NCBI GenBank assembly: GCA_002224055.1 | Contig: AZLU01000253.1 | Span: 1-57,148, forward strand | DNA from: Pezizomycotina sp. ARF18 | Taxonomy: Eukaryota; Ascomycota | Direction of reading: 5' to 3' | Length of the DNA stretch: 57,148 nucleotides | Shown: positions 1-57,148 of the stretch, one piece after another | Numbering within the stretch: the first letter of the stretch is position 1 | Layout of the letters: each line of letters begins with the position of its first letter | Notes under the pieces: model-generated | What the model was told of the DNA's origin: nothing | Seen by the model: only the letters and a program-made list of their open reading frames with translations | The model's database searches: none | Made by a program: the position numbers and the translations under genes

Positions 1-1340
1 TCTTTAAGCTTTATAGATTAATCTAAGTCTTTTTTATAAAATATTTTTATTTTATATTTTTTAATTTATTTACTTTATATTAGTTATTACTATTATACGC
101 CTAGTATATATTATATCTATAACTAATTATTATAACTTATTAAACTTTAGATTAGAACGGATATTAATATAAAGCTATACCTATATATAGATATTTAATT
201 ATTTATGTAACGTTACTACGTTATATAACCCTATATATATTTTTATTAAAGAAATTTATTACTTTTTCGCTACGTATATTATTACTTTAATATATAAAGC
301 TAGAGAGCCTTAAAATATAATCTAAATAGATTTTATATTAAGAAAAAGCGCTTAACGCGTAAAGATAAATCTCCGTATATATTTATATATAATAAATTAT
401 TTATTTCTTTATTTAATAAAGAGATAAATTCTTACTTAAAGTTATAATAACTCTATAAACGAAATAAAAAAATACTATTTTCTTAAAAATATTATATCTA
501 TATACTAATTAAGTCTCTAACTAATTAAAATAAAGAAAATAGAGAGAATTAAAAGCTAAGTATCTAGCAAAGTTTTTAAGGCTTAGTACTAATATAATAG
601 TAGAGCCTTAATATCTAGCGAATAATAACTTTTATATTACTTAGTATTATATAATAAAAAAATAAATCTTTCTTACTAAATCTTCGTCTAATAGAGGCTA
701 TCCCGAGCTTGAATATTATTAGAATAAGACGGTTAAGGCTTAACTAGCCGGGTAATAACCTTAGTAAGACTTAGAGTCAATTTATATCTTTACTAAGGAT
801 ATATATATATCTTACCTTACCCCGCTTTTCCTTACTTAATAGAGGAGAATCTCTTGGTGAGATAGATTCTGCTACATAACCCTTTTTTCATCAACAACAA
901 TTAAATATTATTATTCTAACTCTTATATTTAAAATTTAGTGATTTAAAATAAACGTAAATTTAATTATTTTAAGGCGGTCTACTTTACTAATTAGCCTAA
1001 CTAAATATAATGATTTAATAGATATTAGTATATTTTATTTTAAAGAAATTATTAGATTTTTAATTAATTATATAATACTAATAGATTTTTAACGTAGCTA
1101 CTTATAAAAATTATAATATTTTTAGAGTTAATTTTTAAATTACTAAAGTAAGTATAATTATCACAAAAATTAATAATTAAAAATATTAAATTTTAAATTA
1201 TAATAAATGTTTTCTTTTAAATATATCTTTAAAGATTATAAAGTTGGCTAATATTAATTGTTTGATAAAAAGAAAAACAAAAAAAGCTTATTTATAAAAA
1301 ATAATTATATATATTTACTAAAAAAAACCTTTTTTCGTGG
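1..1340. repeat. AT-rich RIP-degraded repeat relic
   Basis: This stretch is extremely AT-rich and dominated by TpA. In the first 840 bases I count only a handful of CpA or TpG dinucleotides, although A and T make up most of the sequence. That is the footprint of repeat-induced point mutation, which turns CpA into TpA in duplicated DNA of Pezizomycotina. No reading frame of useful length survives, so the element type cannot be told. The composition changes near 1340, where G/C-containing sequence with normal dinucleotides resumes. The likely origin is an old transposon copy running off the left edge. Confidence 0.8.
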
Positions 1341-3344
1341 GTCACGTAAACCCTCTTTTCAGTATTTTTTTTTCTTTTGGTTTCTATTTTTACTCCCCTT
1401 GGGGGTCTGAACTTTCCATAAGCGCACTCGCGCATTGAGGCTAAACAATAAGACGCTTGTAAACCTATAGTGATAGTATATCATAACAGGAGCAAGTAGC
1501 TTTCCACGGAATATTTACGAAATATACTACCTAGCTTTGGAGGGTCCGAGACTACTACTAGTGTTCGAGACCGGGTCATAGTCCTAATTAAAATAAATTT
1601 CTAATAATTTGTTTTATATGTATTTTGCTAGGTGGGCGAAATTGTTTCAAAACTATGCATATAAGCCTCAGGGGTAGCGGTACATTTATAGTAACGGAAC
1701 ACCAATTTTTGCTTAGCGAACCTCACTAAAAATGAAGGTCTTTTTTAACCGCACATGTACTCTGACCCGACCTCGAACACTACTACTACCTAGTGCTATC
1801 GGTTCGTATTTATTATAAGCCAAATATATATTTTTCTTCCTTCCTGTTCCGAATACTAGATCGACGAGAGAGAGTATCTTCTCGCGGCGAAAGAAAAGAG
1901 AAATTCTTGATGATATATAGCTACAGGTGCTCCGTAGGGGTTACGATGTTTCAAATTTATATAGGCACCTTTGCCGGTGCCCGAAGCGTACTAAGTGGTG
2001 TGAAGAGGTTAAAAAAAAAAAGCTTATTTTTTACTCTCTTCGAGACAACCAGAAGAACACTTCGTGATTTATCAGATTCACAACTACACTCAGAAGATAT
2101 CACGGAACAGGCGCTTGGTACTTCACGGTTCTCCACTATCGACCTGGTCCGTTCGGAAAGGGTTTTTTGGTAGCAGCAAGAACTCCCATGATACACGTTT
2201 TGCACACTCTTTTTTTTACCATCTTTCTTTCTTTCCTTTTTCTTCGGTTCTACGGCAAGCCCAAGCCTCTCCAAAGCCTCTTACTGGCTGCAAAAGGGGG
2301 GAAGACGATTGAGAGTACGCGTCAGCGACTTGGACCACACGGTTTCTGATCGCTAGAAATCGCAACAGAAAATACAAATCAGTTAGTTGTATCCCATTAT
2401 ACCATGTCGTGCTTTGATCAATTATTCTCCTCCTAAGAAGCCCAGAAAAATAATAAGAAGAAGAGAGCACAGAGCTCTTCTATAAGATTCAAATGATTAC
2501 GCAAGATAAGAAGTACCTACATACTTAGCTATGGCGAGGCAAGACCCTGTTCTTCTTCGCAGTATTAGTAGGGGGAAACAAAGAGCCAACGTAGGCAAAA
2601 TTCCAACTTTCTGTCAAAAGTATATAAATTAAACTTCTTATAACTTTTTTCACGCTAGTGAACAGACGGTAAATACTTAACTTCGGAACCACTGAGAGTA
2701 TATATATATATATATATGCAACAAATATAAGTATATACTTATATCCAGTCACATCGGGGGCCCGTTGATTAGAGAAAAAAAAAAAAAAAAAAGAAAAGAG
2801 GTCTAATTTTATTTTCTTAAACCAGTGCCATGCAAGAGCGGTAGTGGAGGTACGTAATATACTTTGTGCACGTCGTTGTGCTTTTTTATCTTATTTTTTT
2901 TTTTACCCTGTTCCGAGAACCGACAAGAGAGAGGAGGGAAAAAAAGTCCTTTAAAGCTTCTTACACACCGCCCAAGAGTTTCTCTTTTTTTTTTTTTTTG
3001 TATATCTTTCTCTGTTATTCCCCTTGTTCTATACTTTTCTTGCTTAACGATTTTTTATATTCCAAGCTTCCTTCCTTCCCTCTATCTTCTCTGTTTCTTT
3101 ATTTTGTTTCTAGGAAGAATATGCCTTATACTATTATTAAACTGCTTTGGTGACATTCGTTCGCGTTACCGACCTAGCGCACACAATTAAACGAACAGTT
3201 ACTGTTTTTTCCAGTCCCTTTTGCTACCTTAAGACTTTGTATATGTAGAAATAACATCTATTTTCTATAAAAGGAGGAAGGAATCGTTTAAACACTTATT
3301 ATTATTATTATTTTTTAATCTGCTGGCTCCGCCAACTGTCTTTC
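1341..3344. other. gene-free region left of the protease gene
   Basis: No convincing gene is visible on either strand; the short frames are simple-sequence artefacts. It holds a small imperfect inverted repeat (1541-1585 against 1756-1792), a (TA)n stretch near 2700, an A run near 2776-2792 and pyrimidine-rich blocks at 2880-3110. A short (ATT)n stretch at 3297-3312 lies just before the protease start. It probably includes that gene's promoter. Confidence 0.5.
1541..1792. repeat. imperfect inverted repeat pair, possible MITE relic
   Basis: The reverse complement of about 1547-1582 matches about 1756-1791 at roughly three quarters of positions, including the exact shared blocks TGACCCG and CTCGAACACT. 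The arms enclose about 170 bases of non-coding DNA. This spacing and symmetry suit a miniature inverted-repeat element or a folded relic, and it lies next to the RIP block. No target-site duplication is obvious, so the element reading is an inference. Confidence 0.35.
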
Positions 3345-5242
3345 ATGAGGATAGGTCTTTTATACACTCTGCACTTGCAGTAACCGGGATCAGTGGGGTC
3401 CACGCGGATCATGTTGCTGCGAATTCAAAGACTGTTCAATGGACGATCCACAAGGGACGGCTCCGGTAACGCCAGGCTGTCGTTCGAGACTTGGGCTTGA
3501 AGAGACGAGACAAACATTCTGCAGCGAATCGATAAAAGGTATATTATTATCGACATCTTTCAAAATTATATTTATGGTTTATTATTTTTTGACGGACAAT
3601 TTGTCAAAAAAAAAGTTTCCCCCGTCTACTGCTTGGTAACCACACTTAACTATACTTTGTATTTTGCGTTAACATACAGGGCTTTCTTTTCTATGCAATG
3701 TTTCGCTTGGTACTCCACCGCAGCAATTCCACCCTGCATGTCGACACCGGCAGCTCAGATATTGGGTTCAAAGTCCGCATTCCGAAATTTGCACTTCAAA
3801 AAACCCAAGTCCCTGTGACTTGATTGGTTCATGTATGTGCACACCCAAAGCCACTGATCAGGTGCCCCCTTCCCTCAAATGAGCTAAAAAAAAAAAAAAA
3901 AAAAAAAAAAAAACTAACGTATGTTTAACCTGTTTAGTTGACAATGCGACATCGTCAACTTACAATACATCAATAGCGACTTTTCGATCAGATACATGGA
4001 TGGGGCATTGCAACTGGCGATTACTGCAAAGACACTTTTTATATTGGTGGTGCGACAATAACAGATCTTCAGTTTGGGTACGGGCTGCAATCGGATGTGC
4101 GGGAAGGCGTGATGGTTTAGGATTCCGGATGAATGAAGCTCAGGTTCAGAACGGGAAAGATGAGCCCTACGACAATCTTCCATATCTAATGGCAAAGCAA
4201 GGAATTATCAATTCCGTCTGCTATTCGATATGGCTGAACGATCTATCCTCCTCCACAGGCGAAATTTTATTCGGGGAATTGATACGGAAAAGTATCATGG
4301 TGAACTCGCCACTTTACCATCGAGCGTATGGGTTCGAAAGAAGCATCTCAATTCATCATTACCATGACAGGTCTATCCTACGTCGATGACTCTGGTCGGC
4401 AAACCGTGGTTCAGGCGCAAGCAGACAACGACATGGGCGTGCTGTTGGACACTGGCGCATCGTTCACCTATCTCCTGATCCTATGGCTGACAAGCTTGCG
4501 GATCTCGCCGGGGCCCAATTTGACTTAAACATCAATGGCCCGACAATACCCTGCAGTTGGCGCTTCAAGCACCCAGCTCCGGCCTCAACTTTATCTTCTC
4601 AGGCGTTAACATCAGAGTACCCTTCGCAGAGCTGGTTGTCAACTGTTTTAACGCTAACGGAAACCGTGTACAGCGCCTAATGGCGATCGTATTTGCTATT
4701 TGCATTACTGCGGCGGGAAAGACTATGCCCTCCCTTGGCGATACGTTTCTCAGGTCAGTATATGTTGTATACGACCTCGAAAACGAAGAAATATCCATCG
4801 CACCTACCTTTACAATTCTACAAAATCGCATATTATAGAAGTTGGTTCCGGAAAGCACCCTGTGCCGAAAGCGTCCGGCGTCTCATCGGCAGTCACCGTT
4901 GTCCCCACTGCTACGAATGTAGCCGGAGATATCATCAATCCGAACCCAACTGCGGCGGATGCCACCGGCACTGATCCGGGAAGGTGGCGTCCACACAAGC
5001 GTCAATTACCCCAGCGGGGGATCACGGCATTCTGCTTCCATACTATTATCTTGGGCTTGTTGCATATTAGTATCCTTCTTGTTGCCATTTTTATAGTCCT
5101 TGCTTCCTTCTTGTATACAAGATCGGCGGCTTGGATCCTTCAATATTCTACCGCTTCCTCTGTTTACGTCTTACTAAGGTGGCAATTATTGCTCTATACC
5201 TCCTTTCTTTCTTCTTTTTCCTTTTCTGTTTCTTTCTACTAG
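3345..5242 (+). CDS. yapsin/OpsB-like secreted aspartyl protease, frame-broken
   Basis: This is a pepsin-family (A1) aspartyl endopeptidase of the fungal yapsin, candidapepsin and OpsB type, normally secreted and often wall- or membrane-attached. The ATG at 3345 opens a hydrophobic signal peptide with an Ala-rich end (read across one frame change). The first catalytic motif DTGSS is at about 3743, followed by DI(W)VQSPHSEIC. The second catalytic motif DTGAS is at about 4450. Between them are GDYCKDTFYIGG, NEAQVQNG, PYDNLPYLMAKQG and YSIWLNDLSSSTGEILFGG, all typical of yapsins. LGDTFLRSVYVVYDLEN near 4735 is the C-terminal A1 signature. A Ser/Thr/Pro linker follows, then a hydrophobic tail near 5030-5110 (GPI signal or membrane segment). 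An intron near 3861-3938 carries a 28-base A run. Several one-base losses break the frame (about 3762, 4114, 4273, 4474). The C-terminal end is uncertain. Confidence 0.85.
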
Positions 5243-6291
5243 CGGGAGTTTTATGGGCGTTTAAATTCATGACCGAAAACATAGACGAGTTATTTTATTA
5301 TGACCAATTTTATATTTACGTGGTATTTTTTTTTTTCTTGTAAATACATTCCCATCACCTTATTGAGGGCCCAGAATGCCAAAAAGGTCTGGGCACGAAC
5401 CCTTGCCCGGAGAGCTTTCCGTCTAAGGTTTTTTTTTTTTTTTTTTTCATAGGATTTCCTTTCCTACTTATAGGCGGTTCTTCTTCGTGCACCAAAATCT
5501 CCACGCGTTAGTAGCGTATTCTGCTCTACTATCGCGCTGCGATATTCAACCTTTATACCCAAACTCGCGAGCGCTTGTTCTCGCCATCTTCTAGTCTAAA
5601 TTGGAAATATCAAGAAGGCTGTGGAGGTTTAATCTCAATTCATAACTACTACAAAAAATAATACCCTCGTATATAATGATTATTAACTACCTCAAACACG
5701 ACCCTATACATATGAACTACATCTTTATAAGTTATATTTAGTGTTAATTTTGATTTTGGTTTTGATTTTGCGGGGGAGGAAGGTTAAGGTTATAAAGTTA
5801 GTGTGAAGGAATGGTCGCTTCTCAAATAAGACACCACAAAATAAAAATCTACTTTTCTTTTTCTTGCCTCCGTTTTACAGGCTAAGTAAGTTGGTTCTAT
5901 TGGTAGCTCCTCTTGAATGGTTGGTTACACAAAGAGACAAAGCTAAAAACAGCCCGTTACAGCCCTAGTTTCTGATATCTTGACGATCGATGTGGTTACC
6001 GTGCATCAGCCGAAGTAACGCCAAGCCTTTCTCTTTTCGTGCGCCTCATTGTGGCTGAAAATATAAAAAGAGAGGCTTAAGTGCGACAAAACCCTAACAC
6101 CCACAGTGATTTTCTGTGCACCAGAAGAGGGAAAAAAAAAAAAAAAGGAAAAGCGTTTGATGCCGGTTATCGAATTAAACTAAACATCCAAAACTAACTT
6201 GCGACTTTGAAATCCTCAAACGCCTGATATTAACAACTATCGATTCTAACAGAGAACACCTAACTCAAGCGGAATTGCTATACTTGAGAAG
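5243..6291. other. intergenic, protease 3' side to L28 promoter
   Basis: No gene is seen. It includes a 7-bp perfect stem (5369-5375 with 5388-5394) followed by a T run near 5431-5447, which may belong to the protease 3' end. A run of A near 6132-6146 and a telobox-like site near 6089 belong to the ribosomal protein promoter. Confidence 0.5.
6089..6097 (+). promoter_or_regulatory. telobox-like AAACCCTAA upstream of the L28 gene
   Basis: The nonamer AAACCCTAA lies about 195 bases before the start codon of the ribosomal protein gene. ACCCTAA-type sites bind Tbf1-like Myb factors in ribosomal protein promoters of many ascomycetes. The match is exact, but a single nine-base site can occur by chance, so its use here is inferred from position. 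Confidence 0.45.
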
Positions 6292-7261
6292 ATGGAGAAC
6301 AACGTTTCAAGGTGAGGATTTATTTTGGGGGCTGTAGTTTTCTATTACTGCAGTCTCCTTCCCCCACGTCTCTCCAGACGACGTACATTCTATCACAACC
6401 TCTTTTCTTCCCTCTCTTCTTTTACGAATATATGGCCGCTAAACATATTACTATAGAGACCTCCTCTGGGAAATTACTCGCCACAACTCTTCTTACCTCG
6501 TCAAGAGAAAGACCAATGGCGGTGTCCAGCTCAGCCGTGACCCCCTCAACCTGAGGAACAAGCACTCCAAAAAGGTCAGTATATTTGTGGAATTTGCTAC
6601 TAAAAATCGACCCGTTTGAATCAATGAATGAATATATACTAACTACCAATCTTCTTGCTATAGCATTCCGGTGCCACAAATGACAAGGCAAGTGCCCCTT
6701 ACGACAATATAGGTGGACCTTTTGGGAACAGGATATAGCATTGAGACGCATTTCAAAAAGAAGAGGGGAGGATAGAGGGAGAGACAAAGGATTACGGGTG
6801 CTGCTCTGCAAGCTGTGTCGCAGGTTTTGAGTGCTGATGGCGTAGCGATAACAGTCGATCGGATTGGCGCTGAAACGAAAAGGGCGGCCTCACTCTCCTC
6901 ACCAAGAAGAAGAATGGTCAATTGCACACCACCAACTTCTCCGGCTCCAAGTCTCACCGCAAATCGTACCACGCGATTGTCAACTCCACCGCGAAGAAGA
7001 ACTACAGATCAGATCTCCGTAGTGTAAGTGCCACCTACCAGCTTGAAATTTTTTTCTTAAATAAAACAGGATACACGTTGAAACATTCTACCACGGAACT
7101 TTTCGCTAACATTTACGCAATCTACAGGATGTTGTCGCTAGGGCCTCGGCAATCCTCAAGTCGCAACGCAACCCACCAAAGGAGAAGGCCCCTCGAAGCC
7201 AAGAGGTGTGAAGGCAAAGAAGGCCGCTGCTGCTGGCGCCGCTGGTGCTGAGGTCGATTAG
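6292..7261 (+). CDS. 60S ribosomal protein L28 (L28e family)
   Basis: This is a structural protein of the cytosolic large ribosomal subunit. Exon 1 (6292-6311) encodes MENNVS and exon 2 (6457-6574) gives DLLWEITRHNSSYLVKRK and RDPLNLRNKHS, the strongly conserved L28e N-terminus. Later exons give HSGATNDKA (from 6664), GLTLLTKKKNGQLHTT and SYHAIVNSTAKKNYRSDLRS (ending 7023), and the last exon (7128-7261) gives ARASAILKSQR and a Lys/Ala-rich tail. About 150 bases between the NDKA codons and 6824 are best read as an intron. The frame breaks at GGG 6892-6894 and CCCC 7189-7192, each cured by one more base of the run. Many introns in a short ribosomal protein gene are normal for filamentous fungi. 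A telobox-like site lies upstream. Confidence 0.92.
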
Positions 7262-8478
7262 TTGAAGATATTATCTACTATGCAGTATAGATTGGCGAAT
7301 ACTTTTTAGTTATATTATATCCAAAGCTTTTACTATACATATCTTTTCGTTCTCAGCCGGGGTGTTCTTTTTTTTTTTAACAAGAAAAATCCAAGTAGTA
7401 TCTTTCAAACGAATGTCGTCGTTGCCCTTTTTATCTTTGTCTTGGTATCCTACTTTTTACCTTTCTCCGGGTTTATAATGTGTTTATGGGTTCTCGTTGG
7501 GGTTGTTTTCTTTCTTTTTCTTTTCTTTTTTCCCAAGTTTCAAGTTTTTCGTCCGTTTCCTTAATCTTATTCCTGTTATAAATACTAATATTTCCTAAAA
7601 AGGCTCTTTATATATAAATGAAGTGGATTGCTTTTGGACTTCCGATGTGTATAATAATATAATCGTATCTTGTTTAAGCTCAATTAAGATACCGAATGCT
7701 GACAATAATATTATCTCTGACGTTTGAGGTGCTCTAGATTTCTGTTGGTCTTTTACTCAAGATTTTTTTCCCCTTTTGTTTGTTTTCTGTTCGTTTCAAT
7801 CTCGTCCCGGTCTGTCACGATACCCGACATTCTACCGTAACTTCCCGAACACTGCGTCGGATAGGTCCCGACTGTAAGTAAAAAGATTCAAGAAAACAAA
7901 AAAAAAAAAAAAAAAACATGTACTTGAGTATCTACTTCTGAGGATCGTAAACACAGATCTCCAGACCAATAACTTGCGAGTTATAAGGAGAGCCTACACG
8001 GTACTTGCTGTATTTGCATGTAGTAATGTACAAGGAGGGAAGTTCTTATTTCCCTTGCCGTCTTTCCCGTTCGACTCATTAAAAGCTTGTAGACTAGGGG
8101 AGGGGAGCTTTCTAGCTCGTGTCGTTGATCGAAATACGCAATTGCCGAAAAATATTTGGTCAATAAGCTATTGCGCTATTTTCACGTGGTATATTTATGT
8201 ATAAGAATTAAAGAAGTAGCTCACCGAAGGAGCTGTCTAAATAACCGAATAAAAATTTCCTTCCTTCGTAGTATAAGAAAAAGCTCTTTGCTTCCCCAAC
8301 GGAATTCACCCACTACTTTAACCCCACCTTTTTTTTTTTTTTCTAAAACTTCACTTTCATCCAAAATATAGAAGTTCAACGATTATCGAATATATTCAGT
8401 TAATCTCCCGCATTCTATTCATTAAAAAGCATTCGTATTTACTAAAAAGTCTTTTTATCTTCAATCTCAACGCTCAAA
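7262..8478. other. intergenic between L28 and malate dehydrogenase
   Basis: No gene is supported. The left part is T-rich 3' flank of the L28 gene. The right part is pyrimidine-rich, with a T run at about 8330-8342 and CT-rich sequence up to the start codon, as is common in promoters of highly expressed fungal genes. An A run lies near 7900-7917. Confidence 0.5.
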
Positions 8479-10198
8479 ATGGTCAAGGCAGGTATGATAC
8501 ATATTTTATTGTGATGTTTTAATAGCAATGGATATGAAACTATTTTTGTGCAAGGACTTTTTTTCTTTTTTTTTTAAGCAATTCCTGCTCTTTTACCATA
8601 TCTAGTTTCTATCAAATATACCAAACTTAGAGGTATCCTTGTAGAAATTTTTGTCTTGTTTAAGGGACAAAAGTTCAGACCAGCCATCGAATATCGCTTC
8701 CGGTTGAGGTCGTAAGGTCTTAACAGGTTGCAATTCGTTGGGTGATATTATATTCAAAGCTACCACAAACATTTCAACAGCGAATTATCTTACTGATTGC
8801 TCTGAAAACTCTCTCCATAGTCGTACTCGGTGCCTCCGGTGGCATTGGCCAGGTAATTATCATCCCCCGCAATTCCACTCGTATCCTCGAGCCTTTTAGC
8901 TGCTTTTCGAGTCACTAACCTCTACCTTACGTTTTACTAGCCATTGTCTCTCCTCCTCAAGAACTCTGACCTCATTTCAGAGCTCGCTCTCTACGATGTC
9001 GTCAACACACCAGGAGTAGCTGCGGATCTCTCGCACATTGCCACCCCAGCGGTAAGGGAAATATCTTTTCCTCCAACCTCGATAGAAATACTTGCATAGA
9101 AAACTTCAAATTGTAGTGCACATTGCTAATAGAAAATTTAGGTGGTTACCGGCTACCTGCGCCTGATGACGGTCTGAAGAAGACTCTTACCGGAGCTGAC
9201 ATTGTCGTCATCCCCGCCGGTATTCCAAGTATGTGGCTTCTTATGAAAAATTTCTACTTGAAATCTTTCTCCAATTCACGCTTTGACCTCAATCTTGAAT
9301 AATTTCAGGGAAGCCCGGATGACCCGTGACGATCTGTTCAAGATCAACGCTGGAATTGTTCGGGATCTCGTTATGGGTGTTGCCGAACATTCCCTAATGC
9401 TTTTCTCCTCATCATATCAACCCGGTCAACTCCACCGTGCCCATTGCCGTAGAGGTACTCAAGAGCAAGGGCGTTTTCAACCCAAGCGCGTCTTCGGCGT
9501 CACTACGCTTGATGTTGTTCGTGCCAAGACGTTCACCGCCTCCCTGACTGGGGAGAAGGACTCCCGCAAGCTTACTATCCAGTCGTTGGCGGCCACAGCG
9601 GTGACACCATTGTTCCTCTGCTGAGCCAAGCTCAGCCAGCGGCGGACATTCCCGCTGATAAGCTTGATGCCCTCGTTAACCGTGAGTTGTTAAACTATAG
9701 AAATCCGTTTTAAAAATGTTAAACTGCAGTTGTATTAACCTTCGTTTTGAAATACAGGCATCCAGTATGGTGGTGATGAGGTTGTTAAGGCTAAGGATGG
9801 AGCGGGATCCGCGACTCTTTCCATGGCCTTTGCCGGTTATCACTTCGCCCTTTCTCTCCTGCGCGCCGCCAAGGGCGAGAAGAACGTCGTCGAGCCGACT
9901 TACATCTACCTCCAGGTGTTGAGGGTGGAGAAGCAATCCAGAAGGCTGCCGGTGGTGTTGAGTTCTTTGCGGTCCCGTTGAGCTCGGAGTAGGTTTTCAA
10001 AAAATCCCTCAATATAAATATGTGTATACAGAGCTAAAGTGCCACTCTTTAATCTAGCCAAATGGAGCCGAGAAGGCCATCAATGTCCTCGAGAAGGCCA
10101 ACGAGAAAGAGAAGAAGCTACTGGAGGTCGCTATCAAGGGCCTGAAGGACAACATCGAGAAAGGAGTAGACTTCATCAAGAACCCACCTTCCAAGTAG
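8479..10198 (+). CDS. malate dehydrogenase, cytosolic type (NAD-dependent)
   Basis: It interconverts malate and oxaloacetate with NAD. There is no mitochondrial targeting sequence, since the protein begins directly with [15 protein letters not shown], the Rossmann dinucleotide-binding loop, and it ends PPSK rather than a peroxisomal SKL. This favours the cytosolic form. Further landmarks are [37 protein letters not shown] with the substrate-binding arginines, [37 protein letters not shown] and VVGGHSG with the catalytic histidine. The first exon is only 13 nt (8479-8491) and the second 32 nt (8821-8852). Others are 8941-9051, 9142-9228, 9309-9681, 9758-9988 and 10058-10198. About eight frame breaks, each one missing base in a short run (for example 9160, 9319, 9392, 9419, 9579, 9977), interrupt an otherwise well conserved enzyme. 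Confidence 0.95.
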
Positions 10199-11090
10199 GA
10201 TGACTAGACCTTTTTTTTCTCTTCTCTTTTTTCACATTATTATTTTCATGCCGACTCAGGACAGACTTTTTCCTAATGTTTCACGTTCTTTCAAAGAGAT
10301 GGCTTTACTAATCACGAGATTCCAAAAACTAAAATTAAAAAAATCCACGACAATTGTAGACTTTGATATAGTCAAATATTCATATAAAAGTAAATCGCAG
10401 CTAGTTAAACAAAAGCTAGAATATCAAAAAAGCTAGAGACTTAGAACGCAAATTAAGAAGTTTCCTGCTTTATTCCTTCTCTCTAAACGTCGATGATACA
10501 ACAATTTCGCATTCGGAACCCTTTCCGCGCAGCATTATATTTCTAGAATAGGTATACGATAGACCGCTTCCTTTTCTCTCTTCGCGCTTCCACGCTATTG
10601 CAACTATCTGGCGTATATCATTCTACGACAGCTCGACCAACCTTCGTTCTACATATTGTTCTATGCTCACATATATATACGAAATACAAAATTATTCCGG
10701 ATGGGTAAGTTCCAATTGCGAGAGCTAAAACAGTCAGTATATTGACCTGGCTGCTCCCCTTCTTGCGGTCTTGTATATCAAATTTTCCATCATTTGTTTC
10801 ATTATTAGAAAGTACACCAACGATATTTATATCCTATTATGTACAAAATGTAACCCTAGATATCCCAGACATGTATATATATTTCAAATAAAACGCCAGC
10901 AACCCCGATGATATCTTTACATACTCACAAAGAGTTCGTGACTGTAGTGCAGACGCATGAGATGTTGAAGCGCTCAAAAATACTGCAGAAGCATTCTACA
11001 ATGCAATTTTCAACGTGGTTATAAATCTGAATAAAAAATAAAGAAAGAAAAATATAGTCTAAAATGATTAGTTGTACAACGAGGACTTAG

Positions 11091-11122
<32 letters not shown>

Positions 11123-11274
11123 CAAATCGTGGCGAAGTTATTATTAGAGCAGCCCCTTACATTGTGGAGTTTGGAATTCGACAGATCATGTGAGAACTTT
11201 GGGAACGAAAAGATAAGAAGAAACAGTCCTGTTGCCATCTGGCTGAAGAGCAGAAGAACGGGGGGAAGAAAATA
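10199..11274. other. convergent intergenic, MDH and Trs33 3' ends
   Basis: No gene is seen. The DNA is AT-rich, with a run of about 30 A near 11091-11120. It lies between two genes that end toward each other, so it should contain both polyadenylation regions. Confidence 0.5.
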
Positions 11275-12385
11275 TCAGAACTTAGGCGCCGCCTGCGAGC
11301 TCGTAGTTATCTGAAAAACAGCTATCGGAGGACCCGATGTGTCTGCCGTAACCGTAGCGTTCACGCCCATTGCCGCGAGAGCACCGCGAAGTATACGCAT
11401 GGGTACCAAAGAAACTAATTTTACCTCCCATCAACAATTGCTTCTCAGTGTATGACTTGAGTTTACCATATATGTACAATACGAGAATGAAATGAAAAGG
11501 AAAGGAATGGAAAGGATAATTGAAACTATACCGTAGTAGCTCTAGATATCGGGTTCGTTCCTGCTTCTGCACTCATCCTCGCTAATGGTCTGAATGTGTT
11601 ATCTGTGAGGACATAGACGCCTTTTCATTCAGTCAGAACGGTTTTTTTTTTTTACTTCTTTTTTTGGAAGATGGAACCCCGGAAAAGGCTTACTCTGTGG
11701 TTCGTCTTAAGATTATCAACGTGCTTCATCCAACAAAGTATCTGTTGGAAGAATCGACGTTTCAGCCGATCTGTTAGCTACTTCGGGGCTTCATATGCGT
11801 TGCGTGCGAATCGATCACTCACCCATAGGTCCTTGCACAAGAACTTGATAACGTCCAGCGTATCAGTAAAGCGTGGCCTATCTCTCGAAAACCTGCAGAA
11901 CGAGTGATGTGAGCATGAATGCTATCTCTGAAGAGAACTCGCAAAAGAATTGCTCTGAGATGTGCATATTTCCGAAAATCCTAAGAAAAAACCACGTACT
12001 TCTCTACGAGCCCAATTCCACTCGGTAACCCAAATTCTCCAGCCTGTAAAAACAGCCTCTCGTTCCCCCTCGTCTATAGGAAACCGCTCGCTTCAGTGTG
12101 TCTGTCGAGGCCGCTAATGTCTGCGCCATTTTTGCACCGCTCGCAGCGCCGACGAAACCCGTCGCGGCAGGTGCCCCGGCGCTGTTGCTGACGCCACCGG
12201 CGCCGTCTGTCGCGGCACCATCCGACGCGGGGCGCGGAGGAGCTCTGTATGCTCCTCGTCGCCGAGGACAGGCGGTACGCGAAGGGTACCAGCTCTATCA
12301 GGAGGAGATCTAGGCACGAGGCGCTCAGGAACGACGCATTCGGGTCACCAGAGTTGAACGGCGGTAGCGGAGGATCGAACGACAT
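11275..12385 (-). CDS. TRAPP complex subunit Trs33 (TRAPPC6 family)
   Basis: Trs33 is a Bet3-fold subunit of the TRAPP tethering complexes that activate Ypt/Rab GTPases at the Golgi. The start at 12385 gives MSFDPPLPPFNSGDPNA and FLSASCLDLLLIELVP, the characteristic N-terminus. Across frame changes the protein continues EAVFYRLENLGYRV and GLVEK, then an intron (donor at 11999), FSRDRPRFTDTLDVIKFLCK, NLKTNHR, GVYVLTDNTFRPLARM, and finally GALAAMGVNATVTAD and VFQITT before the stop at 11275. The order and motifs match the family throughout. A low-complexity Thr/Arg-rich insert between about 12120 and 12280 follows the first helix, as in other filamentous fungi. One-base losses at the A runs 12048-12052 and CC 12018-12019 break the frame. 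At least four introns are present. Confidence 0.88.
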
Positions 12386-13696
12386 CTGTAGTTATTTCGG
12401 GCCCATGAACAGGGATATGGGAGCTTGAAATGTTCGGGGAGGAATCAAAGAAAGAAAGTTCCCCCTCTAGTTGGTTCCCTGGGACTGCAAGTTTGTACTA
12501 TGGATAAGTAGCTTTATTTTTTGTTTTGGTTGTTTTGCGGTTTAAGCTTGGTGAACAGACCCAATAATGAAAGCTACTAGGAGTTCGCTAATGGTTCGCT
12601 AGTAACACTAATAATACAATGATAAACGTATAACACGCACACTACTATTTATTATCTTGCCCTCACGACCTACGAAGTTTAAATAATTAAAAGTCACCTA
12701 AGGAATATTTTCATCGAGTTACTTACACTACTACGCAATAAATCAATGATATATAAAGAAAAATAGAAGAAAAAAGTAAAGGCTAGTGAGAATAATTGAT
12801 ACCTAACTACCATCCCGGCAGGGCACGCTTTGGGTAATACTAAGGATTATCTATTAATTAATGCTGTGTTATATCCTTGAAGATATACATGTAATTGGTG
12901 CAGACCCCAATGCAAAAAAGAGAGTCGGGGTAATTGTTATTCTGGTGTTAGGATGGAGAAAAGAGTGGAAGCAGAAAGAAAGGAGGGGATGCGAGGCGGA
13001 CAGTCGGTTAATGGAGAGGAGGAATAAGAACTTAATAGATGCGAGGAAATGACAGAGGAAGTGATGTGAAACAAACCAAATGAAATTGCTTTTACTGAAG
13101 CAAATTATAGGATACTAAGAAATAAGAATGACCATTACTCCAAAGACAACGGACGAAGAAAGCACCAAAGCCAAACACAACAGGTTCTTGCACTTTTTTT
13201 TTCTTCAGACAAAAGGGAAAAAAAAAAAAAAAAAAGACTGGGCCATGGCCGCCAAGACGTATGAAAGAAAAGCAATAAACGCGAATGAGGGTTTGTGGAG
13301 TAACATTACAGAGTAATTCGTTATCGTGAGCAGAAGCAGGGCCATATTTTGAAGTACTTTGGTTCTATAATCTAGAAATATATAACCGGCAGGAAAATGT
13401 CAGGGAAGGAAAAGAGATGAGACATATAGAACACGCGTTCGGCTTTGATGCGTAACAGCAACACATGTAATAATAGAAATAATCGCATCTGTTTTTCGGT
13501 GGGATGTAAAAGATATAGACGAACACCGGTAAGAAAGAAAAAATATAAAAAGAGGGAGAAATGAGTATATAGGCTTGAAAGGTTGACATTGAAGCTGAGT
13601 CTTTTGAAACGGCGCCGATTGGCGCTTGTTATTGGAATCCAGATGCAAAAGTTTACTGTCCGAAATAAAAAGAAAGATAAAAAAGGAGAGTTCACG
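12386..13696. other. intergenic between Siz/PIAS gene and Trs33
   Basis: No gene is supported. It contains the promoter of the Trs33 gene at its left end, an A run at 13219-13235, and AT-rich sequence. The right end is the 3' flank of the SUMO ligase gene; an extra 3' exon there cannot be excluded. Confidence 0.45.
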
Positions 13697-15951
13697 TTAA
13701 TAATTACGAGGAGAATAATGAAATGAGTTAAATGAGTTATAGTGATTTACCGAGGAAGGAAATGAGAGCTGTGGCCTCTTAGGAGGTGGCTGACGTGGTG
13801 AATCGTCTTCGTCATCCGTTGAAGTCAAGTCGATCACTGCGGACGCTGGCCGCTTCGAACTAGCGCCTCCCCCGGGTCGTGAATTGGTAGATAACGCCAT
13901 AGAAGTCTCTCTTGATCGTGGGGTTGCAAGGCCAAAGCGAGATGACGGCGTATCAAATTTCGCAGGTCGCTTATGTGTAATTTCGAGGATCCCTACATCA
14001 GAATCTTCTCCATCGTCCGCATCCTCCTCGTCCGAGTCGTAGGAAGCACTTCTGTTGGGAGGTGGAGGCGTCGCCTTTTTCGGGACAGACCAGTTGCCAT
14101 CTGGGTCAACCGTTACCTGTTCTACACTAGATGAAACAGAGGATAGGATATCTTCGACATATCTTATGAAGGATGCTTGTCAGCCCTTGTATGCAAGAAA
14201 TGATAGCCAGTATTATAGGACCACGAATCGTACTTATCAACAACTAGCTGATCGAATTCCACTCGATTATTGCAAACTGGACAGTTCCAAGTCTTCGCCA
14301 CCCAGGAGTTAGAGAGTTCAGTTCTCGACACAAAATCAGAATTTGAGCACCTACCGGAGCTTGCTCTTGAAGCTGTAAAACGAAAGAGTATCAAAGCACT
14401 GGTTGTGCTTGCATCGACTTGAACGCGCAGGAAGCTTGATTCTTAGCGTCGAGAGCGGGCATTTAAGGGACATAACTGTCGAGGTTGCGATAACGTCCGA
14501 TTCGCTGTTTTGTTTTCTCACTGAAGAGACAAATTTTTTAATTAATAAAGATGAAAAAGCGTGAAGTAAGCAATGTTTTGCTAAACACATGCTGAAAGAG
14601 AAGACGCATACTTTCTTCGAGAACTGTAGCTTTTGAGATGTATTTGCCATTCCTGATCTTTTCGGTCAGTTCAGCGGCAGGATGTTTGCGCACTAAATTA
14701 ACCAGTAAAGCATATTCTATGAATAAAAAAAATTGCACCAATCAAGTTAGCATTAGAACCAGTTAATCTCCCGTAATATAAGGACGATGGCTTACTTTCT
14801 GAGACAAGGCATACGTGATTTGAATGCCATTCTTCATTCCTGGCCACTTGGCAAGCTGGTCTGTTATATCTAGTGGCCTTGTGGTTCCAGGTTTGTTCTT
14901 TAGCCCCCGCAAATTGCCTGGCACTTGTTTGTTATTGACGCGGATTTCAATTGTTGAGGGAATGCGATATCGAGTCTATGGAAGCTAGACCCTTCTGGAA
15001 TTGCGCAATATATCATGCAGCGATAACCTCTGTTGTTGACTTTATCTAGGTGTTCTCCTTCTAACTGTAAGGATTGAGTCACGACGTGTCGATTTGTTGC
15101 CATCACTATGTAGGACGTCATACAGACATTCGTTAGAACGATCAACTCTGAAGAATGAGGGTTGACGGGTGTGGTACGCATGTACCTGGCAGGTAGATCA
15201 TCGGCGTAAGAGATTCCATTATCTCATAGAAAGGGCTGGGTGTGAAGTTGAGATATGAGGTGCCTGAAGAATCTGTTCAAAGTCAGCAAAAAAGAAATAA
15301 ACAAAGGCACGCTAGAGAATCGTAGCGAAAGCGCAAGAAAATTACATACAAATGAGTGAGAGGCTGGTTGGTGGTAACCGTTCGTATAGTTCGGCATGGT
15401 GGACCCTGGCCTATAGGGCTGGCAGTTGACGCCTGGTGCGTCGAGGATGAGGCTGATGAGGATGCTGATGGCCGCGACGGAGAATTTAACCCCTCAGGTC
15501 TGTAAATAACCCTCTTCAAATCCCTTAAGCCGTTATATCTCGACTACTCCGGTATTGCTCGATACCTGCGGAGTAGTAGACTTTCGTGAGTATTTCCTTG
15601 GAACTTTCGAATAACAAAAATAGCCATTCCTTGAACAAGGGAAATCTTTCCTCTGTTCTTGCCCCCATCCGCTCCGCTCATGCTTTCCGCACAACCAAAA
15701 GCTCGTAGACTATCTGGAGTGGATTGGCAGACTTCCGGGAGATGAATTGCTGAAGGAACGAAGAGTATTTGGAGGCTACTTACGATCGATCAATCTCTTT
15801 GAAGCGTGCCTTTAAGACCGGAGGTAGCCATCCCGGAGACTTTGAGGATTTGAGTGAGTTGCTTCACAATGAGCTTCTGATTAACATATCGAATTAAATT
15901 TGCAGACGTCTCATCAAGTTCCTCATCCACTGTCTGGTGTTGATGAGACAT
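13697..15951 (-). CDS. Siz/PIAS-type SUMO E3 ligase
   Basis: It catalyses transfer of SUMO from Ubc9 to nuclear substrates. In order: a SAP DNA-binding motif in exon 1 (15951-15784, MSHQHQTVDEELDETSAN through VKQLTQILKVSG); a Ser/Pro-rich linker (15499-15350); the PINIT domain (PFYEIMESLTPMIYLP, RLDIAFPQQL, RGLKNKPGTTRPLDITD, TYALSQK); then the SP-RING zinc finger (MSLKCPLS, CKHNQCFD, LQLQEQAP, NCPVCNNRVEFDQLVVDK). YVEDILSS and QVTVDPDGNWSVP follow, also typical of fungal Siz. An acidic tail contains a SUMO-interacting motif VIDLT followed by STDDEDD. The start at 15951 directly precedes the SAP region; an in-frame upstream ATG at 16071 would add an unrelated stretch. A missing base in the A run 14377-14380 breaks the SP-RING frame. 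The C-terminal end at 13697 is tentative. Confidence 0.92.
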
Positions 15952-17646
15952 TCTGGACGCCGGCGCCGTACGCTTTCTAAAGGAGACCTGGATGGAAATC
16001 GGATGTTTGTATCCCGGTTCAACGAGGAAGAAGGCGTGGCAGGGAGGAAGCGTATGGGAGAGTATCCGCACAAGAAATCAAGAATCTTCTTTGTTTGGTG
16101 CCTGTGTTTTGTCGTTTTCCTTCCGGTGTTCCCTTCTCCTTACACGGAGAGCAAGGTCGTAGCGAAGTGCAAACGAAAAGCAGAGAGAATAATACAAAGA
16201 CAATGCCCAATCCGAGAGAAGGGAAAGGGATGTCGACGAAGTGTAACAAACGAGGCGCAAACGTGGGATGGCGACGAAGAGGTTCACAGACCGATTTTAA
16301 GGGAGGTGTTTGACGTCTGTTATGTGAAAGTTTAGTATCGGTCGTCGGCTTCTTGATCTTTTTCCGCTAAAAGAAGGGGTGGGATGTTTTCTTGCGTGTT
16401 GTTGAAGATCGAAAATGGACAAGACGGGATAAAATATAATATCCAAAATTACTTGAACCGCCTTTGACTGGCTGCCAAGAACAACTTCGTATACAGAATC
16501 AGACTTCCTATCTTGCCTAATAACTAGAAGCCTCTCTCACCTTCACTACCAGATAACGATTGAAGAAAGAATAAAATGCTGAATATTATAAGATAAATAG
16601 ATAAATATTCTTTGTATATAAAATGGAGAAGGCCCCCCCAAAAAAAAAAAATAAAATAAAAAAATACCGTCTCTGTAGATAGAACTTTGATTTTTAAAAG
16701 AGATTAACGATTCTTTTTGTTTGTGCGGGAGGTGGCACGTGATCGGCGAAGCTGTTCGCAGGGAAATTCCAGATAAGTTATTTGGACAATATTTTATTAT
16801 TTTGTTCCTTGCTATATAATAATACCTGAGCTTCTCCATTTTTTTTTTTTTTTTTGTAAGTAAGGCCTATCTTACGCTCCTTTAGCGGTGATACTGGACC
16901 ATTATCTTGTGTCTTGATGAGGGGAATGAAGGCAATCTTTCCTCCGTCCCTTCCCACTTTTAGATTGACATTTGGATGTAGGCATCCCGAGCCAAAAGAG
17001 TCTTTCGTTTGGCATAGTATAATACTTTTGAAGTATACACAGACACCCCTAAAACTGTATTCATATACCAACTTTAGGTACAAGGGAACTTTCAAAAGCA
17101 AAGAATAAGAAAACGGATGCTTAGAGGAGATGACGACTGGATAAAAGTACATGGCCAAAATTAATATTGATATACAAGTTAAATGTACAAGGAAATACTG
17201 GTGTAGTTAGTCAAGACGCTACCTAAGAGCTCACGTCTTCTAGCTATTCTGTTACTCCCAGGCATCGATTAACAATCAAGTAGATGAGATGTAGGGCATC
17301 TGTGCTGTGGGTACTAGTATATCCGCTTCAATGGTAGAAGAAAGACGCATCCCAATGTATGGAAAAACGCGGACCGGACGGTAGATTATTGACGCCAAAG
17401 GTATATGGAATGATCCTACGACCTCCGATAAGCCTCAATGATGCATTTGTTTGACGGGCTGGGTAATGAGCTCGTTATTACTACTCTCCCTGGCAAACAA
17501 GCTCGGAGTGAAGGCGGCTGAAGCGTACAGGGATAAGTCGGAGAAATCTACCCCGAGAGAAAACGAGCATAGGTTGGTAATCTGCCGCTTTGATAGCTCT
17601 ATGACCGCCTACGTCCTGCACACGCCTTTATGCCTCGAGCACTAGG
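15952..17646. other. intergenic upstream of the SUMO ligase
   Basis: No gene is supported; frames here have no recognisable motif. It should contain the SUMO ligase promoter at its left end and the 3' flank of the PAC3 gene at its right end. A CACGTG site lies near 16735. A run of A at 16640-16650 and of T at 16840-16856 are simple sequence. Confidence 0.45.
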
Positions 17647-18228
17647 CTAAACGCATTGACCAACAAGCCCTAGGATTTCCGCAAAGCCATCTGCGTCTTC
17701 CTCAAGGCTTTGGAGTCCCAAGCCAAGGACCAGCGTTCGACTCTCCTCGTGGTTCCTCATAACGATGGCGGAGGCAATTTGTGCCGCGTATAGTTGGCCA
17801 ATTCCATGCTTTTCCTGTGACCCGACCCCAAGGATACAATGAGGTGTGAGGTGCGGCAGCGGGAGCAAGCCATCTTCGTCGTCGAAAGACTTTCCGTCGA
17901 GTAGGTTGGATTGATGGCGCTCAATTGCACATGAAACTAGACATTGTAAAGGGGAAGGAGATATACACACATATATTCATGTATAAAAAATTTCGTTAGC
18001 GTCTGATAACTATTACTATTATAAACAAAGACGATATATACATATTATATCATGATTATCATGAATACTGGGAGAAATCTTACCCACTGGGATAGCCGAC
18101 CATCCTGGACTACCGTAATGAGGATCTTGTCTGAAAATCCCAAATACGTAACGTCTGTTTTGGTTCTTGACGGTTCCCGAGGCCGTTTTTGTCTTTATAG
18201 GGAACGGCGCAATTTCGAGTTTATCCAT
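17647..18228 (-). CDS. proteasome assembly chaperone 3 (PAC3/PSMG3-like)
   Basis: PAC3-type chaperones guide alpha-ring assembly of the 20S proteasome. Exon 1 (18228-18084) begins MDKLEIAPFPIKTKTASGTV and, after a one-base frame change, gives FSDKILITVVQDGRLSQW, the hallmark beta-strand pair of the family. Exon 2 (17936-17647) gives PLPHLTPHCILG, LYAAQIASAIVMRNHEESR, TLVLGLGLQ and ends in FAEILGLVGQCV, matching the second half of fungal PAC3 proteins. The intron has a GTAAGA donor. The protein is about 145 residues, as expected. It is transcribed divergently from the Dhr1 helicase gene 443 bases away. The family is divergent in sequence, so a profile search would be useful, but the full-length pattern fits well. 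Confidence 0.75.
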
Positions 18229-18671
18229 CTCTTCCCTCTTGTGCTGTGAATACTTGGAGTAATAAGTAATAATCTGGGTGGGTTTGAATTTAGCCTAGCC
18301 TATGTTCTGCAAGATAAAACTTTTCAAATCGGCACTTGGTCATATTATATTTTTTTTTATTTTTTTTTTTATTTTTATTTTTATTTTTATTTTTATTTTT
18401 TATTTTTATTTTTATTTTTTTTTTTATTTATTTTGCTTCTTTTCGTGTTGAGGCAGGCAGGGAACTCGTACATGTATGTACCTTGCAATAATCTTTTTAT
18501 TTATTTTTTTTTCTCTCAGAACATTTTAAAGGTATATATAATACACGTGCAGGGGAAACAGTTTTTTTTTTTTTTTTTTTTTTTTCCTTATTTTAAACTG
18601 ACAGATACAATGTTGATATATCCAAAATTCAACCCCAATACACTGTATAACAACAAACCCCGTTGAAGAAT
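18229..18671. promoter_or_regulatory. divergent promoter, PAC3-like and Dhr1 genes
   Basis: The two start codons point away from each other across 443 bases, so this segment must hold both promoters. It contains a (ATTTT)n-like T-rich block (about 18350-18430) and a T run of about 25 (18561-18585). A shared regulation of proteasome assembly and ribosome production is plausible but only inferred. Confidence 0.5.
18350..18430 (+). repeat. (ATTTT)n microsatellite in divergent promoter
   Basis: About 80 bases of A separated by runs of four to eleven T. Such T-rich tracts exclude nucleosomes in fungal promoters. Length is probably unreliable in this assembly. Confidence 0.85.
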
Positions 18672-21600
18672 ATGCCAAAGTTCAAACCTCGAGACAAAAA
18701 GCAAAGGAAGGCTAGGTCCAACGCAAGCAAAAAAACGCATAATGAGGTGGACGAAAGCAATGGCAATGCAGACCCCAATGCCGTTGTCATGTTGCCTAGA
18801 GCGCAGGCGGCGCACGGCGCGCAAGATGAACGGCGGCAGGAACTCAAAGCAGAGCTCTCGGGAGGCCTCTCCAAAATCTCAAGCAAGAAGCAGAAACGAT
18901 TAGATAAATACATTGTTAGTTGCTCCGGAATTTCTCCGCCAAAGTATTCTATTTTCATTTACCCCTTTGCGGCCGGCCTTTATAACTGATTAATTGCGCC
19001 CCATGCCCAACCACAGGATAGAAAACTCAAAAAGGAGGAGCGCGTCGCCCTTATCCAGAAGCTTTCTGGCGAGCGACCAGATACATCGTTCTTAACCAGT
19101 ACGAGGGATCTCGGTGTCACCAAATTGTCGAAGAAGGAGCAACTCAAGAAGGCACTAAGGGAGGAAAAGGCAGGGTTCAATGTCGAAGCTCACCAGGAAC
19201 TACTCTACGAAGAGCGACCGGTTCCTTCAAACAGGGGTCGGAGTTTTCCATTGGCACTAAAGCAAGCGATTCCGCTTCTCCTCAGCAGGGGCAAGCTCCA
19301 CAACAGCTCCTATAGCTCTGGCGGTAGTGGGCAGTGGATTGAAAAGGAACGGGGACTCCAACGACAATCTCTTACCTATACCTAAGCGTGCCAAACGGAG
19401 CTCAGCAAACCGCGCATCGGAATTGGAGGAGATTGACAATGCGCTAGATAACGGTGTTACGGATGGCGGCCCTTGGACCGGGTTTAGCAGCGAAGAAGAG
19501 GGACCGTGTGCAAGCAGCGAAAGTGAAGATGGCACAGAAAATTCAGAGGTTGACGAGGACGATGACAATGGTTCAGACCACACCTCGTCGTCGAATGACT
19601 CCGATGAGTCGGAAGAATCAGATGAAGAGCAGGAGAGTGACCCAAGAAAAAGGTTAAGAAAAACTGGCGGCAAATCTGAGAAGGCTTCTGCGTTCAAGCA
19701 GTGGGCTTTATCTCAGAGAATGCAGCTCGACAAGGAGAATGATGAAAAAGGCAGTAGCAATGGTTACAATAAGGATACACCAACAGGCCCGGGACTTTCT
19801 AAGACGTCTTCAGATATTGCTATAGCCGAGCCGAACTCCTCGAATGCAGAAGAGGTAGAGGTCAAACACCGTCGCAATATATCCGTTCAAATTAGCGAAG
19901 CTTTGCCAGCGAACCCTTCTCGAAAGGTTCGTCAAACTTGGTGCTTGAGAAATTGAACATGAACTATAACGATAAAAGGCCCCCCAACAGCGAAGCTATC
20001 AAAGATTATTTCGCTTCTACTCCATTTCTAAATCAGTTACTAAATTTAGTATACAGGCTTTTTCGTTAAACGTACCCAGGCCAACCGAGATCCAAGAACA
20101 ACGTCTAGCATTACCAGTTGTCGCCGAGGAACAAAGAATTATGGAGGCGATACACAACCATGATGTCGTTGTTTTATGTGGAGAAACTGGTTCAGGAAAA
20201 ACGACGCAGGTACCTCAATTCTTATTTGAAGCTGGTTACGGCGATCCTTCTAGCGAGACGCCTGGTATAATTGGAGTAACACAACCACGGAGAGTTGCGG
20301 CCGTTAGTATGTCTCGACGGGTCGGCGATGAAATGGGGACTTAGGTAAGAAAGTGGCATATCAGGTGAGAGATAGGATAATTCCCCTTTCTCAAGTTGTT
20401 CTAGCCTAATATTTTCGACTCTGTTGCTTCTAGATCCGCTTTGAAGGTAGTATAGACCAGAACACCGCGATGAAGTTTATGACCGACGGTGTGCTTCTTC
20501 GCGAGGTCTCAGAAGACTTCCTGTTGAAAAAATACTCCGCGATTATCATTGATGAGGCGCACGAAAGAAACATTAACACAGACATCCTGATTGGAACTAT
20601 CAGCCGGGTGGTCAAGCTCAGGCGTGAGATGTCTACAGAGGATTCTGCGATTAAGGTAAGCTAGTAGTAGCTATGGTCTTGTAGCACAGAACCAGAAGTC
20701 TAACTATATGCTCCCCTAGCCATTGAAAGTCATCATCATGTCCGCAACGCTCCGAGTATCCGATTTTGCTGAAAACAAAGCGCTTTTCTCCATCACACCT
20801 CCGGTTCTGAAAGTAGAAGCACGACAGCACAAAGTCACCAATAGATTTTCCCTTCGCACAAGACCTAACTACGTTGAAGAAGCCTACAAGAAAGTGAGCA
20901 AGATTCATCGGCGTCTGCCAAAAGGAGGTAAGCCATACTTCGTTGCCTTTTTTTTTTTTTTTTTCAAGTAGATTATCCTTAAGCTAGTACGAAACAGAAA
21001 CTTAACTGACCTGTCCCGCCGTACAGGTATTCTCGTTTTCTTAACAGGTCAAAACGAGATCTCTACGCTAAGTCGCAGACTGAAGAAAACTTTCAATAAG
21101 GGGTTTAAAGCTACTTCGGAACCGAGTGTCCAAATTCCAGCCAAAGATGGTAAGTAATTTCGCCGTTATTTCATACTATATGTATGTGTCTATTTTACCT
21201 AGGGTGCAATTCCACTAATTGCTCTAAAAATTTTTTCATATAGCGGTTCCCGAAGAAGAGGATATCGACCTCGGAGGCGATGGACCCGAAGACTTCTCTG
21301 TGGACGATTCTGGCAGCGGCAATGAATCTGAAGAAAGCGACATGGGCGAAGAATACGCTGAAGAGGACAACAAAGATCTCGAGCTTGTCGTTCTACCTCT
21401 GTTTTCGTTACTGAATACAAAGGAGCAAATGAAAGTCTTCGAACCTTTGGCCGAGAACCAACGTCTTTGCGTATTAGCAACGAACGTCGCCGAAACTAGT
21501 TTAACAATTCCCGGCATCCGCTACGTCGTAGACACCGGCCGGGTAAAGGAAAGAGCGTATGACAAGTCTACCGGCATGCAAAGCTTTGATATCCATTGGA

Positions 21601-23148
21601 TCAGCAAAGCGAGCGCAGCTCAGAGATCAGGACGTGCTGGCCGTACCGGCCCTGGTCAATGCTACCGGCTTTACTCCTCTGCCGTATACGAGCGAGATTT
21701 TCTCGAATTTACAACCCCTGAAATACAAAGAATGCCGATAGAAGGTATACCAAGGACTCCTCTACGCTTAATCGGAGTCATCGCCTGTAAATTACCCAAG
21801 TAACTAACGTTTGCTTTCTCTCCCCAATTTCTAGGTGTCGTTCTACAAATGAAGAGCATGCACATACAAAAGGTGCTCAACTTCCCATTTCCGTCACTTC
21901 CTGGCAAAGGTGACCTTTTAGCTGCAGAAAAAGTAAGTCTCTTCTCCTTAAGTCTACTTACAACCACATCATGCTTTATAGTAACTAACTAATGTGCCTT
22001 CTTTCCCCTCTCCAAAGCTTCTATGTTATATGGGTGCATTGGACTCCGGTGGCTCTATCACCGAGCTCGGCCGCGCCATGAACACGTATCCTGTATCGCC
22101 CGATTCAGCAGGATTTTAACTGTTGGTCACCAATACAACTGCATGCCTTACACGATTGCAATCGTGGCGGCTCTCACAGTCGGGGATCCTTTTGTTCCGA
22201 CAGTCAGCTTGACTTCAGCCTAACTGGCGATGGCGGCGGGGAGGATGGAGATCAGACAACGGGGAAGTTCCCGACTTCCGTTCCATGATCGAGCGGGGCA
22301 AGCGGAAAGCAAACCGCAAGCGCTACTTTGACGCGCAGCTAATGTTTTCATGCCTGGAACACACCTGCGATTTCTTGAAAACGTAACGGCCGTCTGCGCG
22401 TACGAGTATGAAAAGAATAAAGAGCGCTTCTGTAACGACAAATTTATCCGGTATAAAGCCATGGTCGAAACGAGGAAGATGAGGGAGCAACTTACGAGGA
22501 TAGTTAGGGTGAATTTCCCGGAGGCGACGCCACCGTTTAAAGCCTCGCTGGAACCACCTAGCCACCTGCAGAAGAGGGCGCTAAAGCACATTATCGGTAT
22601 CGGTTACATTGACCAAGTCGCCATCCGCGGAGATCTACTGCCCAATTCCCCTATCAATATTAAGGCGTTTAAAAACATGATAAACATCCGTACTTCACAT
22701 TGACATCCACGACGACGACATCAACAGCCAATGGCAAAAAATCAACGCCGGAGGAACTACTCAACTCCGCCGTGTACGTGCACCCGAGTTCCATCCTGGC
22801 TATCCACAAACCGAAGGAATGGCCGCAGTACATCGTTTATTCGTCCCTGCAGAGGTCATCGGGCACGAGCGGGAAGGTCAGGATGAAGCCGTTAACCGCC
22901 TGACGGGCCAGCAGCTTTCGCTGCTGGCTATGCAGACGCCGCTTATCACCTACTCCAAGCCGCTGCACCACCCTCCGCCGCAACTGTCCGCGGAAGAGAA
23001 CGGGTACGTGAAGCGTGAATGCTGGGTTATACCGAAATTCGGTGCCGCAATCGGGAAAGCCGAGCTCGGCTGGTCGCTCCCGCCGCGGAGGGTGGTCCAG
23101 CGTAAGGCCCCTGGAAGCTCGCAGTGGGTAGTTCAATTGGAGCAGTAA
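18672..23148 (+). CDS. DEAH-box RNA helicase Dhr1/Ecm16 (DHX37 family)
   Basis: An ATP-dependent helicase of the small-subunit processome that dismantles U3 snoRNA from pre-18S rRNA in the nucleolus. The start at 18672 gives [20 protein letters not shown]; exon 1 ends at 18914. A long acidic, Ser-rich N-terminal region follows (about 19430-19640). The helicase core has [20 protein letters not shown], Walker A GETGSGKT (about 20180), [22 protein letters not shown], motif II DEAH (about 20550), motif III SAT (about 20742), FLTGQNEI, an acidic insert (21250-21370), [14 protein letters not shown] and motif [10 protein letters not shown] (about 21622). The ratchet/OB regions follow ([23 protein letters not shown]) to the stop at 23148. 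An in-frame TAG at 20343 arises from a missing G in GGGG 20335-20338; one more G restores [11 protein letters not shown]. Additional breaks lie in the N-terminal and C-terminal thirds. The acidic insert between motifs is a family trait. Confidence 0.95.
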
Positions 23149-24363
23149 AAAAAAAAAAAAGGACTACCAATGGACAAAAATAAACGCTGCGTGCTCATAT
23201 GAACTATTTGTAGATACTCGTCCGAGACACGGGTATCAAGTCGAATATTATATATATATCTGAAAGTAAGAGCATCTTTCGCATTTTTCCCCTCGTATGA
23301 GTATACTTTATATATATACATAAATATATATAAACGTCAGCCGAATATTGTAAAACGTTTGTGTATATATGCAGAGCATAGGACATATGTGTGAAAAAGT
23401 CAGACGTGTAAGTATACGCCGGTTACAATGACAAACCAATTATCAATATATATTCCTGTTTTGATACTTTCCTGAAACAAGTGCCTTTTAATTATCGTCA
23501 TCGTGACAAATTGATATGTCTTTGCAACTCAGAAAAAGAGAAAGAAAATGTACTCAGTCATCATGTTAGGTATTCTCAGGTTTCACTCCGGGGGTTTTCT
23601 GTCCCTACAGGTATATCAGATACACCATCTTTTTTTAAACATAAAAGTATAATTCGCTATTTTATATATGCATAATTGACCATTTTCCTTAAATAGATAG
23701 GTAAAATTAAGCATAACCAACAAGTGTATATCGTCATCTTTAAAAATAACCAAAAGAAAAAAGAAAAGGATTTATGGTTCTTGACTTTCGTTCCATGTAA
23801 CAAGAAAAAAAAAAGGTATATCGTTTCTCGTCGGAATGAAAACGACAAAAGGGCAAAAAAAAAAAAAAAAAAAGTATGAAAAGTGAGGACAGGTAGGGAA
23901 CTGACAAGATTGTGTCCAAAAAAAAGGGAGAGGAAAAATATTGGGGAGTGGTATAGAGCAAAAACGGAAGTATAGATAAGTCAAAGACGGTAAACATAAA
24001 AGTTAAGTATTTCGTTAATGTGATCGTAATACCAAGTTTCATTATTGTATAAATAAACACCGGAACATGCCCCAATGAGACGCCAAAATGCTTGTCTTTT
24101 TTTTTTTTTCTTGCGTTCGTTGCTTAGTATGGATAAAGGAATTTTCTTGAGAGGATTATACGAAAGTTCTTGGACAGGAACCGAATTTAGAGGGGAGGGG
24201 ATTTGGTAGAAAAGATACGTCCTTAAACTGCATGAATCCCAAAATATACATATGATACATATATTTATTCGTCCTCCGAAGATTTTGTCAGTGCCAATGT
24301 ACTCGGTGAGGCCATGTGGAAGAAGAGCGATAGACGTCAACGGGACGATCTCTAGCCGATGCA
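23149..24363. other. convergent intergenic, Dhr1 and PH-protein 3' ends
   Basis: No gene is seen. AT-rich with TATATA repeats (23248-23335), an A run at 23856-23873 and a T run at 24098-24110. Both flanking genes end here. Confidence 0.5.
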
Positions 24364-25976
24364 CTACTGTGCTGCGCTGATGTTCTCTTCGTCCTTCTCT
24401 CTCACCGATGCTGACGATAATTTGCATTCCGAAACAGATCTTCGATTACCAAATGGTGACAGTGCTCGGACCGTACCGGATTGACTAGGAATATAGCGAC
24501 GGCTACTCTCCGCAGCTTCGTCTCTCTTTGTAGGGCGGGGAGAATCTTCGAAGAAGGACGACGGCATGACACTTTGGTCAATGAAGTAGTTGTAGTGACT
24601 GTTCACCCGTTCGAGGTCAACGGAAAGAGCTTCGAAACGGCTACGGATGTGAGTTCTTCGACCGCAATAGGCGATGAAGTTGGACTTGACGGAATGTAAT
24701 TGAGCTTGAAAGCCGATCGAGGATGCTTTCCTTCTTCGATTCTGGGGAATTGGCTTCGGAAACGCGAGCAGGAACGATAGCGGGAGCGGGAGCGGGTTTC
24801 GGAAACGCATCTACCGTATAAGACCTGTGTCTCGCCAATTGTTGGAATACATCCTCATCGTCGCTCGTGCTCATAATAACAGCTGGCGATAGAGGCGTCG
24901 AAGCCGTGCCCGAGAACAAACTTGCCTCATCTGTGTTGCTTTCCGAGCTGTCGCTTCGGAGCGATAGCCTTGATGACGCTGCATCATTGCTCACAATCTC
25001 CGAGTCGAACATCCGGAAAGGCAGCTTCGAATCACTCCTAGGATCCCCGTATACGGTATTTCTAGATCTGGCCGTCTTTGAGATGACGTTGACAGTCGGA
25101 GAGGAACCACGCCTATCCATCAGGCTCTGGACGCCATTGACACGAGTTTGGATTGCTTTGGCCCAAGCTGCCAAGGAAGGCTGCCCCGCCGGTCCAACCC
25201 TGAACAAAAGCGTGACCGGTGCGGAGAACGACGACGGTTCCCGAGATACGTCGAGTTTTAAAGATTCGATATTGATGTGACTTTTCCTCCTCTGTGGTTT
25301 TGGCACTGAATTCTTCAACTGCACAATCAATGTCGGAATAAGCGGTTCAAAAGATGGCTTGCTTATCGACCCGAACGTCTTCCTTTGAGCAACATCACCG
25401 ACGTAGCAGGTTTGAATTAGTTCACATGGATAGACCACCAGCGGCTCCGAATCGCTCTAAGATATGAGGGAAAGAACATGTTAGTCGGTCTCCGTTTTGG
25501 TAGAAGCAGCAGGAAGGAAGCTTGTAGTTAAATCGAATTATACAAGACATACCTTGCTTTTAAATATATAATGGTATGGTCTAAGCTGGTTTGAAACTTT
25601 CTGTAGAGAAATTTCCAATTTTAGTGGTCATTGAAACTGGAGAGGTGGGAGACATGGGTGTAGAGGCCGACGCCTCTGCTAGGACTACCCATCGGTTCTG
25701 TATATTAAAGTTTTGTTAGTCAAGTCTAGGTTTATTATCAATAGGAAGGTCGACAGTATAACTGGCCCCAGAGGCAATGGGAACCAGTCCCCGGCGGTAG
25801 TGGCAGCGAGGCGATATTTGTATTAGGACATCAATTTGGCCGAAAGGGTGTTTTTTACAACGAACCTTCCAAGTGCCTCGGCTGATAATGTTCCGTTCCG
25901 GTGGCACAGAAAGGATGCCCTCCATTGCGGATGTTTCGAGGTTGAAACGACCCTCCAGGACCTCTGCTTATGTGAC
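24364..25976 (-). CDS. PH-domain protein of unknown function (5' end uncertain)
   Basis: A pleckstrin-homology domain protein, expected to bind phosphoinositides or protein partners at membranes. The domain starts EGRFNLETSAMEGILSVPP and RGTWK, crosses an intron, and continues NRWVVLAEASAS, then PLYI and SDSEPLVVYPCELIQTCYVG, PTLIVQLKNSVPK and LLFRVGPAGQPSLAAWAKAI, which is the closing helix. The rest (about 24370-25100) is Ser/Pro-rich, basic-acidic and probably disordered, ending SASVREKDEENISAAQ before the stop at 24364. The exon at 25976 appears to open at a splice acceptor, so one or more 5' exons lie to the right; an open stretch up to 26387 without an ATG could hold part of them. Frame changes occur around 25600 and between the last blocks. 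I do not recognise an orthologue with a known role. Confidence 0.7.
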
Positions 25977-27119
25977 CTATCAGGAACCAAAGTTCGAAAC
26001 TTGATATATAACCAAAAGCTCAAGATATACCCCCAAAAAATCACGAGATAACGACGGGGTCAGGTGGACAACTTTTCTTTTCGTATTATCGATCCGTCGT
26101 GTCTCTTTGAGTGACTGGTATCTTGGAGAATCAGATGTTATGTATATGAATATAATAAAACGGCGAGTTATTGCACCGGATTTGTTGATCCGTAATGATC
26201 TATTCGAAAAGAGACCCTTAAGCTCGTTCCGCCCTGCAGATGAGACAAAGTCTGCGTGCACCTGGATGTCGAGAGGTATGCAAAGTCCCGTGGAAACAAT
26301 AGTCCAAGCGTCGAGCCAGTAATAACTTGCCCCTTCCTGTCTTTGCCGCCTAAATATATCGTGATGAAATTCGAAAGCGTCTAGCACAACGTTCCAACGT
26401 CCAACAATTACAGTCCAGTACTCTTTTTTTTTAAGCCCGAGAATAACTCTTAAGTGTATGAAAAAAGTGTCAAGTCGAAAGGGAGTCTCTGCGTTATCGG
26501 AGATATTTGTAGGGGGTTACAGAATCATCAAAGATTTTGATATTAAGGTATTAGTATTAGAGAGTTATTTGGATCTTGTGGAGGCGGTCTTCAGATCGAC
26601 AGAGAATCAGCATAAGGGTTTATAACAATTAGGAAAAAAAAAAAAAAAAAAAAGATGTAAATTTTTTTTTCCTCTCGTTGAAGGATGGTGGATGTTAATG
26701 CGTTCTCGTTAAATATCTGAAAGTAGTTCCCCCGAAAACCTATAAGATTTTTTTCTTCCCTTTCAGGGTGCAAAGAGATATAAGACCAAAAAAAAAAAAA
26801 AAAAAAACCCTGAGCAGAACTGTCTTGGTGTATTTCTCTCTCTTGTTGCTGATGTTTAAGGGTCGTAGCCACGGAGGATATTGATATTCATCAGCTGTTG
26901 AGTTTGAGCTGGATCAGTTGTCCGGGAATATTCGAAAAGAAGATTGTGTATCGACCACAGAACCTGGGAAAAAACAAGGCCTCCTCTTTAGTGTTTTTTT
27001 TTTTTTCCGGCTATCTTATTATTATTATAATTATTATCATAAAAAAGTAACCTCTTCTTTCTAGCTCGGATCATGTAACCGATATCATGTATCCTCTCGA
27101 AAGAGCTGAATGCAAGGGC

Positions 27120-27244
27120 GTCAAGAAGAAGATGATGAAGAAGGAGAGGGAGGAGGAGGAGGAGGAAGGGGAAAGGAAAAGGAATGAAGGAATACGGATA
27201 TAGACGATGTTGACAAGAATGAAGGGAAGAAAGAAGAAGAAGTA

Positions 27245-27275
<31 letters not shown>

Positions 27276-27470
27276 TAGGCCTTGAAGGGGAAAGAAAGTA
27301 GGGGCAAAAAAAAAAAAAAAAAAAAAAAGTTTGTGCCTTTTTTTTCCTTTTTCTATACTCCCTTATATATATACAAAAAGAGTAACCAAGGAAGAAGGGG
27401 AAAGGGGAAGCGAACAGGGACTTCAAAGACAGGAGAAAGAAAAACGAAAGAAGCTAAGTAACAACCTCTC
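27120..27470 (+). repeat. polypurine (GA-rich) tract
   Basis: Most bases on this strand are A or G, including GGA and GAA repeats near 27140-27180 and two A runs of about 17 and 22; a short T-rich patch interrupts it at 27338-27356. Long purine strands can form triplex structures. No coding meaning is seen. Confidence 0.7.
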
Positions 27471-28488
27471 TTTACCATCCCCTGCTAAGTCGATATTTGT
27501 ACCCCCTTTAAAGATTCCAGAGTGGATATTGGTAGGCCGTGCAGTTAAAAATCTGCCGAAACTACCGTTCTTGCATTGACTAGGCTAGAGCTCTTTTTGA
27601 CTTCCGTATAATGAAAAGATATATAGACAGCACGCACGGCTATAAGCTCGACTCATCAGGAAAAAGGAAGTAACCCAGTTCGGTACGAAGCAGGCACTTC
27701 GCACCTTCCTGCTTCTTTTCTGAGTGCTTGATTTTATCAAATCAGGTACCAAATAAATATTTTCCTGCAAAGAGTTGTTTGTTCTCTACAGACTACAGCA
27801 AAAAAGGGAAAGGGGAGAAAAGAAAAGAAAAGAAAAAAAAATTCACTTTCCTTTTCCTTATTAATTATTTGTTTATTTTCCGCAAAAAAAGGGGACTGAA
27901 GGAAGGGATCTCCAGGAACAAAACTTTGCCTTTTTTAGCTTTTCTTTGCTTTTTTTTTTTGATTTTATATACCCTCGAGCTCTTTGTCTGCTCTCTTTCT
28001 TCTTTCCCTATCGTTTACCACTTTTAGACTTAGCACGAAAACCTCAAACGATTATTATATTTGCGGGGAGGCAAAAAAAAAAAAAAAAACATCAAACTTT
28101 AGAACATTTCTGCTCTAGCTTATAGATAGTATTTATATACAGATACTTTATTACCTCTCCTTCGGCACAAAATAAATAGTAAACACACCCGTAAGAGAGA
28201 GAGGACCATCGTCTGAGAATCCCCCCAATCCCTTTCTCCAGAACATTCACATACTTAAGTAATATTTAATAAAACTCGCTCGAATCATGTTGAAATATAT
28301 ATATATATATATAGAGGAAACCTTGAGAAAACCAAATCTAAGACGAGTTGGAAAAAAAAGGGTGAAAGAGCTAGCTATTAAATCAAATATAGTACTCGCT
28401 CAATTAGCTTCCTTTATATGACGTAAGGATGTAGGTACCCTGTATGAAAAGGTTATATAGTTGAATCTATTCAGTGGGCAATCATCAG

Positions 28489-28523
28489 TTTTTTTTTTTT
28501 TTTTTTTTTTTTTGGGGGGGGGG
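28489..28523 (+). repeat. T25 run joined to G10 run
   Basis: Twenty-five T are followed without interruption by ten G, an unusual junction of two mononucleotide runs. Exact lengths are doubtful because runs in this assembly appear to be miscalled. Confidence 0.85.
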
Positions 28524-29263
28524 AATTTTCTTCTACCTTAATTATATTTAGCATGTAAAAACCTAAGTAGATCCGAGGGCTTCTGATTTCTGCAATTACC
28601 AAGAACAGAGAAGAAAAACTCCGAGGTTCATACTCTCAATGCTTACAACCAGGTAGCACCTCCTAAAACCTACAGGTCGTACCAAGAGATTATACACGAT
28701 CATACGTTCCGGAGAGCTGGTGGTTATCTTTGTTTTTAAAAGAAAAGGAGCTCTAGCAGACTAGGAAAAAAAAAAACGATGGGTAGCTTAGTAGCTTTTT
28801 TTTTTTTTTTCCTTTTTTCTTTTTGGATCTTATGATCTTCCCTCCGCGCTCGTAAGGGAGGCTGGATATGAGACAAACGATACCGTTAAATATAAATACC
28901 AAAAAAAAAAAAGGAGAGAGAGAAAAAAAAATAACTGAGGAAAACAGAATTGCGCATACCTTAGTAACCTTACTTACAAGCTCCCTTTTTTTTTTTTTTT
29001 TTTTTTTTTTTCTTTTTTTCTTTTTTTTCTTTTTTTCTTTTTTTCTTTGCCAGCAAGTGAAGATATTTCGCCAATCTAAGAATGAAGATGCATTTATGAT
29101 ACAATTTTGTACATGGAAAATAAAAAAAGGAAAGAAAGAAAGCGAGAAAGAAAATCCGAAGACCAGTACGTTTCTAAGCATTTAATTATCTACAACCGAG
29201 GAAGAAGAGTTGCCCTTCGCTCGCTGGAAATGGGCACTGTCTTTTGAAACGGTCGTTCCTTCC

Positions 29264-32200
29264 CTAGATCGCCGTGCAGCGCCTGAAATGCGCCCTGAAA
29301 CCCCCTCGGACTACCACGAATAGGAGAAAGACGACGGTCCTCCTCCTGGAATCGATCTTCTTCTGCTGCTTCCAGCCACCGCCTACCTTCCCGGAAAGCC
29401 TGTCGAGATTTTCAAAGTACCTGTTCGTTTGTTCGTCCGACCTCAGGAGCCCGTCGATGCGCCTCTTGCGAAAGCTGCTCGTTAGCGCGTCGAGCTTGGG
29501 AAACCGAAGTGATTTCTTGAGCGCGAACGTGATGTTCCACTTATCTTGAAGCCAATTTCTCCGGCCGCCTCGTTTCTGTTCCATTGATCCAGTTTTTCAC
29601 CTCGAGCGTCAGGCCGACCAGTTCTTTGTTTTCTAATCTTCCTTGAATTGGCCTAGGCTGGCGCTTCCGAGGTATCTGCTGATGTATCTGCAAGTGCAGC
29701 AGAGAGTTCGACCTCGCTATTAGGTTCCGTTTCCGCGGTGCTGTTGGGGTTGTTCGCTGAGAATCAGGCTCCGTGATGCCATTTTTCAACTTCAAGTCCT
29801 TCCGAGAAGAAAAGAAGCTGCCTCAACTTCCTCAATTTGCTCACCAGGTACCGACTTTGTGGGACAGCTTCCTCAGCGAGCTCCGTTCCTCAAGTACACT
29901 TAGCTCCGAAACATCACCAGAGGCTGAAAGGATGAAATCTCGCCGTCCGATGTGGTGCTATTTTCGCTAATAGATTCTTCTTCTAGAAACTCCTTGAGCG
30001 CTTCCGTTGTCATTCTTGGAAGCCTCCACAGATCTTACTGACTCAGAACCTGCAATGGCCGATTTAATTTCGTAAAGGTCTGCTAAGGAACCGGAGCCTC
30101 GTTCGCTTCTTTAGATTCTTGGGGACGTGTTCCTTGCTCCAATCTGGTCAAGGACTTGGGGGCCATCGCTTTCCGATAATGCAGGACTTTCTTTATCTTC
30201 AGCAGCCATCGCATACGTCTCACCTTCAGCCTCATCCTCCAATGCGCCCACTCCTGCAGAAATGGCATCATCGCCGCTTGCCTCTGCACCGTTTTGGGAC
30301 GTCTTCAACAATGCAGCGGCCTTCTTGGCTTCTCTTGCTTCTTTCGGAGATTTTTCTGGACCTCGCGAGCATATCTTACCAACTGTCGTCTCTTGGACGA
30401 CTGTATCTCGTCGATTTTCTCGTCGGAGATCGGTTCCGCAAAAAATATACATAAAGTCCGACGGGATCGGGCGAGTTTCAAAGTGAATACGTAGAGACTG
30501 GTTCAAATATCCATCCGTTAGCACGGGAGCTATGCCTTCCTCACGTATTATTGCGGAATGGTAGTTGATCGATAGATATCACGTGACGGTTTTCTATCTT
30601 TCATTCTTTCTTTAACTTGTAACTTACCTGGTTAGGGAACTTGGCCGTAGCAGCATCGAGGGCCTTCGAGAGCAAGCTCAAGCTGTATTTGAACTCCAAA
30701 TCTCCGATTCTACTGCTGCCGTGGAGGGCGTTGTCGAGCTCGTCTACGCTGACATACTGAACCGAAAATACGCTCCGTGTTGTGATACGTTACGAAGATA
30801 CCGTCCATCCTACCAATACGAACCTGCAGAGAATATTTAAGGAAGGCGGATCTGATCATATCGTAATATTCGCGCTCAAAAGACTCCACTGTCCGTCGGC
30901 TGTCTTGATCTGATAACCGCTCCGATGGAGGTGTCGCCGGGATTCATCCTGATAGAGACGACGGACCTTGTCTTGAGATCAAACATACCCGACCCAGGTA
31001 AGCGGGGATCGTGGGCATCAAGTTGGGCGCATGAGAATATTCTCCGCTATGGTGTACTGAAATACGTCGTCTGCCTTCCGCACGCTTTGCGGAAGCGCGT
31101 GCGATCTCGTCTTGTGGAATTTATCGTAGACAGCAGGATCCAGAGTTAAGAGCTTCTCCAACGAGTGGCCCAGCATAGACAGGATCGTATCCTCGTCGAA
31201 TTCCTTGTCTGCATCGATGGCGTAAACGCCATCTTTGTAACGGAGGAAGATGGAGACTGGAAGGCGTGAGATCTTTGCGAAAGATTCGTAATCCACCTTG
31301 AACCCTTGCGACATCATTTTCGTATTTATTGGCGCCACTTGGATATCAAAAAGGAACTGAGAAAGAACACTGGTCATGCTCAGACGTCGAGCGATATATC
31401 TGCTTTAGTCCTGCGCGCTAGGTTCCTGAGCGCGGTGTCCTTGACGATGTGATGTAATCCCTTAAAGCAGAGAAGTCGAAATCTGCAACTGGCATAATGT
31501 TTTCTAAGTAGGGGTCAAAGTTGTATACACGAGATCGGGGGTCTTGCAAAAAAGCAGACACCAGGGCTAGAGATCAGGAAAAAACTGTTAGAAATAGTGG
31601 AGCAAAACAAAGGAAGAAGAAGGGATTGCGTAGTCGTACTTGAAGAGGACCCTGTCCAGACATGTGCAAGCCGCGGAGCAGAAGTACTTTGCTTGACTTT
31701 GAGAGCTAGATTTCAGGGGAGAAACAAGTCAGTAACGCTTTTCTATCAGTCTTCGGAGGCAACGAAGGTATACTTACGTCTCCATGCGAAATCGAAAGAT
31801 CATAATTACGAACAAGGATTGGTGTTGGCCTGGTCGGCTTTCTTTTTCGGATTTGATAGTCTTTGCCTTGATTTCGATATGTTAATGTGTCTTCTAAGGT
31901 GAAAAAGGGAAGTATAAATAATATAAGGAGTAGGGAAATAGGAATGATGCCCTATAAGAAATTCTATGTATTCTTTCGCGTATTCTTTCTTCTTCGCCAC
32001 ACAGCAACATTAAGATAGGGTCAAAAAAGCTCACCGGCTTATCACTCGGCGTGGCTATGCTCTCTTCCGTAGGTCCCTCTTCAGATATCTGTGTAGGCTC
32101 TTCTTGAGTTTGCATATTGTCAGGTTCATTCCTTTGGGCTATCTTTCGGACGATTCTCATCAATTCGCTTTTGCATTCTTAGCGGTTCCTTTGACAGGCT

Positions 32201-32684
32201 TTCTCGATGAAGGTTTGAACGTTTTGGCTTCTGTAGGTTTCTACAGATTATAAGATAATTGATTAGAATGACAGCTGAAGAAAAACGGTTCAAATAGAGG
32301 CGGAGAGTCTAGGTACCTTGTCTCTGCGTTCTTTTGAGCGGAGCCAACTTGTTTGCCGGGCTCCTGTGAGCTAGCGCTTTCGGTTATTTCCTCGTTGCTC
32401 TTCTGGTGCGTCTCTTGGCTGTAACTTTTCGATTGGCTACTGAGAGCGGGCTCGAACGTATTGGACTGTCCAGCTGTAGAGTGGTTCAATCCGTTCCCGA
32501 CATTCATCGCAGCGGTACGACGACGTGCAAAACGGCCAGGCACGCCAATCAAATGGGCCCGGCCACCTGAAAACGGCCTGAAAGAATCAACACGTCCATT
32601 GCGGTTGCAATTCTGGCAAAATTGGCATATGTACGATGCTTTGCGCACTCTTGCTGTGGAGCGAAAAACGTTGCTCCCCAGCAT
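29264..32684 (-). CDS. mitochondrial Pet127-like RNA-processing protein
   Basis: Pet127 acts at the mitochondrial membrane in 5' processing and turnover of mitochondrial RNA, and the family carries a nuclease-like core. The start at 32684 gives MLGSNVFRSTARVRKAS and an Arg/Ser-rich presequence. The conserved core is read across frames: NFDPYLENIMPVADFDFSAL, SVLSQFLFDIQVAPINTKMM, GFKVDYESFAKI, VSIFLRYKDGVYAIDADKEF, MLGHSLEKLLTLDP, LDAHDPRLPGSGMFDLKTR, EYYDMIRSAFLKYSLQVRIG, RMDGIFVTYHNTERIFG and SLRIHFETRP. FDLK fits the D/ExK position of PD-(D/E)XK nucleases. The C-terminal third is Glu/Ala/Ser-rich and ends with ENLDRLSGKVGGGWKQQ and a basic tail near 29290, as in filamentous fungal homologues. 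Several frame breaks and at least three introns are present. The stop coordinate is approximate. Confidence 0.88.
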
Positions 32685-33239
32685 GGAAGCTCCGGTGAGC
32701 GATGCTCAAGAAAAAAAAAAAAAAAAAAAAAAAAAGGGAGAGGGAGAGATAGATAAGACTGAGAATAGGCGGCGCTATCAAGCAGAAATTCTCCTTGGAC
32801 TGAACTGCGTCTGACCCTGTCTTCTAAGTTAAGAAGCAGTGTTTCAATGGTAAAGCATTGCTACTTAGTTTCCTTGTTGCTTTGTTAACCAAACGTTTTT
32901 TTCTATATTTCTGAAATTCCTTGGAAAGGAATGGAACTGAAAAGATATTCGAATTCAAGATCTAGATCTTTATCAAAACGTGGCGGATGGATAGATAGCA
33001 GCTCTTGCAGCTGCGTTTGTCGTCAAGCAATGGCAATTAATTGATAAGTTGGGAAAAAAAAGGTACGAAAGCGAAAAAATTTTCTATCAACTTGAGACCT
33101 CACTTTACTTGAGAAATTGAAAATATCGGATGGAAGAAAAAAAAAAAAAAAAAAAAAATTTGAAAAATAGAAAAATTTTGAGGTACGACACTAAATTTGG
33201 CTTGGCATTCCATTCTGAGCACAAAAAAAAAAGAGCTAG

Positions 33240-33312
33240 AATAATAATAATAATGATAATAATAATGATAATAATAATGATAATAATAATAATAATAATA
33301 ATGATAATAGAT
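33240..33312 (+). repeat. (AATAAT/AATGAT)n microsatellite
   Basis: Imperfect trinucleotide array of AAT units with regular ATG variants, bounded by ordinary AT-rich DNA. On the other strand it forms an ATT array. No coding role is seen. Confidence 0.9.
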
Positions 33313-35457
33313 ATACATACACTCTACCCTTATCGGATACCCAGCTCGACAGCAAGAACTGGCCGCTTGATAAAAAATTGGAGGGTCCTAGACTATAATC
33401 ACTTACTTACTTAACATATATACTTACATATATATTATTGCTTCATTACATGAGAGCAGTTGCTACCAGCTCCTGCTAGAACCTAGATATTATTATTAAT
33501 ATTGTGGATATTATTATTTTATTATTATTATATTATTATTATTATTATTATTAAACGCGGTATCTCCTTCGGAGAGGATAATAGAGTACGGTGCGGTACG
33601 CCTTATTCTCCGTAATTGATCCCTCACTGTTATTTTATTTATTTTTTATTTTTATTTATTTAATTTTTTTTTTAATATATATATTTCCAAGGAAGAATCT
33701 CCTCGGAAATCCAAACCCGCAACCTTTTTAGACGAGGGATACCTCCTATATGGCCCTTGTCCTGGGCTCGCGTCAAAGAGGCCTCTCTGCAAGGAAGATG
33801 GTTGTCATTTTGATGTTTGTTTACTGATTATTATTATCTGTGTTATATTTTTTTTGTGTTGTCTATGTTTACTTCTGCAGAGCATGCTTAGCTTTTGCGC
33901 CTTCTCAGCGAACCAGAAGGCGTCTCTCTCCATGCTTTACGCACACATGCATCCTAATGCATATGATAACAAAAGGTATATATATATATAAAACTCCACT
34001 TCGTATTTATTTCCGGCCGCACTGGATCCATCAAATGGCGAGGGCGTGGCAAAGGGAATTACTGGTATTGTAAATAAAATATTACGACGGTGTGCTGAGA
34101 AGTGAAAGTCGTTTAGCTTTAAGCAGTACTTATTTACGAAGCATTGTATATAACGTGCTTTTATTCCTAATGTATAAGTATTTATATCAAGTGCTGTTTT
34201 TTTTTCTCTCTCTCTCTCTCTCTCTCTATCTCTTCTACGCTTATCTGGCGCTGGTGTGTCGTGAGCTAAACCACCTTACTTATGATTCAACCGTATTAAT
34301 GCAATATGGATCAAGATATATCCGATAAACTTTTACTACTTCATATCCTCAACCTCATTTCCAAAGTCCGAGAAAAGCAGGATATGTGTATACGATATAG
34401 CGTGATATATTCTGCAAAATCAATTTAACTGTTGTTCCTGTTGCCGCAAAACTGACACTTGATTTAAATTACTTAGTATGTGACGTCGAAAGTAACCCTC
34501 CTTCAGCCTTGGCCGAGTTACCAAGGATTGGGTCGTATTGCAAAAAAAGAAAAAGAAAAAAAAAAAGAGACACTAGAAAATTAAAGCAGGAGACTGCTTA
34601 GTTTTATTAGAAAGAAAATATTAGAAAAAGAAAAGAAGAGGAAGCGATTAAGCGATTTTTTCGCAGAATTAACCAATAATAATATTATTATTATTCGTTA
34701 TATAATAGCACGAATTTGATATAATAGAGATGCTCAGCTATAATAATAGGAGTAACCTGGTAATTTCAATAGGAAGCTATTATATAGACATGTTACTTAA
34801 AAGAGCAAAAGCCGAAGCTGCGCTTTGCGAGCAGGAAAATATAGGTATAGATAACGCTACTTACTACTACTACTTCCAACAACGCGTGCTTATTTCTCAA
34901 TTAGCGATAGAAATCTGAATCAAAAAGCAACAACCGGTCTCTGCATCCTGGCTTGTTTGAAAGAGGGACCCTCAAACGGGTGTAATCATTCAAAAAATTT
35001 TTTTGGCAATAATACCTCAATACTTTAATACCAATTTCAAAGAACTTCGATACAGAGATGAATATAGACAGCACTTAACTCCCATGCTTTGGTGATATGA
35101 TAGATATTATATCTTCTACATATATATTTGAGCCCCACCACACTCATTCTGTTTTTGTCTTAGACTCGAAGTATCTAGAAGTGGAAAGCGTGGATTGGTT
35201 TTTTTCGTGTGTATAAACTGTGAACACTTCACCCGCTCGATCCATAAATGATCAATACTAAGTATTAACATTATTATTATTATTGTTATTATTATTATAT
35301 ATTATAATGTTGTCAATAAAGATGCTTGGTAGAGAGTAAGTCTCCATCTTTTCGTTTACTTTATTTTATTTTATTTATTTATTTGCTTTATTTCCTTTCG
35401 ATAAGTATCACTTCCCCCCTTTTTTCCACCTACTTAAATTACCTTATAATCTCTATA

Positions 35458-36060
35458 TTATTATTATTATTATATTATTATTATTATTATTAAATTCGCT
35501 TCCCATCGCATCTTTCTCCTCACCAAACCCGCTTTTCTCTGTTGTCATCGCTCTGTCACACTTGCTAACGCACTGAACACTTTTTGGGTATAAAATCGAC
35601 GACAAGCAACGAATCAGAAACTAACCCCTGCTATCGAGTACCCGATCATCTCAAAAAGTAAATCTATATACTGCACCTATATAACCAGATAACAACCCCC
35701 AAGCACTTGCAGTACCCAGGTTGTCCCAACTTGTCCATTTTAAGAGGCATCTAAAAGCAACAACTTCCCCTAAAAGGAAGCGAATTGCGCGGTTTGCTCC
35801 AGTTATTTTTCTTTTTTCTTTCTTTTTATTGTTGTTGAAATTCTTTTTCTTCTTCTTCTTCTTCTTCTTCTCTTGATACTAATTTACTTTTCTTCTCAAT
35901 CCTTCTATTAATTGTTCTTTTTATGTATTGAATTACTTTTATATTTTGGTATTTCGCTATTATTTTTTCAGTAAATAGGTAGTGGAAGTGATATTATTAT
36001 TATTATTATTTATTATTATTATATACTTTTCTGTTGTTGTTATTATTATTATTATTACTA
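35458..36060 (+). repeat. cluster of (TTA)n microsatellites
   Basis: At least three blocks of TTA/ATT units (35458-35491, 35995-36021 and 36039-36057), with a (CTT)n block at about 35848-35871 between them. They lie in the spacer and leader upstream of the PH+LRR gene. Confidence 0.85.
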
Positions 36061-36914
36061 CCCTTTACTACTGCTTATTTTTTCTTTCTTAAATATATAT
36101 ATTAATTATATTAACTATTTTAGAGAAATACACGCCTTCCCCTCCAATTCACTCTCACGGTTTACAGAAGGATCCCCCCTCAACGTCTTCTCTCTTATTT
36201 TCCGGCTCTAATTCTTCCTTTCTCCTCATGAACATCTTTATCACCTGTGAGTCAATTTCGACATTTTGATGTTTTTGATCAATTCATAATAGCATAAGTC
36301 CTTGAAAAGGGTTGTTCCTAAACTCGTCATTTCTCTATTTCAGAAAGTAGGATTGTAATCGCTGTGTTTTCTCGTGTTTCCCTCTCCCTCTTTTGAATTT
36401 TACTTTCCCTCATACCTCCCTTTCACTTTCGTTTCTATTCCACCTTTTCTTTTTCTTTTTTATAATAACGGCCCTGAGTAAAATTTTCACAAGTTCATGG
36501 TGACGCTGTAGGATTGCCTGGTGTGCATTCTGTTTTCTTTCTATAAAGAATTCTTCCCGTCCTCTTTCTTCCTTTTCAATGAGATTCAACCACCGGATAT
36601 GGAATCGCCGTTGTTAAACGCCTACCTTTAATACGAGCATTTTTTTCTATCTCCTCTCGCAACGGGGTGACGACATCACCATTGGTTCCAATTCCCCCCC
36701 CCTCGAAGCCATTTAGGGAAAAAAAAAGAAATTGGTATACCTCTCAAAGTTCCTTTTTCCTTTTTGTCTTTTTCTCCTGTCGGATTATAGATCGAAAGGC
36801 GATATCTAACAAGATTTAGATAAAGCAGGAAGGTTTTTAATGGTCACGAACTTCGCAACACTTTAACTTCCGATTTCATACAACGAAACCCTATATTTCT
36901 CCCACCTTGTAGCC

Positions 36915-39900
36915 ATGACCACCGCAACCGCAACACCTCATTATGATACCTCACGCCGGAGGTCGATAGGTCTATTTTACAAACAACCTTCACAGGCAGC
37001 GTGAACATCAAAAGTGGGATGAATCCTAGTAATAACGCTAAAGCCGCCCGCGCCAGCGACCCGTTTCATTGTTCAACGGCGGCAGCCTGGGCACCTCGGC
37101 ACCAAGCATCACGTTAAACCATGGCGCACCACCCTCTCCGAATCTCAATGGCCCATTACCACCACGACCCAAAGTCGCGACGCGACCATCCTCCATGTTC
37201 ATTACCACAAAGTTCCAGGAGCCGTCATCTCCTGGAACCTCTACGGTATCTTCGTCGAATGCGTCGTCGGTTGTAGAGGACAGACCAGAATTGGCGCGAT
37301 CACAAGCGATTGTTTTATTCTCCGGGGAGGTTCTCTCCACTGGTGGCTTATTGCGCAGCTTGCGAAGGAAGGAATATCTGGTTTGACCGAACCCACTTGC
37401 TGAGATTTCGGTCGCATGCGCGTGCGGCGGAATGTTTCCCTGCACTAAATCCAGGATCAAGGGCAAATGGGAGGTCGGTTTCGTTCGGAACAGTAAGCGA
37501 CGTATCGCCTGACCAGACGCTGATAAAATTAACACACATCGTGGCTGTTTACGAAATAGACAGGACGTTGTGCAGGTTGAACACCTTGACGAAATCAATG
37601 GAACCCCGATGTCTACGACGCTGCAACTCTCGAATTCCGGGGAGGCTGACCAATGGATTCGCGCGTTGTGCAAGACGTCTCGGTCAGCTAACTTTTCTAC
37701 GCCGCCTTTTGCGCCCAAACGGTGGAATTTATTGCACGTCGCCTGGAACAGGAGCGGGACTATTCGCCGCAGAATGTCATGATATTTCGGGTTGTCCACC
37801 GTTTATCTAGCGGAAAAAGGACAACTGAAGGCTTCGGCGTCGCTCGAAGATAGTTCCAGTCTACGTCAACAATATGTTATCTTGCCGTCGGCGTCCATAA
37901 ATCCATATTGTCCCTATGCCCAAGCTCAACAACACCGTAGTGCAGCCTCACTTACTTCGCCCGCTCCCTTGCTATCATTCGGAATTCTCACGCTATGCTC
38001 TCTTAATATGATGCCTGATGTTGACGACTCCTTCACCCTCAAGTTCCGCTCTCCTTGCAAACAGTATCACACACTCCACCTTGCATCCTCATGCTCAGCA
38101 CAAATAATCCAAACCATCCGGCACGCCGCGGATTTCTTACGACCAGAATGGATAGAACCATCTTTTACTTTAGATATCCCCGAGAAGCTTTTTGACCAGC
38201 CATTTCCCGAAAACGAATCACCTGAAGAATACCTTTGCTTTGAACGTACTTTGGCTGCATATTGTAAGAGCTTCCCTCTCGATCCATGTGGACTGAGGAT
38301 GTAATTCAAGGGTGTCAAAGCTAACCGGGATGATATTAGGCGCTGCTTATGACGTTGAGCCTTCCGCAATTGCTTATAAGATTGAAGACGATGTAGAAGA
38401 CGGTCCCAGATTCAGCCTCTTGAAACCAAATCACGTCGGCGAACACGATATTCCGTCATGGAGTTATTGGCTGTCTTGAGATCCTTGCGATGGAATGAAT
38501 CTTTCGTATCTATATCTTTCAAAGGCGTAAGCTTAGATTCTCTAAAAGGCTTGGTGGACTATCACGGGAGCGATATGGAACCTTACAGGACGAGATCTGG
38601 GAGGAAACTTAATACAAAAGGTGTCAGAAGATCCCTGTTGGTCTAGAGCTGAGAGCCATTGCAGCCTGTAGCTCTCGTCTTAGAAGGCTTGACTTCACGG
38701 ATTCCCTGCAAAAGCCCGTCCTAAGGCCAAGCGACGATGACGACGATTCAGAGCCACGCGAGTCGGGTTGCGAAGTTGTGAAGCAATCTTGCCCTCTGCA
38801 AGAAAAACCTAACGAACGTTGATTGGATCGTTCTGTCAGGCATTTGCCTGGACCAAGCAGATCTGGATTGGCTAGTTGATGCTGCGGTAGATAAAACCTG
38901 CCATTTTCGAGGATTCGAAGTGGCTCGGTGTGACCTGAGTGCAAGGTCTATTACCGCTCTTGGATACTTTATCTACCCACGGGGATTCTCTGGAAGCTAT
39001 AGATATTTCGGCTAATCCTGGACGACTGAGCACCGGCAAATCTAAACTCCCTTAGCGATTTCCTGTGGCATTTCCGAAGCTACGGATACTAAAATTATCT
39101 GATGTTCGACTAGTGTCTGGAAGTAATACCGCTTCTCCGGATTTGCGCTCAACCATGAGGTCGCCTCTGCCTCGGTCAATGTCGTTAAGCTTAATGACGC
39201 CATCGCCTTCACCTTCTCGATCGCCATCAACATCTGATGTCAGATGGAAACCGGTCCCGATGAGGACCGTATCAGGTCTCTCTGTGCTATCCAGCACGTC
39301 TGCCGGAAGAAATGCTTTCAAGGAACATGCTATCATTTCCGAGGATGTCTTGCTGAAGTGGAAGCTCGAGGAGTTGGATCTGAGTGGCACCATGGTATGT
39401 CTCTACCTTATCGGCCTGTATTTACTTTTTCTGGGTTTTCTGGTCTTTGGTCTTGCATCCCAGCCATTTTCTTCACAGGATGGAAACAAATGTTTTAAAC
39501 TAACATTCTAATTTCGTAGCTTAACAAGCAAACTGTCGATGCACTCTCGACATATTTAGCGAGTCCGTCGTCTGATAATTTGAAAAAACTATCACTTAAT
39601 AGATGTGGGCTCAAGAGTGGCGAGCTGGCAGTTCTTCTAGGCTGCCTCGCCCGGGAACCGGAAAGCCAAGAAATATGCATCTGTGCGTCGCGCTTGGATT
39701 TAACGCCCTCATTAGGTCACTGTGCTAATTCATATTTCTTAGATACGTTGATCAATTGAAGATCACCCCGGATCACAACAAGCTTGTAGATGCCATTAAG
39801 AAAGGCTTATCTCCAACACATTTAACAATCAGCAACGTCGATTACCTTGACGAGGCTATGTTTCGAAAGCTCATAAGGGCTTTGACAGTCAATAAGACCC

Positions 39901-40625
39901 TGCGTTACGTTGATTTATCGAAGGTGTTCTTGCCCAGCGATGCAAATAACGAGACGATAGTGGCGCTCGTCGAATTGTTCACAACAAACAACACGTTGCA
40001 AGAGCTTGATATCTCGGGTGGCTACGGTAGAATTGAAGATGGAGACTGGGCCAAGGCCTCAACAAGCAATTGGGACTTTGACGAATAACAAGACACTGAA
40101 GGTTTTGAAGGTTGAACAGCAGCGTCTCGGGCCGCAGGGGGCAATGGTCATCGCCAAAATGCTTGAGGAATCGTACGCTTGAACAGATTCACTGCGCAAC
40201 AACGGAATCAACCTGCAAGGCTTTACAGCCCTCGTCAACGCTGTCCAAAAGAATTCAACAGTGCAGAAGCTTCCAGGTCTCGAGAAGGACAGGTTGGAAC
40301 AACTGGGCAGATTAAAACGCGACCTGCACAAAAGTATTCCTCAATATGAGCAACCGTCATCCAGTCGACTCTCAGTCGCGTCGCACCTCTCCTCGACATT
40401 TCATTCCCTAGAACGGAGAAAGAGTATTCGGTCTTTGAAGGTTTCACTCCAGATCGTCCGATCAGGAACCTCCGCCAATAGTTTCGGAAGACCAAGTTAA
40501 AGATGCTCTCAAGGTCCTAAGCCTACGTTGGGACGTGGGTCCCAAGGCTTCAGGATTCTCTTGCTAGAAATAGCCAATTTCAAGAGGAACGGAAGAAACT
40601 CGCTCTTCCCACACCTAGCTTTTAA
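36915..40625 (+). CDS. PH plus leucine-rich-repeat protein (CARMIL-like layout)
   Basis: The start at 36915 gives MTTATATPHYDTSRRRSIG, followed after a frame change by a Ser/Pro-rich stretch (SLFNGGSLGTSAPSITLNHG). A PH domain covers about 37300-37680: VLFSGEVLSTGGLLRSLRRK, LTRTHLLRFRSHARAAECFP, and STTLQLSNSGEADQWIRALC closing it. From about 38460 a ribonuclease-inhibitor-like LRR array follows: ELLAVLRSLRWNESFVSISF, LRRLDFTDSLQKP, LRILKLSDVRLVSGSN, KLEELDLSGTM, LKKLSLNRCGLKSGELAVL, LRYVDLSKVFLPSD, LQELDISGG and LKVLKVEQQRLGPQGAMVIA. The C-terminus is charged and coiled (GLEKDRLEQLGRLKRDLHKS; QFQEERKKLALPTPSF). Introns lie near 39394-39520 and 39665-39744. PH followed by LRR recalls CARMIL actin regulators, but no capping-protein motif is visible, so the comparison is structural only. 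Many frame breaks. Confidence 0.82.
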
Positions 40626-42234
40626 GATTTCCTGCAAATATATCACTTTTCTTTTACATTTTTTTTTTTTTTTTTTCATTTTTTCTATTATTTTCCCCCT
40701 TCTATTTCATCTATTATATTCTTCTTTCTCAACTCGTTGTCTTCTGGGGAAGCTATCCATCTTGGAATTATTATGCATGGGAACCCACATTATATTTGAC
40801 TCGTTTCTCCATCTCGAGCAATACAACAACAAATATCTCGTTTTGTCACGAATATATAAATACTTACTCGGCAGTACAAACAGTATACAGTTATGAACAC
40901 CCCCTGGAGTTACTTTGTTATGTGCCTTTCTTTACTTACTTTCTTTCTTCATTTGTGTGAGTTTCATATGTTTCAGTCTTCTATATATATCCTCCACAAT
41001 CATTTAACCCTTTCACTTCGTATACATATATTACTATTATTTTAATCCTTCAGGGATCACGAATTTTCTTCCTTCTTTCCATTTCCTCCCTGATTAAATC
41101 AACTATTATACTTCTATTTCCATTCACACGAGCACCTTTTATAAATATCATTTCGTTTTGTTTCTATTTTTTTGTCTTGATATCAGTTCTTCTTGCTGGT
41201 CTTAGTTGTTCTTGCCCTCTTAGATTCGGTTCATTTTATTTTCATCTTCCGTTCACCAGTATATATATATACACACACATACATACGTACTATATGGGTA
41301 ATCCCCGTACTCTTTCTTTTCTTTTCTTCTTTTCTTTTGTAACTGTACTACTATACACAAAACTAAAATCATTGGGATCGGCGCAATTGAACATTATTTT
41401 TTCAATCCAATTTTCATCCACTACTTTCGCACCTGTGGTCCAATTGGCGACGACCGTGGCCATCCTAGATAAGTAATCAAATGTCCGTCGTAGCCAAATT
41501 ATATCTATATTCCCCCTTAATCGATAGCTACAGTGATCGCTCATTGTTGAGTCATTGATCAGGTAGCTATCCATTTGGAAGAAGCTTGAGGCAGCTTCCA
41601 TCGATGGACTCTTTCCGCGTTTTCACGGATTGATCGAAATTGTAAGTGCCCTGCACTTCCGAGTCAAACCGACATAGCCGGGCGCCTATTTGACAAAGGA
41701 TCGATGCCAAAAATGAAAGAACATTCATAACGAAAATATTGAGTATTTCGTAGAAGTATGTACCTAAAGAATAGATCTGAACGTGAATTATATCTACACA
41801 GAAAAAAGAAGATTACATGTGAGTACTATACCTATTTATTCTTGTCAATTTGAACCCTTCACTTATAAAAAAAAAAAAAGAGCAAGGCTGTGAGACATAA
41901 ACTTATTGACGCCGTCGAACAAGAAATAACGGTGACAAAAAAGAAAGAAAAAAAAAATAAAAAGAAAAGAAAAGAAAAAGAGATCGGAATGGGACGAAAT
42001 CGGGATCGTCAAGGCAAAGGAACAAAGCCACAACAGAAGGCGGCAATATGACACACGGTCCGACAGCGCCTCGTTATCTTTCAAAGGGAAGCGCCGCATC
42101 CCAGGGACTTCGACCAGGGTCAATAAGACACATTGCAAATCATCTGAAAGGCTGTTCCGCGCGAAAAACGATGGAATTTGGCAAGTTATCTGGAGCTTGG
42201 ATATACCACAAAGGCTTCATCAATATCTCTCTTA

Positions 42235-42265
<31 letters not shown>

Positions 42266-42589
42266 GGCTACAAAAATGATTCAAGAAGAACAAAAGACAG
42301 AATTCGTGGACGCCCAAATGTTTAAATTTTGAAGAGGAAGCAAAAATGGTATATCTGTATCAAATAGGACCAAAAGAAAAGAAAGGAAACACGTCAGCGA
42401 CCAGCCTAGATGCAAGGGTTAAAATGCAGAGGAACAAATACAAAGAAAAATAACACACCAGAGAGGAATCGCAAAAGGGTCACTATACACAAAGGAGATA
42501 GTAAGAGATTTTAACATGTACTCTATCTTTTGAAACGAAGGATTGAAATATCAACAACAACATAATAATAACGGAACAAAAGGAAAGGG
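40626..42589. other. convergent intergenic with one orphan frame
   Basis: T-rich 3' flank of the PH+LRR gene at left and 3' flank of the DUF2015 gene at right. T runs near 40655-40677 and 42238-42265. A 103-codon minus-strand frame at 41290-41601 begins with ATG and has an amino-acid mix that is not obviously low-complexity, but I recognise nothing in it. Confidence 0.45.
41290..41601 (-). CDS. orphan open frame, doubtful
   Basis: A 103-codon frame starting with ATG. Its first 85 residues have balanced composition (for example RMATVVANWTTGAKVVDENW); the end becomes Lys/Arg-rich where it reads through a simple-sequence block. No domain, signal peptide or membrane segment is apparent, and no introns can be placed. 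It may be chance coding potential in a convergent spacer. Confidence 0.15.
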   Translation of the reverse strand: MEAASSFFQMDSYLINDSTMSDHCSYRLRGNIDIIWLRRTFDYLSRMATVVANWTTGAKVVDENWIEKIMFNCADPNDFSFVYSSTVTKEKKKRKERVRGLPI

Positions 42590-43209
42590 CTAGCTAATAT
42601 GTTGTCGATCAAATTCACGAGAAGTAACGGCACGAGGGTCTAACGGCACCCCATCCGGTCCGATGTTATGCTTCGCCAGCTGCTTGTGAATGAACTTTGT
42701 GCGCGCCTCATCGAATGAGACATGCGTGCCTTCATAATCTTCAAAATCTCACGCTTCGACTTTGCGTCCAAACCGCCGCGGCCATCAGATGACTCGATAT
42801 TGCCGGCCAGGTTGAAATTTTCAGAGTGTAGTCCGGCCTCGACGTCCTCATGGAATGTTTGCGGAAGTCTTTGATATACTGCCGAGGGAACTATTCTGGA
42901 TGAGAATCGGTCTCCAGCTGTCGCGAGTATAGTAAAGACCTAAAAAAAAAAAAAAGAGTCAGTCAGAAGTTAAACCAAGGGAATAATATACCGAATGTTG
43001 ATTATCGACAGGCAAAGCAAGCCTAGGAACCTAGAATTTGACAGAACAGAATAACGCCGCTGCAAAAGGAAGGCTATATATATATATATACATAATATAT
43101 TTCGCTCGAATAACTATCTGAGCGCCCTGTATGAGAGAGGACTTACTAACTATGAATACGAATACCAGAAATAAAAGGTGAAGAATAAAACGTAGTGGAG
43201 GTTTTCCAT
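42590..43209 (-). CDS. small DUF2015 / UPF0357 membrane protein
   Basis: A fungal protein of unknown function with one N-terminal membrane segment. Exon 1 (43209-43147) starts MENLHYVLFFTF and continues, after one frame change, LFLVFVFIVS, a hydrophobic helix. After an intron with a poly-T acceptor, exon 2 (42939-42590) reads LYYTRDSWRPILIQNSS, then YQRLPQTFHEDVEAGLHSE, NFNLAGNIESSDGRGGLDAK, SKREILKIMKAR, SFDEARTKFIHKQLAKHNIG, PDGVPLDPRAVTS and a stop at 42590. DVEAGL, the S/N-D-x-R-x-GLD block, FDEAR and IGPDG are the family signature. Length of about 135 residues is usual. The start is chosen because the hydrophobic segment follows at once. Frame breaks occur in the membrane segment, near LGS/YQRLP and near MKAR. 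Confidence 0.8.
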
Positions 43210-43426
43210 TTTTGATTGTCTCCGTACTTGCTTCCTCCCTCTCTATTTTTTTGATTCGCTTCAAGGTGTATTCGTACTTGGGAAAAAAGGGAAATTTGGT
43301 CAACGACAAAACAAAACCCACTGGAGAATAAATAAATAGATAAATAAATAAATAAGTGTGAAGACGCCGCTGACTTCCGGCGGATACTAGTAGGAAAGGG
43401 AGGTTTGATGAGCAGTCGGCGACGAC

Positions 43427-43456
43427 GATGATGATGATGATGATGATGATGATGAT
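43427..43456 (+). repeat. (GAT)10 microsatellite
   Basis: Ten perfect GAT units preceded by two GAC units. No coding frame is supported around it. Confidence 0.95.
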
Positions 43457-44232
43457 AGTGATGAGAATATGTTAAGGGATTATTCGAAAAAAGAAGGGAA
43501 TGGTGAGAGATTACTACCCAATAAAATATATAATGAAGGGTGAGAGGGGAAGAAACTGGAAAGAGAAAAGAAAGAAAGAGAGAGAATAATAGTAAGAAAA
43601 AGAAAATAGGGACTGCCGTTCCTTGTAGCGGATGACTATAAAATCGGGCCTTGGCAAAAGCAAAGGAAGCCGTGCACTAAAAAAAAAAAAAGTTACCGTG
43701 GCACCAAACATAACCGAATATTTCTCTGAGCGTTTTTTCTGGAGCTCTCTCTCTCTCTCTCTCTCTATACATGACGAGGGGATAGTCTTAGTGGCTTAAA
43801 GGTTTAATCCGTCTATCGATATATCTATCTACAAGCATCTACAAGCATCTCAATTAAGGGAGATTATATATATATCGAATAATTTACAACTACAGAAATA
43901 TAATCAAGTAAAAACCCACAAAAAATATTGAATCAAAATCGTGTGGAAGGGTATAGAATCTCGCACGGACAGCAGTTTATCTTTGTCTCGATGTAATCGG
44001 CGGGCCGCACGGTGAGACTCCAGATTTATACATACAGTACTCCAGTATGAGGAAACAAGTCTGCCACATACTATATTAATACAGATACACTATGCCGCTC
44101 TCTGGATAGAATTGCTCATAAAATAAATAAAATAAATGGTGCGCGATAGATATATTTTACATGTTAAACGCCTTTTGATTTAATCTTCCATTGCTCTATT
44201 AATTCTAAAGTATTTTCGTGAAGCCATAGTAG

Positions 44233-44640
44233 CTAATTCACCAGCCCTCTAATCCGACTACCTCTTCTTTTCGTTTTGGAGCTCTTCTTCCCAATGCTGG
44301 AGAAGACGAGTGCTTTTCTGGACTTTGAAACTTTCCGTTTTGCCGGTGCGGTAGCTCGGGACAACGCGACTTTTTGTTCCTCGATGGTGAGGATGGTGGT
44401 GATGCATCTGGTAACGTTGAACCTTTTAAAAAACGAGAGAAGGCACAAAAATGAGGTAGAGAATGGATCGCGGAAATATTTCGAGAATAAAATCCGCGAA
44501 AAGAAAGAAATATTAAGATAAAGTCCAAAAGTTAGCGATGGTTGGGAAACGGGAAAAGCAGCGAAACTGAAGCAGGCCAGCCAGAGTGATAGAGCCAACG
44601 ACGAGCTAACCCGAACCAAGCCATGTCCAACCATCGCCAA
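44233..44640 (-). CDS. possible small basic protein, doubtful
   Basis: The frame starts with ATG at 44640 and reads a hydrophobic stretch SSLALSLWLACFSFAAFPVS resembling a signal peptide, then T/F-rich sequence that looks intronic, then a Lys/Arg/Ser-rich end (KRKVSKSRKALVFSSIGKKS). Another frame gives a Ser/Pro/Lys-rich end over the same bases, so the true frame is unclear. No family is recognised. Confidence 0.2.
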   Translation of the reverse strand: MAMVGHGLVRVSSSLALSLWLACFSFAAFPVSQPSLTFGLYLNISFFSRILFSKYFRDPFSTSFLCLLSFFKRFNVTRCITTILTIEEQKVALSRATAPAKRKVSKSRKALVFSSIGKKSSKTKRRGSRIRGLVN

Positions 44641-45466
44641 CGCAATAGGCTACCAAAATACATACAAATTCTAAACAGGGCTGAGTAGTGGAGGACAATG
44701 ATAGCACAAACTAAGGAACGTGTTGTAGGAGAAAAAAAAAAAAAAAAAGAAAGAAAAGGATATTAACTTAAAAGAACTGTACAAGCATGCAAACCCCACA
44801 GAGTTCGAGACGGAGATATGGAGACGGAAAGTCGTTTAAGAGATAAATAAGGTATTTGAATGGGATGGTAAAAAATAATTTGCAATGAGTCATTATGGTG
44901 AAGGAGATGAAGCAATGATTAAATGGCGTATAGAGTAAGGACTTAAAGAAAAGACAAAGAACAGAACGAAAAGAGGCATAGCAAGTGGGTGAAACAGATA
45001 ACTCCAGATTGAGCAAACATGATTCCCAGTGCGCCGAGCAAAGCAAAAATCTCCTTTTCCTAGTTCTTTTCTAGCTCTTCTTTCACTGAAATTTGTTTAA
45101 AAGAGAAGAGCGGGAAACCAACTTATGAAAGAGACATACGCGAGAAGGGAATGAGGGAACACAAGAAAGAAAAAGAAGAAAGAAAAAGAAAAAAGAAAAA
45201 AAAATGCGAAAAACAGATGGAACGTTAAGCAACCTCGCCTAGAATACGCCAAAAAGGGGAACAGAATGTCTGCAGAAATTTGTACAGCGAAGGGTTGAGA
45301 TTTATGAGGTGATGTTAGATGATGGATTTATATGTAGAAGGCTTTGAGGAAAGGAGGAAGCGGAACCAAAAAAATGAATAAATGAATAAAAGAAAAGGAA
45401 AGAAAGAAAAGGCTATAATGTAACTTGAAGGGTATTTGTGCCGTCACCAAACCAAGGATACCATCG

Positions 45467-46011
45467 CTACAAAACAGGCCAAGGGTTCGAATAGAATGCG
45501 TCATCTTCGGACTCGTCGCTGCTGCTATCTTCATCTAGCAAGGACAAAGGCAACGGCAAGTCAAAGAAGAACTGACCTTGAGCATCAAAACCTCACCTTC
45601 CTGAATGGCACCAGATGATGCTGCATCACTCCGAGAGGTGGTAGCGGCAGTAGGAGTAGTGGCGGTGGTGGTAGATTCTGCCAATACACGTTAGTACCAT
45701 CTTCGTACTCTTCGTGAATGGGTCCATTGCTCGCTGCGAAAGGAGCAAGCGACACGGGCGGGTACTCGAAACGCCGGTGTCGCTTTTCCTTCTTTGTTTT
45801 TGGATGTAGAATGGTGCAGCACGAGGGATGACTGGCTGAGACGAACCTTCACGTTCAAATCCATGGCACCGGAAGAGGAAGAAGCGGCGATTGATTCACG
45901 CAACCTCTGCGATAATCGTTCCAAGCGGGCTTGCTCGACTGGAGCGTACACGGAATTTCGAAGCTTTGTCTTCGCTGCTTTGCGGGAGGATGATCGGGCG
46001 GATTTGGCCAT
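45467..46011 (-). CDS. DUF2423 protein with acidic C-terminal extension
   Basis: The start at 46011 gives MAKSARSSSRKAAKTKLRNS then PVEQARLERLSQRLRES, the DUF2423 signature (yeast YBL028C, human LLPH), a small basic, probably nucleolar protein whose role is linked to ribosome production. After AMDLNV the reading shifts frame; an Arg/Lys patch and a Pro- or Thr-rich stretch follow, then EGEV, and in a final frame QGQFFFDLPLPLSLLDEDSS and SDESEDDAFYSNPWPVL to a stop at 45467. The acidic, aromatic ending reads cleanly and uses the same strand without an obvious intron, so I include it. It is unlike the short basic tail of the yeast protein. The middle third has at least two frame breaks. Confidence 0.65.
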
Positions 46012-47656
46012 ATTATTGTGAAGGGGAATTTCTATTCCCTATTAGGTTTTTTTTTTTTTTTTTTTTTTATTGTTTTGTTGTTTGTGATTTCCGCTATGGA
46101 AGGGCGTGTTGCTGGAAACCTCGCCGTAGTTTGATCCGATGGTGAATCAAAAATGGATACGATGCTCCAGCAAAAGAGACGGATTCGTATTCGAGTCTTT
46201 GATCTTTAGGGTGTAATCCTGGTGGATGAGGAAGCAAGAAGGTCTTTAGATGACAACAAGGTCGAGTGCTTCGGAGGTTTTCTGTGTGACGGAGAAAAGG
46301 ATTAATACGCGATGAATTGCTCCTCGATTGTTGGGATAAAAGTTGAGAGAGAGATGAAGGAGGAAGAGTTAATGAGAAGAGGAGGAGAAGTAAGTTCTAT
46401 TATTTAATACACGGGAGAGTGAGGGGAGAGAGAAGAAAAATGTAATAACGGAAAAAAGGGAAGAGATGAAAGGAAGAAAGTTGAGAGTTGGGATTAAGAA
46501 GAAAAATAAGAGGGAGTGGGAAGAAAAAAAAAAATGACTGGAGTGGGTGCTGGGAAGGTTTCTCCGTTGTATAAGGTGCTGTAAAGGGTGTGGTGGGAAC
46601 AAGTTTTGACTCTTCCTTCCTTTTTTCTTTCTCCCTTTAACACGAATAGAAAAATTTTTCTTTCCCTTCAACCACCCCCTTCCGAGGTGGCTCAAACTTG
46701 TGTAGACTTTTCTCCCCAATAAGAAATAAGAGAACAGGAATATACAGAAATAACCAGCACAGTAAGTAATGGTCTTACACGTAGTTCCCAGTTTTGAAAT
46801 TTTACTTTATCTTTTTTTTTTGGGGGGTGGATGGACAAGCAGCAGAAATATACATACAGAGAATAATGCGAGAGGTATTTTTGAAACGGCTTAAATCAGG
46901 AAGAGCAAGGTGCTTTGTACCGTAGTACGGTAGTAGCAGTAATAATTTAGTATTATTATTACTTTTTAATGGAGTATTTTTATTTTAAGAAAAAAAAATG
47001 GGTTCATATCACTCCCAGATAAAATAGAAAGGGAGAGGATATAGTTCTACAAAGGAAAAAATATAGAAGGGAAAGGAAAATAAAAGGGAAAAGCACCCTT
47101 TTTCTTTTTCTCTCTTTTTTTTTTTCAGATTCCGCAAGGATTGTGTGTGCGTGTATACGCGGATTCAGTGACTTACTGTAGATAAATATGCAGGTCTCTT
47201 TTTTAGCACAGCTAGGAGAATAAGAAATATATACTTTATATATGTTTTAGATTTGTATATGGATAGCTTTGGATAATAGCTGGATCACGGAAAAAAGGAA
47301 AAGACGAGAGGTTGAATAATACGTCGAATTTTAATAATTCGAGAGGTGGTTGTGATTTTTTGTTTGATCGGTTACGAAAAGGAAACCACGAGTACTGATC
47401 CTATTCGCTTCAGGCCAAGACAGAAGCAGTACAAAAATAAAAAATAATAAAGGGAAAATAGGCTTATCGGTAAAGATAAAACGGGTGGGGATTAAGAAAA
47501 ATAATAGGGAAATTATCTGTGTAATAAAGGATGAGCTGCATATGTATATTACAAAGGAAAGGAAAAACGGCTGGACGGATTGATCAAATGGCAGGTAAGT
47601 AAGGTAGATATATGAGAGATAAGTGATAGCCAAGGGAATCTTTGGAGTGACAGATG

Positions 47657-47692
<36 letters not shown>

Positions 47693-49791
47693 GAGAGAGA
47701 AAAGAGAGAGAGAGAGAGCAGAAAGAGTTAAAACTTCCAAGTTTATTGGAAATAATGATTTATATAATAATAATGATTATTATTTATTACTTCAGAGTGT
47801 CCCGTGCTGCTATTTTATCAAGTGGTTGAGTATTTATTTATTGGGGAAAGGAAGGGGGGGAGCCTCTCCCCTCCCAAAATAATAATCATTATTACATAGT
47901 ACAACCTAAATGATGTATAAATCACAATTTCGAGAAGTGCTTGGAAAAAGCCAACGATGAGAATAACAACACTTTTCGCTAACTACTTAAGTACCCTTTT
48001 ATTTTATTTTATTTTATTTATTTTTTTCTTCTTTTTTCTCGATACAATATTATTTACTTAATGACCTTTAAAGTCGTATTTCTATCGGTTACCGAGTACT
48101 TCTCAATTTGTTTCGTGATATCTACCTAGGTATTTACGTATTTATTCTTGAGAATACCAAGCTGCCTTTTGACTATTTAGGCAACCTTTTAGCTTTCGAC
48201 TTCCCGCTCTCAATTACTTTTCAAGTTGATTATTGTTCCCTGCCTTCCGGCTTGTTTCGCTGCTGCTTGTTCCTTACAGTTCCTTACTTTTCCTTAACAG
48301 TTCTAAAAGTAAAAAGCCCCCCTTCTATAAGCATGCGCATGTATATCATTTTTCTCCGCTCAGCCTTAAAGATATTAATAATATAAAATTTAATCCTTCT
48401 CCTTCTTCCTCTTCCTCTTCCTCTTCCTCTCTTCCTCTTTCTTTCCTTTTTTCCTCTTTTCCCTGTCGTGTTCCCTGGCACAAGATGTTACTACTATCTC
48501 GCTTCTTGAAAATAAGTACATATATAGTTTTATATGAATGGCTGAGAGAGGTTTTGTCAAAAGAGGGAAATAGAGTGAAGTATAATCATCCCTAACTAAC
48601 AACAGAAGTTACAGAACTCGAATTCGAAAGTAACTCTGAACACGGCGTTTAAAAAAACTGCTCGTAGCTGTCTCCACCTCTCTTACGTGACGTGGTAAAC
48701 CGATGCTCCAAACGCTGGAACATCCAATAACAATCAAGTTTTTTTTTTTTCCTTCCCAAATGCCCGATAAGAGCCAGTTGCCAAGCTCTAGTCACGTGAC
48801 TCGACTCTACACCTTACCGAGCAGCACGTATCGTTAGCTCCCGCCTAAGCTATAGCTACCTCTTTTTTGTCACTGCTTCGGGAGATGTTGATATGTGATA
48901 TTGATCCCAAGTAAATGCTTACCTCTTAGGTAAGTATTCAGGTAATATCTCAGGTGTATCGGACTATAGTTTTGTACAAATATAAAATTGTGTCGTAGTA
49001 GTAGTATAAATAAAATTTCTGTAGCTCCTGATAGGAGTGGCGGTATGATGTTAGAGCTGAAAGGGATTTATAGCATCACTCCCGTAGGACATCTTTATTT
49101 AATACACCTAATACTCAATACTTTTTTAATCTCACTTATAACTGAGCATTCGAAAGTACCTTATTTTAATGGTAGTATATTTGCTTAACTTAAGTAACTA
49201 CTTAGTAGCTGCCATTATATACTATTATTATTCTTATTATTATATTATTATTCTATATATAGCTGCAATTGACCAATCCTATTTTTATCTTTGGGACTAA
49301 TAATTTACGTTGTGCGGAGGTAAAAACCAGAACACTATACTTTTACTACCCGTACTTTCTTTTTCCTTTTTTCCTTTTTCCTTTCTTTTTTTTCCTTTTT
49401 TTTTTTTTTTGGAGCACCAGACGACATTCCAATTTTCGGTCACCTTTTAAACATCTTTTTTTTTACTGTTCCACGTTCGCGCTGCTACAACCTCTCAGTT
49501 ACGGTCACGTTTTATTGCTACGGCGAGAGGGGATACTGAAGAATATATCAAGACCGCTTATTAAAGGAGAGAGAAGAAAGATAAAACCAGACAAGAAAGA
49601 AGAATAGAGGGCAGGACGAGCAGGAACGAGTGAGGGGGCAAAAAAACCGTAATGATATCGGAACACCAACGTTCCTCCCCTCTAGTGCACACAAAATCGC
49701 CACCAGCCCTCCTCCCAGACAACACTTTTCTTTATTCCTCCTTGAATTCTTTGCCTTTGGTTCCAGCATCATTCCTGAGGTCACCGCCACT
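46012..49791. other. long divergent intergenic before calcineurin B
   Basis: No gene is supported. It contains a T run at 46048-46068, a T/G-rich patch at 46812-46827, a GA-repeat tract at 47657-47718, TTTTA repeats near 47998-48020, a (CCTCTT)n patch at 48398-48432 and T runs at 49381-49410. A perfect palindrome GTCACGTGAC is at about 48791-48800. The right end must hold the calcineurin B promoter; the left end, that of the DUF2423 gene. Confidence 0.45.
47657..47718 (+). repeat. (GA)n microsatellite
   Basis: About 60 bases of GA units interrupted by occasional GGA and AAA. Confidence 0.95.
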
Positions 49792-51104
49792 ATGGGGAAT
49801 AATAACTCCCAGATGATGAACAATTAGTGTCAGGGTCAACTTCGACCATGACGAAGTTGACCGGCTACGAAGCGATTCAGTACGTATTTCTTTTTCCAGC
49901 TTCCCCCTCCCCTCTCCGGTCCTCGCTTTCGCCTATCTCTATTATCCAAGACCCGAAATGTTTTGCGTCTAGCAGGAGTTGCTCGTCCTTTTTCTTTTTC
50001 TTTTCTTTTTTTTTTTTTTTTTTTTTCGCCTTTGGGTGGAAATTAAAGCGGCTGCTGACGCCTCACTGACTTCTTACTCTCCGATTACAACAGTGAAGCT
50101 TGATAAGGTATCAAACCGTTGACTCTATATTCTCCCTGTGAACGACACGCGAAAGATATATTTCACCATCTGCCTGCAAGGGATATTTCCCAATTTTCTA
50201 TATGCTTGCTGTCGGCTTTTAACGCACTTATTCTGGATAACATCCTCTTCCCTACGTTGGTATCGTTTGGAGCGTTTCGACCGTTGACACCCTTAACTTG
50301 CCAGGACAACTCAGGTACTATTGAGCGGAAGAATTCTTGAGCTTGCCACAGGTCTCATCGAATCCCCTAGCCACCCGGTATGTTCCTTATCGCTTATTTG
50401 ATGAAGGGGGGAAGCCAGGGTCTCGAAAAAGAGAAAGAAAAAAAGGAAAGGAGGGAGGAAGGGGGTTTTAGAGACCATCCGCTCCTCTGAGTCATAAACA
50501 GTCCTTTGCATAACTAAATTCTTTCTTTTTTTCACTTTTGCGAAAACCGAAATAGTATGATCGCAATTTTTGACGAAGACGGCGGCGGCGATGTGGACTT
50601 CCAAGAATCGTGTCGGGCCTCAGTGCTTTCTCTAGTAAAGGAAACAAAGAGAGAAAGCTTCGATTCGCCTTCAAGGTGTAACGACATCGACCGTGACGGC
50701 TACATATCGAACGGCGAGCTGTTCATAGTATTGAAGATGATGGTCGGGAGTAACTTGAAGGATCATCAATTGCAACAGGTACGATTTCACTTCTTTCTAT
50801 CTATCCTTCAGTTATGATTTTACTGGAAGATCAAGTAATTTTTATTTTACCGCATATTTGCTGACATTCCATCCTCGTTATCTAAAATCAGATCGTTGAT
50901 AAAACGATAATGGAAGCGACGAAGACGGAGATAGCAAGATAAGCTTTGAGGAGTTCACGAAGATGGTCGAGAACACGTATGTTACACCACTTCCCCATGC
51001 TGTGCTATAAATAACTCAAAATGTTTCGGATGATCGTATTCTAATTGCTATTCCTCCTAATCTAGGATGTATCTATGAGCTTAACTTTGGACGACGTTTT
51101 CTGA
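49792..51104 (+). CDS. calcineurin regulatory subunit B
   Basis: The Ca2+-binding EF-hand subunit of the Ser/Thr phosphatase calcineurin, which activates Crz1-type signalling. The start gives [11 protein letters not shown], with Gly2 for N-myristoylation, then [11 protein letters not shown]. Exons: 49792-49879, a 14-nt exon 50094-50107 (encoding the end of RFMKLDK), 50305-50377 ([10 protein letters not shown]1), 50556-50778 ([19 protein letters not shown]2; [22 protein letters not shown]3; [11 protein letters not shown]), 50892-50976 ([30 protein letters not shown]4) and 51066-51104 ([12 protein letters not shown]). All four calcium loops keep their acidic ligands. About eight one-base frame breaks lie in short runs, seven of them losses; the one gain is an extra A at 50680-50681. 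Length, about 174 residues, is normal. Confidence 0.96.
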
Positions 51105-53912
51105 AATGCGCATTCATTATCGTTCATTTTATATTAAAAATACAAATAATATTCCGCTACAGCAATAGATACCGTTTGACAAATTTGTTACAGTAATATG
51201 TCTCCCACAAGCGAGGACAGAAGCTTCAGAGCTTGATGTCGCCATGTGGCGCCGCTAGGTATGCATATGATCGTCTTGATAAGGGAATCTCTTGGTTTTG
51301 TTGGGCTTATATCTTCTCGTTTTGATTTTCCCCATCACTTTTTATGAATTATACCATATAAACGAATTTCTTTCTGCCCACGTATGCAATGGAATCGCAG
51401 CTAGACCTTCCTTCAAAACAAAGACAAGAGAAATCGAGAAAAAGGAGGCAGGGGATTGAAAGAGTAGGTGGATTACCAAACAAATACTCGTAACTCTCCG
51501 GAATGAGACCGCTGTGACGTCGTAGCGAACTCGTATGGAAGCTTAAAACCGGCATCAAGTCAGCCTTCAGCTCCCTGCACGTAGGATATTGTGAATTGCT
51601 TCCCGCCTCGTGGAATTAAAACCTCAGGCGACACATTTATATTCTAGAACTAGCTTCTTTTTTTTTTTCTTGCATGATAAATAAAACAGAGGGAGAAAGA
51701 AATCTGAAGGTGGTCAGCCCACTTATCTAATGATATACATGCATGTATATATGTAACATTTGAGCTACCGCCCCGGAAAAATATTAACGACCGGTCCGAA
51801 GGTGTTGATTAGTGGTCTGTAATTGTATCTGCACGAAACATTGGCATGCTTCATAGGCCGTAATACTATCACAAGTTAACAACACCATTGGCTTGAAACA
51901 TAAGAAAGAGTGGTGAGTCAAAGATAGCTACTTTTTGGTTTCGTTTAAATTTCGAATATTGAGAAGAAAGAAAGGAAGAAGAAGCAAATGGGTATTGACG
52001 CATACTCAGCCTTATGCGGTACGCAGGAGAGTATCAATCAGAATCTTGTTTCGAGTTTACTTCAGCTGCAAGTATGTATTATTCAGCCCTACAGGGTCAG
52101 CTTGAGGCGGAACGATATTTTGAATTGAAACAAGGGCTGTGCCCGGCTTCGAACTCGGAGCTCTTACTACAATAGTATTAAGACAAGGCGATGCAAGTAT
52201 AGGTCGCAATATAAAATGGGTAACGAGAGAAAAAAATTTTTTTTTACTCTTCCTCCCACTGATAATATACAACGTAATCCATGACGATGTCATACCACAT
52301 AGCAAAAGCTCAGATATAACTTGACAACGGAGACGCGGAGATGCTGCGTAACCCCAAAAAAGAAGAAAAGGAGGGAAAAGAAGAAAGCTACGAATATTGA
52401 AAAGCCCGTGGCCATAGATAGTTACGATAAGGAGCTAAGACCCTCCGGATGAGAATGACAACTTTAAAAAGTAGGAATACTAATACAAGACCTAATTCCC
52501 TTTTTCTCCCTCTAGAGCATCTATCAGAGATTTATGGAATCTCCACGATTAATATAAATAGGTATAATTTGATAGATATCAGTACCACTCGTAGATTTTA
52601 AGACTACGCCCTGTTGTATAGATAATTTATAGCGTTAATAATAGTTCTTTTGGTTTCCACATGGCTGAGCGAGCTCGCCTGGAGATAGACTGATTGCTCT
52701 CAGCAAATAATTAATTGGTACTTAAAGGATAAGTGCAGGAGTGGTTTAGTTTAGATGTTCCGGAATATACGCTTAGATGCAAATGGGCGACGTTCATGTT
52801 TGAAAAATACATACGTACATATGGATATATATATACTATGTTGGTGGGATTTGGGGACTATTTCACAGAACAAAGAAAACCATCGATGGCATTATTAAAA
52901 GAAAAGGAGGGGGATTGTTTATTTCAACATAACAAGACATACCGATGCTCTCTTCGAGGGGGCCAGATTGGCAGTAGTGAAATATGTTAACAGCCGCATA
53001 TAAATCAAAACCAGAATAATGTCGGGCTTTTGTGTCGTATGTTTTGTAGTGGATACTTTCTTAAAGGATATCTTTTAACATTATATACTAAGGCATCTAT
53101 GGAAAATAAAATATTTTTATAATATACAAAGCGAGAAAAGAAAGGTTGCGTAGTACCCGAGCGCTTCCAGAAGGCATCCCGACTAAATTTATATGACAAC
53201 AAAGGGAAAGAATGGGCAAAAACAAAACTTGATTTTTTTTAAACAAGTACTTTTTCCAAGAAGCTGTATAAAAAAATGAACAGTGCAGACACCATCAAAG
53301 CTCCGATGTAAAGAAGAGAAACAAGACAGGAACACAGGCTCAAACAGTACCAGCTATACAAAAGAAAGAAGATAGCGCCACCCCGAGGAGGGCGTAGAAG
53401 GTAATAAGCAAGAGAGAAAAAAGAGGAAACAAATGAATCCAAGATGATGAAAGGAAACCCTGACGAGCGCCAAACCGGATTGAAAACAAAACACAAGGAA
53501 AATTAATAACAATAGGAAAAGGATACTTTCTATAGTACAAATTTCATGAGTGAATTTATATAATTATGTTTACATTGCATAGCCTGTATGTGCAGTAAGA
53601 ACAATGTAAGGAGGCATGAGCGCCTGTAATCCCTAACTTCTTTTGGTTATAAGTAAGTAAGAAATTAGAGAGAAGCAGGAATTAAATAAGGAAATACACA
53701 AAAACATATGCAACCAAGATAAATGAGTTTTGATGAATATTCGCAGCCGATAACTCCTGCTCCTCGCTTTTTTTTTTTTTTTTTTTTGTGCCATTTATAC
53801 ATGGATTTAAAATACGTATTCTTTGAAAAATGAACAAGAGAAGCAAATATGATAATACATGACCAAGTAAATGGTAATTTGGTTCGATATGTAAAGCTTA
53901 TAGAAGACCTCA

Positions 53913-53960
<48 letters not shown>

Positions 53961-54393
53961 TGGGCAGAGAGAGAGTGAAAAAAAAGGGAAAGTGGGAGAG
54001 AAATACTGAGCGAAAGAAGAAGCTTCAAGTTTGAAGGTCCCCGAACAGTGCGGGCAGCCATTCAGAAATGGTCAGTTGTCGCCGTTGGAGAGGAATTATA
54101 AGATCATGTCGATCTAAAGACGAACAATTTCTCCAGTGAAGGTGGTCTGAAATGAGGACTGGAGAAGACGGCCAGACCCGAAGATGCGTACGCTAATTCC
54201 TTATGAGAACCCTGGTCCTAGAAGGGAAAATGCTAATAGCGATTTTGTTGTGAGAAGTTGCGTTATAATAAAGATATGAGCATATATGCGTCAATAAGCC
54301 CCGTTTATCCGTCTTCCCGTGCGGCTTCCTTGCCGAGCGTCGGCCTCTATATTGCCTTCCGATCTTCGCTCAGTCTCGTTGGAAGAGGGCCAG
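51105..54393. other. convergent intergenic, calcineurin B to Q/H-rich gene
   Basis: No gene is supported. AT-rich spacer with a T run at 53769-53787 and a 44-base A run at 53915-53958, the longest in the window. A tRNA-like B-box pattern near 52143-52155 stands alone without the rest of a tRNA. Confidence 0.45.
53915..53958 (+). repeat. 44-base poly(A) run
   Basis: Forty-four consecutive A, flanked by ordinary sequence. No retroposon target-site duplication is obvious around it. Confidence 0.95.
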
Positions 54394-56244
54394 TTAGCGG
54401 AAGTTGTTGTAGCCAGAAACTCGGGTTCGTCGAGGCTGATTCAGGTCACTTGGTCTGTTTGCTTCCACTCTGTTTGCTTTTTGGATCTTCATTAACGGAG
54501 ACCTGCTCTCCGGTGGACTATGTTTCTCGAGAATATCGAGCATTCTTGTAAAGCTGTGAGAAGGCTTGATATTAGTCCGAAAATTATCAAATTGTTAATA
54601 CGCAAAAGTGTTTTTTCTCCCCCTCTCAATCTTACCTTCTAATATCTCCTCCTCCCAAACACCCATCTGGTAATCCACTAGTCCGTGTTTCTCCATGGTA
54701 TCGCATAGCCGAATGAGTTCTTTGCCAGTCTTTCTAGCCCTTCTTCTTGTAGAATGTTTCTCGCGGAAGCAAGATCCTGATCCGCGTCGACCAGTTGTTG
54801 CAATAACTCTTTCTCTTTATTTATTACAGATAACCAACACATATTGAATTCGTTCCACAACCGGGTGCGGTCTGCGTAAAGTGCTTGCTCGTCTCGGACC
54901 AGGCCTGTTAGTCAAATTATCATTAGACGCAGATCAAGGAATACATATGAATGGCTCGAAAAATATAAGAGAGAGATATTGAAACACGGTTTCCATACTA
55001 TGTCAATTGGGGGCAATGGTGTGTGTGTGTGTGTGTGTGGGTTTAAAAATGAAAACGAAAGGATATGTAAAGAGCAGAATTAAAGTGAAGTAATACTCCG
55101 CATGGAAATCTTCATACCAAGGTCAACCGCGTTTGAAAGTAACCAATCCGACACATTCAGCAGGTTCTCGCCTGCCTCCACCAAGTTCCATCACGCATAT
55201 CTGTAAAGGTAGATCTAATTGCATCTTGATAGCGTTTATAAGCGTCATCCAAGGCTTGGTTGCCATTTTGTTGATGCTGAGGGTGTGACGGTTGATGCTG
55301 ATTCGAATGTTGGTTTGATGTTGAAGGAATGGTGTCCAAGGGGCTGAAGACTGTGTTGGCGTTGTGGCGTCTGTGAGTGAGAGTGTTGATGATCGTGTTG
55401 CTGCTGCTGATGTTTGAGAATGATGGGTGTGTTGGTGTTGTTGGTGCCCGTGTTGCTGTTGGCCCTGCGATGTATAATCATCGCTGATTGACGATTCCAC
55501 CTGTGGGACTAACTCATTGATATTTGAGCTGTAAGATGATGACAAAGACGTATATCGGCCAGCCGGACTTTGTCCAGTAAGTCCAGAAAATTGTGTGCCA
55601 GGTTCTTGCGATGGAACGCTATCGCGCTCTGAGGAGAAGTTTCGGTTCCGTAGAATTGTGGAACACCCGCAAACTGACTCGAAAGAACTTCAATTGCTGC
55701 TGCTGTAGGCTGTCGAGATGGAAATTGTTGTTCGTAACCCTGGTTCTGCGTCTGTGACTGAATTCCATAAACCATGTTAGTGTTGTACGACGAATACGAT
55801 CCTTGCCGTTGCAATTGCTCAGAAGGCGAGTAGTCCGCCGTCCGGAAGAGTAATTTAATGGAGTAGTTTGGAGAGACTGGGCGCTATATTGTGGCGAGTC
55901 ATCAGGGTAATAAGTTCCATAGGGTTGTCGAGGCGTCGACGAGGCTGTTGCGATAGCGGCATCGGTAGAGACTGGCTGCCCATGCTCGCGTCGCTGGATG
56001 TTGGCGACCGCGTCAGCAGAAGAGGGCTCTCCTGTAAGTTTCTGCGCCGGCCTGGCCGAGGCCCTCGATTGATCCTCCTCTTTAGCCGTCGCCCAGAAGA
56101 ATCGAGGGACCTCCCGTGATGTTGTATGTTTTCTTGCTCTTCCGCCATTTTCGAAGACCCATGGTCCCTTTGTTCGCCCTTTTCCATTGCACCTGAATCC
56201 GAGAGCCGTTCGCTAGTATCCGGCAGCTGGGTCGCCCAATTCAC
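54394..56244 (-). CDS. conserved Gln/His-rich fungal protein, function unknown
   Basis: The N-terminal half is low-complexity: an Arg-rich start, then SSTPRQPYGTYYPDDSPQYS, QGSYSSYNTNMVYGIQSQTQ and a His/Gln-rich block (QQQHGHQQHQHTHH). The C-terminal half is an ordered helical domain: NQALDDAYKRYQDAIRSTF, LVEAGENLLNVSDWLLSNAV, RTRLWNEFNMCWLSVINKEK, ELIRLCDTMEKHGLVDYQMG and VWEEEIL. This layout (PRQPYG-YYPDDSP, then W-L-S and LVDYQ-GVWEEEI) recalls a conserved Pezizomycotina protein I know only as uncharacterised. A basic Ser/Pro tail ends at the stop 54394. The start at 56244 is the most upstream ATG of the first frame; a later ATG at about 56187 is equally possible. An intron with (GT)n lies near 54910-55110. 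Frame breaks are numerous. Confidence 0.65.
55019..55038 (+). repeat. (GT)10 microsatellite in an intron
   Basis: Ten GT units inside the presumed intron of the Gln/His-rich gene. Confidence 0.9.
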
Positions 56245-57148
56245 AATATTGTAAGGCCGAAGAACCTTTCTTTAGATCTTCGACAGCAGCTACGCCGATC
56301 CGAGAATAATTCATATACGGGGCTCCGAAAAATTCGAAATAGAAATGTCTTTGGTAAGAGAGAAGGCCAATAGATGTCGAACTAAAAATGGATTTCGAAA
56401 GACGGATAAGCCCGGAGTGAGGATTCTTAGAAAGTAAATCTGGGGAGATGTTGTTTAAGAGATGTGCAGATGGGAGAACTATTGCTGCCTTAAGTCGGGA
56501 GAGTTAGCAATGAACATAAATGCTATCATGTTGATAATGATTATTTTTGGCAAGTTTTATATTTGAAGCTTGCAATATGGGATTTTGGTGCTTGCTCTGC
56601 AGTCGATACGCGGCTAGAATATATCTCTTCTTTTTCATATATTTCCCTCCTGTATTTTTCTGATCATTCTCGCCTCCGTCGCTTCCACCAGGACACTCGA
56701 ATGAATTTTTAGACCATTCCCGAATTCTATGGACGGAAGAATGCGACAAGCTAGCGTTTGGTATCTTTGTCTTGCGAAAAATAGCCGTACTACTTACTAT
56801 AGTAAATCGCTTTTTCGCAAGGCTTTCTTCTTTGCTTCTTAATATCATGTCTGGAACTTGCCTTTGCTTTTGTCTTCTGTGAATGTTCTTTTATGATGTT
56901 TAAAAAAATAGTAAATAAGGAAAAGGGAACAGCAGCCGTGGATAATATCGAAAATATTGTTAAGATTAATCGATAGTATTTTTGGATCTATTGCTGTTGG
57001 CTACGATGTGTCTCTTTCATCGCTGGATGTTCTCTCCTGTTTTAAACAGCCCTTTCTATCTTCCTCGTCTCCTTCATTGCTCTCGCCCGTATTAAACCCA
57101 AAAGTTCCAAGGTCGGTTGATATTTCTCGAGTGTCTCTGATAGCTTAC
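56245..57148. other. right-edge region, promoter of the Q/H-rich gene
   Basis: No gene is firmly supported. The left part is upstream of the Gln/His-rich gene. At the extreme right, the minus strand reads an acidic frame (DLGTFGFNTGESNEGDEED) from the edge to about 57003, which could be the last exon of a gene entering from outside the window. Confidence 0.35.

Follow-up and report, generated by a model that had tools for sequence, protein, structure and literature searches.

Programmed ribosomal frameshifting is used by Euplotes, at sites that carry a fixed motif, and insertional RNA editing takes place in the mitochondria of Physarum. The DNA examined here resembles the former in that a change of frame is needed in many genes, and the latter in that single bases are missing from many genes. 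It differs from Euplotes, whose sites are far rarer, in having one break per 170 coding bases and in carrying indels also in non-coding repeats, and from Physarum mitochondria in that two assembled mitochondrial copies disagree and nuclear genes are hit too. A further comparison is offered by nanopore-only assembly of the fungus Drechmeria coniospora, where most conserved genes were broken before polishing, homopolymers held the majority of the errors, and polishing added more insertions than deletions (PMC7500977). In both cases small indels break the conserved genes of a fungal assembly; ours is unlike it in that losses dominate and no homopolymer excess could be measured in the coding breaks.

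The window analysed was the whole of contig C253 (57,148 nucleotides), taken from an assembly of 46.4 Mb in 408 contigs. The first-pass annotation had attributed frame breaks in almost every conserved gene of the window to long-read consensus error and not to decay. The breaks are present in the letters as given, and consensus errors of the assembly account for them best, a reading to which we assign a probability of about 0.97. Single bases dropped every couple of hundred letters are almost certainly an ordinary sequencing artefact and no biological feature. Support for residual consensus error extended beyond the window: a frameshift- and intron-aware alignment of nine housekeeping loci on nine contigs found frame breaks at all nine, with 71 breaks in 4034 codons and 28 introns called. 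Losses made up 62 of the calls and gains the other 9, a split with p about 7e-11 under equal odds; strictly by reading frame 59 of the 71 were losses, in agreement with the dominance of one-base losses reported earlier from the window. The aligned codons of the counted loci contained no stops, which the aligner penalises. The count leaves out locus C139 for its poor GroEL alignment (28.1%, 1 break, 1 stop), along with HSP70 pieces on C44 and C10 and the remaining chaperonin matches.

No break was called in 14 control alignments of seven intact bacterial genes, seven of them with introns added, or when E. coli mdh was aligned to itself. One control with added introns (L047) had 2 of its 4 introns called and one stop read. 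From simulated changes, 551 of 600 single losses and 280 of 300 single gains were recovered, every recovered gain being called a gain.

Table 1. Features of the window discussed in the text, with positions counted from its first letter.
Feature	Position	Strand	Detail
Dispersed non-coding repeat copy, terminal inverted repeats	1559..1782	+	many one-base indels between copies
Aspartyl protease piece	3883..4386	+	PF00026 (Asp), E 3.2e-6
Ribosomal protein L28e gene, pieces in three frames	6458..7258	+	frame change near 7199-7205
Malate dehydrogenase gene, at least 5 frame breaks, several introns	8811..10177	+	frameshift- and intron-aware alignment to E. coli Mdh
Trs33-like TRAPP subunit, pieces in different frames	11823..12042	-	one piece ends at 12019
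SP-RING (zf-MIZ) of SUMO ligase, pieces in three frames	14221..14476	-	PF02891; pieces 14378-14476, 14343-14384, 14221-14310
DEAH-helicase-like gene (Dhr1)	20273..20631	+	frame change 20341-20344, no intron space
Calcineurin B, differently framed pieces	49792..50983	+	EF-hand matches below cut-off

Dhr1, Trs33 and calcineurin B are names taken from the first-pass annotation; the EF-hand and TRAPP matches lay below cut-offs. Of the frame breaks it had listed within the window, some were seen as neighbouring pieces in different frames for the helicase, the SP-RING ligase, L28e, Trs33 and calcineurin B. L28e matched PF01778 over positions 1-40 (E 7.4e-12) and, below the cut-off, over positions 53-103 (E 0.011); differently framed SP-RING pieces matched positions 1-32 of their family (E 1e-14) and, again below the cut-off, positions 39-49 (E 0.026). 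The Trs33-like gene reached positions 41-66 of PF04051 below the cut-off (E 1.2e-4), and the helicase carried PF00271 (Helicase_C, E 3.8e-10) in a downstream piece at 21228-21800. Frame-piece edges of calcineurin B, whose pieces were searched singly against Pfam without mending the frame, lay at 49824/49815/49835 and 50678/50683. An extra A at 50680-50681, previously held to be the one clear gain, does fall at the latter frame change, which can be read as a single gain or as a pair of losses.

The alignment of malate dehydrogenase to E. coli Mdh covered 286 codons at 52.8% identity and was free of stops; it had 5 introns called and placed breaks near 9320, 9385, 9417, 9482 and 9562-9566. Eight break positions had been claimed for this gene. 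Five were matched within about 20 bases by the aligner, which called no break at 9160, 9912 or 9977; by eye, the frame was seen to change at 9153-9159, after 9912 and by 9951-9980. Aligner introns at 9052-9179 and 9952-10057 cover or adjoin these three positions. Two of the five introns are probably misplaced over breaks, and the break count is therefore conservative.

Mitochondrial contig C50 seems to carry one stretch assembled twice, once at each end. About 3.8 kb, compared in two stretches, contained 74 indels (67 of one base) and 7 substitutions, with 54 indels and 7 substitutions at the very end (1.79 kb) and 20 indels and 0 substitutions further in (2.0 kb). A real duplication is conceivable in principle, but such an excess of indels over substitutions would be unusual for one. 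This overlap adds to the support for consensus error, as do frame changes in mitochondrial atp6 and one-base indels in the non-coding repeat. Two of three later atp6 pieces searched fell short, one giving weak matches (E 1.4-1.8) and one giving none, and neither of the two matched Pfam. Open reading frames (ORFs) of up to 487 aa were observed in 30 kb sampled from the mitochondrial contig, which is not broken throughout; its use as an error-free control was rejected because atp6 changes frame despite them. Where the ends of an organelle contig overlap, consensus error can be revealed without any reads.

Changes of this kind were observed in non-coding DNA too, one-base indels being common between copies of the dispersed repeat. 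Among 21 copies the closest pair differed by 1 substitution and 3 one-base indels, and 32 close pairs averaged 8.0 substitutions and 5.6 indels; part of this variation between copies may be real evolution. Columns private to one copy comprised 39 substitutions, 14 deletions and 3 insertions. Comparison with the majority gave 63 losses and 3 run-extending gains (327 other cells unclassed), a ratio that is lopsided by construction, since gains were counted only if they lengthened a run and losses at any base, and the private-column count is the fairer figure.

The earlier placement of the losses in homopolymers stood for the C50 overlap, where the preference was clear, but not for the coding breaks, where no excess could be measured; the excess in the non-coding repeat was moderate. 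Within the overlap, 60 of the 67 one-base indels lay in runs of at least 2; such runs make up 2133 of the 3787 bases, and p is about 7e-9. Run length was measured in the copy having the base, a choice that tilts the result somewhat towards long runs. For 55 one-base coding losses the mean longest run was 2.16, compared with simulated means of 2.23 for uniform deletion, 2.02 for deletion in runs of at least 2 only, 2.18 for runs of at least 3 only and 2.73 for runs of at least 4 only. Confinement of the coding losses to runs of 4 or more was rejected on this comparison, and a mild preference for runs of 2-3 is compatible with the simulations. The wording originally used for the affected sites, a run of one to five identical bases, admits every base.

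Broken frames are typical of pseudogenes and dispersed repeats are present in the window, so that the contig might be taken for a decayed duplicate or a dying haplotype, the intact copies lying elsewhere. We consider this very unlikely. ATP synthase beta and GAPDH, at one locus each on other contigs, were equally broken, as were both malate dehydrogenase loci found. A protein search for these three genes found no intact second copy of any of them, which supports the annotation's argument that essential single-copy genes would not all decay together. No sign of relaxed protein constraint was seen either, with 45.6-65.9% identity to the E. coli protein at eight of the nine loci and 32.9% at the ninth (C208). 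In a DNA search with window positions 1-20000, 39 of 60 candidates were scored and the window itself was not listed; the silence of that search on second copies was therefore not used as evidence. The sound DNA search for second copies, with positions 48500-57148, found itself and otherwise short low-complexity matches only. A misreading of introns as breaks would draw on the intron-rich genes and on the two introns probably misplaced in malate dehydrogenase, and it too has very little probability, as the aligner models introns and the seven intron-spiked controls (L047 among them) gave no break. HSP70 on C49 had 7 breaks with 0 introns called, abutting pieces leave no space for an intron, and misplaced introns concealed breaks rather than creating them.

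Were the bases truly absent from the genome, RNA editing could put them back or ribosomal frameshifting could bypass them; Physarum mitochondria and Euplotes provide parallels, and breaks at every counted locus, mostly in one direction, would agree with such a process. We regard this as extremely improbable. One-base indels were as common between the non-coding repeat copies, and the change is thus not restricted to coding sequence; nuclear genes and mitochondrial atp6 are both hit, a pattern not accounted for by a process that acts on nuclear genes at the level of mRNA or ribosome; and one mitochondrial stretch reads differently in its two assembled copies. To a fungus in which the coding DNA of both the nuclear and the mitochondrial genome is truly short of roughly one base in every 170, restored post-transcriptionally, and in which the C50 ends are real diverged duplicates, we give practically no credence.

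Consensus error would have arisen if a single-molecule platform supplied the reads and the assembly had insufficient depth or polishing; the consensus would then call too few bases, with longer homopolymers hit harder, and the organism's own genes would in fact be intact. We infer a long-read origin of the errors, as the first-pass annotation did. Several observations count against consensus error: long runs persist in the window, including A44 at 53915 and 41 A/T runs of at least 12, and to these are added the lack of a measurable homopolymer excess in the coding breaks, the conceivable real duplication at the C50 ends, the long mitochondrial ORFs, the poorly matched atp6 pieces and the tRNAs recognised by ARAGORN. 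The case is a warning on data quality: until the assembly is polished, gene models, pseudogene counts, ORF lengths and "gene losses" taken from it will be wrong.

The longest stop-to-stop ORF in the window was 271 aa, and ORFs of at least 300 aa were absent from 15 of 17 unmasked 10-kb samples of other contigs (20 samples were drawn and 3 with N stretches set aside). Short ORFs were rejected as proof of breaks and kept as a hint only, since intron density alone could shorten them. As an error-free control the rDNA looked better than the mitochondrial contig: two units agreed at all 465 of 465 unmasked bases, and a third showed a single gap over 351 columns, yet this is too small a sample for a conclusion. 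ARAGORN recognised 17 of 20 tRNAs taken from outside C50; these were the best-scoring ones, and tRNA intactness was rejected as a test for that reason. Two of the 17, both from C257, read TCA and are perhaps mitochondrial.

The frame breaks that the first-pass annotation had placed in conserved genes of the window, an entire contig of the 408-contig, 46,361,250-base assembly, were present. For malate dehydrogenase, an intron- and frame-change-aware aligner called 5 introns and 5 frame breaks, and frame changes were visible by eye at 3 more of the previously listed positions; introns were called over or beside those 3, and two introns called at by-eye breaks are probably misplaced. Neighbouring pieces in different frames were found for the Dhr1-like helicase, SP-RING ligase, L28e, Trs33 and calcineurin B, with Pfam backing ranging from strong to below cut-off, and the protease was recognised by Pfam. 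Among the ten window pieces searched against Pfam, named ones aside, five gave no match or below-cut-off families only. A Pet127-like mitochondrial protein piece (31021-31404, minus strand; PF08634, E 1.7e-29) was not among the genes listed earlier.

Features of the window with their positions and alignments
Feature	Position	Extent	Basis
Malate dehydrogenase gene	8811-10177	286 codons, 52.8% identity	aligned to E. coli Mdh
Repeat with terminal inverted repeats	1559-1782	~225 bases	21 copies aligned

The breaks are genome-wide. HSP70 and chaperonin genes came back from family searches fragmented, as 38 and 33 rows respectively, each covering at most 260 profile positions. Nine loci on nine contigs (five HSP70, ATP synthase beta, GAPDH and two malate dehydrogenases) contained 71 breaks over 4034 codons, a rate of one in 170 bases. 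These were called as 55 one-base losses, 7 two-base losses, 5 one-base gains and 4 two-base gains; a loss of one and a gain of two are indistinguishable from frame alone, and counted strictly by frame there were 59 losses versus 12 gains. As aligner controls, seven intact bacterial DnaK/Hsp70 genes (41-68% identity) gave no breaks, either as they stood or after four fungal introns had been inserted into every one. In simulations, 551 of 600 uniform losses and 280 of 300 gains were recovered, with no gain called as a loss.

The most telling test came from the mitochondrial contig (C50; 231,088 bases), whose ends appear to overlap by ~15.7 kb, as suggested by tRNA positions, and to be one molecule assembled twice, implying a circle of about 215.4 kb. 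Two stretches of the overlap were compared. Positions 13943-15728 against 229330-231088, reaching the last base, gave 7 mismatches and 54 indels in 1804 columns, while 4500-6500 against 219900-221919 gave no mismatches and 20 indels; the worse stretch was the one at the contig end. One-base changes made up 67 of the 74 indels, the same kind of change as those that break genes. On this contig, cox1 pieces were scattered across about 70 kb, and many ORFs look like possible intron endonucleases.

The proposal that losses fall in homopolymers held in part. In the C50 overlap, one-base indels became more frequent as runs lengthened: singletons had 7 in 1654 bases and runs of at least 6 had 16 in 171 (run length was read in the base-containing copy, a small bias). 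The 55 one-base coding losses, however, had a mean longest run of 2.16, versus 2.23 for simulated uniform deletion and 2.02, 2.18 and 2.73 for deletion only in runs of at least 2, 3 and 4, which shows no homopolymer excess; coding DNA seldom has long runs. At 10 of the 55 no run exceeded one, an outcome never produced by simulated deletion in runs of at least 3, so a strict threshold of 3 or above does not match the losses, while a mild run preference is compatible with the data. Long homopolymers are not all collapsed, as the window retains an A44 run (53915-53958) and 41 A/T runs of at least 12.

An assembly artefact, rather than a feature of the organism, is the best-supported explanation of the breaks. 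The earlier reading of consensus error agrees with the genome-wide breaks at nine loci, the broken single loci and the C50 end copies differing by indels; long reads are the likely source, given contigs up to 1.12 Mb. Gene decay was rejected: protein searches found one locus for ATP synthase beta, one for GAPDH and two for malate dehydrogenase, all four were broken, and protein identity was kept between breaks (45.6-65.9% to E. coli at eight of the nine loci, 32.9% at the ninth). As a DNA query, window 48500-57148 returned itself and otherwise short low-complexity matches; results for 1-20000 lacked its own sequence and were not counted as evidence. Causes at the RNA or ribosome level do not easily account for indels between repeat copies or for the frame change in mitochondrial atp6. 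The first atp6 piece resembled residues 25-148 of chain 6b2z_a (ATP synthase subunit a of yeast; E 6.9e-26), and the next, in another frame, weakly matched residues 145-164 (E 1.8), both of its database matches at E up to 5 being subunit a. The third piece had no match in that search, and neither later piece matched in Pfam. According to one report, indels, mostly homopolymer, broke most of 305 conserved genes in a fungal nanopore-only assembly until short-read polishing (PMC7500977).

Outside genes, the MITE-like repeat at 1559-1782 was dispersed, with 24 matches listed, some of them 94-95% identical to the window copy. Its closest pair differed by one substitution and three one-base indels, and the means for 32 close pairs were 8.0 substitutions and 5.6 indels. 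Of the columns private to a single copy, 39 were substitutions, 14 were deletions and 3 were insertions. Compared with the majority, the copies showed 63 losses of one base and 3 gains that extended a run; this tally is lopsided, and 327 cells were left unclassed. Tandem rDNA on another contig (C189, 17469-62750), with 5.8S matches spaced by 10,867 and twice 10,867 bases, compared nearly without indels at unmasked bases. Two tRNAs on contig C257 have the anticodon TCA, which also occurs on the mitochondrial contig; C257 may hold mitochondrial sequence. Window 1-914 is a repeat common to six other contigs (83-86% identity), within ~1.2 kb of the contig start in three of them, and is perhaps a place where assembly stopped.
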